In this document: positions 1 through 64,000 of the stretch, piece after piece | How the letters are laid out: every line of letters starts with the position of its first letter | Position numbering within the stretch: the first letter of the stretch is position 1 | DNA from: Tubulanus polymorphus | Taxonomy: Eukaryota > Nemertea > Palaeonemertea > Tubulaniformes > Tubulanidae | Direction of reading: 5' to 3' | Assembly: GCF_964204645.1 (NCBI RefSeq) | Contig: NC_134031.1 | Span: 16,179,307 to 16,243,306, forward strand | DNA: 64,000 nucleotides | The notes under the pieces: generated by a model | Databases searched by the model: none | Told to the model about the DNA's origin: nothing | The model's input: the letters and a program-made list of their open reading frames with translations, nothing else | Position numbers and translations under genes: made by a program

Positions 1-125
1 TTCTGTGTAGATTTTGCCAATACAAGTTTTCCGATTACTCGAACTGTAAACGTCACATCAGTCGCAAACACACGTCCGATAAACAGGAGATTCTACAAGC
101 AGTTGTTCACGTTTACAAACTTTAA
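1..125 (+). CDS. C2H2 zinc-finger alternative last exon 1 (5' cut by window edge)
   Basis: The first complete codon is at 3 and the stop TAA is at 123-125. What remains is the second finger of a pair (CRFCQYKF, then a helix with NCKRHISRKH) and a short tail ending in YKL. The finger and tail match the exons at 764 and 1508 almost residue for residue. The codon before the first cysteine reads Leu where the siblings have Trp. An AATAAA at 565-570 could serve as its polyadenylation signal. C2H2 pairs of this kind bind DNA in lola/BTB-ZF type transcription factors. The gene assignment is inference, because the common 5' exons are outside the window. Confidence 0.75.
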   Translation, partial: LCRFCQYKFSDYSNCKRHISRKHTSDKQEILQAVVHVYKL

Positions 126-375
126 CTCTGCTATATTTCGTTTTCGCTGCAGTTAAACAGGATTTCCCCCCGTAATCGAATGTGATACGAATCCCTCGCT
201 ATGATTTATAGAAAAGAAGTCACTTTATCCGTGATGTTTTGCGCCTAGGTTTTTTCGTCGCATGGTCACTCGCGTATAACGCCAGTTCGCGGAGTATCGT
301 ATATGAATTTGATTTGTTCCAGCTAGGGCCTTAATGTTTCATTTACGGAAGATTTTTTTTACTGTTCTATGTAGT

Positions 376-533
376 GGAACCTCGTTATAAAGACCTCAGA
401 TATAACGATTTTTTGGTTATAACGAACTAGAATTACATCCCAAATAGTGGATTTCAATGATTTTCTTACTCGATCTACCGAACTATCGGTTCTAGACTTT
501 CTGGTCCCCGGAAGTTTGTTGTAACGAGGTTCC
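376..533. mobile_element. Short inverted-repeat element (MITE)
   Basis: A perfect 12-bp inverted repeat (GGAACCTCGTTA at 376-387, its complement at 522-533) sits inside about 20-bp imperfect termini. The interior is AT-rich and repeats the 'ataacga' theme. No coding potential is seen. It lies in the spacer between zinc-finger exons 1 and 2. Confidence 0.6.
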
Positions 534-763
534 TCTATAGTATATGATTTGTAGTTACGTGTTCAATAAAAGAATGTATTAATCGAAACGCGTTCTAAGT
601 CTGAAGTTACTTTTTCGATTATGAGATAAAAGCATTTTGAGGTTTTAAGAGTAATTTTTATTCAGTGTCAGTATTGAGCTGGTTGCGGGTCTAGGGTCGG
701 AGAATTCTTGTGATACATCATTCTAAGTCGTAATTTCAACAATATTTCTCCCGATCTTTTCAG

Positions 764-1026
764 GGTTGCGTCGCGTGCCAGCTCAAACTGCTGCCGGTTC
801 GGCTAATTCGAAGGAAGTTTTTTGTCCCATTTGTCGCAAATGTTTGGCCAGTACGTACGGACTTAAAATCCACATGCGCGTGCACATCGGCGCTAAGCCG
901 TTCTGGTGTCGGTTTTGCCAACGCAAGTTCGCCGACTATACGAACTGTAAACGTCACATCAGCCGTCGGCATACAAACGATAAACAGGAGATTCTACGAG
1001 CGATTATTCGCGTTGACAAATTGTAA
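764..1026 (+). CDS. C2H2 zinc-finger alternative last exon 2
   Basis: The acceptor is ttttcag at 757-763, and the exon enters in phase 1 (two bases, then Leu-Arg-Arg). It codes a linker, a first finger (CPICRKCL, helix LKIHMRVH), a GAKPF linker, a second finger (CRFCQRKF, helix NCKRHISRRH), and a tail DKQEILRAIIRVDKL before TAA. The linker-spaced pair is the usual DNA-binding unit of lola-like BTB-ZF proteins. There is no sensible internal ATG before the fingers, so this is an internal-to-terminal exon and not a free gene. It is close to identical to the exon at 1508, including the intron upstream, which points to recent duplication. Confidence 0.85.
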
Positions 1027-1507
1027 CTTCGATTTTCCAAAAAACGATTTCGCTGCATTTGTGAAGGGGATTTTTCTGAAATTAAAATACCTCTCTGTTA
1101 TCTATAAAACGAGGTCATTTTATCGGTGATATTTTGACCCTAGGATTTGCTACGTATCTTCACTTGCTGCCAAGCGCTAGTTAATGGAATATTGGATGTA
1201 AATTTAGTTTGTTCCAGCTAGAACCTTTAAGTTTCACGTTTCATTTGCACGAAATTTTGTAGTGTGTTTATATAGAATATGATTTATTATTTGTACCCAT
1301 GTGTTCGATGAAAAATATATTAATGAAAAAATTCTAAGTCTTCATTTCACTTTCTGTTTTGAGATAAAATTGCAGATGAGATGTTAGGATAAAAACTTTC
1401 AGAAGAGAGTTCGCATAGTCAGTATTGAGCTGGTAAAGGGTCTAATTTCGGGGAATTCTTACTCATTCCAAGCTGTCGTTTGAACTATATTTTCCCCATC
1501 TTTTCAG

Positions 1508-1770
1508 GGTTGCGTCGCGTGTCAGCTCAAACTGCTGCGGGCTCCGCTAATTCGAAGGAAGTTTATTGTCCCATCTGTCGCAAATGTTTGGCTACTTCGA
1601 AGGGACTTAAGATTCACATGCGCGTGCACATCGGCGCTAAGCCATTCTGGTGTCGATTTTGCCAGCGCAAGTTTTCAGATTATACGAATTGTAAACGTCA
1701 CATCAGCCGTAGGCATACGAACGATAAACAGGAGATTCTACGAGGAGTTATTCGCATCGACAAATTGTAA
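1508..1770 (+). CDS. C2H2 zinc-finger alternative last exon 3
   Basis: The acceptor ttttcag ends at 1507, with the same phase-1 entry and the same 263-nt length as the exon at 764. The two proteins differ at only a few positions, mainly in the first-finger helix (STYGLKIH there, TSKGLKIH here), where recognition residues sit. The second finger differs by a single Ala-to-Ser change. The stop is TAA at 1768-1770. The preceding about 110 bp also match the intron before exon 2, so exon and flank were copied together. Function is inferred to be an alternative DNA-binding end of one transcription factor. Confidence 0.85.
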
Positions 1771-1965
1771 CCAGTTCTGGAACTGTTTCTGGCGGATGTT
1801 AAAATGTGGCGAATATCCACGACAGCATCACCCAGCAGGAGTAAATCTTAAATCTTAGTATGAATTGTATCTGTGGGCAGGTCTTATTTCTTCGGAGCTA
1901 TGAGTTTGTACTGTTAGAATTTCCCAATACTGTTAAGCTAAGCTCAGGTCAACTTTAGTAGACCT

Positions 1966-2076
1966 GGACCCAGTTCCACAGTTGTGTGTTAAGGTTCAAT
2001 TCTGAGTTAACTCATTGAAAATGAAATAACTTTAACTCAAGAGTTAACTCTCACTCACAACTGTGGAACTGGGTCC
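1966..2076. mobile_element. MITE, GGACCCAGTTCCACAG termini, copy 1
   Basis: The terminal inverted repeats begin GGACCCAGTTCCACAGTT, and the interior repeats 'gagttaac' motifs. A second copy with the same ends and nearly the same length lies at 41340-41450 in an intron of GP7. Two independent insertions with shared ends make this a family and not a chance hairpin. Confidence 0.7.
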
Positions 2077-3076
2077 TGGTCATCTCGTCGACTTTTTCAT
2101 CGAGAACCTTTTCGACATTAGTGTGCTTACGACCGTGACGACTTGATCGCACGAATCGCAAAGTCAGAACAAATTCTGTTCTTGATGACCCGATCAGATT
2201 GCCGTAGCCAATCGGCAATGAGGTACCCGTCACATTACCTTTAGATTCTGCGATGATCGACTCGTAGTCGACGTGAATGCTCTTATGACGTCGCGACAAA
2301 TGAATCGTCAATCAGCGGTCAGGTGTTTACTACCGTTGTTCTAACCATGAGATGATCGTGTCATTAATCAACCTGATCTTAGCTTTAGTTGTTTCATTTG
2401 ATTACGTGGAAACTCATTCTATTCTTATCGTGATGCAGAACATTAATATGGGCTTCCGAGCTGTTTTTCTAGTGATACTACGGAATAGTTGCTGCGACAA
2501 AGTTTTAAATTGTATTTCGAGTGATTTATATCTTTTTAAATCTAAATGGATTATTTTATTAGAGAGTAGATTGAGGTGACTGTTGGTCTGTTAAATGTTT
2601 CAGAAAGTGACTTATCAGTTGATTTCAGCAGTAAAAAGCTGTTCTAACCAAGAAAACTTTGTAACCACGTAATACCATTCATGAGGCCTTTTTTCTAATT
2701 ACTTAGAGTACGGATCCGCTGACCAGAATTCAACATTCTATTAAAAAAAATCGTTTCATCGATTTCACGTGTTTCATATTATTTTTTTCAAAATTTTCGT
2801 GATATTCGATTCCCATCTTTTGAATTCAATTCCACATAATTTTCAAACCTTCCACGATTTTATGTGGAATATACTGGAATAACATAATAAAAAAATTCAT
2901 TTTCTTCCTGTTTTCTTATGTCTCAAAAAGCAGGTGATAGAAAATTCTTTCTTTATCTTTTACATTCGGCCTGCCATTTTTTTTTCCGTATAAAATCCGT
3001 ACTCCGCGTAATCGCAAAAAAAGGCCTCAATTCTCAAGTCTCCCAATTCTCCTACAGTCGCTTCTTCTACTTTCAG
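2077..3076 (+). other. Intron-like stretch between zinc-finger exons 3 and 4
   Basis: AT-rich sequence with no supported exon. The open frames here lack splice context and family similarity. A pyrimidine-rich tract and acceptor close the stretch at 3071-3076. Confidence 0.4.
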
Positions 3077-3354
3077 TGTGTGCTTCGAACGCGGTTAAAT
3101 CGACGTCGCCTTCAGACGGGAAACGTTGCGATCGTCCGGCGAAATCTTATCCGTGCAATCTTTGCGACAAAATTCTCACGTCCGACTTAGGCTGGAAAAT
3201 CCACACGAACGCGCACGTCGGCGCGCGGCCGTTCTGGTGTAAATATTGCCAGCGTAAATTCTCGACGCGCAGCAATTGCCTGCGACACATCGGTTCTCAA
3301 CACGGGCAGCACGCGGTCACCGACGGCGTGATCGAAGTGAATTTCATTCATTGA
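3077..3354 (+). CDS. C2H2 zinc-finger alternative last exon 4
   Basis: The acceptor tttcag ends at 3076, and the exon enters in phase 1 like its siblings (two bases, then Cys-Ala-Ser). It codes a Ser/Lys-rich linker, finger one (CNLCDKIL, helix LGWKIHTNAH), a GARPF linker, finger two (CKYCQRKF, helix NCLRHIGSQH), and an acidic tail ending NFIH before TGA. The sequence is clearly more GC-rich than the surrounding intron, which suits a constrained coding exon. It is diverged from exons 1-3, so it is an older member of the set. Confidence 0.85.
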
Positions 3355-3665
3355 CGCGAGGAGGAAAATGCGTAAAACTGAGGCGCGAATGTGACCGACG
3401 ATAGAGTTAAAACGTGATTTAAGATAAAGTTTTTTTCAGTATTCTTATTTCGAATTGATAAATGCTGTCACCTGATTTTGATTTGTGGAATGGATATGCG
3501 CGGCGTGGCAGAGATTAGTTATTATGTGAAGCAAACAAATTACTGTTGTTTTACGTATTACCGTCATTTTTTTCATTCGCGATGTTGACGCATGACAGCG
3601 AACCCGGGAACTTAGGAATTTAAGGTGATTAAAAACAGTAATCCACAATTTTCGACTACTTTCAG

Positions 3666-4012
3666 CGTACACGCCGTGGCAAGCGAAACAAGAACAGACT
3701 CAAGACTTCAACGCGACATCAACGTCGTCGCAATCGGCGTGTAGATATTGCGGTCAGATGATCGCCGACAGCAAGCTGAAAGCGCACGAGAAATCGCATC
3801 AGCGAACGGTGTTCGAATGCCCGACCTGCGGCCGACGACTGACCTCCAGCAACGGCCTGCAGATTCATATGCGCACGCACAACGGTCACAAACCGTATCG
3901 ATGTAAATTCTGCAAGCAATTGTTCACCGACCGCAGCAACTGTAAAAAGCACATCTACCGACAACACTGTCAGGACAAGGACATCGTCGATAAGGGTTTC
4001 GACGTAGTTTAG
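3666..4012 (+). CDS. C2H2 zinc-finger alternative last exon 5 (three fingers)
   Basis: The acceptor actttcag ends at 3665, followed by the same phase-1 entry (two bases, then Tyr-Thr-Pro-Trp). A Gln/Ser-rich linker leads to an extra N-terminal finger (CRYCGQMI, helix ending LKAHEKSH). The standard pair follows: CPTCGRRL with GLQIHMRTH, then CKFCKQLF with NCKKHIYRQH. The tail ends GFDVV before TAG. The three-finger layout is shared with the exon at 4658. Intron phase, order and domain content place it in the same alternative-exon array. Confidence 0.85.
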
Positions 4013-4076
4013 ATTTTGAGAACATTGTTAGATTATGTTAGAGTCTTTGTAGGCATATTTAGCCAGTTTCATCGTA

Positions 4077-4103
4077 TATATATATTATATATATATATAT
4101 TTT
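4077..4103. repeat. TA-dinucleotide microsatellite
   Basis: A run of alternating T and A with one interruption, in the spacer after zinc-finger exon 5. Confidence 0.8.
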
Positions 4104-4657
4104 TCTATAGAGTAGAGGATTAATCAGATTTTTGTTTATAGAATAATGTATTCTTGATGTAATAGTTGTAGATCGTGCTTTCAGATATACGTCTATCTTA
4201 GCGGATTCAGATATGTAAAGAAGTGTATTTTGTTGTTTAATGAATATGGTTAACCTTGCCTAACTAGATGCATTTAACCGGGCTTTCTTTTATTCGGCTG
4301 ATTACAAAAGTTTCAACATTAGCTTGGTATTTTCAAAAATGTTAGTAGCACGTTTTTCACTTTTCGTCATAAACTTGGACGAAATTTTACCCTCTTTCAA
4401 TTGCACTAATTTAAGAATTGCAAGGTTTGCTTTATACAGATATTCACAAGATTTGAGCTTTTCACCCCCGTTTCACTGGCACAAAATGACTGCGGCACGG
4501 AAGTCGTCATTATATGTCGACTCCGGAAAAATCAACACTAGGACGAAATGGTGCAGTTGTGTTATTGGTCGGACCCAAGTGCTCTGTCTCTATCGGTATA
4601 TGAACATGTCTTACTTACTACGTGTACTATCTAAATTATCTATTACCCTAATTTCAG

Positions 4658-5049
4658 GGTCATTGTGGCAACAGAAGAATAAAGAGCGGGCACTCGGCGG
4701 TCCGGACCAAGCGACGGATCATTCCGGCGGAACGCGGGCGCCGCCGGATGTAGACATTAGCGCGATGAAAATGTGTAAATTCTGCTACTTGATGATCGCG
4801 CCGGACGAGTTCAAAAATCACGAGGCGATGCATAAAAGCGTTTTCACGTGTCCGGTGTGCAATAAATCGATGACGACGAACAAAGGTCTCGAAATTCACA
4901 TGCGTTGCCACAACGGCGAAAAGCCGTTCCAGTGTAAGTTCTGCAGCGCGCAGTTCTCCGATTTGAGCAATTGTAAACGCCACATACGCAATCAACACTC
5001 GGCGGATAGCGAAATCATCAAAGCGGGTTTTACGATTCTGAAGTTGTGA
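4658..5049 (+). CDS. C2H2 zinc-finger alternative last exon 6 (three fingers)
   Basis: The acceptor atttcag ends at 4657, with phase-1 entry into Ser-Leu-Trp. An open frame extends upstream of the acceptor but has lower coding quality there, so the splice site is the better start. It codes a charged, Gly-rich linker, a first finger (CKFCYLMI, helix FKNHEAMH), a second (CPVCNKSM, GLEIHMRCH), a GEKPF linker, and a third (CKFCSAQF, NCKRHIRNQH), then a tail ending TILKL and TGA. It is high in GC. It is most like the exon at 3666. Confidence 0.85.
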
Positions 5050-5481
5050 TGTGCACGTATAGAGCTGTTTTTTAGGGAATTTGAACGTTATCGGATCTTG
5101 GTGCATGCTATCTCCGCTGATTGTATAATTCTCACTACTTTCAGGCACTAGTGACAAATTTTGTCTCTTGGAACCAATTCTCAGTAGAGAGAGAGTTAAC
5201 ATAGTTAAATATCCATAAAAGTGGTGTACTAGCAAAATCCATCACTGATTCGTACACCGCACTGCAGTGTAGACGCACTGAAAGGGTTAACAAAAAATAT
5301 TATACCTTAACTGATAGCTGTAGTGTGCACTAGGCTCCAGTATGCGATGCTGCTGCTGCAGTCCTGGAAAATATTCGCACAAGGGAAAATTCATAGTCTT
5401 CATGAAGTTGTGCATAGGTTATACAAAATTACTAATAAAGAATTTTAGAACTAATAAGTCCATTCTAACTTGGCCCTTACC

Positions 5482-5691
5482 AGGAACAGACCAATTTAGA
5501 ACGACCTAAATCGGACTCGTGTATTGACATTTTGAATCGGCCGTTAGGACTGGTCCACTTTATGTGCAACACTGTGATATTAACTGGAAATAAGAGCATA
5601 TTATCTTTTCGCGCACACGGAGATGGTCCATTCTTAAATTTAGAAGGGACCTAGGTCGGTCATTTTGGTTGGTCTTAATTGGTCTGTTCCT
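5482..5691. mobile_element. MITE with AGGAACAGACCAATT termini
   Basis: An inverted repeat has its left arm at 5482-5496 and a matching complement at 5677-5691. The similarity extends imperfectly to about 25 bp per side. It is about 210 bp long, non-coding, and lies between zinc-finger exons 6 and 7. Confidence 0.65.
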
Positions 5692-7038
5692 AAAAATGAA
5701 AATATCCAGTTTAACACGGAGTTTTTCCCTGTTTACTACACAAAAGCCAAATGTGGCTTATGCATACTTTATGAATCCGATATGTAAATTGAAGATGTTC
5801 CTGTGTATGACAAGTTATTGCTAAAACAATCAAATTATTCAATGTGCTCATATTTGTTAGAATGAAAAATTGACTGGCGCCTTCGTAATGTGTACCGGGG
5901 TACATTGAATTGATATGCATGAATTGATTTTCTAGTTGTTTGTCTAAATGAATTGAAGGCTGTATTGTTTATCTCATAAAACGTCATGGATTTTGTTCGG
6001 TTTCTGGTTATTCTAACCATGGCTCCTTGTTTCTTAACATCTTTAAAAACGCAATAGAGAGAGTTAAGAGGTTTATTTATTTGATTTCGTTTTCTGTATC
6101 GGAATTTGATATTTTTGAAAATGTGGAAATGATTTCATTTCGATTATGATTTTAAGGATTTTTTAGAGAAATATGATTTTACACTACATATTTTTTGATA
6201 CGCTTGAATTATTTTTGGGATGATGACTTAAATGTGATTGCAACTGAAGTGTAACAAAAAATGTAAAAAGCTACGTAATACCTTGTATGCAGTAGCCATA
6301 GAACCATGGACGTATAAGCTAGTTTTAACCATGAAAGAACTAAAAACATTGAGTTTTCTGCTATTGTTATTCTGTTGACCTTGGTAAAATCGTTATTGGT
6401 TATTGCTCATCAGAAATAGTCAAGCACATCGAGACAGCTTGTTTGAATAAAACATACTTTCATGATAAGTAGCAATAGCAACTACTCTAGGTATCGGTCA
6501 CATATCATTATTGTTGCTGTCATCACTTTGGTCTGAACCTGGTCGTCTGCCATAGTTTAGTCAATAAAATATTCATATCGTTGTATATTAGTACGAATGT
6601 ATGTACAAAGTCTCAGAAAAATAAATACCGCATTTATTGTTAAGAATATATATATATATATACGTATTCTGTTGTCATATTTCTGATTGGAGGTCGCTCA
6701 GTCGTACACAGTCGTTGGGAATCCCTGAGACTTGTCGCATTTATTTGGTATGAAGGTTTTATCAACACAAATGGACAGATATAATCATCAACTGAGGTGT
6801 AAACTAGTTCCAAAGAAACTAGTTGCAAAGAGAAAGGGGGTCTCATTTGCAATTGCCACCGCAATTAATTGATGATATCATACATGTATGAATACAGTAA
6901 ACATTTCTTGCCCGGATCTCGTGGGACCAATAACTTCTAGGTACCGGTGCGTGCGTTCCGGGGCAGTCGGAACAGGCGTGGGTCATTAATGAGAAATGAA
7001 AACTTTGTGACATCGAAGCAAGCGACTCCGGGGTAAAC

Positions 7039-7341
7039 CACAGGCTCTCGTATTTGAAGTTTGGGGGTGAACTGCAGCTTTGATCACCCAGTACCCTAGT
7101 CAGTAACCTGTCTGTGGTTTACTTTCACGATCGGATATTTTCACAAACCACATAATAGGCCCATCCGATTGGTATAAGCCCATCCGATTATAAAAAGCTT
7201 ACCACCCGGGCTTACCACCAATGATTAGGTAACTAACTAACTACCAGTAACCCTGGTATACCATATAAAAAGAATAGTATCAAGGGTTCTGGATGATCTA
7301 AGCTACAGTCCATCCCCAAACTTCAAATACAAGCCCCTGTG
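7039..7341. mobile_element. hAT-like MITE with perfect 8-bp duplication, interrupted copy
   Basis: The ends read CACAGG...CCTGTG and are flanked on both sides by GGGTAAAC (7031-7038 and 7342-7349), a perfect 8-bp target-site duplication. The inner arms carry 'gtatttgaagtttggggg' and its complement. The same element, 136 bp long and uninterrupted, is at 18594-18729 with its own 8-bp duplication. The extra length here is another repeat inserted at about 7094-7230. Eight-base duplications and CAGGG-type ends are hAT hallmarks. Confidence 0.85.
7094..7230. repeat. Dispersed repeat R, nested in the hAT-like MITE
   Basis: The segment with 'cagtaacctgtctgtggttt', 'cgatcggatattttcac' and 'aagcttaccacc' recurs in either orientation at about 51285-51530, 52055-52110 and 52840-52920. 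It interrupts the MITE at 7039-7341, so it arrived later. Confidence 0.6.
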
Positions 7342-7444
7342 GGGTAAACGGAGTCTACCGTATAATCATACCTTTTCCGACAAAAATTATATGTAATTTT
7401 ATATAGTCTGTATAAGTAAAGGATTTTAATTGTTATTCTTTCAG

Positions 7445-7671
7445 GTATGGGCAGTGCGTTGAAAGCGGCGTCCTACAATTGTCAGCCACAATTGGTTCTC
7501 ATCTGTCCAGTATGCAATAAAATCTTCCCGAAAAAGTACACGGCCAACTACAAAAAACACTTGCGCATTCACACCGGCGAGAAACCGTACAGCTGTGACG
7601 TCTGCGGCCGAAAGTTCAAAGACGCCAGTAACCGTAACGTGCATCTCAAACGCATGCATAACGCGTGTTAG
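7445..7671 (+). CDS. C2H2 zinc-finger alternative last exon 7
   Basis: The acceptor tctttcag ends at 7444, followed by the same phase-1 entry (gt, then ATG). Because the phase matches six siblings, this Met is probably internal. It codes a short linker, finger one (CPVCNKIF, with helix YKKHLRIH), a canonical TGEKPY linker, finger two (CDVCGRKF, helix NRNVHLKRMH), and the stop TAG. It has no long tail after the last His, unlike exons 1-6. It is the last exon of the array visible here. Confidence 0.85.
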
Positions 7672-7831
7672 TTATTTCATCTTATTGCGCGTACTCGAAA
7701 CAACGATATCTAAATGCAAATTGGAATAGATGTTTAATGTATGGATATTGAAGTTTATCTTAATATGAATGTATGAAATATACAATCCATGTAATGTATT
7801 AGTTGAATAACCACCATCAAACGTGGTGAGC

Positions 7832-8000
7832 CAGTGGCGTTGGAAGTGCGGCGACTGCAGCGGCAATAATTTACTGAATGACGTTTTTTTCTTTGAATAC
7901 CACATTTTTGAAGAAATTAAGTAAATTCGCCGCGGCAATATTTAGAACCTGTCCAAAATCATTTGGCCGCGGCAATCAAAAATTGCTTCCAACGCCCCTG
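7832..8000. mobile_element. MITE with CAG(T/G)GGCGTTGGAAG termini
   Basis: The left end CAGTGGCGTTGGAAG is answered at the right end by CTTCCAACGCCCCTG. CAG...CTG ends suggest a hAT-like family, but no clean 8-bp duplication is visible. It follows directly after the last zinc-finger exon and abuts another MITE. Confidence 0.6.
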
Positions 8001-8017
8001 TGAACGGATAATAAGGT

Positions 8018-8187
8018 AAAACCCCGCTACGTACGGATTAAAATTTTTTAGAAAGTCGAGAATTCACTAAGTCAAAAAATTAAAAGAAAACGACGTTTCG
8101 ATCTCACCCAGTAGAGATCATCGTCAGGTGTGAAATTAGATATAAAAACAGTTTTTAAAAACTTTTAATCCGTACATAATGGGTTTT
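8018..8187. mobile_element. MITE with AAAACCC and GTACGGATTAAAA inverted arms
   Basis: The left arm at 8018-8050 and the right arm at 8160-8187 are inverted copies around GTACGGATTAAAA. The interior contains an 'acgtttcgatctc...gatcatcgtcagg' motif, of which a related form also occurs near 25065-25105. Confidence 0.55.
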
Positions 8188-9174
8188 TGTTCTTACTATG
8201 TAATCTATGTTTTTCGGACTTTAAGTTGTTCTTTTATATTGAAGAGGAAAATGCTAGCATGTAGACTACTTTCTTGTCGTCTTACGAAATTAAGTATCTT
8301 GTAACTTGCTGTAAAGTTTTACCGGTATATGTTTTGATATCATTATAGTGTGTCTTATTTTAACGAAATAAACAGTTTTCGTCATTTTAACTTCTTTCGT
8401 TCGGATAGAGCGTGTCGTTTTCTCTGATTCTGGTTCCAGAAACTCAGGCGCATATTATGTATTCCGAATATTCCAACCACAATTGAAATTTAAGTCAATT
8501 TTGTGTCATCTAAAAGAGAATATATATGAAAAATGGCTCCAGTCTCCTTTGTAAGAAAAAACGTATATAATTTGATGATACCCCAGACGGTTTGGAGGAT
8601 TTAGAGCTTATATTCCATATTTTAGATTTAACGTCTGTTATCGGCGCAGAGGGATGCCCCCGTTAACCTTCCTATAATCAATCAAGTTATCAGCAGATAA
8701 TGACTGAACGATTGTTCATCTTTGGAAGAAAAATATAATCCGCTTGCAGCTAAATCAATCGATAAATATCTCACGACCGCGCGATCGTAAATGTGCGAAT
8801 TTTCTCAGTCGTGAAAATCGTCTAATCTAAATCGGCGATAAAAGCGTTGTTTATGGCAATTTAATGATTTTCCGTGTGACGACGATCCTCGGCAGGCGTT
8901 TCTTGACGTAAAACTCCTTAGCGTTCGCGTTTGAAAATCATTGTAATAACAATTAGCGCATCTTGACAGAGCTGTCGTACTGCTGTTAGCTTCTCTAGAC
9001 CGAACATTACCACCATCTCGCGAAATACGTAAATGTTGTGTTACTTTATATCATTTCATGTAGGATTATTTCAAGCCACGTGAGAAATTTCTTTGGAAAT
9101 TAGAATTGAAATTCTATGCGTAATCTGCGAAAATTTGATTTCTTGATCTTTTGGTTTCAATATCTGCGAAAAGT
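8188..9174. other. Upstream region of the fucolectin gene, no gene seen
   Basis: No supported exon in either strand. The sequence is AT-rich with AATAAA-like runs near 8367. A promoter is expected in the last few hundred bases before the ATG at 9175, but no specific element can be named. Confidence 0.3.
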
Positions 9175-11194
9175 ATGAGAATAACAGAGTCAGCAGTTTT
9201 CCGAGTGTGCGTCGCATGTCTTTTTATTTCAAATGGAATTAGAGTTATCACTGCTCAGGTTGTTGAAGGTAATCTATGAAAATATCGATGTATGTCCTAA
9301 TCGGCAAACATTCGGTACAAAAATCTCATCCTTTCAAATTGAAGTTATTATTTTCAATATCTGTATGATATCATCTCATATTCTCGTATCGTTGCCAGGG
9401 GTAAACTTAGCACTGAATCGACCGGCCAAGATGAGCACGGAATATTTTCCGGGACAAGCGTACGGAAGTGCCGCTAAAGCGGTCGATGGCAACACGAACG
9501 GATATTTCGTCTCGGGAGACACTTGCACGCAAACAACGATGTCCAACGCTGGGAATCACTGGTGGATGGTCGACCTGAAGAGAAAATACCTGGTCAGAAA
9601 TGTCTATGTTGCCAACAGGGCGGATTGTTGTGGTAAGAACAACCTCATTCCACCTCTTCGTAGTATGTGGCTGCGTCTAGATATATCTTAAATCTAAAAG
9701 CCACTCTGTTTGACCTTAAAATAGGGATAGCCCCTCTTATTCATTGATTGGTGAATTTGATTTGAATTAACTTGATTTGATGTGCCTTTCAAACCCACCA
9801 CACGTGCCGTAGCAAAACAGGGGGTTTGCTTTTGAAATCAGAAATCGAACAGGGTACAAATGCGTGATTGGCCGTCGAATTTACAGAATTTCGGTTCGGG
9901 TTCATGTAAACTATGATCATCCAGCCTGAACCGGCAAGTGACTGACTGGGGTTAATTTATACCAAAAAATGTTAAATATATTTAACTATATTATCATACT
10001 AGTTTTATGTAAGAACATTACAATCAAAGATAAACGCTCAAATCGAGTGCTGGTGTGTAAATATTGTTAAAATCTATTTTCTTTTTCTACATTTTTTGTA
10101 ACTGTTTTACATGAATATTTCTGTATCCTCATCAATGTATCACTGTAATGTGGTTTGAGTTGTTAATAAAGTCCAAGTTCAAGCCTAAATTTATTGGGCC
10201 TACATCGAGATTTGGAAGTAGGCCATTTTTAACGAAAATGACAGTTATTATTATCAAAATCAAAGACAGTTTTGGGTTAAGTATACGTAAATCTGTGTTT
10301 GGTCTTTGTATTTGTAGCATCACGACTGAGGGACTTTGACATACTCGTCACATTAGATAGACCGGTCCCGGAGTACGCGCTGGACGTCACGCCTGATAAC
10401 ACTTGTATTCACAAAACTGGATCTATGATGTTGGGCGAGAAGAGGAACTTCACGTGTGCGTCGCCGATAGTCGGAAATTTCGTGATCATCACCAAACCTG
10501 GTAACTCGGAAGCGTTGACATTGTGTGAAGTGCAAGTTTACGGTTCGAAAGCTCCCGATCAATTCAATGGTAAGTAAGCATCGACCACAGCAGGCAAATA
10601 AGTAGGTTATTATCACGTAAAATCACGTACTAAACAACTCTTTTTTATAACCTTAAAAGTTGGAAATTAGTTTGTGACCAGATCCACGGCCATCTGTTGT
10701 AGCTCGGTCAGATAAGGCGTGATGCTGTTGCATCCACTATCAGTGTTCAGTGATAAGTAGGTTCGCGTCCTAATGGCTGCTTACAGTGTGCGGGCAACTC
10801 TTCAAAGGTAGTCCCGTCGTGAGGTTAAATGAATAATCCAATAGGGTTAGTCTAGGGAAACCAAGATCCAAGCGACGTAAAAACCAAAACAAACAAACAA
10901 ACAAACAAACAAATTGTATAATTCTGCATTTCAAGTAGTTCTCTATTTTTTCATTTTGAGGTAGATTTCAATTTCCGTAAGCAAGGTAACAGAAATCACC
11001 TGGTGGAGAAATACGAAACAGTAAAGAAGCGATCGGATATCGAATGTGCTCGAATTTGTCGACCCGACGACAAATGCGAGGGTTTCGTTTACAACGGTAT
11101 CGTCTGCGATCTATACACAGTGAATACGAGTCCATTTTTTGCGCCGACGAATTATTACAAGAAACTGCAGCCGATGCCAGACGAGCGGGTCTGA
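9175..11194 (+). CDS. Secreted fucolectin-type (F5/8C) protein with PAN/apple-like tail
   Basis: Four exons: 9175-9268, 9399-9632, 10318-10569 and 10965-11194, with every junction in phase 1 and GT/AG borders. The product is about 269 aa. Residues 1-28 form a signal peptide (ATG at 9175, hydrophobic VCVACLFI). Residues about 33-193 are a fucolectin/tachylectin-4-type discoidin domain: NLALNRPAKMS at the start, WWMVDL, then NRADCC-xxRLRDFD across the exon 2/3 junction, and CEVQVYG at the end. In eel fucolectin this fold binds fucose through His and Arg residues near Ca2+. The last exon adds Cys-rich ECARICRPDDKC and CDLY, like a PAN/apple module. Such proteins act as extracellular lectins, often in defence; that role is inference. 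The AATAAA at 11452-11457 fits as its 3' end signal. Confidence 0.85.
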
Positions 11195-11451
11195 TTGATA
11201 ATTACAGCTACCGAACTGCCATTCCGTGTTGACACGAAGCAAAATGTACCGCGGATAAAATCATCCGGAAAACAGTGTATGGCGCGGACGTTTTTCTCGG
11301 TGCAAAATTATCCCGTATGAGATCGATCTGGTGAGACGTCTAATTTTTAAAACACATTTTGCCATCAAATATGGATACAGTTGAAAAGTGAATGACTGGT
11401 ATAGTTCAACGATATACCGTAGGTTTATCGATATGAAAACTAAATGCCAAT

Positions 11452-11457
11452 AATAAA
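11452..11457 (+). promoter_or_regulatory. Candidate polyadenylation signal of the fucolectin gene
   Basis: AATAAA about 260 bases after the stop at 11194, on the same strand. Confidence 0.5.
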
Positions 11458-11604
11458 CGCCCACTGGACTGCCAGTTTTGCGGTTAATTAGATAACAGAG
11501 TTACTTTCGTAGTACTTGTACACGAATAGAAATGCATACATTGGCACGTTACTGCTTCAGGTTGACGTCCTGTACTTAACTGGTTAATTAACATTTCACT
11601 AGGA

Positions 11605-12479
11605 AATTATTGGTATTCGTTCGAGTTTCAAGGCGCGGCGAATAACATCCGCACCAACCATAGCTAAATAACTTTACCGATATATTCTTGTATGTCAGTC
11701 CATCATTGTATGTCCATCATAAGCCATAAGCTCTCCAGTCAATCTGCAATAGTCAAAAAAGTCAAAAAAAGGAACCACGAAAGAGCATTTGCTCAACTTG
11801 AAAACTTGATATACATTTTCTCGATAACTATTTTTTCTAAAGGAATTGATGTAGCTGTTGTGTACAGCTGTTTTGTCCCCTCGGATACACGCTTTTAACC
11901 GAAGTACCGTATTTAGAAATATTAGCGATAACTATATATAGGACTTACACCAGGTGCTTAACGGATTCCTATCCCAGACAAGTCGATACGGACAACTCCA
12001 TCCGTTCTGTTGCACGATCCGCCATCCCCGTAACTTGTCGGTTTCCAATTGGCGGGGAGAACTGGTAACCGTTTTGATGTGTCCGCGAATGTAAAATCAC
12101 TTATATCGACCAATAAATTCTGAAAATTTGTAAATTGTAAATACAGTTTCAACCAGTCCGTATTAACTCATTTGAATATCCAAGCATCGCAGGTTACACA
12201 AGAACCCACGACAAGATTGAGGCGGATTTTATTGAAATAAAATTCCGGATACATTTTGTATGTGGGTTCATTTTGGTGTGGCATCGATGAAATCGCGTAG
12301 TTGGCGTCTTCTCTAGCTGGCTGGTAAAGATAATTTATGTCCTGCTTTCGACGAAATGTTTTAACAATAAATAGCGATGCTTTCATTAAAAATACCGTCC
12401 AAAAAAAGTTGATAGGTGCCATCCACCGCGATACCATTACCAACAAAATGTTTACAACGGTTCGGAAACAGGCCAACAT
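11605..12479 (-). pseudogene. GP1: broken PAN-GON gene, opposite strand
   Basis: Three exon relics read on the minus strand. Exon 3 starts at 12479 after a retained ttttag acceptor (GLFPNRCKHFVGNG) and breaks at a TAA where intact copies have the Tyr of IYCYN. The exon 4 relic (about 12120-11951) carries DFTFADTSK and RIDLSG, then a TAA just before its donor. The exon 5 relic starts at 11743 after ttgcag (IDWRAYG) and ends near 11605, with a stop and a scrambled middle. No exon 1 or 2 was recognised. The relics face away from the seven plus-strand family members, so GP1 was inverted after duplication. Confidence 0.8.
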
Positions 12480-15242
12480 CTAAAATGACAGCAAGCGACG
12501 ATTGAAAATGAAATGCAGATATATTTGGACGGATGTTGGCAAAGATTGAAGTATTTACCATATCGTCTGTATCTCATTGCACCAGTGATAAAAGACACTG
12601 AGGTATAAGTTAGTACATATTTCAATTAAATTAAAAAGACACTGTATTCTATATTCAAATGCTATGCTATACGCTTCGCAGTACAAAAAATGTCCTATTT
12701 GGCCACAAATGAATCAATCTAGATTAGACAGAATTTATAATTAGTTGTGATTCGATTAATTTTATTCACTCATTAGTATTATAACAAATACACATATGAA
12801 TATTTCACAAACTTACCTGTTCCCGTAATGAAATGATTATGATATAATCATAACTATGTGATATAGATTTCTTTGGGGGGGGGGTTACTATTTTCATTAC
12901 GTCTCGTTACGATCGACGATATCAATCATTTATGCGTTTGTGAAATGAACCATTGGTTTTTAGCTGTAAGGAGAGCGGGAATGCCGCCTAGTACAGAAAG
13001 AAACAACGAAGATAATCTCAATATAGTTGAATGTCAAATCTGATCATTTCATATCTACGCGATGTACATATATTATTGTCAATCGAAAGATTCAAAAACC
13101 TATTCGGTAAATAATCATATCATGATTGAGGCTGAAGAACAGTATATGAAATTCCATGCAACGATAATGTGTTGAACAACACGTTAAATACAGTGAGAAA
13201 AATAAAAGTAAAAAAGAAAAGAAAATGAAAGTGAAAAATATATGATTCATACAAAGATGTGAACTGTAAAATGAGTGCATGCGAACTAAGAAAGAAACTA
13301 AATTTATATTTTAAATATGAATTAGAGAGAGGATGCATTCCTAGGTCAGTGTAAACAAATATCAGAGAAGGTTATTCTAGAGAATGAATTTCGCTGATTA
13401 ATTTAACAAGATCGTAGAATTTTCCGTTTTAGTTTGAGTTGAGTATTTTTTTAACAACGAGAATCGAATTTTATAGATTAATAACAATAATAAAGAATAT
13501 CTGTATAGCGCGTTTCCACATTGCCACGCTTGTGCAAGTTTTTGTGGAACAACCATGTTTTTTTCGATACTGTATACATGGATTTCGTGAATTAATTATG
13601 ACCATGCATTTTGCGAATGGAAGCGTTGTTGAGTATATGTTATAGACAGCCAGACGGAAAATAATAAATGAAAAAACTAATGTGTTTTGCGATCATTCTA
13701 TCTGGGTTTAAAAGCGATTAAAGTCGTAATTGAATAGCTGCCTATAGTATAAAAATGAAAACATGAAATTCAATAGAAAATCGAATAAATATTTGCTGTT
13801 TAAAGTTTTAAATCGACAAAAAAGAATAATTTCGTCCCCAGGACGACGCATCTGTGAAATGGGCCTTGGCTCATTTAGATTTGTATCCAAAACTATATAG
13901 TGTGGTGGTGGCATCGTTAAGCAATCATCCATTCTGGTTCAAGGCGAGAGCATATACGGTCTTTCCTGAGTTAAAGGTAATGTACAAATTTATAGAACCG
14001 GCCCCAGAGGATTCCTAACCCTAGAGGGTCCGTCGTATAAATCACTTATTTCGTTTTCCAATCGATATGGCGTAAATCGGCTGTAATGACTTTAAAAGGC
14101 GAGAACTTTGCGCTGGTAGAATGTGTCAAGTCTCGGGAGAATTCAAGCCCATATAATCGATTAGTATTTGCCATATTAATCAGGGATATGCGCGTGTTTA
14201 ATTCATGTAAGGACTTATTTTCATACTAAAAACGGCTCGGTTATCAATATTTCTGGATCTATCAACTCGTGTGAAGAGAACATATGCATCACCCGTTTCA
14301 AGAGCCCGTTCTAGACACCACAAAGTGAATGTCAATACGTCAAAATCGTTAGTACACACAAAAACAAACGAAACCAGCTATTCAGAATGGCAACCGAACG
14401 ATTAGAAGAAATAAAGCCTTTTTCAATTGTTGAATAGAGGGAGATACAACCAGACACTATGGGGTTGTATCAGTCAATTCTTTTTAGGATTCGTCAGCAT
14501 CTCAAATGAATTGTCTATATATGCACGTGTCATTAATATCTCTTAAAAAAACCTTAATAGTATTCTATCTATACTTCAAGTGTGCATATGATTTTTCTTG
14601 AAATTGTTTTTGTTTTCTTACCGACCTTTCATGATTGTGGGTACGGTGAAGGGTTGTTTAGTACATGCATGTATGAATGCTTCGGTCACTTTGGGCAGTG
14701 TACGATATAAGTTTGTGACTTCTCTCCGGGTTTCAATTGAAACCACACCGATTTTTATGTAAAAATAATTGTTGTTTTGTATCTTAAAGTGTATTTTTTC
14801 AAGTATTCGGTATATAACTTATTGCATGAAGCTAAATAATAACTCTTTATCTTATATAACATACTCGACAATCATACAAGATATGTATACCATTATGTCG
14901 AGGAAAAACTTCGCAATGAGTCACGAAAAAGAGTTGAATATAAGTCCCACAATCACGAAGCCGGGCTAGAAAATAGAAACGCTGAAAATCTATATATCAT
15001 TATACAGATTTGCATTATAAATCTGAATTTCAGGCTTTTCACTAAAAACTATCATCAGGGGAATCATTAAAAACATACCGTGATAATGGTTCGTGATTGA
15101 AATTCACTTTCGTGATTACGTGGGACAAATTTACACCATTGCGTTCGTTGATGAAAAAGTGCATCACGTGACCCATTATATATTCATGATAGTGACATCG
15201 ACAAAATGCCAATGAAAAATCGAGTATTCTATTCAAAATAAG
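12480..15242. other. Intergenic region, no gene seen
   Basis: AT-rich DNA between the inverted relic GP1 and GP2. A G-run lies at about 12875-12884. No open frame here has splice context, domain similarity or composition suggesting coding. The GP2 promoter should lie near its right end. Confidence 0.4.
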
Positions 15243-17652
15243 ATGAAGCCTCGGTGGGTAAAGATGTCGTTGAATGTCATAATAATAATAACAATATCGT
15301 GCGCGATTATTCCGTCTTCATTGCAGTCCGAATTTGTGCGAATAAATCAACATTTTGGAGGTGTATCCAATTTTGCGATGAAAGGCCCGTATCTAACGGA
15401 ATATAAAAACCTAGCCCCGTTAAACTGTGTCCGCAGTTGTATGGATAAATCGGACTGTTCATCATTTAATTACAACGAGAATTTGTGTCAGTTGAGTTCA
15501 GAACTACCAACGGATGCTTTGGATCTTGAAATAGCGGACGGTAATGTGTTTCAATATAAAGTAAGTATCGACGCAATGTAGTCAAATACTTTAAAACTTA
15601 TACAAATGAATACAAACTGTACACAAGAAAATATAAAATTAACACTATAATAATCATACGTGTGTTATTCGCCATCCAAGGGCAACCATAATGGCCCCAT
15701 GCGTGATTTTTAGATTCTTGTATACAACCAAATTGGCAAGCTAGCCAAAAATTCATGTTTGTTGCGGTTCTGATGCTTTCTGGTTTTCTGCGGTTCTGGT
15801 TTTTTCCTGAACATATATCCTTAGAAGTCCATATATTTGGATTATCACGTGCCTTATTATGTGATAATGTTTGATTCGAGTTAAGAAAAACTGCCGCGTA
15901 ACAATAAATACGTGCATGACACGTTACCTTTTTAAGACACTGCGCGATCGCAAAAAATCTTAGAAGCTAAATGACTCAACATCTACTCCAATTCTTCAAG
16001 TTTTTAGACTATCAAAAATGGATTTGATTGAAGATCGAAAACTAATATATCGGGCTTCGTTACGCTATTTTTCAGTGCAATGGTGACATTTACTGCAGAC
16101 GATTCGGTAAGTTAGTGCATAACTCATAACCATCAGCACGCTCTTCAAAATATATACGGCAACTTATACTATTCAACTAAACATTAATTTTGGTTTAAGG
16201 AATTTACCCTACACATGTGGAACAAAACAAATTGAGCTATGAAATAAGGTTACTTGATAAAACGTATACAAGTACTTTACTCGTCACACTCATAATTCTG
16301 CATTATTTAAACGACTGATATAGTGTTTCTTTCTATCCACGTGTTTGTGGACTCTTGACATTCTACAATCACGATAATCATTACTGAAACAGGAAAATTG
16401 ATTTTCGTTAACCATTTCTACTCCTATAACTGTCTACTTTTCCAACGTGAGTTTAAAAAGAAACATCTACAACAACTTACATGCATTTCGGTGCCGTGTG
16501 CGGCGGGCTTTAGCAGACGATTAGATTCAAAATGTTTCGTATTTTAAGATCGCATTTTTGTAATTTTAGATTTTCGTGTGTTTCCAAACCGTTGTAAACA
16601 TTTGGTTGCTAATGGTATCGCGGTTGATGGCGCTTATCAACTTTATTTGAACGGTATTTTTAACGAAAGCGTCGCAATTTATTGTTACAACATGTCGTCG
16701 AAAGCAGGACCTATAGAATATTTACCTTTGCCAGCTGGAAAAGACGCCAACTACGCGATTACATCGAAGCCGCACATACACCAAAATAAACGCACATACA
16801 ATATGTATTCGGAATCATACTTCAGTAAAATTCGCCTCAATCTTGACGTAAGTATAATGACAATGTTTTAAGGCATCTTTTGAACTGCCTTTGATGTGAA
16901 GATTTTAAAAGCTTTTCGATCATTGTCACACTTATTTTTTAGTTTCGTCTGATTATCTTATTTATCTTATTTATTTTATTTTTTCTAGGGCATTTTTAAT
17001 GTGTGTTGTTTATTCATTAATTCTATTAAAATTGCATATGAAAAATTAATCATCATCATCGTCGTCATCATCTATTGAGTCAAATGACTTTCTTCTCTAC
17101 AGACTTTTCATGTGGTAAGAAATGACTTCACATTCGCGGACACGTCAAAACGGTTACCAGTTCTTCCAACCAATTGGAAACCGACAAGTTACGGGGATGG
17201 CGGATCGTGCAGCAGAACGAATGGAGTTGTCCGTATCGACTTATCTGGAACAGGATTCCGTTTAGCTCCCGGTGTACGTTCTACGTTATCGTTTTAAAAT
17301 CAATACTTCGGTTTGTATCCGGCGTGTATCCGAGGGATGGATAAAAAACGATATGGATGTACATGACAGCTACATCAATTAGAAAAAAAAATTAATTGAA
17401 GAAAATAGTTCGGAAAATTAATATCGCATTTACAAGTTGAGAATAGCTCTTTTGCGAATACTTTTAGTTGGGTTGTTTTCTAAGATGACTTGGTTTGGAT
17501 TTTTGCAGATTGACTGGAGAGCTTATGGCTACGCTGGACGACTGACATACAAGAATATATCGACAGACCGTCAAAAAGTGACGGTTAAGTGCTATGGTTG
17601 GTGCGGAGGTTGTTCTCCGACCGGCGCCCTGAAACTCGATCGAATCCAATAA
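15243..17652 (+). CDS. GP2: secreted PAN-like + GON-domain protein, intact
   Basis: Exons 15243-15560, 16076-16106, 16570-16847, 17103-17273 and 17509-17652, with phases 0,1,0,0. The product is about 313 aa. Exon 1 gives a signal peptide (ATG 15243; an alternative Met at 15264) and a PAN/apple-like module (NCVRSCMDKSDCSSFNY, LCQLSSEL). The 31-nt exon 2 codes CNGDIYCRRF. Exons 3-5 are a GON domain: NRCKHLVANGIAVDG, YCYNMSSKAGP, YFSKIRLNLD, DFTFADTSK, RIDLSGTGF, CYGWCGGC. GON is known from the C-terminus of ADAMTS9/20 and C. elegans GON-1 metalloproteases. No protease domain is present here. The extracellular location is supported; the function is unknown. Confidence 0.88.
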
Positions 17653-18141
17653 AGTCCAAGCGAAGTGTTAATGATTACAAACTGTGTTACTAATTTTAGT
17701 ACTCTTCTAGAACTCTTAATCGATGCAAGCGAAAAAAATCTTTGATCGTCTGTTATAGCAACGTGTTTGTTTCATTTCAATCAGAACTAGTCAGTTATTT
17801 AATCATCGACATCGGTTAAACAGCCGTGATATAGGGTATTTAGGATCCTGCAACCAATCATCTGGCGCGGGCGCCGGAAAACCCTGTTAGTGCTAACCAT
17901 GGTAGACTAACAGTTTCCTGCACCTGCCCTTGTACTGTTACTAGGTGGTTTTCTGGGCAACTTAAATATGTCTGTATAAGAGTACATTTTCCGAAATCAA
18001 ACCCGTCATTTTCAGCGTTAATTTACCAGGATATGCTTCTCAGGAAATACTTACAGGAGACAACTCGACAGCAAAACACTGACACATACATCAGTGGGAA
18101 ACTTCACTGAACAACCATCATCATGCACAGCCATCATCAAC

Positions 18142-19270
18142 ATGATGCGAGCTTTTTCGTTCGCTGTCCTCTTTTCGTCGATTCGATGTGATTCTATTAA
18201 GATAGGTCAATATTTTGGAAGTTTATCAAATTTTGCAGTAGCTGGTCCATATTTGGGTGTATACGATCGAATTACGCCCATTGTACTGTATTTTAGTATA
18301 AAGTAAGTAGTTGTAAGTTTCAAGGCTAGTTTATTGCTCCAAAATAGATACATAATTTTTCCCAGCATAACAAAATTGTATTTATATAAATATCGTAGCT
18401 GGCAAATTTGTACATAATGATAGCCCTAACAGCCGGGTGGCATTCGTTTATGAATTAAGATAGCTGAATGTAATGTAAGTTTTCATTGTTGAGTAAGTTA
18501 AAATGATTTGCACCAATTTTATAGCATATTAATCGTCCCTTTCGTTAGGCCGTTGACTCTTCGGTTTAGAATCCATGTTTAGGCCTATATATTCACAGGG
18601 ACTCGTATTTGTTTGTGGTGAACTGTAGCTTAGATCATCCAGCATCCCTGGTACTATTATTTTCATACCAGGGATACAGGGCGATCTAAGCTACAGTTCA
18701 CCCCCAAACTTCAAATACGAGCCCCTGTGTATATATTCGGATGTTACTGCTGGTGACATCGCTATGGTCGTTTTGTACTTTTATCTTTAGTTTAACTGAG
18801 CCATCATTATGATAATTGGAAATATGATGCAATTAAAAATTTGTGAGTGGCTTCATTTTTGTAGATATTCGCCTGTTTCCGAAGCGTTGTAAACATTTAG
18901 TTGCTAATGGTATCACGGTGGATGACACTTTATCAACTTTATTTGAACGGTGTTTTCAATGAAAGCGTCGCCATTTATTGTTACAACATGTCGTCGTAAG
19001 CAGGACCTAAAGAATATCCAACTCTGCACAGCTGGAAAAGACGCCAACTTCAGGATAACTTCAAAATCACATGAAACCAGTAAAATCCGCCTGAATCTTG
19101 ACGTGAGTGAAAATTCTATAAGTATGCTTAAGTGAGCTTAATTATCTGATTTTCATATTGTTCTATGAAGTGAACCTTTTAACTTGAACATCAAACCGGT
19201 TCATACATTCCAGACTTCACAGGTTGGTCGAGATGATTTCACGTTCGCGGACACATCAAAATGGAACTTT
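18142..19270 (+). pseudogene. GP3: degenerate PAN-GON gene
   Basis: Exon 1 (ATG 18142) keeps a signal peptide and GPYLGVYDRITP. It then loses about 100 bases, including both PAN cysteine motifs, before a shifted donor at about 18301. Exon 3 (18865-19102) has a 1-base insertion, an in-frame TAA in MSS(stop)AGP, and a deletion of about 40 bases. Exon 4 begins at 19213 (DFTFADTSK) and stops abruptly near 19270 at the edge of a segmental duplication. No exon 5 follows. A hAT-like MITE sits in its intron. It cannot code a full product. Confidence 0.85.
18594..18729. mobile_element. hAT-like MITE with perfect 8-bp duplication, complete copy
   Basis: The 136-bp element begins CACAGGG and ends CCCCTGTG. 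It is flanked by TATATATT at 18586-18593 and again at 18730-18737. The arms are long inverted repeats around a short loop. It is the uninterrupted relative of the element at 7039-7341. Confidence 0.88.
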
Positions 19271-19273
19271 CAA

Positions 19274-21530
19274 AGTAGAATTTTCGCATTCGGGTGTCGA
19301 GTTTAATCCTCCAATGTTCTGTCACCCATTCACTTCGTGCCTTAACACACATTCTTGAGCCATAAGTATTAGGACACAGCGGAAATAGTTGTAAGTTTTC
19401 ACAAATTAGTTATTTATCTTATTTCAGTTTGATAAAGTCTAATTTCACGTCCTACATGTGCCCCGCTTTCTTGCGTTTAGGCGTTTCTTTGGCATGATAT
19501 TTGGTCTAGTCTATTTCATATATCTGCAGTAGATTTCATATGCTTATAATTTGCTGTAAATTTTGCATACAACGAAATGGAAATATGAATTTTGTCTGTA
19601 ATTAATAAAATCTGGAGTTATCTGGTTACGTAACTATTTTGTTATGAAATGCGTTCTTATTATTGCTGTTTTTGTAATTTTGTAGTCAACTACTTTCGAC
19701 GTTCGATTTCTAGATTCATTAAACAGGTCCGTTAACTAACCACCGCTGTTGTTTGTCTGTCTGGTTTGTCGTTCGTTCGTCGTCGGTGTTGTTTGGTTCG
19801 TCCCATATCGGTAGAGACCTCGATCATATTTTCGAATGCAAAAACGCGTTCGATGCCAATCTCAGAAAAATCCCATCCCCTCCTATATATACATCAATGA
19901 ATCATCAAATATGCAAACGACTCTTACACGATACAAAATTATCATAAACGGGAAAAATCAATAATATTTCTTCGATAGTCGACGTTAGTTCGTGCAGAGA
20001 TGCCCCAACTGAAAAGATAAACAGTATTCGTATCCACCAGTGCTGGTAGTGGTAAACTTCGCCTTAGTTGAAACTCCTTCGTCTAAACAACAAAATGCGA
20101 GTTTTCGCTGTCATTTTACTCTTTTCGGCGATTCACTGTTCAGTTCCTAAGATAAGTCAACATTTCGGAGCGTCGTCGAATTCTGCAGTACGCGGGCCGT
20201 ATATTGCCGAGCACAGGAACATTTCCAACTTCGAATGCGTCACGAGATGTTTGAAAAGAAAAGTTTGTTTATCATTTAATGTTAATGAAACTTTGTGTCA
20301 GTTGAGTTCAAAATTACCAGATGGAGCCGTGGATTTGCGAGTAGAAGACGGTACTATATTTCAATTCAGGGTAAGTTATAAGAAAGCAAAATTCGTTTCT
20401 TGAATCAAAGACCAAATAGTTAATTTATCTAGTTTCATCTTTACGGCAAAGAAAGATATTATTTCCATCTTCTCACATTATCTTAATTTACAACTTAAAT
20501 GAATGTGCAGCTTTTATTCAGGTAGACCATTTTGTTTTACAATTTTGTTTGGTTTTGCTGTTAAGCAATGCGAATCAGTTAAACGGGATTCTAACGGACT
20601 TGAATTGAAGATTTGAAGGATTCGAAGAGCGAAATCTACGTAGATTTCTCTTTTTTGCTATTACGGTTGAATACGATTTTTTCAACTCATTTCAGTGTGC
20701 TGGTGATATATATTGTAACCGATATGGTAAGTGTGCTTTGTCATCTTTTCAAAGCCTTGATATGCACAAACCTCTATTTACTGATGAGGAAAAAACAAAC
20801 AGCAATGTGAATTATTCTAACGCCAGTCGAGTTCGGGTTTTCGGATAAGTAGGTTTCGTGATTTCGAGTGGCAACCGCGGTATTCTTATGAATTTCCCTT
20901 CTGGCTATCATATATTGGTTAAAACAATGTCCTAAAATGCGTGCTCATTCAGTCCCAACCAACGGATGAAAAGGTTTTGCATCAATTGGTGTGGGAGGCA
21001 TTCTCAGCATCGCCTTCTCGTTGTTGCGAGAAGTGAAATCAAGAATCCACATTATAGAATAGGATAAACCAGAAATATTGTACAATTTGAATTTAGAGTC
21101 GAATATCAGTTGTTCAAAACTGGGTTTTTTTTTGGCTTTGCATGTAGTTTTATTCACGATTTAACTGAACCATAATTGGAATAATTAGAAATATGATGAA
21201 ATTTACAATTTGAATTTAGATAGTGAGTGGCTTTATTTTTGTAGATATTCATGTCTTTCCAAACCGTTGTAAACATTTGGTTGCTAATGGTATCGCGGTT
21301 GATGGCACTTATCAACTTTATTTGAACGGTATTTTCAACGAAAGCGTCGCCATTTATTGTTACAACATGTCGTCGAAAGCCGGACCTAAAGAATATCTAA
21401 GTCTGCCAGCTGGAAAAGGCGCTAACTACGCGATGATATCGAAGCCAAACATAAACAAAAATCAACTTACAAACCATATGTATTCGGAATCTTACTTCAG
21501 TAAAATCCGCATCAATCTTGACGTAAGTAG
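19274..21530. repeat. Segmental duplication, copy A (contains GP4 exons 1-3)
   Basis: Starting at 'agtagaattttcgcattcgg', the sequence matches 25538 onward through about 650 bp of spacer, GP exon 1, micro-exon 2, intron 2 and exon 3, at very high identity. Copy B is longer because it carries two insertions, at about 26190-27040 and 28041-29549. The left break cuts exon 4 of GP3. Confidence 0.85.
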
Positions 21531-23268
21531 ATAAAGTTTACAAAACGATTGTAATGAAAACATTGAATGAAAAACCCTTTCATATGATCGGTTTCTGTGA
21601 TTGTGAATGAGTTGATCATACGAATCAATATCAATCAGAAACCATACCTAATTCCACCTTTGTCTAAAAGAATTGTTGAAAGTTGAAACTTTATTTGAAC
21701 GTAATTTTTGACAAAAGCTTCGCCATTTATTGTTACAACATGTCGGATTGTTACGCCATTTATTGTTACAACAAAGGAGGACCTCAATACGGAAGCGATA
21801 AGGGGCCTCGAGATGTCGCGTTCCAACTCGACTAGTCGTCATATTTATGTCGACATACCGCGATATATCGCGTCACGTCGACATGAATATGTCGATATAT
21901 CGTGACGTTTTCACTACAAATTTCGCTTTTTCGCCCATTTTCCACGGGACAAACCGTCATTTGAAGACATGTCTAAATGTAAGATGAGGACACCAGTAAT
22001 ATGACGACTGAGTTTCAAGTCGTCGTGAATATGTCGACTTGTCGCGAGGAAAGTGGTCGAGAAAGCGAAATTTGTCGTGAAAACGTCACGATATGACGAC
22101 ATATTCATGTCGACTTGACACGATATATCACGATATGTCGACATAAATATGGCGACTTGACGAGTTGGAACACGACAACTCGAGGCCCCTTATCGCTTCC
22201 GTACCTAAAGAATATCTAACTCTGCCAACTTGAAAAGACGCAAACTTAAGGATATATTCAAAACCACATAAACACGTTGATAAGACAAATACAAATGACA
22301 AATATTCTGAGACATAAATATGGCGACTTGTCGAGTTTGAATGCGACATCTCGAGGCCCTTTATTTTTTTTTAATATGTCGACTTGTCGCGAGGAAAGTG
22401 GTCGAAAAAATGAAATATGTCGTCAAAACGTCACGATATGTCGACATATTCATGTCGACCTGACGCGATATATCGCGATATGTCGACATAAATATACGGA
22501 AGCGATAAAGGGCCTCGAGATGTCGCGTTCCAACTCGACAAGTCGTCATATTTATGTCCATATATCGCGATATATCGCGTCAAGTCGACATGAATATGTC
22601 GACATATCGTGACGTTTTGACGACATATTGCGTTTTTGCGACCATTTTCCTCGCGACAAGTCGACATATTCATGACGACTTGAAACCCAGTCGTCATATT
22701 AGTGGCGTCCTCATATTACATTTAGACGTGTCTTCAAATGACGGTTTGTCCCGTAGAAAATGGGCGAAAAAGCGAAATTTGTCGTGAAAACGTCACGATA
22801 TGGCGACATATTCATGTCGACTTGACGCGATATATCGCGATATGTCGACATAAATATGACGACTTGTCGAGTTGGAACGCGACATCTCGAGGCCCCTTAT
22901 CGCTTCCGTATAAATATGGCTACTTGTCGAGTTGGAACGCGACAACTCGAGGCCCTTTATCGCTTCCGTAGTTTTGGTATTTCTAACCTTATCTTACTAT
23001 CCCGATAAAACTTTTATCGGGATAGTAAGCAGCAGGAAGCCCCTAAGTAGTTGCTTAATTTCACGAGATGTTTGATTTCTAACTACACTTTGCTGACATT
23101 GATAACGTATACCTATTTTAGGTTGACTGGGTACTCCTGGGACACAAGCCTCTTATGAACAACAAACACATAGCAAAGGATCGCCGGAAAGTTGTCATTA
23201 AATGTCATGGATTATGTGGATTCTGCGCCCCGATTCGACGTGTTATAAAGCTCGAACGTGTCCGTTAA
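20095..23268 (+). CDS. GP4: PAN-GON protein lacking exon 4
   Basis: Exons 20095-20370, 20696-20726, 21245-21522 and 23122-23268. The start is ATG 20095 (MRVFAVILLFS signal peptide); the upstream Met of GP5 is TTG here. The PAN-like motifs (FECVTRC, LCQLSSKL) and the first GON half (NRCKHLVANG, YCYNMSSKAGP, YFSKIRINLD) are intact. Exon 5 reads VDWVLLGHKP and CHGLCGFC, ending in TAA. No DFTFADTSK exon is found between exons 3 and 5, an interval filled by 416-bp elements and a broken extra exon 3. Exon 4 is symmetric (phase 0/0) in the siblings, so splicing exon 3 to 5 stays in frame and would give about 243 aa. It could be a functional short form or a dying gene. Confidence 0.6.
21685..22300 (+). 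pseudogene. Broken extra copy of GP exon 3, split by a 416-bp element
   Basis: The left piece 21685-21787 and right piece 22204-22300 are degraded exon 3 sequence (tttatttgaacg, attgttacaacatgtcg, then cctaaagaatatctaac). The 416-bp element at 21788-22203 is inserted between them and duplicates CCT(C/A)AA. The left piece also holds a short internal duplication. Confidence 0.75.
21788..22203 (-). mobile_element. 416-bp long-inverted-repeat element, copy 1
   Basis: It begins TACGGAAGCGATAAGG and ends with the complement CTTATCGCTTCCGTA. Each arm is about 150 bp, rich in nested 'tgtcgacata' and 'gcgatatatcgc' palindromes, around a unique centre of about 110 bp. The centre is in reverse orientation relative to copies 2-6. 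Flanking 6-mers are CCTCAA and CCTAAA. No transposase is encoded, so it is non-autonomous. Confidence 0.9.
22303..22970. mobile_element. Truncated 416-type copy hosting a nested complete copy
   Basis: Fragments at 22303-22494 and 22911-22970 are 416-element sequence, rearranged and partly deleted (a second fragment begins at about 22377 after a T-run). The complete copy at 22495-22910 lies inside and duplicates the host's own TAAATA. Confidence 0.8.
22495..22910 (+). mobile_element. 416-bp long-inverted-repeat element, copy 2 (nested)
   Basis: Exactly 416 bp from TACGGAAG to CTTCCGTA, flanked by TAAATA at 22489-22494 and 22911-22916. The target is the 'cataaatatgg' segment of an older copy of the same element. 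Confidence 0.92.
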
Positions 23269-23391
23269 TCCCTAGAAATTCAAGGATTTGCCCATTTAAT
23301 TGGGGGAGGGGGTTACTGAATTTTGGTACAAAGTGGTACATGGGGGATGGGGGTCAGCAAAAAATGTACGTACTTTGAGGGAGGGGGTATT

Positions 23392-24176
23392 TATGGTGGC
23401 TGATTCAGGTCATGTAATAAAAAAATCATAAACGTTACAAATTTTTTTTTGCTGACGCTTAAAAGTCGTTTTATTGCGCAATAAAACGAGAAAAAGTCGT
23501 TTTATCGCGCGATAAATCGAACTTTTTCGTTTTATTGCCACGTTAAAACGAAAAATAGCGCGATAAAACGAAAATTTAACGCAATGAAATGATTTTTTAT
23601 TCGTTTTACATCGTGATAAAACGAAAGAACAAATTCCGTTTTCTCCATTTTTCGTTTTAACGTGGCAATAAAACGAAAAAGTTCGTTTTATCGCGCTATA
23701 AAACGACTTTTTCTCGTTTTATCGCGCAGTAAAACGACTTTTTCTCGTTTTAACCCGGTAATTTTCGTTTTATCGCGCTATTTTTCGTTTAAACGTGGCA
23801 ATAAAACGAAAAAGTTCGTTTTATCGCGCAATAGAACGACTTTTTCTCGTTTTAACGCGGTAATTTTCGTTTTATCGCGCCATTTTTCGTTTTAACGTGG
23901 CAATAAAACGAAAAAGTTCGTTTTATCGCGCGATAAAACGACTTTTTCTCGTTTTATCGCGCAGTAAAACGACTTTTTCTCGTTTTAACCCGGTAATTTT
24001 CGTTTTATCGCGCCATTTTTCGTTTTAACGTGGCAATAAAACGAAAAAGTTCGTTTTATCGCGCGATAAAACGACTTTTTCTCGTTGAATTGCGCGATAA
24101 AACGACTTTTAGGCGTCTGTAAAAAAAAATTGCATCATTTGTGATTTTTTTTACATGGCCCGAATCAGCCACCATA
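23392..24176. mobile_element. TIR element swollen by an internal minisatellite
   Basis: The termini TATGGTGGCTGATTC and GAATCAGCCACCATA begin inverted arms of about 70 bp that include 'gacgc(c/t)taaaagtc'. The flanking 6-mers are GGTATT at 23386-23391 and 24177-24182. The interior of about 650 bp is an imperfect tandem array built from 'aaaacg', 'ttcgttttatcgcgc' and 'cgttttaacgtggcaataaa' pieces in both polarities. A 213-bp relative without the array is at 61821-62033. Confidence 0.88.
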
Positions 24177-24555
24177 GGTATTAATCAATCTTGGTACGTA
24201 CTTTATGCACCAAAACTCAAATGAAAATAGCCGATACTGGTGTTTTACTGGTGTTTTTCAACTGGGAATTCCCCATACCAGGTACCGGTATCGATCTTAT
24301 ACACGCACTTGTTGGAATCAGGTATTTATATTTTTTTTGTATTTTGTTTTTATTTGTGTTCTTTGCATCAATATAATTTGGGGGGTGGCCATGGTACGTA
24401 CCTATGAGGGGGTCAGTGTATTTGGTACAAAGGTGGTACAAGGGGGAGGGGAGTCAGAAAAACGGGAGATTTTGAGGTACGTAATTTCTGAACGCTCCCT
24501 TATCGCATCTTAACTTACTTTTTGGAACCACGTCTTACTGGAATACGGGTCATAA

Positions 24556-25485
24556 TACCTCCGCCCAAAATACCTCCACCCAAATATCCCACACCCAGAA
24601 TCCCTCCGCCCAGAATACCCTCATATGTGTCCAAAATACCTCCCGGCCTTGATCCAGTGGGTTTATGCCTGAAGGACAAAAATTAGGAACGTATTAGTGA
24701 TACAATTTTTAGAAGGAATGTTTGGTCCCCCCGAAGTAAAAATTTGCAGGCCATACTCATTGTTGAAATAAACCAAAGTTCTATAGTTTAAAAGTAGTTA
24801 ATTGGGCAAAACAAAGTAAAACGTTAATTTCAGTATATTGTTAGAAGAACATTGTTGCAGTTGAATGGAAATGAACTGAATTCAGTGTGTATACCGCAAT
24901 TCAGTACATTGTTTTCTTAGAATATAGGACTAATTAATATTATATAATCTAAATATTGAGATGGAAAGATACATAATATCCGTGTATGATGATAACAAGA
25001 GAAATCCCACAATAATGAAGCCAATGATGAAAAGTTTTTATATCAAAATGATTATATTCAAGAGCAACGTTTCGGCTAAATGCTTTAAGCCATCATCAGG
25101 CGTCAATCTAAGTATTGATTTGTTTCCTATATTGTTTCCAGAGAAATCTAGTATTAGATTTAAGACATATGATAAACTAATTAATATTCTATAATCCAGA
25201 TCTCGTTGTTTGTACAAATCAAAGAGGAATGATTATACAGTTAATATCCAACAACACGTGAACTGGATTCACTGGATTCTCTAGAAACTGTACCGTATTA
25301 TACCGTAGTACATTATGGTCCTATACATGTAAAAATATAGTCGATATTGGTGGTACTTTATACATCTAAACAATAGAATTATAGTATCTTTTCTTAAATT
25401 CTGGGTGGAGGTATTTTGGACACATATGAGGGTATTCTGGGTGGAGGGATTCTTCTGGGTGTGGGATATTTGGGCGGCGGTATTG
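24556..25485. repeat. About 90-bp inverted repeats flanking an AT-rich core
   Basis: The left arm (about 24556-24652) carries 'cccaaatatcccacaccc' and 'cctcatatgtgtccaaaa'. The right arm (about 25395-25485) is its complement with small gaps. The core of about 740 bp has no convincing gene. It could be a foldback element or a larger element with degraded ends; no target duplication was confirmed. Confidence 0.65.
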
Positions 25486-26295
25486 GACGTTTCCCCATTT
25501 CAACGAATCTTTTTTTGTTTCCAGACCGCTGGGTTTGAGTAGAATTTTCGCATTCGGGTGTCGAGTTTAATCCTCCAATGTTCTGTCACCCATTCACTTC
25601 TTGCCTTACGTACATTTTTGAGCCATAAGTATTATGACACAGCGGAAATAGTTGTAAGTTTTCACAAATTTGTTATTTCTCTTATTTCTGTATGATAAAC
25701 TGTAATTTCAACTCCTAAATGTAAACCTTTTATGCCGTTTTCTTGCGTTTAGGCGTTTCTTTGGCATGAAATTTGGTCTAGTTTGTTTTATATCTACCGT
25801 AAATTTAATGTGCTTGTAATCTGCTGTAAATTTTGCACACAACGAAATTGAAATAAGAATTTTGTCTGTAATTAATAATAGTCTGGAGTTATCTGGTTAC
25901 GTAACTATTTTGTTATGAAATACATTCTTATTATTGCCGTTTTTGTAATTTTGTGTAGTAGTCAACTACTTTCGACGTTCGATTTCTAGATTCATTAAAC
26001 AGGTCCGTTAACTAACCACCGCTGGTTGTTTGTCTGTCTGGTTTGTAGTTCGTTTGTCGTTGGTGTTGTTTGGTTCGTCCCATATCGGTGGAGACCTCGA
26101 TCATATTTTCGAATGCAAAAACGCGTTCGATGCCAATCTCAGAAAAATCCCATCCCCTCCTATATATACATCAATGAGTCATCAAATATGCAAGCCACTC
26201 TGGGCCACTTCAAGTCCAGTATAGCGTGGAATAGTTCCCCGCTCAAAGATACATTTTTAGAAAAGGAATAATTCGGCTTCGAAATACTTTTCAAG

Positions 26296-26905
26296 ACAAA
26301 CCGACAAACCGACATACCGACAAACCGACGAACCGACATACTCGTAGTCCCTCGATCCAGCCACGGATAATCCACGGAAAAACCCTGTCCCTCGATCCTA
26401 GCCACATTTTATAAGGGTAATCCACGCAACCACGCCGCCCCTCGATCCTAGCCACTTTATATGAGGGCAATCGGCGGGTAATCCACCCATATACCCAGCC
26501 CCTCGATCCCAGCCACTTTATATAAGGGTAATCCATGCACCACACAGCCCCTCGATCTCAGCCAATTTATACAAGGGTAATCCAGGTATATACCCAGCCC
26601 CTCGATCCCAGCCACTTTATATAAGTGTAATCCACGCACGGATTTGTCGGTTCGTCGGTATGCCGGTTTTTCGGTTCGTCGGTTTTTCGGTATGTCGGTT
26701 TGTCGGTTCGTCGGTTTTTCGGTATGTCGGTTTGTCGGTTGGTCGGTTTGTCGGTTCGTCGGTTTGTCGGTATGTCGGTTTTTCAGTATGTCGGTTCGTC
26801 GGTTCGTCGGTTGGTCGGTTTGTCGGTATGTCGGTTCGTCGGTACGTCGGTTTGTCGGTTTGTCGGTTCGTCGGTTCGTCGGTTTGTCGGTATGTCGGTA
26901 TGTTC
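26296..26905. repeat. Octamer arrays of opposite polarity around a 50-60 bp minisatellite
   Basis: At 26296-26340 the array reads as 'aaaccgac' units. At 26640-26905 it reads as the complementary 'gtcggttt/c' and 'gtcggtat' units. Between them lie about six units of 50-60 bp, each starting 'ccctcgatcc' and containing 'agccactttata' and 'gtaatcca'. Open frames across it are products of the short period and are not genes. Confidence 0.85.
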
Positions 26906-27209
26906 GCACGTCCCTATGGCGTAATGTCGTAAGATTCAACCAGTCCAATATTGGCGGATTAATTCCAAATACCAGTCCAATGTGATAAGTCTCTGCTGGA
27001 ACTATTTAATGCTATAATGGACTTGAGCCATGACGTTCACACGATACAATATTATCATAGACGGGAAAAATCAATAATATTTCTTCGATAGTCGACGTTA
27101 GTTCGTGCAGAGATGCCCCAACTGAATGGATAAACAGTATTCGTATCCACCAGTGCGCTGGTAGTGGTAAACTTCGCCTTAGATGAAACTCCTTCGTCTA
27201 AACAACAAA

Positions 27210-30200
27210 ATGCGAGTTTTCGCTGTCATTTTACTCTTTTCGGTGATTCACTGTTCAGTTTCTAAGATAAGTCAACATTTCGGAGCGTCGTCGAATTCTG
27301 CAGTACGCGGGCCGTATATTGCCGAGCACAGGAACATTTCCAACTTCGAATGCGTCACGAGATGTTTGAAAAGAAAAGTTTGTTTATCATTTAATGTTAA
27401 TGAAACTTTGTGTCAGTTGAGTTCAAAATTACCAGATGGAGCCGTGGATTTGCGAGTAAAAGACGGTACTATATTTCAATTCAGGGTAAGTTGTAAGAAA
27501 GCGAAATTCGTTTCTTGAATCAAAGACCAAATAGTTAATTTATCTAGTTTCATCTTAACGGCAAAGAAAGATATTATTTCCATCTTTTCACATTATCTTA
27601 ATTTATATACAGCTTAAATGAATGTGCAGCTTTTATTCAGGTAGACAATTTTGTTTTACAATTTTGTTTGGTTTTGCTGTTAAACAATGCAAATCAGTTG
27701 AACGGGATCTAACGGACTTGAATAGAAGATTTGAAGGATTCGAAGAGCGAAATCTGGACGCAGATTTCTCTTTTTTGCTATTACGGTTGAATACGATTTT
27801 TTCAACTCATTTCAGTGTGCTGGTGATATATATTGTAACCGATATGGTAAGTGTGCTTTGTCATCTTTTCAAAGCATTAATATGCACAAACCTCTATTTA
27901 CTGATGAGGAAAAAACAAACAGCAATGTCAATAATTCTAACGCCAGTCGAGTTGAGGTTTCCGGAGAAGTATGAATAGGTATCGTGATTTCGAGTGGCAA
28001 CCGGTATTCTTATGAATTTCCCTTCTGGCTATCGTAAATATACGGAAGCGATAAAGGGCCTCGAGTTGTCGCGTTCCGACTCGACAAGTCGCCATATTTA
28101 TGTCGATATATCGCGTCAAGTCGACATGAATATGTCGACATATCGTGACGTTTTCACGACAAATTTCGCTTTTTTACGGAAGCGATAAGGGGCCTCGAGA
28201 TGTCGCGTTCCAACTCGACAAGTCGTCATATTTATGTCGACATACCGCGATATATCGCGTCAAGTCGACATGAATATGTCGATATATCGTGACGTTTTGA
28301 CGACATATTTCGTTTTCTCGACCATTTTCCTCGCGACAAGTCGACATATTCATGACGACTTGAAACTCAGTCGTCATATTACTGGCGTCCTCATCTTACA
28401 TTTAGTCATGTCTTCAAATGACGGCTTGTCCCGTGGAAAATGAGCGAAAAAGCGAAATTTGTCGTGAAAACGTCACGATATGTCGACATATTCATGACGA
28501 CTTGACACGATATATCGCGATATATCGACATAAATATGGCGACTTGTCGACTTTGAACGCGACAACTCGAGGCCCCTTATCGCTTCCGTACTTTTTCGCC
28601 CATTTTGCACGGGACTACGGAAGCGATAAGGGGCCTCGAGATGTCGCGTTCCAACTCGACAAGTCGTCATATTTATGTCGACATACCGCGATATATCGCA
28701 TCAAGTCGACATGAATATGTCGATATATCGTGACGTTTTGACGACATATCTCGTTCTCTCGACCACTTTCCTCGCGACAAGTCGACATATTCACGACGAC
28801 TTGAAACTCAGTCGTCATTTCACTGGTGTCCTCATCTTACATTTAGACATGTCTTCAAATGACGGCTTGTCCCGTGGAAAATGGGCGAAAAAGCGAAATT
28901 TCTCGTGAAAACGTCCCGATATGTCGACATATTCATGTCGACTTGATGCGATATATCGCGATATATCGACATAAATATGGCGACTTGTCGAGTTGGTACG
29001 CGACATCTCGAGGCCCCTTATCGCTTCCGTACGGGACAAGCCGTCATTTGAAGACACGTCGAAATGTAAGATGAGGACGCCAGTGATATGACGACTGAGT
29101 TTCAAGTCGTCATGAATATGTCAACTTGTCGCGAGGAAAGTGGTCGAGAAAACGAAATATGTCGTCAAAACGTCACGATATATCGACATATTCATGTCGA
29201 CTTGATGCGATATATCGCGATATATCGACATAAATATGGCGACTTGTCGAGTTGGTACGCGACATCTCGAGGCCCCTTATCGCTTCCGTACGGGACAAGC
29301 CGTCATTTGAAGACACGTCGAAATGTAAGATGAGGACGCCAGTGATATGACGACTGAGTTTCAAGTCGTCATGAATATGTCAACTTGTCGCGAGGAAAGT
29401 GGTCGAGAAAACGAAATATGTCGTCAAAACGTCACGATATATCGACATATTCATGTCGACTTGACGCGATATATCGCGGTATGTCGACATAAATATGACG
29501 ACTTGTCGAGTTGGAACGCGACATCTCGAGGCCCCTTATCGCTTCCGTATAAATTGGTTAAAACGATGTCCTAAAATGCGAGCTCATTCAGTCCCAACCA
29601 ACGGATGAAAAAGTTATGCATCGATTGGTGTGAGCGGGAACCTCATCATCGAGATATCAAGAATCTGCAGTGTAGAAATAGGATAAACCAGAAAATATTG
29701 TACAAATTTGAATTTTGAGTCGAATATCAGTTGTTCAAAAGTGTTGTTTCGGCTTTGAATGAACTCTTATTCACGATGAGTGCCTTCATTTTTGTAGATA
29801 TTCGCCTGTTTCCCAACCGTTGTAAACATTTAGTCGCTAATGGTATCACGGAGGATGGCACTTATCAACTTTATTTGAACGGTATTTTTAAAGAAAGCGT
29901 CGCCATTTATTGTTACAACATGTCGTCGAAAGCAGGACCTAAAGAATATCTAACTCTGCCAGCTGGAAAAGGCGCTAACTACGCGATTACATCAAAACCT
30001 AACATAAATCCTTACAGACGTTATTACGATATGTATTCGGAATCCTATTTCAGTAAAATTCGCCTTAATCTTGACGTGAGTATATCATAATATATAGTTA
30101 ACTAAACGATTCTGTCATTATTACAAAAATATACGGAAGCGATAAAGGGCCTCGAGTTGTCGCGTTCCAACTCGACAAGTCGCCATATTTATGTCGACAT

Positions 30201-31716
30201 ACCGCGATATATCGCGTCAGGTCGACATGAATATGTCGATATATCGTGACGTTTTGACGACATATTTCGTTTTCTCGACCACTTTCCTCGCAACAAGTCG
30301 ACATATTCATGACGACTTGAAACTCAGTCGTCATATCACTGGCGTCCTCATCTTACATTTAGACGTTTCTTCAAATGACGGCTTGTCCCGTGGAAAATGG
30401 GCAAAAAAGCGAAATTTGTTGTTAAAACGTCACGATAGGTCGACGTATTCATGTCGACTTGACGCGATATATTGCGATATATCGACATAAATATAGCGAC
30501 TTGTCGAATTGGAACGCGACATCTCGAGTCCCTTTATCGCTTCCGTACTTCCGTAAAAATGGGAACAATGAATGAAAACGTTTTCATATAATCGGTTCCT
30601 ATGATTTTGAATGATTCGATTGTATGAGTAAAAAGAATCAGAACCTTCGTACGGAAGCGATAAAGGGCCTCGAGATGTCGCGTTCCAACTCGACAAGTCG
30701 CTATATTTATGTCGATATACCGCGATGTATCGCGTCAAGTCGACATGAATATGTCGATATATCTTGACGTTTTGACGACATATTTCGCTTTCTCGACCAC
30801 TTTCCTCGCGACAAGTCGACATATTCATGACGACTTACAACTCAGTCGTCATATTACTGGTGTCCTCATCTTACATTTAGACATGTCTTCAAATGACGGC
30901 TTGTCCCGTGGGTAATGGGCAAAAAAGCGAAATTTGTCGCGAAAACGTCACGATATGTCGACATATTCATGTCGACTTGACGCGATATATCGCGATATGT
31001 CGACATAAATATGGCGACTTGTCGAGTTTGAACGCGACAACTCGAGGCCCTTTATCGCTTCCGTACCTTCGTCTAAAAAAACTTCTCAAAACGTTGAAAT
31101 GCCAATGTTATTTTTGCGCTCCAGACACTATATGTCATTAACGACGATTTCACGTTCGCGGACACGTCAAAACGGTTGGCCAAACGTCCATCCAACTGGA
31201 AACCAGCGAGGTACGGCGAGGCCAAGTCGTGCAGCAAAACTGATGGAGCTGCGCGTATAAACTTGTCTGGTACAGGATACCGAATTGCTCCCGGTGTGAG
31301 TAAATAGTAATTATCAGCTATTCATTTTTCAATTTCGTTTCATTGAAATTCCAGAAAACACAGAAAAATTCTATGTTGTATACCTAATACGCGCGCTAAT
31401 CATCTTTTTATTATATCTATTCATTTTTCAATTTCCATGTTATCAAAATTCTCCTGTACACCGAAGAAATATATCTGTATGACTTTTCATGCTCGCTGAC
31501 TTCGGGTGAAAGTTATCTAGCGGTCGATTTCTAGAAATCTGCAATGATATAGACATGTATTCATCAATTCAGATTGACTGGAAGGCTTCTGGATACGCTA
31601 ACGTCATCGCAGAGAAAAGAATATGGGCAAACCGTCAAAATGTATTACTTAAATGCCGTGCTTGGTGTGGAGGTTGTTCGCCGACCAAACGACTGAAACT
31701 CGAACGAATCCGATAA
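27210..31716 (+). CDS. GP5: secreted PAN-like + GON-domain protein, intact
   Basis: Exons 27210-27485, 27816-27846, 29798-30075, 31125-31295 and 31573-31716, with phases 0,1,0,0. The product is about 299 aa. The start MRVFAVILLFS is shared with GP4; an in-frame ATG at 27183 would add nine residues. The PAN-like part has FECVTRC and LCQLSSKL, and exon 2 is CAGDIYCNRY. The GON part has NRCKHLVANGITEDG, YCYNMSSKAGP, YFSKIRLNLD, DFTFADTSK, RINLSGTGY and CRAWCGGCSP. The donors after exons 3 and 4 are GTGAGT. Introns 2 and 3 hold five complete 416-bp elements, yet all exons and borders remain clean. Exon 1 differs from GP4 by very few bases. Confidence 0.87.
28175..28590 (+). mobile_element. 416-bp long-inverted-repeat element, copy 3 (nested)
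   Basis: 416 bp from TACGGAAG to CTTCCGTA, inserted into the 'cgctttttcgccc' segment of the host element. The duplicated sequence is CTTTTT, with one T shared at the left edge. Confidence 0.88.
28616..29031 (+). mobile_element. 416-bp long-inverted-repeat element, copy 4 (nested)
   Basis: 416 bp with a perfect CGGGAC duplication at 28610-28615 and 29032-29037. The target is the central 'cacgggacaagcc' part of the host element. Confidence 0.92.
30132..30547 (+). mobile_element. 416-bp long-inverted-repeat element, copy 5
   Basis: 416 bp in GP5 intron 3. The right tip CTTCCGTA is repeated once more at 30548-30555. Flanking 6-mers are AAAATA (30126-30131) and AAAATG (30556-30561). Confidence 0.88.
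30650..31065 (+). mobile_element. 416-bp long-inverted-repeat element, copy 6
   Basis: 416 bp in GP5 intron 3, flanked by a perfect CCTTCG duplication at 30644-30649 and 31066-31071. It ends about 60 bases before exon 4. Confidence 0.92.
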
Positions 31717-32013
31717 CCATCGAATCCAAACTTATGATTCGAATAAGCTACAGCTACTAGACTAGACGCCATTTTGATAGGGTACTGTTGTCGTGTAATT
31801 GTTGAGTCATTCTCTTCTCCTTTTTTAAAACTAATTTGTGACGCGTGGCATATTTCATTGGGACATGGATGGATTTTGACAGTTTTAGCACCCTTCAAAC
31901 CGTGTAAATTTCTATAGTTATCAGTCATGTAAATTTATGTCTCTAATTCGCAACAATGCGATACGAAAGCGATATAAAAACCTGTGTTAATGAGATCGGT
32001 GTAGAATGATGTC

Positions 32014-33015
32014 TTACAAATGTTTCCTCGTTAAGGCGAATAACGCCTTAACCTCGTCTCTATACTTGTCGAACGAAAAAGCGTATATCACGAAGTTTAA
32101 CGCGTAGTTAAAGCAGCTAACGGTCGTCGCGAATGAATTCAAAACCCAGAGAAAATGAGTGACGTCTGGATGTGACCAGCCGTCAAACGCACGCGCCAAA
32201 TGATGGAAAAGTGCAGCCGTGATGTTGTAAGGTGTAATGAATACAAAATAAACCGTTGATACCGCTAACAGATTTATTATACATTTCCTTTCATTTTTGT
32301 CTGATCCAGTTGTTTGCTTTGATTCACTCCACGCGTTTTGGCTTCGCCTGACGCCGATAATGATGAAAATATTCAGCGTCAAAACGGCGATCCACGGAAT
32401 CGTGTGGTTGTACACGTGGCCCTTGAGTCCTAAGGGGACGCGTAACCACACCGGAAGAATTCGACTGTTCCACTCGCAATGAGGGATTTCAGTTTGCGCC
32501 CCGCGTATGATCCCCATCACGGCGGGTAATTCTACGTTTGTGACGAGAGCTACGACGACCAAAACGACGAGGAATCGTTTACGACGGCTCGTAGTCATCG
32601 ACGTGCGACGAAACGGCGCCCAGACGCTGACGCACCGTTCAACCGAAAACGACAGGATGATCCATGCCGATAGCCAAGCGGCGCCCCACCACAAATAGAC
32701 GGTCGTTTTGCAGAGGAAGTTCGTGACGAGAATATGAACGGGCGTGCCGACGACGATCAAAAGATGGTCGAGCCACCATAGAATACCCATAGAGAACAGA
32801 ACGCAGGTATCGGTGCACGCTAACAGAAATAGGTACTGCACGCTGGCGCTGTCGATTCTCCTCCAAAGACGAGGGAAAACGATCAACGAAACGACATTAC
32901 CGAAAATACCGATTACAACCGTAACCGGGTGCACGTATTTGATACAGATTATAAGACCGAATTCAATGGCTGAATATCGGCTGCGCTGATGAAAACTGCT
33001 TCCGTTGCCGAACAT
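32014..33015 (-). CDS. Class A (rhodopsin-like) GPCR, single exon, orphan
   Basis: An uninterrupted frame of 333 aa from ATG at 33015 to TAA. Seven hydrophobic segments are visible. TM1 has IFGNVVSLIVF (the GN motif) and TM3 ends FSVERCVSVWAP, so the DRY motif is ERC. The TM3-top Cys is in NFLCKTTVYLWW. TM6 contains FITPYNITA and TM7 ends NYALNFVIYAF, a variant of NPxxY. A glycosylation site (NGS) sits near the N-terminus. The overall pattern resembles invertebrate peptide (FMRFamide-like) receptors, but the ligand cannot be assigned. It interrupts the GP array between GP5 and GP6. The minus-strand start MFGNGSS was preferred because an upstream in-frame TTG is not a start. Confidence 0.85.
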   Translation of the reverse strand: MFGNGSSFHQRSRYSAIEFGLIICIKYVHPVTVVIGIFGNVVSLIVFPRLWRRIDSASVQYLFLLACTDTCVLFSMGILWWLDHLLIVVGTPVHILVTNFLCKTTVYLWWGAAWLSAWIILSFSVERCVSVWAPFRRTSMTTSRRKRFLVVLVVVALVTNVELPAVMGIIRGAQTEIPHCEWNSRILPVWLRVPLGLKGHVYNHTIPWIAVLTLNIFIIIGVRRSQNAWSESKQTTGSDKNERKCIINLLAVSTVYFVFITPYNITAALFHHLARAFDGWSHPDVTHFLWVLNSFATTVSCFNYALNFVIYAFSFDKYRDEVKALFALTRKHL

Positions 33016-35421
33016 GATCAATTATTGAGATACGGTACTCGCTCAGAAAAAATATTTCGGGACATTAACGCGACGTTGTATAACGATTATGTATCAGGAT
33101 GCGCTTTGTCTAATAACATGAAACTGCGAGGCATAATTGACTAATCGGCGCTAATTACAACGAAGAGACTCTCTTGCCTACAAGCAAACGAAGTCACGCG
33201 ACGACGGTACGAAATAACCAAATGGAAATAGCTGGAAACGCTGAAAAGTGAATACTGACCGTAATGATGATCAGACGAAATGTATGAAATCCCAGAGCCC
33301 CTCGTACCATGTTATATAATGTATATAGTAACGACTAATGTAAACGATTTCAAAGAGGCTAGTATAAGATTTGATTGAAGTTTTGCAATAAGAATAAATG
33401 CTCAATCTTATATTTGTGTTGGACACCATATCATCCATGCATCCATGCATCCATCCATGCTAATCATTTTTAAAAATTCGACTTTTAGACTTTTATAGTA
33501 CGTCGAATTTTTAAGGCCAGGGTAAAGCGTGATGCGCAAGCTGTCCAAGTCGTTATTTGCGTTATTCAGTGATGGCTAGTTAGTAGTCAAGCTTCCAGAT
33601 CCTATCTTTCAGAATGATACTGCACATTGTGAGGATTTTATGAAATTATCAGGGTTTGATGGTAACATACATGGCTTCAATTTCAGAAGCGGTACCCATA
33701 CGCTCATCTGGGCCCGTTTTTAAAGATGGCCGCCATTTGTCCAAGCGTATGCTGAATACGATATAAATCACCGATTTCAGCAATCTTTAGTGTCTATTTT
33801 ATGCTTTTGAGAACATTAAAAAACTGGGTTTTCGGACTCGAAAATTCAGCATAAAAACCTGTAGCAGCCATTTTTCAAGATGGCGGCCATTTTTGATTAA
33901 TAACTCAGTCACATTTCCACAATCTTGTTGTTAATATATATAATATAGGCTTCACAACACAAACATTCGCAGGCTCTAAAAATTTCGATTGTTCGACGTA
34001 GAAAATTGTGGACGTTGAGCCATCTAGTGTGTACGGGTAGTTAATGAAGTAGAATTTTCAATTAGTAGAAGGCGACGTGCTGTCGAAGCGTTGCTGCCGA
34101 ATGGACGCAAAAACAGAAACCTGTCAGTATTTGTCGATTAGGCTGTCATTTTTTATCGTTTGTAGTTGTAGCCCCTATATGAACAAAAATATATCCTCAA
34201 CGGGGGAATCCGATATATCATTGTTTTTACATTATAAATTCGTATATGTATTAAAGTTGGTGCTGTTACATTTGGAAAATAATGGAAATATATATATATA
34301 TATATAATGTAAGAAGCCGGTGATTATGTTATGTTATACTCAAGAGTTACACAAGAAAAAATCAACAAAAACAACGAGAAATAATGAAAAATATCACGAC
34401 AAAAAGTAGAAATATCATGAACACGTTATCTATCTATATCTCAAAGTGAGGAGTAATGTAAACGATGCTTTTTTTTCCTCGAAGAGAAATAATTTGTTGA
34501 AGAACCTTATGAAAATTTATGAAAATGTTAGTGTTGTACTACATGGAATATGCGATGAATCTATAGGCAGCTACATGTATATGTAACTTGCTGATGTTAA
34601 TTTACTGTAATATAGTGAACGTACAGATTTAAGATGAAAGGGATGCATTCCAAATGACATTGGATTTTAAAACTGTACTTTTAAGTTTTTCAGATCGCTA
34701 TCAAATGCTACGATGGATTTGGTCAAGTACAAGAACACATAGAATGGACATGAGATGTTGAATCGACAGAATTGTTCATCTATCAATTTTGATTACTCTA
34801 GGGTTTTTATGTACCTTATAAAGACCGAAATATTCTTACAATGACATACATATAAACAGACACCTATGATAGACTATATTGTATAATATAGAAAAGCTAG
34901 TTCCTTATGGGTCCATGAATCTAAGGGGGAGCTGAAGCGTCCTGGGGACACCTTTGTAAAAACAATATTTTTTCGAAGTTCTCAATCAGAGTAATTTCAG
35001 TCGGAATAAACTAAGTTGTCTTATGTAGTTAAAAGTGATTGAGGAAATGAAAAATGTCCCCAGGATTCTTCCGTACGAATCAGATATATTCAAGTTATTT
35101 TTGTTCCAACTTGACTATATTTTTGTCTCAAATATTATCTAAAAAGTAGTCACCTTGGTATGAAAATCTGCAGTCATATGGAGGTGTGTATGCATTTTAC
35201 CAAAAATTCATATTATGAATTTTTGATTTTACATACATTTCAAATAGTCAAATTCAATTTTTAATCCGAGTTTCCTCTTTGAGTTTCCAATCTTTTAAGC
35301 TTTTGAAAATTGCTGCAATGACAAAAACAATATTGCAGCATTCGGCAATCGAAATATCCACCTGTCGTATAAATTTTAGGTATAGAATACATATTTTACA
35401 TCCGTGTATACGTTTTTTCAG
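33016..35421. other. Intergenic region, no gene seen
   Basis: It contains a 'catccatg' microsatellite at 33432-33460, a TA run at about 34286-34306, and a 'gatggc(g/c)gccattt' segment repeated in inverted form at about 33724-33737 and 33878-33892. No supported exon on either strand. Confidence 0.45.
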
Positions 35422-35639
35422 TGCGACGGCGATATCTACTGCATAGAATAGAATATATTCTATTGCACACGAAAGTACATTTGCTTAGAGCCAAAAGACA
35501 TTAAAAAATGAATGTCAATACAATATCAGGACAATATCAGAAGCAAAATTATGTTGTATTTTGGATAGGCAATAGCCAAGGCTAATATCTCTCCAAGATT
35601 ACACTTCACAGTTAATGTGTGACAAAAAATGACAAAGCA

Positions 35640-36910
35640 ATGTTATTCAAAATATTTGAGACCTCTTCGTATAAATAAGGCAAGCTTTCGGAGTTTTACA
35701 TCTGATGATCTAAATAAATCTACAAATTTATGTTATTGTGGGTTATCTACAAAGTACAAGCTAAAAAGGTCTCGACGGAAATTGGCAAAAAACGGACAAA
35801 CAGATATGAAATGAAATTCGTCATAGACAACTCGCATATTACACGTTGTGCAAAGTCTGTGCACACGTGGGACACGGTTATACCTCCCAGTTTCAATAGG
35901 GAAGCGGTGGTTCGAACATCGAAATAATAATAATAATAAATTTATTTCCACAATAAAATTACAACATGTCATAAAGAGATATACAAATATGAAATGTTTT
36001 AATATAATGTGGAGGAGATTAGATGAAGCCAATGAACGCTTATAAAATCTCTAATCCCCTAGCATACACCGATTCACTCAACTCATACACACATGCAGTC
36101 GTACACCTTCACCCAACATGCACCCACACACGTAGTCACTCAGGCGGTCAATCACACTATCTTTCATTCACTCTTACAATCTGGTAATAGATGACAGATA
36201 CAGACAGATTAATTACAAATTCATTAGATACAATTTAAGTTTTCTTTTGAAAGTATCTATACACGACAGTTGTTTTAAAATCTACAAAGGCTTATCCTTA
36301 AATCGTCTGACAATTGAGTAAGATAAGTTTCAAATCCCCATTCCGTTTTGAATATCTTATATAAATCAGCAATACTAGAAATGCTACACTGATCCCTCCA
36401 ATATTGAATGAATTGGTCCTTTAATCGTAGTGACAGACTTTGCGCTACATAATCGGGGTTATGCGGGGTTTGGTCGTACCAAAAATGTCCAAGGCCGTTT
36501 GTTATAAGCGTGTTTTGGATGAAAACTAACAAGGAACCACATTCTGCAGACTTTAGTATAACATGCGATATTTTAGATGATAATTTATTGCTATTACGCA
36601 GTTTAGCCCAGAACTTCATTAATCTAATTTTTATAATAATTTCAAGTGGAAAACGCCCTATCTCTCCATACGCAAAAATGGTAGGAGTTGACTCCTTTAG
36701 CTTCCAAAGGTACTTAACAAATTTCAATATGACGATATTGTGAGTACGAACACTCCACAAACGGAAGCTAATATTAAATTATTGATACAAAGGGCACGAA
36801 AAAGCGGACTTTCGACTTTTTCGAGCATATTGTGAAGCACGCCGTAAAAACGGACGAGATTACCTATGTAATATGAATTAGTGTTTTTATCTCCTTTATA
36901 TGAGTACATG
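35640..36910 (-). mobile_element. Decayed non-LTR retrotransposon (LINE) 3' fragment
   Basis: The minus-strand frames at 36760-36275 (EIGRFPLEIIIKIRLMKFW, LSDDLRISLCRF) and 35895-35733 (ETGRYNR, CTTCN...HFISVCPFF) match in order the end of the LINE protein at 38580-39811 (ELGRYPLNL, CPTCN...HFLFDC). Stops and frameshifts break it upstream of 36760. A foreign piece of about 350 bp separates the two blocks. Confidence 0.75.
35926..36274 (-). mobile_element. AAT-tailed insertion inside the decayed LINE
   Basis: Read on the minus strand, it starts just after LRISLCRF at 36275 and ends in an ATT-repeat tail at about 35925-35942, where the LINE frame resumes. A 3' simple-repeat tail with short similar flanks (gattt and attt) suggests a SINE or a 5'-truncated LINE. 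No tRNA-like head was recognised. Confidence 0.5.
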
Positions 36911-37909
36911 AATATTCCAGCTGATTTTTACCTCCCCGAACTCTTGAATTATTCAATAAACCAAATCGACTAAAAATCCTAAAATTGGTCTCTTTTACAA
37001 AATTCGATTGTCGTGAAGTCTGCATCCAGTGCATACACCTATTACTTTAAGGTGCATAGTTTATGAGTACCATATACCAACTTGAAGTTGAACCAACCAT
37101 AAGAACCATATACGATAAACCAATGTATAACACTGCATTCTTTGTTTTTCCCCAGACCTGGCTGAGTGTTACTGACGATTTTGCATTTGCAGAGACGTCA
37201 AAACGACTACCATCAGTTTAAAAGTACTGGCGGTTAGGTTCTTGTAGACCTGCGTTTGACAACAGTTCATGTAAACAAGATGATAAATTGAGGTTTACCT
37301 CGGTATCTTAGCAATGATTACGTTCAGGGATCATATTTTCCTATACAAATTAATTTCATCTATCAAAATCTATGGACAAAACAAATGCATGCTTCAAGGG
37401 CATATTTAACACTGATGGCATCCGAGGTCACCGTAAGCAAAATGATGCAACGGCACTGTTGATATGTATTTTCATTTCAAATTTTTTCTTGTTAACAAAA
37501 CACGAGGGATTATTGTTTAAACCTTCAGGAATGCCTGGGTGGCTGAAGGTAACGATGCTTAAATAACCTATCGGACCGCCGCCAAATCATCGATGTTAAG
37601 TGCATCGGCAATTGCGGAATGTGCCGCCCGAACGCTCCTTTGAAACTCGTCCGTAACCGAGAATCTCCTTAAAGGCTGGAACTGAGCACAGGAATTCCAG
37701 CCAATTAGAGACCGAATATACATAGTACCGTTAGCATCATTAGTTTGATGTCACAAACATTCAATTTCAAGTAGTTTCAAACGCAAACCGAACCCAGGAA
37801 GAAAGACACTCTAAATATTTGGATGGATATATGAAAGCTGTGGGTACTGGAGTGTGTAATGGGTAGTGTAGTGTGATCTGTGTGCATTTGTGGCCAGGAC
37901 ACAGATCAC

Positions 37910-37990
37910 ATTCACCAAGAACCTTAGTGTCTGATGTACCACAGTGGTTACACAGGATCGTAGAGGAACGTAGATACACTGTGGAGACAG
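37910..37990. repeat. Dispersed repeat shared with 53045-53125
   Basis: 'accaagaaccttagtgtct' and 'gtaccacagt(t)ggttacac' recur at 53045-53125 at high identity over about 80 bp. The open frames across it are not believed to be genes. Confidence 0.6.
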
Positions 37991-38579
37991 CCACACTGCC
38001 AGGACTGGGTGAAAGATCACATTGTTCAATGGGGTTTGGTCCAGGACTCGCGAGATTTTCAACAACACGGAAGTAACGTGTAATAAATGATGACTTGAAT
38101 TGCATGACTTCCTACCACACCCCTCATTATTGTTGGAAAACTAAACGTTCGGCACTGATTAAAAATTAGTAATAACATTTTAGAAATGGCCAGAATTTTA
38201 ACTTAGGTTCTATCTCATTTCTATTTTACAATTGCGATTGGTATGATTTTTTTTAAACGGCCGTTAAGGCTTCGTGTTTCGGCTGCAATTCACTGCAAAT
38301 AGTTACGCAACTATGCACATTTCAGTGTTTTTGGCAGCTGTACACTCAATCGGCACCGTTCGTGACTAGCTTCGCTGCGGAATTATCATTAATTAACATC
38401 GCCATATCACATCATCAACTTATATTGTGCCTTAAAACCCTAACAGCCGAAATAATTGAAATGCACACACGATTTCTATCATTGAAAATTGAGAGAGTGG
38501 CCATGTTTGTGTTTGCTGCTTCGCGTAAATCCCGCGCGGTGGCGCAACCGCGCGGAGTGGGGATCGTGGAAAACCGACT

Positions 38580-40026
38580 TTGTCATTTATAGAAAAACTA
38601 AATTTGAATCGTGATCAGGATATTGATACTTTACTGAATTTATTCATAATACTATACGCAGATGATACAGTTATTCTTGCTGAGGATGCGAAATCTCTTC
38701 AGCTACACTTAGATACCTTATTTGAATATTGCGCGGCTAATGGTCTCACTGTTAACTCAGAGAAAACTAAAGTACTAGTATTTGCGCGAAGTAAATCCCG
38801 GATAAAAACGATTTCGAAATTTATGTTTGGTGATCAAGAGTTAGAGGTAGTTGAAGATTATGTTTATCTCGGAGTAAAATTCAATTGGAATGGTAACTTT
38901 GCTAAGGCAAAAAGTATCTTTACGATAAAGCTATGAGAGCTATGTTTTCGATCGTTCAAAAAGGCAGACGTTTGAAATTTCCCATAGATGTTATGTTTAA
39001 ATTATTTGATACGTGTGTTGCTCCAATAGCCATGTATGGGTGTGAGATCTGGGGATACGAAAATCTTGATTTATTAGAAAATATTCATTGCTTCTTCTGT
39101 AAAATCTTAATGAAAGTGACGAAATATTCTCGCAACTTACAAGTTTTATCAGAGCTAGGACGTTACCCCTTGAATTTAGATGTTAGACGCAGGATGATTA
39201 ACTTTTGGGTTAAAACAGTATCTGGAAAGCAAACCAAACTTAATTCAATACTCTATAAAATATCTTTCAATTTATTTTTAAGGGATAAATTTAAGAGCCC
39301 TTGGTTATCATATATAAAGAAAACGTTTGATGACTGTGGTTTGTCCTGCATTTGGACGCAGCAATTCACGACTAACAGTAAATCTTTTTCAAAACGAATA
39401 AAACAGATACTCCGTGACCAGCACCTTCAAGAAACTGTATCTGCCATAAATACTAATCCGATATACACTAACTTTAGGCAATATAAAAATGATATTAGGT
39501 TAGAGAAGTATATAATAGAACTTGGTGATGACTTAGGAACTAGTTTATTTGAATTCAGGGTCGGGTCCTATATTTTACCTGTGAACAAATTTTCAAACCT
39601 TCATTTAGACAGAGCCGATAGAATATGCCCCACTTGTAATACTTTAGGTGACGAATCCCATTTTCTGTTTGACTGTACCTTACTTAACGAACAACGCAAA
39701 AACTTTTTGAATTTGAATACCTTAAATACCCTTGATATTCTGAAAAACCCAACGGTCAACTTAGCTAAATTCATTAAGACCGGCTTAGATGTATATAGAT
39801 CCCTCCAATAGTATATATAGTATTGTAAATAGTTGATGTATATAATAGTATATATAGTATTGTAAATAGTTGATGTATATATATATTTCGTTACGTTTTC
39901 ATTCTCTAAATTTTAATCACTTCAGTGTTGTTTTGTAAATATTTGTATATACATGTGTAATAATTTTCCTCCATATACCATGGAAATGGTTGGAGTGTAA
40001 ATAAATCGTAATCGTAATCGTAATCG
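38580..40026 (+). mobile_element. 5'-truncated non-LTR retrotransposon (LINE), reverse transcriptase C-terminus
   Basis: The frame from 38580 carries the RT catalytic motif YADDT (YADD at 38655-38666), then VNSEKTKVLVF and YVYLGV. A one-base shift near 38920 moves the frame, and it continues to 39811 with MYGCEIWG and a Cys-His cluster CPTCN...HFLFDC typical of LINE C-termini. The N-terminal RT fingers and endonuclease are missing. The 3' UTR has a tandem duplication of about 40 bp (39810-39885) and ends in AATCGT repeats at 40004-40026. The clade (CR1, I or RTE-like) is uncertain. Confidence 0.85.
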
Positions 40027-40893
40027 GGCCGATACGTCCAGCACGGCAGATGACTGGAACGAATATCTAGCAACGAAATTCGTAGAATCTATGGTGTGAG
40101 CGGCTCTATATGATGTCACTAGCACATTGTACTCAAAAACGAACCAGAAAGATAAATATCTTATAGAAATAACCTTTCAGCTGGAAATATATTTCCCAAT
40201 AATTCAAAGTAACTTGAATTTATTTTTGAAATGCTTATCAGGTGACCATCTGAGCCGGTGCAGTTGCTAGTAATCGTAACCGATATAAGCAGGGAAGCAA
40301 CTGGTCGGATCTCATATCCCAGTAGTTGGCAGTTTTTTTTAATCGAAGCGCAGTCGACATAAGCTGGGCTGCGATCACGGTTGCTCTCAGTTGCGTCGGT
40401 AGGAGTAGGTAGGCGTCGCGTCGCTTGTCGACATAAGCCAGCCTTTACAGATACGGAGAAGCTCGATTTGAAAGTCTGAAAGGTCAAGTCGGTAATATTG
40501 CAAAGGAAAGATGTCTTGATGGAAGATTTTCTCGTTTTCTATTTTGTCGTGCGCGTTATCTTATCATGCGATGTATAAATAGGTAAATGCACGGGAGCAT
40601 GGATTAATGACTTATTAACTGGTAAACTACAAGGGACATCGTTCGAACCATGTTGAAAAAAACTACCAAAATTGTTATATTTGTTCCATATTTGTTATTA
40701 CGACGAACTACGAAGTTATGACGCCACCACACCAATAACCAATGAGAGCATGGGTGTAAAAGTTCTCTGCAAATATTGGTTATCACTAATGTTCTACAAT
40801 ATTTTTGTTTCTAATAAATGTTGACAAAATCTCGAAAAACATTCATTACATTAGCGGGAAACCTTGGTGCATGACGTTCCACTAGATAAAAAA

Positions 40894-43819
40894 ATGAATT
40901 TCCATCTTTTGCGAGTTTTCTTGGTCAGTTTGCTCGTTTCGACGATTCGATGTAAGAAAGATTCTAAGAAAAGTCAGAATTTTGGAGCCTTACCAAATTC
41001 TGCGATACGCGGTCCGTATTTGGCCGAATACGGGAAAATCACGCAGATGGAATGCGCAAAAAGATGTATGAATAACAAAGATTGTACATCATTTAACTTT
41101 AATGATACTTTGTGTCAGTTGAGTTTTCATTTACCGTGTGAAGCAGCGGATTTAGATGCAGCAGATGGAACTGTTTTTCAATACACAGTAAGTACATCAT
41201 ATTATTACGCTTGACGGTGGCGAGAAAATTTGTCACGCTATGATCCTCTTAGATCACAACAGTGGTTAAATTCGGCACATGTAATGGGGGAAAATGGGAC
41301 ACCTAAGGGCATAACACTGGCGAAAATCACACACAAACTGGACCCAGTTCCACAGTTCTGAGTTAGAGTTAATTTTGAGTTAAAATCAGTTTATTTTCAT
41401 TGTGTTAACTTTAGAGTTAGATCTAAACTCAGAACTGTGGGACTGTGTCCTGTTGAATATGTAACTTTAAAACAATCAAGTATTAGATTGTTTTGCGTTC
41501 TGCAGGGGGGCCGAGGGGGGGGGGTATTTTCTGGTTTGATCAACAATTTTCGGACGTTTAAAATGAAGCGCATATTTTACCACGTTTTGGATAAATAGAT
41601 GAACCGATAGTTCATTATTACATTAGTATTGATAACTGCTAAGAAAAATGTGTTTCATTGCCACGGCTGACCTTATTTATGAAAACAATCCATGGCTTCA
41701 TTGCCACGGCTGACCTTACTTATGAAAACAATCTATGGCCGAATGGAGCATGGATTTGTTAAAGGACGTGATAAGAATATGGACCTCTTTTTCGAGTGAT
41801 AAGCTACAAAACTCGAAACGGCTAGAGTATCAATAAAGATAAGATAAATCAATTAGAAATAATTTGAATGATATGAAAATTCAATGAAATTTTTTCGTAT
41901 CTGCATGAGATAATCAGAATCTACATTGTCCCAGAATATATCAGTAACGCTTGTCGATAAGAATAAATATGTGATGGTATATTTTTCAGTGCAATGGTAA
42001 CAAGCACTGCATGCGATATGGTAAGTGATGAAAATTTAGTGCAATATTTTAGCTGCCGTAACAAGTAACAAGTGCCGTAATTTAGTGCATTTTAGCTGCC
42101 GTAACAATTGTGTATGGAATTTAGATTGGTACCGGTTGACTTTTTATTTCTCGCGCTGCTGATTCAGATTTGAATTTATCGCTCCAGGCGTTTAAGACTT
42201 GTTAGAACACCGAAATTCAAACGGGGGTGCCAGCGACCCCAATTTGGCTTAACGATTTTATAGATATGTCTAGATCTGTTGTAGCTTCAATAGTCTGGTA
42301 CTATTTCCGTTGAAAATGATTTTTTAAACGTAATTTGACAGTTTTTGTCAAATAGAAAATGCATATGATGGATTTATTTAGAAAATCATCGTGATCGAGG
42401 TTTGTTGCGCATCATTACTGGCAGTCCATATTCTTTTTCAGATATCCGCCTGTTTCCAAATCGTTGCAAACATTTGGTCGCTAACGGTATCAAGGTCGAT
42501 GGAAATTATCAACTTTTTCTAAATTGCATCTATAGAAGAGGCGTCACCATTTATTGTCATAATATGTCATCGGAAGAGGGACCCAAAGAATACATATCCT
42601 TTTATCGTGAAAACGAAGGGCAAAACTACGCGATAATATCGAAACCGCATTATTCCGCAAATACATCGGCGTACGATCTGTATTCTGAAACCTATTTCAG
42701 AAAATGTCGTATCGATCTAGACGTAAGTACATGCACAATTAATTTTCTTTCGTGGTTTAATGAAAATTTTTACGGCGAATTCGAAGCGCTTTCAACTAAC
42801 GCACAAAATTAGTATTTGCGAAAAACACGTGGAAACGGACTGAAATGAAAGAAGTATATTTCAGTTTCAGGTAAATAACTGGACGATATAGATATTTGAA
42901 AGTATTTCGTAAAAGAAAACGAATATTATATTATATATATAGAGAAACGAACATGATCAAATATGTATAAGGGAAAAAGACAGACTCTGCTACTTGAGCA
43001 CGCCGCTAACATGTAAATGATTTTCATGGAAGTGTTATTTCTTTCAGCGAAGTGTAACTTTTTGTAATGTACCCACGCATATGTCGTGTACTTTCTTCTA
43101 CAGACACTCGAAGTTGTAACAGACGATTTCACATTCGCAAATACGTCAAATCGGTTACCAGTTCGTCCAGCCAATTGGAAACCAGTAAATTACGGGGAAG
43201 CTGGATCATGCAGCAGCACTGAGGGTGTTATTCGTATATCTGTGTATGGGACAGTTTGGCGTGTAGATAAATCTGTAAGTGTCTCATTATTATCGGTGTG
43301 GGATGAATCGAATCCATACAGAAAATTCATAGCGAAGGGTCGAATCAACAGATATTTTATCAGGTTTTTTATGCAGTAAAAACCGTTACAATAATGTTTA
43401 TATACATTGAGGGGTTCTGTGTGAGTCGATGTGCAGTACGTCATCAATATAAGCGTATCAAAACTTAAAACCTTATAATGGATACATTTTGATTATTATT
43501 TTTGAAAGGATGTGTACTACGTCATCAATACATCGGGGCTAGACTGGTAGCCGGTCAATTCACTTCTATCATCGATATATTCAAATCCAAAATAACTTTT
43601 TATCATCAGTTATTTTTCTTGTTTCAGGTTGACTGGGTGGCTGAAGGAATCAACGCTAACATTACTTTCAAAGATATACCAGCATCGCGCAATAACATAA
43701 CTATTAGATGCGTTGGGTATTGCGGAAGCTGTCGACCGAACGGCCCTTTGAAACTTGCCTATAATGGAATAATTGATCTTAAACCAAGATTGATCAGAAA
43801 GAACCGAACTGCTGATTAA
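40894..43819 (+). CDS. GP7: secreted PAN-like + GON-domain protein, intact
   Basis: Exons 40894-41187, 41990-42020, 42442-42722, 43104-43274 and 43628-43819. The product is about 322 aa. The start ATG 40894 gives a signal peptide (LLRVFLVSLLVSTIRC). The PAN-like motifs are MECAKRCMNNKDC and LCQLSFHL, and micro-exon 2 is CNGNKHCMRY. The GON half has NRCKHLVANGIKVDG, YCHNMSSEEGP, YFRKCRIDLD, DFTFANTSN and CVGYCGSCRPN. Unlike GP2 and GP5 it ends in a basic tail (KPRLIRKNRTAD). An AATAAA lies at 44117-44122. Intron 1 holds a MITE and a roughly 46-bp tandem duplication. It is paired with its near relative GP8 downstream. Confidence 0.87.
41340..41450. mobile_element. MITE, GGACCCAGTTCCACAG termini, copy 2
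   Basis: Same terminal inverted repeats and interior 'gagttaa' motifs as the copy at 1966-2076. It lies in intron 1 of GP7. Confidence 0.7.
41651..41742. repeat. Two-unit tandem duplication of about 46 bp
   Basis: 'tcattgccacggctgacctta' with its flank occurs twice in a row in GP7 intron 1, with a few differences. Confidence 0.75.
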
Positions 43820-44319
43820 TGCTGAGTCATCAAGGCTACGAAATCATTTGTTCAGTTGTAAACAGTTTGAAGACAGTTCGCTACCAATTCATGTGTTTTC
43901 GAGCTAACGACTGGTAGACCGTGATGTACAGCGACATATCTATTGTAACCGATCACAGAAATAGGCTTTTTGCTTATTGTTTTATTATGCCGTATGGATT
44001 TATATTCAACATAACTTGAGTATTATTATCATTATCATATTAGCATCAACATTTGGGGTAAACCAAACTATGACCTACCGAATACTTCCGCTGATCGATG
44101 TATGACTTTTCTTTGAAATAAATACACAGTTCGTATTATCATTGCATCAACATTTAATTCGAGTCATTGGTCCCCTTGGCCTCAATTCGGATAAATATTG
44201 GTTATCCATACCATTTGCAATGTTGATAGTTGTTGGGAAATTATCGAAAAATATACACTCGGTAATTTGAAAGTAACGGACGAGGCGTGCACATCGCGGT
44301 CTCCGTGCAAGAAACCAAA

Positions 44320-47087
44320 ATGAGTGTCCGAATTTTGCCGCGAGTTTTCTTAATAAGTTTGCTATTTTCATCGATACGATCTTCAAAAATCTCCAAGGTG
44401 CACCAAAATTTCGGAGGTTTATCAAATTCTGCGATACGCGGTCCATATTTGGCCGAATATGAGAAAATCACGCAGATGGAATGCGCCAAAAGATGTATGA
44501 ATGACAAAGATTGTTCATCGTTTAATTTCAATGATACTTTGTGTCAGTTGAGTTTTCATTTGCCGTATGAAGCAGCGGATTTAGATACAGCAGATGGAAC
44601 TGTCTTTCAATATAAAGTAAGTAGTATAATCTCACGCACGTAAGAGATATACAAATCATATTTTTAAGACACCTTTTTCACTCAGTTACCCTGTCCTGGG
44701 ATGACTGTCATGTGCAACGTATTAGGCCTACTTTCTAAATAATAAATGGCCTAGACTATTCTTCGATTTTCTTGCTATCTTTTGATTTCGATCCTGATTA
44801 AATTTTGCTACGGAATTTGACATTTACATTAATAATTTTTTTCATATTCAAATTGTGGTGGCTATTCCACTTTTCTATCGTAATACGCGATAAACTGGCC
44901 AAGAATCGTCTTTCTATTTCGAATGAAACTACATGTAGCTAGCTTGAAAAATGACGTTTAGTTTGTTCTACCGACTACAAAGTCCTTAAGAAATGAAATA
45001 TTCATTATTATCAATAAATACACAAACACCGTTACAATAACGTTTATTTGTCTATGAATATCTCAATAATCGGGTATACAATATCACATATTCTTTTTTC
45101 TGGCTACAAACTTTTTCAACCTAAATATTGCTCTTTCGCTTTATTTTTCTATCATATGCTGATTGAATTACAATCGAATATATCGTGAAACCACAGGGGC
45201 CTGGTGCAAAAATATGGTTCACCCTTGTTTCCGAGGTATACATTATTAAACCTAGGAAACTGGGGTCAAAATAATATGCGCCAGGCCCCTGAGCGTCAAA
45301 CATAAAATTGTAGAATGTAGATCTGATGTTAAGTCGGTTTTTTTTCAGTGTGCGGATGATGTTAAGTATTGTAGAAAATATGGTAGGTATACATGTATCG
45401 TATGGCACACTTGAATATCCATATCGCCGATATTTTCACGGATGACAAATGATATTTGTATCTGCGATGAAATATTTATGGTAACTTATACAACCAGGGG
45501 CGGATAGGTTTCTGAGTACCGCACGCTCAGCTACGGAAATGGAAAATTCTGAATTCTAGCGCTCCGGCGAGATGCAATCTGCGCACATTCGGGCCATCAA
45601 ATCTATCCTTCTATATGCATCCACAGAATATGGCATTTTGACGGAAGAATGTTCGTTAAAGAAACATGAACAGTTTATTATTTTCGATTTTTCAAATTGA
45701 CAATTTCAATAACTTTTACCAGAGCTTGAAAAATAGAAGGGAACTTCTACAATCCTGAGTACCGCTCAAGCTATAGTAGCGGTTGTAGCGGTAGGCTGGA
45801 TCCGCCTCTACAACACGAAATGTTACATTCCGAGCAAAAAAATCTAAATCGAATCCAATTCCTAAAAAAAGTATCCATGTGTTATCCCTTAGCCCTCGCA
45901 TGTCGACGAAAGGAATTTATTACTGAACGAATCCGTATTTCAGATATTCGCCTGTTTCCAAATCGTTGCGAACATATCGTCGCAAATGGTATCAATGCGG
46001 ATGGCAATTATCGGCTTTATTTGAACAGTATATTCGATGTTGGCGTCTTTGTTTATTGTTATAACATGTCGTCGCAAGAAGGTCCTAAAGCATATTTGAA
46101 TCTTAACTGGGGAAGAGACAAAGGCGAAAACTACGCGATGATATCGGAACCACATTATTCGCAAAATATATCAACGTACGATTTGTATTCGGTGACTTAT
46201 TTCAGGAGAATCCGCATCAACCTAGACGTGAGTATATATATAAAAAAATCCGGTGCGATGCGAAAACGAGTAAGATGTTGTAGATATCACAATATTTTAT
46301 TAATAACATTATTCCAATTTTCCACATAATGCCTCGGAAGGACAACAGATAAATTTAAAAGGAGTGAAAATGAATGTTATTCAAATGATGGGAGATAATT
46401 AACTGTTATGCAAATCTGAAGATTGAAAATTGAGATGAATATAATTTTTACAAGATTGAAAATCAACACGGACATATAAAACAAATTTATTTGTTCAATT
46501 GAAATATTGTGATGAAAATGCGGAGGACTATTTTTTTTCAATTTGATGATTTTTGCTGGATTCCGGAAGGCCTAAATTTCATAAAATTATGAATGTCGTT
46601 TGTGTAAAAAAATTCCTAACATTTTAACATGATATCTTAGACGTATGAGCTTGCAACGGACGATTTCACGTTCGCGGACACCACCACAAATCGATCAGCC
46701 GTTCGTCCAGCCAATTGGAAACCTGCAAATTACGGCGAAGCTGGATCATGCAGCAGCACTGAGGGCGTTATTCGCATAAGCTTATCAACGACGAGATTGC
46801 ATGTACATAAATCTGTAAGCGACAAATAGAACCAAGTATAGTGTTTTAATGTACCTCTGCTTCATGGGAGCACAAGTAAATTTGATAATATTTTTTTTCA
46901 GGTTGACTGGGTGGCTGAAGGAATCAACGCTACTATAACTTTCAAAGATATATCAACGCGACGCAGTAACATAACTATTAGATGTGTCGGTTATTGCGGA
47001 AGCTGTCGACCGAACGTCCCTTTGAAGCTTACTCGTAATAGGCGACCTAAATATCATAAGAAATTGATTAGAAATACCGGTAACTGA
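44320..47087 (+). CDS. GP8: secreted PAN-like + GON-domain protein, intact
   Basis: Exons 44320-44616, 45349-45382, 45944-46227, 46641-46814 and 46902-47087. The product is about 324 aa. The start ATG 44320 gives a signal peptide (RVFLISLLFSSIRSS). The PAN-like motifs are MECAKRCMNDKDC and LCQLSFHL. Exon 2 is 34 nt (CADDVKYCRKY), one codon longer than in the other intact copies. The GON motifs are NRCEHIVANGINADG, YCYNMSSQEGP, YFRRIRINLD, DFTFADTTT and CVGYCGSCRPN, with a basic C-terminal tail. The donors are GTAAGT, GTAGGT, GTGAGT and GTAAGC. It shares long exon 1 and 5 stretches with GP7. Confidence 0.87.
45194..45291. mobile_element. 98-bp MITE with CAGGGGCCTGG termini
   Basis: Inverted ends CAGGGGCCTGGTGCA and TGCGCCAGGCCCCTG with one mismatch, in intron 1 of GP8. 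CAGGGG ends suggest a hAT-type element; no clear 8-bp duplication is visible. Confidence 0.65.
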
Positions 47088-47140
47088 ACATTTTCCAGCA
47101 GTTCTGCGGACGAGACTTCGATATATCCCGACTCTTCTGG

Positions 47141-47146
47141 AATAAA
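47141..47146 (+). promoter_or_regulatory. Candidate polyadenylation signal of GP8
   Basis: AATAAA 54 bases after the GP8 stop codon. Confidence 0.55.
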
Positions 47147-47553
47147 CGCCGTTACAGTTGCGCATATGATAGAACTTTTGAGTGATCAGTTTGTCGAGGT
47201 AATATACTATAATATATCAACTTTATTTTCCCTCGAATTACAACACGATTAAGCATACAAAATTAATAGAATACAAGGGTACTGTTTTATATAAGTGTCA
47301 TCATGGACTCATGGACTAGGGTGATATTCATGTTGTAATAAAAGGGCAGGGTCTTGGAGAAGTAAAATAATGCTTATGTAAAGAACGCCCCTTACATCCA
47401 TACCACACTGGATAGACTTACATCCATAATCACTCTAAGGATAGACATCCAAGGCGCTGATCCAGAGAATGAACCTTGCACTATAGAGTACCTCAAATTT
47501 CTTGAGTAATACCCTTTTCTGAATGAACTCTTTAACTTCTTACTGCCTTACTA

Positions 47554-47613
47554 CATGATTCAAACCTCTTTTGTATATAATTTAGTTTATATACAAAAGA
47601 GGTTTGAATCATG
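47554..47613. repeat. Perfect 27-bp inverted repeat with 6-base loop
   Basis: The arms 47554-47580 and 47587-47613 are exact complements (outermost bases CATGATTCAAACC). The loop is tttagt. It lies in the convergent 3' region between GP8 (plus) and SEC22B (minus). No element or gene containing it was recognised. Confidence 0.8.
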
Positions 47614-47619
47614 AAATAT

Positions 47620-48804
47620 CTTTTGTATATCTTGTATAATTAGTAATGTAAGATAGGGAAATGCTGTAAAATTCCTTTCATCCATCCACGCGCTATGTCA
47701 AATGCAACGCCATAATGGCTAATACGCCTCCAAAAATACCTTGCTGTAACTAAATCAACAACAAGAACTCGCAGTTCATTTCTGTAAAATTTATTTTGAT
47801 TTATACATAATATCATATTCATATGTACACATCTATAGCAGATAAAACCGAGCCACCATAAGCAAGGAATTCGAGGTGACAAAACATTGAGTAAAAACTA
47901 ACTGAAGCGAATTCTGCAGACTTGACTTGCAGTTATTTCAACATCTTTTGAGTCATATTCAATACATATCACTAGTTAATATAATTCAATTATCTTTTGC
48001 ATTACATAGAAATTGTATCGCACAATATTCACTATTTAACTTAAATATAAATTAATGAACCTCCTTTTTAATTGCACTTATTTTCGTCATCTTTTTTTAT
48101 CGAAAAAAAAAACCACACAACAGCACAAGAAAATATCCAATCACCAGCAATAGAAGATAACAAAATCTGTAATAAAATCTATAATCGTCGAGTCAATTCT
48201 TAAGATTTTCATAACATATTCTCGGTCAAATCCCGGTTCGGATAAACGTCGCGTCAAAAACAAAAACTAATTTACAAACTAGCCATCTTAAGTCCACAGC
48301 CTTCACACCCAGCATGAATTCAATAATCACAAAAATATTTTCGATAACAACAGTTTCTTCGCGCTCATTCACTAACTTCTAAATTAGAGACAATTGAATA
48401 AACATGGCCGAACTGGATCGAAAAATACAACCAAAAATCAACTTAATGTATGATATTATCATTACATGACATGTAAGTTTCACGAAATTATCAAGTTTCA
48501 AGTTTTTATCATGTTAACGTTCATATTGTAAATGCAAGCATTGCCGTTCGGAAATAAAATTTTACTGCTGAATTGTCTATCTCCGCACACTTTTTGGGTA
48601 CGCAATTGCAAGGCTTTTCAGTGATCGAGACCGATCGAGAGGAATCAATAAATGACCGGCAACAGAGTATCCGCGATACCGCCATACTCGTCGCGTACTT
48701 ATTCTCAAACGACAATCTCCGATGGTGATATCGCTGATCAATCGTTTCCGTCGGAAACAAAAACTGAATTATCGTAGCGATCGTAGTCGTTCCGGAAAGT
48801 GGAC
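47620..48804. other. Likely SEC22B 3' UTR and intergenic DNA
   Basis: AT-rich sequence after the SEC22B stop on the minus strand. TTTATT motifs (minus-strand AATAAA), such as the one near 47790, could end the SEC22B transcript. No coding signal is seen. Confidence 0.4.
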
Positions 48805-51800
48805 TTAAAACCACCAGAATCGTATATACAGGAAGAATATCACGATGATGACGGCGGCGGCGCCGACTTTCGCGTACATCGAGCGCAGGTTTAGATATTT
48901 CGCGTCCTGGCGATATTTCTGCGATAGCGTTGACAACGAACTCGCTTTATCGTCCAAAACTGAAATGAGATGAAAATCCGTGAATTTGCGAAAGACTTGC
49001 CTTCACTATCAACAGGGTTACATCGGACTGAGGATGACAACTAAAAATCGGGAACTGCTTCAATATCAATAGGGTTAGAATTACCAATATACGCAAGTAT
49101 CAACTAACACTTGAGGCCAGTTTAACGAACTGCTAAAACCTTTGACCCGGGGGCTTACTCAATTGATAATGAGCTAGCCCCCGGGTTATAGTTGAATAAT
49201 TTGTTACACGGACATTTCAGAAAGAAAGCTTCCACCAATAAACCAATTTGAAATTTTAAAAAATAAATCTCTGAAGACAGGTAGAAGCAATCTATCTAAG
49301 GCACCATGTAACAGAATTTATTGTGGGTCTTTTTTATGAAGAGCGATACATGTATATGCCATAAAGAAAGGGTTGTTGTAGTAAATGTTTATTGTAAGCT
49401 AGTAAAACATACGTACCTGAAAGGTTTTCCCCCCTCTGAAGCACATCGTCTAAGTTTTGTACCATAATTCTCTGCACGTCTTGCAGTTCAGTGTTTAAAG
49501 CGCTCAAATTCCGTCGAGCTCGAGAATCTAAATACGATTTCTTTGCTTTCTGAATGTATGTGTCTTAAAAGAGAAAATGACAAGTTAAATCAATATTGAC
49601 CTGGTAACATATCTGTGGAATTTAGCTCTCTACATAGGATAGGCCTATCCTTCCGTGGAGAAAACTAACTAAAATGTACACTAAAACTTGTTGCGTAAGT
49701 CAGGAAAATTGGGACCGACAGAATGTGTCCGACTTAGGAACATTCTGGAGTACTGGTAAGTCAGATTTAGGGACATTTAATGAAGAAACCATTTGACTTA
49801 GCTTTCTACATAGGATAACCTTCCGGGGGGAAAACTAACCAGCCAACTACATGATAGTTTGAATTGTTGTCCTCATTGAAAACATGAAGTAACCAATAGC
49901 AATTACACTAAAAATTTGAGTTTTACATTTTTGTGTCACCGAGCCCTGGCCGACTTTTTAACTTTTGGGTATCAAATATTTTGTCTGGCTTAGACCGAGT
50001 ATCCGATTTAAAAAATCCGTTTTAAAGAGAGATTTTGATGATTGAACTGGAAAATTCCCGACCTGGAAATTCCTTACAACCGGTCTGATTTTCCGACTTA
50101 TGCAGTGTTTTAATGCACGAGTAAATACGGATGAAACTATTTACCGAACTCTATGAAACTGTAAGGTCTCGATACTGTATCTACCCTCTGACCGTACTGT
50201 TGAGTGAACTCATTCTGTAAATCTTCTAAGTATGAAAACGCGAGACGTTTGGAAAAACTTTGTTCGCACAAAACCAAGAACACGACGCCTCTTTCGATCA
50301 GATAACTGAAATTGAGTAGAACAGAAATAGTTTTTGGGAGTTAATGTTACTCATTAGGTTAAGACAGCCACCTTTCAGCGGCGCAGCTACCGGTGCGGTT
50401 GGTCCGACATATGACGGACCAATAATTACCAAAGTGGTACTTCTGATTCGTTCAAATTTGCATTAAAAAATTTGGAGGGGGGTTTAGTTTAGGTTTCGAT
50501 TTTTCTCGAAGTCACAGTCCCGTGAACTGCATCGGGGCAAGAAATCATTTTCGCATTGCCTGATCGCGGCATTTCATCATTTATCGCATCTGGCAATGGA
50601 ATGCTCGTGAGCAAGGGGAAGGTTGTTGTTTTCTAGGGATTCGAATCTAACTGATCTCACTTTATGTATCTATGATTTGGATATTGTCAGAGCCATCCTT
50701 TTCATTGACTCCAGACATAAACAACAAACGATCGACCGCGTGTGGCAGCAGTCTAGTCTTATTTTGTCATTAGTCAATGCATGCTGGAAAATGGGCCTCA
50801 GATGCCCCAAGAACCCCTTGAAATTTCAAAAAGGACCCCCAAACCCCCCTTAAGGGCTTTGCACCTTCGGTGCTCGCGACCGCTGGCCTAGCATGTCGGA
50901 CCAATAATTATTTGTTTGCTACTCCTCTGCCTTTCTGCTATGTTGTGCTAGTGTTATTTCAGATGAGGGTTATGGCTAGTTAATTTGCAGAAGCCCCTTG
51001 GTGACATACAAGATAATCTTTTCACAATTCTGACTTATTATGTCGAACATGAAATTTGACTTATTTTTATGTAGAAATTCCAGTTATTATGTCGAATTTC
51101 GAGATAATAAGTCTACATGAAAATAACACAAAATTCGACATAATTTACTCGAAATTCGACTTATTATGTCAAATTTCAAGATAATAAGTCGAAATTTGAC
51201 ATAATAAGTCGAAACTGTGAAAACATTATCTCGTATGTCACCTAGGGGCTTCCGTACTAATTACCTAATCGTGACGTTGGAGGCCAGTTTTTATTATCGG
51301 ATAAGCTCATGCGTTATCTCAAATATCCGATTGTGAAACTAAAATCCACAGACAGGTTACTGACTAGCTTTGGCTAGGCTTGGGACATTACCATAAGGGA
51401 CACCTGGTTAGTACCTAATGATATTGGTGGTAAGCTTTTATAATCGCATGGGCTTATACCAACCGGTGAAAATATCCGATCGTGAAACTAAACCACAGAC
51501 AGGTTACTGACAAAGGGACACCTAAATCGCTTATTTGCGCTACGTAAGAATGATACTTACTGGAATAAATATGTGCCCGATTGTAACGTACATCTCTGTG
51601 GAGACTGGTTGTTTATCTTTTTAAATAGTTGCTTCGCTTGGTTTTGATATTCCATTAAACTGCGACCGGTCTGAAAATACAAAATAGTTCAGGTGGTCAG
51701 GTGTAGGCCTACTTAGTGACTTAATCATTGGTATTACTGTTATAGCTTTAACAGTCTGATTCAACTGTGATGGTTCATATAGGCCTACACTGTTTGTGAA

Positions 51801-53416
51801 ATATCCGAATTTGAAACAAGTAGACCTACAGTCCCAGACAATCCGGTTAGGCCCCTATTGACTAAAACTGCAGTCCATAGATTCACCAAGTCCTGGAGCG
51901 TGTGTATGCATTACTGCGCAAAACTTGTACGCCTAAACCACCTGTTGTAACATAAGTCTGAAATCACGACGTTAGGTCTAACTGCAGTTTAAGTCACCAC
52001 CCTTTCCACTATGTGGCACTAGTATGTGTTATTAAAGATTATGGTTGGGTTTAGTTAGTTACCTAATCGTTGGTGGTAAGCTTTTTATAATCGGATGGGC
52101 TTATACCAACGTTAGGGATGACAAGGGCCAAAACTCGGTTGAAAAAAGTAACACTTCAAAAATATACTTTCTATTCACTTCAGTCCATAATTAATGGCTT
52201 AATTCACAAACTAACACAGGTACCTTTCGAAATAATCCAATTTTATGTATGTTTCGAGTGATTAATCAACATTATTTTGAGAAATTAATTTCTCAGCAAA
52301 TTTCGCCATTAGCCGCCATTTCTCTGTATTACACATGTGACATGATAAGACAAGGGGACCTACAAGGATTTTTATAAAACTTCCAAGACGAAACGACAAT
52401 TTTTATTTTTGATGGTTTTCCAACTAACATTTCAAATCTTCGTGTTTTCCAAGATAAATAATGAAGTAATAAATTTTGGTAAAAGAAAAATGGGAATAAG
52501 TGTTGATTTCTTAATTTTTTCAATTTCGTCGTTTCGCTTCGTGAGTTTGTGCTGTTGTCCTGGCCTCAGTCCACAGGTGCCAGCACCTCCAGTAATTTTC
52601 AAAATGGCAGCTGTTGACTGGACGGAAATTTACTCTCACTTTATGGCCGATTTGCACATGGATTAAGATCGTCAGGTGAGGTGTTATAGGTATCAGACAA
52701 ACTACGAATCTGTTGTGCGTCGATTACAGCAAAAATTAGACGGATATCTTAAGAGACAATGAAATGCCAGGCAAATTACTCGTCAGTCAAATTGGCTGAC
52801 GAAGATTTCATACAAAAATGACCTTCCCATTCCTGACTGTGGTTTGTGAAAATATCCGATCGTGAAACTAAACCACAGACAGGTTACTGACTAGGTTGGG
52901 TTTGGGTTAGGTACATAACCAAAAGTGACACCTAAGTGGCCCTACAACTTTGGGAACAACAACGGCAATGGAAGGCATAACATCAGGCACCAACAAGGTG
53001 AATTCATAGGTCGACAGTCCAATTTAAATTGCAACCAGACATTTACCAAGAACCTTAGTGTCTGGTGTACCACAGTTGGTTACACTAGGATTGTAGAGCA
53101 ACTGAGATCACTGCGCAACCACTGGCTGAATCCGGACAGTCTGAGTCTGGTCATTAACTAAACCATTAAACGTTAAAAACCATCTCAATAAGTAGCCAGC
53201 AGTTCTGTAGTCGGTCTGAATACCAGACGTTGGTACAGTCACCTACTGTTAGAGGAACAACTGCTCGAGCCTAACAGTTCTAGCTGTAGTAACAAGTAAA
53301 CGATTTAAAGACAGACTACATCAGATATACTTGACACTTACTCCTTCATCTTCTTGCATCGATGCAGCTAACGGTAAACCGTCAGCCAGCCGTGCAATCA
53401 TCGTCATCAACACCAT
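48805..53416 (-). CDS. SEC22B: Vesicle-trafficking R-SNARE SEC22B, complete
   Basis: Minus-strand exons 53416-53342, 51670-51561, 50305-50145, 49563-49417 and 48959-48805. The phases are continuous (0,2,1,1) and sum to 215 aa, the usual SEC22B length. The protein opens [20 protein letters not shown]. It has a longin domain ([23 protein letters not shown]), a SNARE helix ([20 protein letters not shown]) whose zero-layer residue is Arg, and a C-terminal membrane anchor ([20 protein letters not shown]). In animals and yeast, SEC22 is the ER-Golgi R-SNARE that pairs with syntaxin-5/18-type partners. It is a conserved housekeeping gene unrelated to its neighbours. Intron 1 (1.67 kb) holds repeat R fragments and other low-copy repeats. 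Confidence 0.95.
49145..49186. repeat. Small GC-rich hairpin in a SEC22B intron
   Basis: The arms ACCCGGGGGCT and AGCCCCCGGGT, perfect over 11 bp, surround an AT-rich loop. It lies in the last intron of SEC22B and may be a tiny MITE. Confidence 0.6.
50991..51251. mobile_element. MITE with AAGCCCC termini and internal palindromes
   Basis: About 55-bp inverted ends begin AAGCCCCT(T/A)GGTGACATAC. The interior is built from repeated 'gacttattatgtcgaa' and its complement. About 260 bp in a SEC22B intron. Confidence 0.7.
51285..51530. repeat. Dispersed repeat R, two adjacent copies
   Basis: 'aatatccgat(c/t)gtgaaacta' followed by 'ccacagacaggttactgac' occurs twice, near 51330-51365 and 51470-51510. 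Other fragments lie at 7094-7230, 52055-52110 and 52840-52920. Confidence 0.65.
52055..52110. repeat. Dispersed repeat R fragment
   Basis: 'cctaatcgttggtggtaagc' and 'cggatgggcttataccaac' match the other R copies. Located in SEC22B intron 1. Confidence 0.55.
52840..52920. repeat. Dispersed repeat R fragment
   Basis: 'aaaatatccgatcgtgaaac' followed by 'accacagacaggttactgac', in SEC22B intron 1. Confidence 0.65.
53045..53125. repeat. Dispersed repeat shared with 37910-37990
   Basis: About 80 bp at high identity to 37910-37990, containing 'accaagaaccttagtgtct'. It lies in SEC22B intron 1. Confidence 0.6.
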
Positions 53417-53998
53417 CTTTCCTTTCTATCCGTTTTTCAAGCAGAAATTCAACACAATCGAGTCTAAATTCTCGTTTACATACAGAAAATTCGTCGTAAT
53501 CGAAGGTGACGTGTTACCAGTAGTACTATTAAGCGCACGAAACCGATGGGTTTATAAATTGAATTGAATTTATCTTATCCGGCTTATATTAATTTTTATA
53601 GGGAAACATAGGCGCTATTGCACTTTCGTTCATTCTCCCAAAAATGTTTATTTCTGCATATTATCCAGCTAGGAAGCCGATATTATTGTGGAAACCAAAT
53701 ATGGTGATGAATGTTCCAGTAGCATTAAATTCAGCAACATACTTTTTGTCCAAAAGCAAAATTCTAAAATGAGGCGTCATCAAACGTTTTCACTGATTTG
53801 AAGTTACAACTAGAGTAAACTAGGATCAGATGGACATAAACTACCATGGACATTGTCATCGGTCCCTATTCGAAAAGTGGCCACTGCTGGATCTCCTTGC
53901 CCAAGGGATCGGGCGACCTGGTCAATTCTACAACACAAGTTGGGTGATTGATTATTTTTGAAAATCAGCTCTGCGATTATGCATTGCATCTAATTTTG

Positions 53999-54066
53999 TA
54001 TTGAGCTTCAGAATAAGTTGAAAATAACGATTGCAGATTTTAAGATTTTTCTGAATATCTTGAATG
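53999..54066 (-). pseudogene. Relic of a glutamate-receptor S2 exon (unit A)
   Basis: The stretch 'gcttcagaataag...gaaaataacgattgcaga...tttctgaat' matches, with decay, the intact exon at 61281-61383. It precedes the unit A GPCR exactly as a similar relic near 57930-57985 precedes the unit B GPCR. Confidence 0.6.
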
Positions 54067-54560
54067 AACTCTTTTACTTTTACATGGGATTCAGAATATA
54101 ACACGCGAAAATTGTATCGTCGGCACGTTTACCGTCATTACCCAAACCCCGGAACGAATGCAAAGCCGGAGTGAGTTAATAACGACAATTTATATGTGCG
54201 ACAAAGATAATGATACCGTATATACCGAAGGTTTCGAAAGTTTTGATAACGGCCTTTGAAATTGTTCAGGCATAATCAATAGCTGTAGTGTGTAGTTTAC
54301 ATCTCTATTTCGTCAGATTGGTCAGAGATCAGTCATCTCATCTCACTCTTACACAACACACATTCTAAATCGTCGTTATTGTTTCGTAATTTAAACCATT
54401 AAAGAAACGAGATATTTGATTCATGACAAGATAAGGTTTCAAAGGTTGTTTTGGCATTTAATCTCTCTCTACACGATCATACCCGGATTGTCGGTATCAC
54501 GACTGTAAGTAGGAAAGATTCAATCTCGTGTGTTCTCCGAAATCAGTTAGCTTTGCGACG

Positions 54561-55805
54561 ATGTTAAATGCTACGGTTATAAGGGCATGGTTTAAATCTG
54601 CGCTGAAATATAAATGGTTTACAGACACTGTATATCCCTACGTTCAATTGTCTCGTTTTTATCTGGTAAATTTCGTCGAGCCCGTCGTTTATCACCTGGC
54701 TTTTATTTTCAACATTTTCACGATAATCGTTTTACTAAAATGTCGAAGAAAACAGTCCGTACGCTGTACTTTCAGTTATCTTTTCACGTTGGCCATTTGC
54801 GACTTTATCTACGTCTGTACCCGACTGAAGAAGATGCCACTTCTCATCATCAGCGCGCTTTCATTCATCTTCAAAAGATCACATATCTCCGATTGTAAAG
54901 TGTTGGATATCACGTTGTCCGATTTAAATCACGACTTCGATATTAGGTATCATCTGCCTGATTATCCAAATTGCCCAAAAAGTGCACAGTATTACTTCAA
55001 ATTATATTTCTTCATTGAGGCAAAGTACCCGCTATGCGTAGTTTATCAATGGCTAAGGCCGTTAACCCCGGTTACTAACTGGATTATTGTTCTCATCGCC
55101 GGTGAGAGATTTCTGTCGATTAAAGCACCTTTTACCCATAGAAATATTTTCACCGTTCGTAACGTCAGTCGCACGACCCTCAGCTGCGCGTTAGTAACGT
55201 TTTGCTACGCACAAAGCGCTTTCGAACTATTCATACGTAATTACCCGCGCAAAGGAAAAACAACGGTCTGGTTTAACGGAAAAAATCGAACTTTAATCAA
55301 CGAAAACGTCGTTTTCTGGGTATGCACGACGGTTCCAGGGGTCAGTCTCACCAGAAATCAAAGTCGTCTGCTATATGCGATTAATTACATCATCGGCGAA
55401 TTTGTTCCGTCGCTTCTCATCATGATCATAACGCCATTGACCGCTCTATCGTGGTCGAAAAAATCGGACATATCCTCGACACGCGCTCGAACGAACAGAC
55501 ACGCTAACAAAACGTTACTTTACGTAACGTTTGAATTCTTGATTCTCGTGGCCCCGTATTCAGTTTGTATATCACTAAACTCAATCGGCTCGTACTTAAT
55601 ACCGAAAAGACCGCTCGTGTACCTGCTTCCGCCGGAAGTACCTTTCTACTTGTCAAACCTATCGACTATCGTCGGTAGGGCGTTCGAATTTTTCCGAAGA
55701 ATGATTTATTGCATTAATTTTTTCATCTATCTTCACACGATGCCGGTATTCAGAAAAACATTTATAGAGCTCTTCGTTTTCAAGCGTCGACGAATTTGTA
55801 AATAG
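54561..55805 (+). CDS. Class A GPCR paralogue a, single exon, orphan
   Basis: ATG at 54561 (MLNATVIRAWF) to TAG, 414 aa, no intron. The upstream in-frame extension lacks an ATG. TM1 is VYHLAFIFNIFTIIVLL (N present, no GN pair). TM3 ends VLIAGERFLSIKAPF, so the DRY motif is ERF. TM7 reads MIYCINFFIYL, an NPxxY variant. The extracellular loop between TM2 and TM3 is unusually long (about 70 residues) and holds several Cys. The C-tail is short and basic (FVFKRRRICK). It has a near twin at 58464-59705, including 5' and 3' flanks. The ligand is unknown. A very divergent invertebrate receptor family is the best description. Confidence 0.82.
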   Translation: MLNATVIRAWFKSALKYKWFTDTVYPYVQLSRFYLVNFVEPVVYHLAFIFNIFTIIVLLKCRRKQSVRCTFSYLFTLAICDFIYVCTRLKKMPLLIISALSFIFKRSHISDCKVLDITLSDLNHDFDIRYHLPDYPNCPKSAQYYFKLYFFIEAKYPLCVVYQWLRPLTPVTNWIIVLIAGERFLSIKAPFTHRNIFTVRNVSRTTLSCALVTFCYAQSAFELFIRNYPRKGKTTVWFNGKNRTLINENVVFWVCTTVPGVSLTRNQSRLLYAINYIIGEFVPSLLIMIITPLTALSWSKKSDISSTRARTNRHANKTLLYVTFEFLILVAPYSVCISLNSIGSYLIPKRPLVYLLPPEVPFYLSNLSTIVGRAFEFFRRMIYCINFFIYLHTMPVFRKTFIELFVFKRRRICK

Positions 55806-56272
55806 TGTTTATATGCTGTTGTTGTTTGCTATGTGAATTTTGATAGCGTCTGACGATTAAAATGGAATCGAGCAGTTATGAATTTACACGATACAAAAAA
55901 TGGACGAATTTTAATTTGATCAACAAAACCTTTTCCTATTTCCGTGTGCGGCGTACCATTTCATTCATTTCATTTTTATTGTTCCACAAAAACATGTTTT
56001 ACACAGAACATTCATACATTTAATTTCAACAGTAGATGGCATTGTACCTGAACTAGATAGAAATAACGTAGAAACAAGCGGCAATCTACAAAGTGTTTTC
56101 AATCAATCCAGATTCGTCAAATCCGGATTAGAATGAATTTGTGTCGACACTAGATGATACAACTACTAACTAGAATAGCATATACGAACTCATGTAGGGT
56201 GGGGTTTGGTCGGTCAAGGTTGGTTACCCTTCCTCTTATTGTCATTTTCTAGCATCGCTATTTACGGTTCAT

Positions 56273-57238
56273 TCATTCCCTATACCCTGGCTTGAACCTG
56301 GGCCTGGTTCTAAAGCCTTTACGAAGATGACTTCGAAATGAATTCGAAGATATGAAATAAACGAAGAAATTAACCGCAGAATTCATGCTTATCGGGGCAC
56401 CAGAAATCCAGTATAACATTCCATCGGGCGCGATCCTTCTAATGTACTCAAAATCCGTTTGATTTACTATCAGAAATATAATTCTAGGGATCATAAGGAG
56501 AAGCATCAACGCCGATATTATAATAGTTATTCGGGTCAGTGAATTTTCCGCTGCAGTCTTTACATTCGCGGATGATGTCATCGTTTCGCGTTGTTTGGAA
56601 GTTTTACCCAGGCCATGAATGATGGCTGTATTTGCTACGATGATTAAGGTTATTGGTAACATGAATTCAATAATCAATTGTGAAGTAGCAATGTAAACAT
56701 TGATTCTTCGGCCGTTTATCGATGTCAACGTGCAATCTAAACGTCCGTCCACACGTTTGACAAACATGACCATTGCGAAACATCGAATGAACTGTAAAGA
56801 GCCGACCAATGAGGATACAAGAAATGCTTTTCTCGGGTTACACAGTTGTGCTGCTTTCAAAGGGAATTGAATGACCAACGCTCGGTCGATGCTTAACAAG
56901 GACAGCACGATATTCGAAGAGGATGAACCAAGATACAACGAAAACATAAAGAACTTGCAGAAAACATCGCTTATCACGTGTTCAGGCAGAACGACACGAA
57001 CGAATAATACCGGCAAGTAAACTGAAACGACGAATAGGTCCATCAGCTCCAATACAATCATATATACACCGGTAGAAGTGCGTCTGAAATCCCGGTGCGC
57101 CGCCAAAACCCACAGCGCCAGTAAGTTACCGATAGTACCGACCAATGACGTGCACGGAATCATCACATAGATAACGACAAATTGTATCACTGCTACCCAT
57201 CCAATTGGACCCATCCTCGCTTCAAGCGTCGTATTCAT
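56273..57238 (-). CDS. Class A GPCR, single exon, orphan
   Basis: ATG at 57238 (MNTTLEARMG, with an NTT glycosylation site) to TGA, 321 aa. TM1 has GTIGNLLALWVL, and TM2 has LELMDLFVVSVYLPV. The TM3-top Cys is in DVFCKFFMF, followed by SIDRALVIQFP (a DRA version of DRY). The paired loop Cys is in RLDCTLTS. TM6 is IIISALMLLLMIP and TM7 SAVNFFVYFISS. The layout fits invertebrate neuropeptide receptors of the allatostatin/FMRFamide type, but no ligand can be assigned. It sits inside unit A of the GPCR/receptor array; the matching junction in unit B lacks it, so it was inserted there or lost from the other unit. Confidence 0.85.
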   Translation of the reverse strand: MNTTLEARMGPIGWVAVIQFVVIYVMIPCTSLVGTIGNLLALWVLAAHRDFRRTSTGVYMIVLELMDLFVVSVYLPVLFVRVVLPEHVISDVFCKFFMFSLYLGSSSSNIVLSLLSIDRALVIQFPLKAAQLCNPRKAFLVSSLVGSLQFIRCFAMVMFVKRVDGRLDCTLTSINGRRINVYIATSQLIIEFMLPITLIIVANTAIIHGLGKTSKQRETMTSSANVKTAAENSLTRITIIISALMLLLMIPRIIFLIVNQTDFEYIRRIAPDGMLYWISGAPISMNSAVNFFVYFISSNSFRSHLRKGFRTRPRFKPGYRE

Positions 57239-57479
57239 TGTTTGAAAGGATTTCTTTGTGTTTTGTACATAATAGATCTTATTTCGGAGCTTTATATGAC
57301 TTGATTAAATCTGTTTTCTATTTGCTCACGTATATGATTCGATATTTGAAAAACCATCCCCATTGTTAGATATGAGCCATTTTCACGTAATCATTTTCGT
57401 AAATTCATTTTATAAACATCAATATTTAAATAAATTTGCGCAAATCCGTGTATTCAAATCGTTACCTAAATCATCCGTA

Positions 57480-57990
57480 TACATGTATATAGCTAAGCAT
57501 GGATTTTCTTGCGCTGGTTTTTTATTTTCATTGAATGCCACATCATTTCTTCGTTATAATCGAGTTCGTTGTTCCCCACCGAACTCATCCCACGTACTGA
57601 TTTCCCGTCCCTGTTCTGAGAATGGCTGCTTCTGCATCTATGAATTATACTACCTTGCCGACCGAAAATCGTTGATAAGTTCGAAGGTCTAGTCCATCCA
57701 TGGACTCTAAAACGAGTCCACGGTCCAACCCAGACGACAGTTCCGATTTGTGTGCGTTTCCTTTGGAAAAACAAGCGTTATAACAAACTATGACATGAAG
57801 CAGAATTGCAACAACTAAACAATAGATCGGACCTTTCTCCGACCTCCTCAACTCCATATTCAACTTGGGGTGTGATTAAGTTTTCGTTAAAAAAAGCAGA
57901 TTGATTAACCTCTTCTAATTTTATGATAAGCATCGGAATGAGATGAAAACAACGATCGTGTGAGATATTTCTGAACATATACTTGAATCT
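57480..57990 (-). pseudogene. Decayed glutamate-receptor gene pieces (unit B side)
   Basis: On the minus strand, 57985-57930 resembles the S2 exon at 61383-61281. About 57770-57690 resembles the ligand-binding exon at 62765 (KRTQIGTVVWVG against KRIQNGTVVWDG). About 57645-57500 resembles the last exon (CRSSHSQNRDGKSVR against CRSHRSQNRDGKSVR). The intervening exons are missing, so it cannot code a receptor. Confidence 0.8.
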
Positions 57991-58463
57991 TTTATTTTAT
58001 TTATCGGTCAGATCATAACTCCACGAAACAATGTATGATCTTCGGGTTAAAATACCGTCATTACCCAAACCCAAGAACGACTGCAAAGCCGGAGTGAGTT
58101 GATAGCGACAATTTATATGTGCGACAGAGATAATGATACCGTATAATATATCGTTATATGTTTCTCAACTTTTGATAGTGGCCATTGAAAATGTTCAGTG
58201 CGTAATCGATAGAGTATAACATCTCTATTTCGTCAGATTGGTCAGAAGATATTGCATCATCGCGCTCTTACGCAATACACTTTCAAAATCATTATTGTTT
58301 CATGAAACATAAGAAACGAGATATTTAATTCATGACAAGATAAGGTTTCAAAGATTTTTTGGCATTTAATCTCTCTCACACGATCTATACCCGGATTGTC
58401 GGTACCACGAAGAGGAACGATTCATATCTCGTGTGTTCTCCGAAATCAGTTAGCTTTGCGACG

Positions 58464-59705
58464 ATGTTAAATGCTACGGTCTTAAGCGCATGGTTTAAAT
58501 CTGCGCTGAAATATAAACGGTTAACAGATAGCGTTTATCCGTACGTTCGACTGGCTCGTTTTTATCTAGTATATTTCGTCGAGCCCGTCGTTTATCACCT
58601 GGCTTTTATTTTCAACATTTTCACGATAATCGTTTTGCTAAAATGTCGAAGAAAACAGTCCGTACGCTGTACTTTCAGTTATCTTTTCACGTTGGCCATT
58701 TGCGACTTTATCTACGTCTGTACCCGACTGAAGAAGATGCCACTTATCATCAGCGCGCTTTCATTCATCTTCAAAAAATCATATTTCTCCGAATGTAGAG
58801 TATTGGGAATAAGGTTGTCTGATGAAAATCGTGACTTTGACGTTGGGCATTACCTGCCTGATTATCCGAGTTGCCCAAAAAGTGCACAGTATTACTTCAA
58901 ATTATATTTCTTCATTGAGGCAAAGTACCCGCTATGCGTAGTTTATCAATGGCTAAGGCCGTTAACCCCGGTTACTAACTGGATTATTGTTCTCATCGCC
59001 GGTGAGAGATTTCTGTCGATTAAAGCACCTTTTACCCATAGAAATATTTTCATCGTTCGTAACGTCAGTCGCACGGCCCTCAGCTGCGCGTTAGTAACGT
59101 TTTGCTACGCACAAAGCGCCTTCGATCTGTTCATTCGTACTTATCCGCGAAAAGGAAAAACAACGGCCTGGTTTTACGGAAAGAATCGAACTTTGACCAA
59201 CGAAAACGTCGTTTTTTGGGTATGCACGACGGTACCAGGGGTCAGTCTCACTAGAAATCAAAGTCGTCTGCTATATGCGATTAATTACATCATCGGCGAA
59301 TTTGTTCCGTCGCTTCTAATCATGATCATAACGCCATTGACCGCTCTATTGTGGTCGAAAAAATCCGACATATCCTCGACACGCGCTCGAACGAACAGAC
59401 ACGCTAACAAAACGTTACTTTACGTAACGTTCGAATTCTTGATTCTCGTGGCCCCGTATTCAGTTTGTATATCACTAAACTCAATCGGCTCGTACTTAAA
59501 ATCGAAAGGACTGCTCCTTTACCTACTTCCGCCGGAAGTACCTTTCTACTTGTTAAACCTATCGTCTATCGTCGGTAGGGCGTTCGAATTTTTCCGAAGA
59601 ATGATTTATTGCATTAATTTTTTCATCTATCTTCACACGATGCCGGTATTCAGAAAAACATTTATAGAGCTCTTCGTTTTCAAGCGTCGACGAATTTGTA
59701 AATAG
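58464..59705 (+). CDS. Class A GPCR paralogue b, single exon, orphan
   Basis: ATG at 58464 (MLNATVLSAWF) to TAG, 413 aa, one residue shorter than paralogue a (MPLIISAL for MPLLIISAL). Most differences fall in the N-terminus, the long TM2-TM3 loop and the loop after TM4. The GERFLSIKAPF, NFFIYL and C-tail regions are identical. Long blocks also match at silent sites, so the duplication or conversion is recent. It lies tail-to-tail with the glutamate receptor, about 370 bp from that gene's stop. Both copies remain open, which argues for use. Confidence 0.82.
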   Translation: MLNATVLSAWFKSALKYKRLTDSVYPYVRLARFYLVYFVEPVVYHLAFIFNIFTIIVLLKCRRKQSVRCTFSYLFTLAICDFIYVCTRLKKMPLIISALSFIFKKSYFSECRVLGIRLSDENRDFDVGHYLPDYPSCPKSAQYYFKLYFFIEAKYPLCVVYQWLRPLTPVTNWIIVLIAGERFLSIKAPFTHRNIFIVRNVSRTALSCALVTFCYAQSAFDLFIRTYPRKGKTTAWFYGKNRTLTNENVVFWVCTTVPGVSLTRNQSRLLYAINYIIGEFVPSLLIMIITPLTALLWSKKSDISSTRARTNRHANKTLLYVTFEFLILVAPYSVCISLNSIGSYLKSKGLLLYLLPPEVPFYLLNLSSIVGRAFEFFRRMIYCINFFIYLHTMPVFRKTFIELFVFKRRRICK

Positions 59706-60072
59706 TGTTTATATGCCGTTGTTGTTTGCTATGTGAATTTTGATAGCGTCTGACGACTAAAATGGAATCGAGCAGTTATGAATTTACACGATGCAAAAAA
59801 TGGACGAATTTTAATTTGAGCAACAAAATATTTTCCTATATTTCCGTGTGTCAATCATGAAAAACCATCCCCGCATGTTGGATAAAAGCCAATACTCTCT
59901 TAATGATTTTCGTCAATTCTTTATATAAACATAATATGCATATTTGAATAAATTTGTGCAAATCCGTGTATTCAAATCGTTATCTAAATCATCCGTATAC
60001 ATGTATATAGCTATAGCATGGATTTTCGTGTGTTGGTTTTTTATTCTCATTGTATGCCACATCATTTCTTCG

Positions 60073-63000
60073 TTATAATCGAGTTCGTTGTTCACCGCCG
60101 AACTCAGACATTCCAACACGTACTGATTTCCCGTCCCTGTTCTGAGAACGGTGGCTTCTGCATCTATGAATTATACACTCTAGTAAGAGCGCCACTAAAG
60201 CGAGAATCACTCCGCAGCCCAGCACGCTGATTGCCCCGAGTGCGTGTTCCAAACTGACACTCACCGCTCGAGTTTTATGTTTCAAACGTTCTTTATCGCA
60301 CATCACCGCTCGCGGTGTCCATTTCGTTCTCCAGTTTTTCAAAAGACCCGATTCGCGCATTTTTTCAATCCTTCAAAAAATCAGAACAAAAATCACAGTT
60401 TGAAATAGAATAGTATTTTCACGCTAAAAATGAATTACCATCAAACAGTGTTGACGCTAATGTTCACAAACTAGTCGCCATATCACAAGTAAAATACGGG
60501 GTATTTGAGGTGCAGTGACCTGTACAGCCTCTAATAGGCTCTCACTTTTTCCTTCATTTAACTTTACTTTAATTTTTCTTTGCGATCAAACATTGTAAAT
60601 GTAAGTTAAATGAAAAATGAATTATTATCATTATTGTTATCATAAGAAGTTCGAAAGCAAATTACCTCGCCGAAAATCGTCGTAACAGATTCGAACCTTT
60701 CGGAAATGCAAGGGCGTAATGGGTGTGGAAATAATGGTCACCTAGTATGATTAAACTGCAGTCGTTTGTGGATACTTCGTCGTACCAGGATTCCTCAGTA
60801 AGGAAGGCGTATTTTTCTGTAAATATCGCATGAAATTTTAAACAGCAATGGGAAAATGGTTACTCCCTGCACGGTAATACTGTGAACGTCGACTGTCAAC
60901 TTTATTTCAAATATATAATTTATTCATCATCGGTATATTGCGTGAGACTTTATCTAAGATGGACTTGAGACACCTTTATCGAGCCAATTAATTGTTTGTC
61001 TCAAGAAAACTAACGGTAAAAAAGTATTTTGAAACAGTCGACCCCCGATATACCGCCCTCCCATACCGCCTATCGCCAGGTTTTCTCAACGCACATCTCA
61101 ATACAAATAGATAAAACGCCCCCGATATACCGGCATACTCTCTATAAAGCCAAAATCGTTCTGCGCCAATCGTTCTACATTATATCGGGGGTTGACTGTA
61201 GTTATACGGACTTATATCTCCTAATGAATAACAGCAAGAACAGAGTAATTTTGGTAACTTTATATCCATAGTTCATTTACCGTGTTTGATTTTGTGTAAA
61301 GCTTCAGAATAAGATGAGAACGACGATTGCGGATTGCGTTCGAGTCCTAGCCAGACTTTTCTGAACACTCCGTATTTAGAATTCTGCAGAGGAAAATCTA
61401 CGATTGTGAATCAGCATAAAACAACCCGTAGAAGTACGTATTGTTTGCATATATTTGTGAGTTTATATCCGATGCAATAAAAAAAAAACAATCTACATGT
61501 TATGGAATCGATCGCGTAAAACAACTTTACCTCGAATAATGTTTCTAAAGCCGTATCGGAAATGACGCCCCATAAATTGTTGCTGTCCTCGACCATCTCC
61601 GACATAGTTTCAAATTTTAGATGCACCGTGGACACGGCCAGGTATGAGATCAGGTGAGCATTGTACGTGGATATCAATATCAAACAGAACATATACCAGA
61701 AACTCAAGAATGCCCGGCCCGACGGCGCTAAAGGTGCGTAAAATGCACCTGCCAAAGGAAGATACGATGAAATTACTTGCACGCCGAAAAAGATGTTTCT
61801 TACTTTTCGATTCATATAGATATGGTGGCTGATTCGGGCGTATAAAAGAATCGCGAACGTTGCAAATTTATTTTACAGACGCCTAAAAGTCATTTTTAAA
61901 AGTCATTTTAAAACGAAAATATCCCGTTTTATCGCGGTAATTTCTCGTTTCATAAAATGACTTTTATGCGTCTGTAAATAAAAAATTGCAACGTTTGTTA
62001 TCTTTTTTTACATGACCCGAATCAGCCACCATATATAGAGGATCATACCTTGATTGAGATAAATTCCGAAACTTTGGACGAAACTGTTCCCGAAATTGTC
62101 AAGGGCGACATTCGTTTCATGACGATCGTCGCGAAATCGGGCGTAAAACGGCGAAATCTTCACTAAACCCCACTGAATGAGAGCCGCCATCAACACAGCT
62201 ACTAGAATACATAACCAAACACTTGATTGGAACGGATCTATGAAATACAGCGATTCTTTGTAATTATTATCCCTCGGACTTGACAGAACGATCACTGATT
62301 TCTCTTCGTAATAATCGCCGGCAAAATCTACGACTCGACTCCGTTCGGCTGTCACTGACAGGCTACACGCCGACAGATCAACTTCCTGTTATCAGAAAAA
62401 AAAAGAAATACTGAATAGGATTTTATCTAGTACGAAGTGTGGTGATTTAGAAAGAAATTGGTTAAATCTAGGATATAGTGAACCCGTACATTCTGCGCCA
62501 CCATACCCACTAAACCTGACCAGTTTCCGTCCGAGTTCGGTGCACCAAATTTCTTATCACGTGGTTCTACAACTTCGTAGCTACAACAAACGAATATCAA
62601 ATGTAATTTTGTTCAGATTGTTAACAAATTCGAACATTACAAAATGGCTTGACTATCAGCATACGTAAAGTTCAATAGTCTCGCGAGCTCGTTGATGATT
62701 TCAAAAGTTAGTCCATCCCAAACGACAGTTCCGTTTTGTATGCGTTTCCTTTGGAAAAACGAGTACTAAAAACAAATTTCGACAAAAATTGTAGAAGAAT
62801 TCAAGGCAATCGCTATAAAACTGCTCAACGTCTTGGATTCTAAATGACTTTCTGACCTCTAAAGATCCGATACGGAATTTCTTGCCGTGAAACCCGTTGT
62901 CGATGTTTGGATATGTGTCTTGGAAAAACGTCAGTGAACGATCGCGCGTCCAGTTGGCCACGCTGCTCCATTGGTTTTCGTGACCACTGTAACTAATGAC

Positions 63001-64000
63001 TGTATACTGAGTTTCATTTCCCCAGACATCGATAGGTTTAATGATTTTCTGAAAACAACATTCGAACGGCACGGTTATCTTGTGAAGTTGTGTGGGCGAA
63101 TGGTTAAAGCAAAGATCGCGGGTCCGATCTCTAAACATCACAGCTTTTCTTTTCTCATTCGGATGTTATATTTTACTCGTGAAGGAGATTAAAAAATATC
63201 ATACATTGGAGCTATAAGAATATACATACCGTACATGATCATCCTCGATACTACTAAAAAAAACATGATTTCTTACTTGGAGCATATCCTTGAAATCCAT
63301 GCGAGATTTCGCAGTGATCGGGGAGTTACACAATTTCACGTTAGCATCTGACGTTCCATTTTCGAATTTAACGAGGTAATACGCAAAAAGCAACGAGTTG
63401 ACTACTGCCTGGAAAAGTCGTGATATTTCATCGAATATAGAAAACGATTTTCATTATGGATATTCGATTATAGAATTAATCTGACCTGTATTTGATCACC
63501 GTTGTTTACGAGATTACGTCTTTTTAGTATGGTTATCACATTGTCAGTAGGCGTCAAAACTTTAGAAAGAGCAGTGACGTCTAAACGTTCGTTGTATACA
63601 AGCCATATCAGGTCGCTGAAACCATCCGAGACCGAAGACTGAGGATACAGAAATCGATTCATGTAAGGACTTTGCTCTGAAAAACTGGTACTCCCGTAGT
63701 CGAAGAAGTCGCACAATTCGAATTTTATATGATATCATTTATGAAATTCGAATTGTGGGACTTCTTCGATTATCTACAGTGTACACGGATTAGAGTGTTT
63801 TATTTGACTACTAATAAAATTATCGTGCGTTTGCTACCGCTTTTCAATCTTAATATATATAATTCAAATGGTCATAAAACAAAATAGACTTCGATACCTG
63901 TAGTTTGAATAACTTGATAATATTCGGTGTGTCACCGAGGACGAGGAATGGTATTTCAACTCGACTAAAGCGCCGTTTCGTAGATATTTTCTTCAACTGA
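60073..64000 (-). CDS. Ionotropic glutamate receptor subunit (5' part outside window)
   Basis: Minus-strand exons: 64000-63898, 63674-63486, 63408-63277, 63048-62857, 62765-62665, 62580-62490, 62385-62049, 61748-61531, 61383-61281, 60816-60666, 60370-60073; about 637 aa visible. The second exon's start is the least sure. The first exons are amino-terminal domain. The ligand-binding S1 has WDGLTFEIINEL, GNWSGLVGMVAQN and VTAERSRVVDF with the ligand Arg. M1 is VWLCILVAVLMAALIQW. The pore loop FGIYLNQG continues across an intron to APSGRAFLSFW. M3 ends STYNAHLISYL, where most receptors have SYTANLAAF. S2 includes YGVFRKVWLGLE and DCSLIILG. M4 is VLGCGVILALVALLLE. Such subunits form glutamate-gated cation channels. 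The altered M3 motif places it among divergent subunits. Confidence 0.88.
61821..62033. mobile_element. 213-bp TIR element in a glutamate-receptor intron
   Basis: The ends TATGGTGGCTGATTC and GAATCAGCCACCATA are flanked by perfect TATAGA at 61815-61820 and 62034-62039. The inner arms carry 'acagacgcctaaaagtca' and its complement. It makes up most of the 300-bp intron between the pore-loop exons. It is the compact relative of 23392-24176. Confidence 0.9.
63698..63769. repeat. 72-bp near-perfect palindrome beside a glutamate-receptor exon
   Basis: Two 36-bp arms, centred on GATATC with no spacer, differ at about four positions. The gene-proximal arm reads FELCDFFDYG in the minus-strand frame of the following exon; the other arm is its inverted copy. 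Confidence 0.75.

Follow-up and report, generated by a model that had tools for sequence, protein, structure and literature searches.

A 64,000-nucleotide stretch of Tubulanus polymorphus DNA (hereafter, the window) carries a tandem family of genes that pair a PAN domain with a GON domain, so far described mainly at the tail of ADAMTS9/20, without a protease. On balance, we favour reading the genes as a tandem family whose products are small secreted proteins with two binding modules. TBLASTN searches with single exons placed eight loci (GP1 to GP8) where an earlier, sequence-only reading of the same DNA had put them. That reading also had the count, the orientation and the common five-exon plan right: four loci are intact (GP2, GP5, GP7 and GP8), one lacks an exon (GP4), three are broken (GP1, GP3 and GP6), and GP1 is inverted. 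Its claim of a tandem expansion likewise stands, with a ninth remnant now added to the eight loci of the cluster.

The shared plan comprises one exon for the predicted signal peptide and PAN_1, a micro-exon of 31-34 nt, and a GON domain divided among three exons. Splice-site inspection yielded five exon sets with consensus AG/GT borders, and the introns of the five splice-consistent genes (GP2, GP4, GP5, GP7 and GP8) agree in phase: phase 1 follows the micro-exon, and phase 0 follows PAN, GON1 and GON2. Intact exons were recovered in the window’s six frames at E 1e-25 to 1e-55, using profiles derived from the same exons. The joined open frames of the four complete genes span 299-324 aa (GP2, 306; GP5, 299; GP7, 322; GP8, 324), and GP4, which has no GON2, maintains its reading frame over 243 aa.

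All exons of these five genes lie on the forward strand. Each was located by TBLASTN and the gene model, except the micro-exons; Pfam additionally marked exon 1 of GP2 and GP8 and GON exon 1 of GP5, GP7 and GP8, and splice sites additionally marked GON exons 1 and 2 of GP2. In GP2, exon 1 (predicted signal peptide and PAN) occupies 15264-15560, the 31-nt micro-exon 16076-16106 (CNGDIYCRRF), and GON exons 1 to 3 occupy 16570-16847, 17103-17273 and 17509-17652. The corresponding positions are 27210-27485, 27816-27846, 29798-30075, 31125-31295 and 31573-31716 in GP5; 40894-41187, 41990-42020, 42442-42722, 43104-43274 and 43628-43819 in GP7; and 44320-44616, 45349-45382, 45944-46227, 46641-46814 and 46902-47087 in GP8. 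GON exon 3 contains the stop codon in all four. GP4 consists of exon 1 (predicted signal peptide and PAN, 20095-20370), the micro-exon (20696-20726), GON exon 1 (21245-21522) and GON exon 3 (23122-23268). The micro-exons were detected by a splice-grammar search between PAN and GON1, and again by intron-intron BLAST, in which no protein was modelled and several copies proved to share a short conserved stretch. The micro-exon is real. It follows the pattern C-x5/6-C-xRY, measures 31 nt but 34 nt in GP8, and contributes two cysteines between PAN and GON.

The Pfam GON profile (PF08685; curated cut-off, 22.6 bits) provided a test independent of the exon-derived profiles. The joined proteins of the four complete genes scored 84-94 bits (E 1e-23 to 1e-26) with near-full coverage (profile positions 10-191 to 10-197), bearing out the GON assignment made from the letters alone, and GP4 scored 53 bits (E 5e-14). 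PAN_1 (PF00024; cut-off, 21.4 bits) matched the joined proteins at E 3e-7 to 7e-4. Scores exceeded the cut-off in GP7 (30.5 bits), GP8 (26.9) and GP4 (21.6) and fell slightly under it in GP2 (20.9; 25.3 for the exon alone) and GP5 (19.8), so that the proposed PAN-like front was recovered near or over the cut-off. When AlphaFold modelled the PAN exon, the core came out at a pLDDT of about 80, and this core superposes on the Sarcocystis lectin SML-2 and similar apple-domain proteins at ~1.3-1.5 Å over 45 residues. Its Foldseek neighbours are mostly PAN/apple proteins (SML-2, an Eimeria PAN module, TgMIC4, kallikrein and factor XI); their probabilities reach 0.99, yet no E-value is below 0.1. The window genes have a PAN_1 profile and core fold in common with PAN/apple lectins and adhesion proteins (SML-2, TgMIC4, plasma kallikrein, factor XI) but differ from them in coupling a single PAN to GON. 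Judged by hydropathy, the N-termini are hydrophobic and no later stretch reaches membrane-anchor hydropathy, in line with the secretion signal originally proposed. Twelve mature cysteines were counted in each of the joined GP2, GP5 and GP8 proteins.

Four of the nine copies are broken. TBLASTN and profile searches traced GP1 to 11633-12480 on the reverse strand (GON1, 12480-12213, interrupted by TAA; GON2, 12101-11949; GON3, 11743-11633, decayed), and a micro-exon remnant was read by eye on the same strand at 12559-12581 (TGCAATGAGATACAGACGATATG, then GTAAAT). The same searches found, on the forward strand, GP3 at 18136-19261 (a truncated PAN, 18136-18282; GON1, 18864-19074, with a frameshift and a stop; GON2 reduced to a 16-aa scrap, 19214-19261) and GP6 at 37162-37660, of which only scraps of GON2 (37162-37233) and GON3 (37565-37660) remain. 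The ninth remnant, additional to the eight loci first reported, was found by profile search as two decayed GON1 fragments (21683-21748 and 22201-22323, together 21683-22323 on the forward strand) in the last intron of GP4, between its GON1 and GON3. Such losses would fit an array in decay that retains little function, but we find that account scarcely credible given four copies with full open frames, intact splice sites and pairwise dN/dS of 0.27-0.37. Among all whole-gene comparisons, pairwise dN/dS is 0.27-0.38. GON3 is the loosest part, and several per-exon dS values are saturated. The dN/dS range indicates that the copies are under purifying selection, and pairwise tests among the window copies gave no sign of positive selection. 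The family had been called fast-evolving; this description fits the divergence of the PAN exons (47-80% identity to GP8), but not the selection results.

Comparing the copies exon by exon revealed a mosaic history. GP4 and GP5 are 99% identical in the DNA of their PAN exons and 91-95% identical over ~1 kb of flanking introns, but only 86% in GON1 and 52% in GON3, and the high identity stops in intron 2. Since identity with GP5 is high in PAN and intron and low in GON3, GP4 is best read, from these alignments, as a composite whose 5′ part was copied recently from GP5 and whose 3′ part is older. GP7 and GP8 share 84% identity in PAN, 73% in GON1 and 85% in GON3. The differing histories of PAN and GON exons imply that duplication or conversion has shuffled the copies. 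Intron 2 of GP5 holds an array of 259-441 bp repeats, where unequal exchange is plausible though unproved. In window positions 22087-31037, repeats of 42, 259 and 441 bp fill this intron and reappear around the 3′ side of GP4; they are a possible recombination substrate.

PAN-GON genes also occur elsewhere in the genome. A second cluster of at least six copies lies on a different contig (C3:22.23-22.45 Mb), where some copies are more than 99% identical and some are inverted. Its micro-exon between PAN and GON1 (CRVLEDDCQRY, CQDLDGDCLRY) has the form C-x6-C-xRY and is 34 nt long, like that of GP8. The occurrence of the same micro-exon in both clusters is strong sequence evidence that the exon plan was ancestral to the two. 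PAN and GON also appear together at three single loci (C3:4.20, C4:26.69 and C6:12.39 Mb), a predicted signal peptide stands immediately ahead of GON at C6:10.76 Mb, and EGF-like repeats adjoin tandem GON domains at C10:10.62 and C7:19.52 Mb, these EGF-like calls being weak in Pfam and derived mainly from cysteine spacing. In the sequence-only reading, free-standing GON proteins had expanded here. The tandem expansion held up; the restriction to this cluster proved too narrow, because protease-free GON genes lie at many genome loci and the C3 cluster has the same micro-exon. A tree built from 15 of the genome’s GON1 exons did not sort out the deep branches, and fits either one or several origins of PAN+GON. 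Family searches of the genome gave no hit for STING, GFP or COX1; TRPM2/TRPM3-like exons are present and mark it as that of an animal. Within the second cluster, three loci (L011, G000:C3:22376000-22385000; L012; L013) are inverted, near-identical duplications, L012 and L013 running in opposite directions with 99.99% identity across 7 kb; either the inverted duplication is recent or the assembly holds the region twice.

Six-frame translations of the window and of the other GON loci retrieved contained neither the reprolysin zinc motif HExxHxxGxxHD nor TSP1 repeats, and the joined proteins had no metalloprotease or TSP1 match in Pfam, consistent with the earlier claim of GON without a protease. 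Of the two outcomes that the earlier reading had named as refuting it, a missing GON profile hit did not occur, and transcripts joining these exons to an ADAMTS protease domain found no indirect sign, as no ADAMTS motif lies near any GON exon retrieved. The window genes have the GON domain in common with the GON-ADAMTS proteins (ADAMTS9, ADAMTS20 and C. elegans GON-1), but they have no metalloprotease, TSP1 or spacer, carry PAN ahead of GON, and encode proteins of about 300 aa, whereas GON-ADAMTS proteins are very long. The literature that we found places GON only at the C-terminus of ADAMTS9/20/GON-1, which would suit an origin of the window genes as relics of a GON-ADAMTS protease or as its competitors, that is, as ends of ADAMTS9/20-like genes that survived the loss of the protease. 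We consider such an origin quite improbable. Besides the missing motifs, the five ADAMTS spacer exons found genome-wide (C5:21.71, C2:24.55, C5:2.69, C1:9.38 and C4:23.05 Mb) are all more than 2 Mb away from any GON exon, exon detection being incomplete. Moreover, a PAN start with the micro-exon is common to two distant clusters, and the architecture is therefore not a recent truncation. Genome matches come exon by exon and some may be missed, so a GON-ADAMTS gene elsewhere in the genome, though not seen, could still exist.

New in this analysis is the match between the GON1 exon profile and fibrinogen-related domains (FReDs). When built from the five GON1 exons of the window, the profile returned only FReDs from the PDB (best E 0.0022); when built from 15 diverse GON1 exons across the genome, it reached E 2.8e-5 (tenascin-C). 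Nineteen of the 21 PDB matches of the latter were FReDs, all at the start of the domain and from eight protein types (tenascin-C, tenascin-R, tachylectin-5A, ANGPTL3, FIBCD1, MFAP4, angiopoietin-1 and fibrinogen gamma); the remaining two were a single fungal enzyme at E 0.64. The alignment is in register with the N-terminal subdomain of the FReD and covers only about 35-60 residues, with a common pattern of roughly C-x6-G-x3-G-x-Y-x-[LI]-x(6-10)-V-[YF]-C-x(1-2)-M. Against the genome’s own FReDs, the GON1 profile scored 10.0 bits, compared with 1.3 ± 1.55 for 100 column shuffles (0/100 as high), and the reversed profile also scored below the real one. Profile-profile alignment by hhalign gave the same register at a probability of only 32%. 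Pfam found no Fibrinogen_C match (PF00147) in the 15 GON1 sequences at E up to 10, and no GON match in FReD sequences. AlphaFold modelled the GON1 exon alone with low confidence (pLDDT 43), and the model was kept out of the fold search; its predicted order is helix-strand-strand-strand. FReDs start with the order helix-strand-strand-strand. The likeness to FReD proteins such as tenascin, tachylectin-5A, FIBCD1 and the angiopoietins ends with this front: the remaining two thirds of GON match neither FReDs nor any solved structure, the profile of GON2 and GON3 having no match in the PDB.

The similarity makes a shared ancestry of the GON N-terminal subdomain and FReDs likely, though not proved. 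Because its front third resembles the FReD N-terminal subdomain, GON most likely serves in recognition rather than as an accessory to a protease. More tentatively, and with somewhat less than even confidence, we propose that GON could be a distant branch of the fibrinogen-type recognition fold, apparently not linked to it before, serving as an independent extracellular binding module in PAN-GON, EGF-GON and bare GON proteins, with the ADAMTS9/20 tail representing one capture. If the fibrinogen-like front is true, it offers a structural hypothesis for the GON domains of human ADAMTS9 and ADAMTS20.

Since a protease is absent and the front of GON is like fibrinogen-type recognition domains, the PAN-GON proteins probably bind ligands outside the cell, most likely as secreted proteins of mucus, matrix or surface defence. 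The signal peptide would export them from the cell, where PAN (apple) and GON, linked by the conserved micro-exon, would each bind partners. In mucus, in matrix or on foreign surfaces, the proteins would probably form a coat on glycoproteins or carbohydrates, or cross-link them. Copies would multiply via unequal exchange and gene conversion, which would shuffle PAN and GON ends and leave some copies to die. As a special case of this explanation, the genes may encode surface-defence lectins, a pathogen-recognition family comparable to FREPs. Tandem turnover, mosaic copies, PAN fold matches to galactose-binding apple lectins and the FReD-like front of GON all fit such a role, but the pairwise tests yielded no positive selection, and we regard it as possible but doubtful.

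A role inside the cell was also weighed. One report on ADAMTS9/GON-1 (PMC4517882) describes GON as important for protein secretion and states that a signal sequence plus GON alone rescues the secretion defects of C. elegans gon-1 mutants. That protease-free construct shows that GON can act alone, and the window genes would be its natural counterparts, although the construct is artificial, PAN-free and taken from a single worm gene. The window proteins might accordingly be secretory-pathway helpers whose GON acts intracellularly, aiding cargo exit from the ER as reported for GON-1. This is unlikely, in our judgement: a tandem, turning-over family with PAN and several dead copies would be unexpected for a housekeeping role, and the C-termini of the joined proteins bear no ER-retention signal. 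Tandem turnover and the PAN domain therefore favour a role outside the cell. The GON literature consulted names no ligand, and natural protease-free GON proteins of ~300 residues are tractable for determining the GON structure and finding ligands. In the literature searched, “GON domain” shares no paper with either “PAN domain” or “cnidarian”, and the accession PF08685 appears in one paper only; GON is absent from the main text of a sea-anemone matrisome paper (PMC12549020).

Several other features surround the cluster in the window. Upstream of it, at 9185-11194 on the forward strand, a gene combines an F5/8 type C (fucolectin-like) domain with a weak PAN domain, so that another PAN-bearing and probably secreted recognition protein adjoins the cluster. 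Fragments like non-LTR retrotransposon reverse transcriptase occur at 36275-39811, close to the broken GP6. C2H2 zinc-finger open frames stand in a row at 727-5049 (forward strand) and are apparent tandem paralogues. Two long, very similar single-exon frames at 54513-55805 and 58344-59705 (forward strand) are GPCR-like, as are two more frames at 32014-33021 and 56273-57304 (reverse strand), and exons at 61411-63165 (reverse strand) resemble an ionotropic glutamate receptor.
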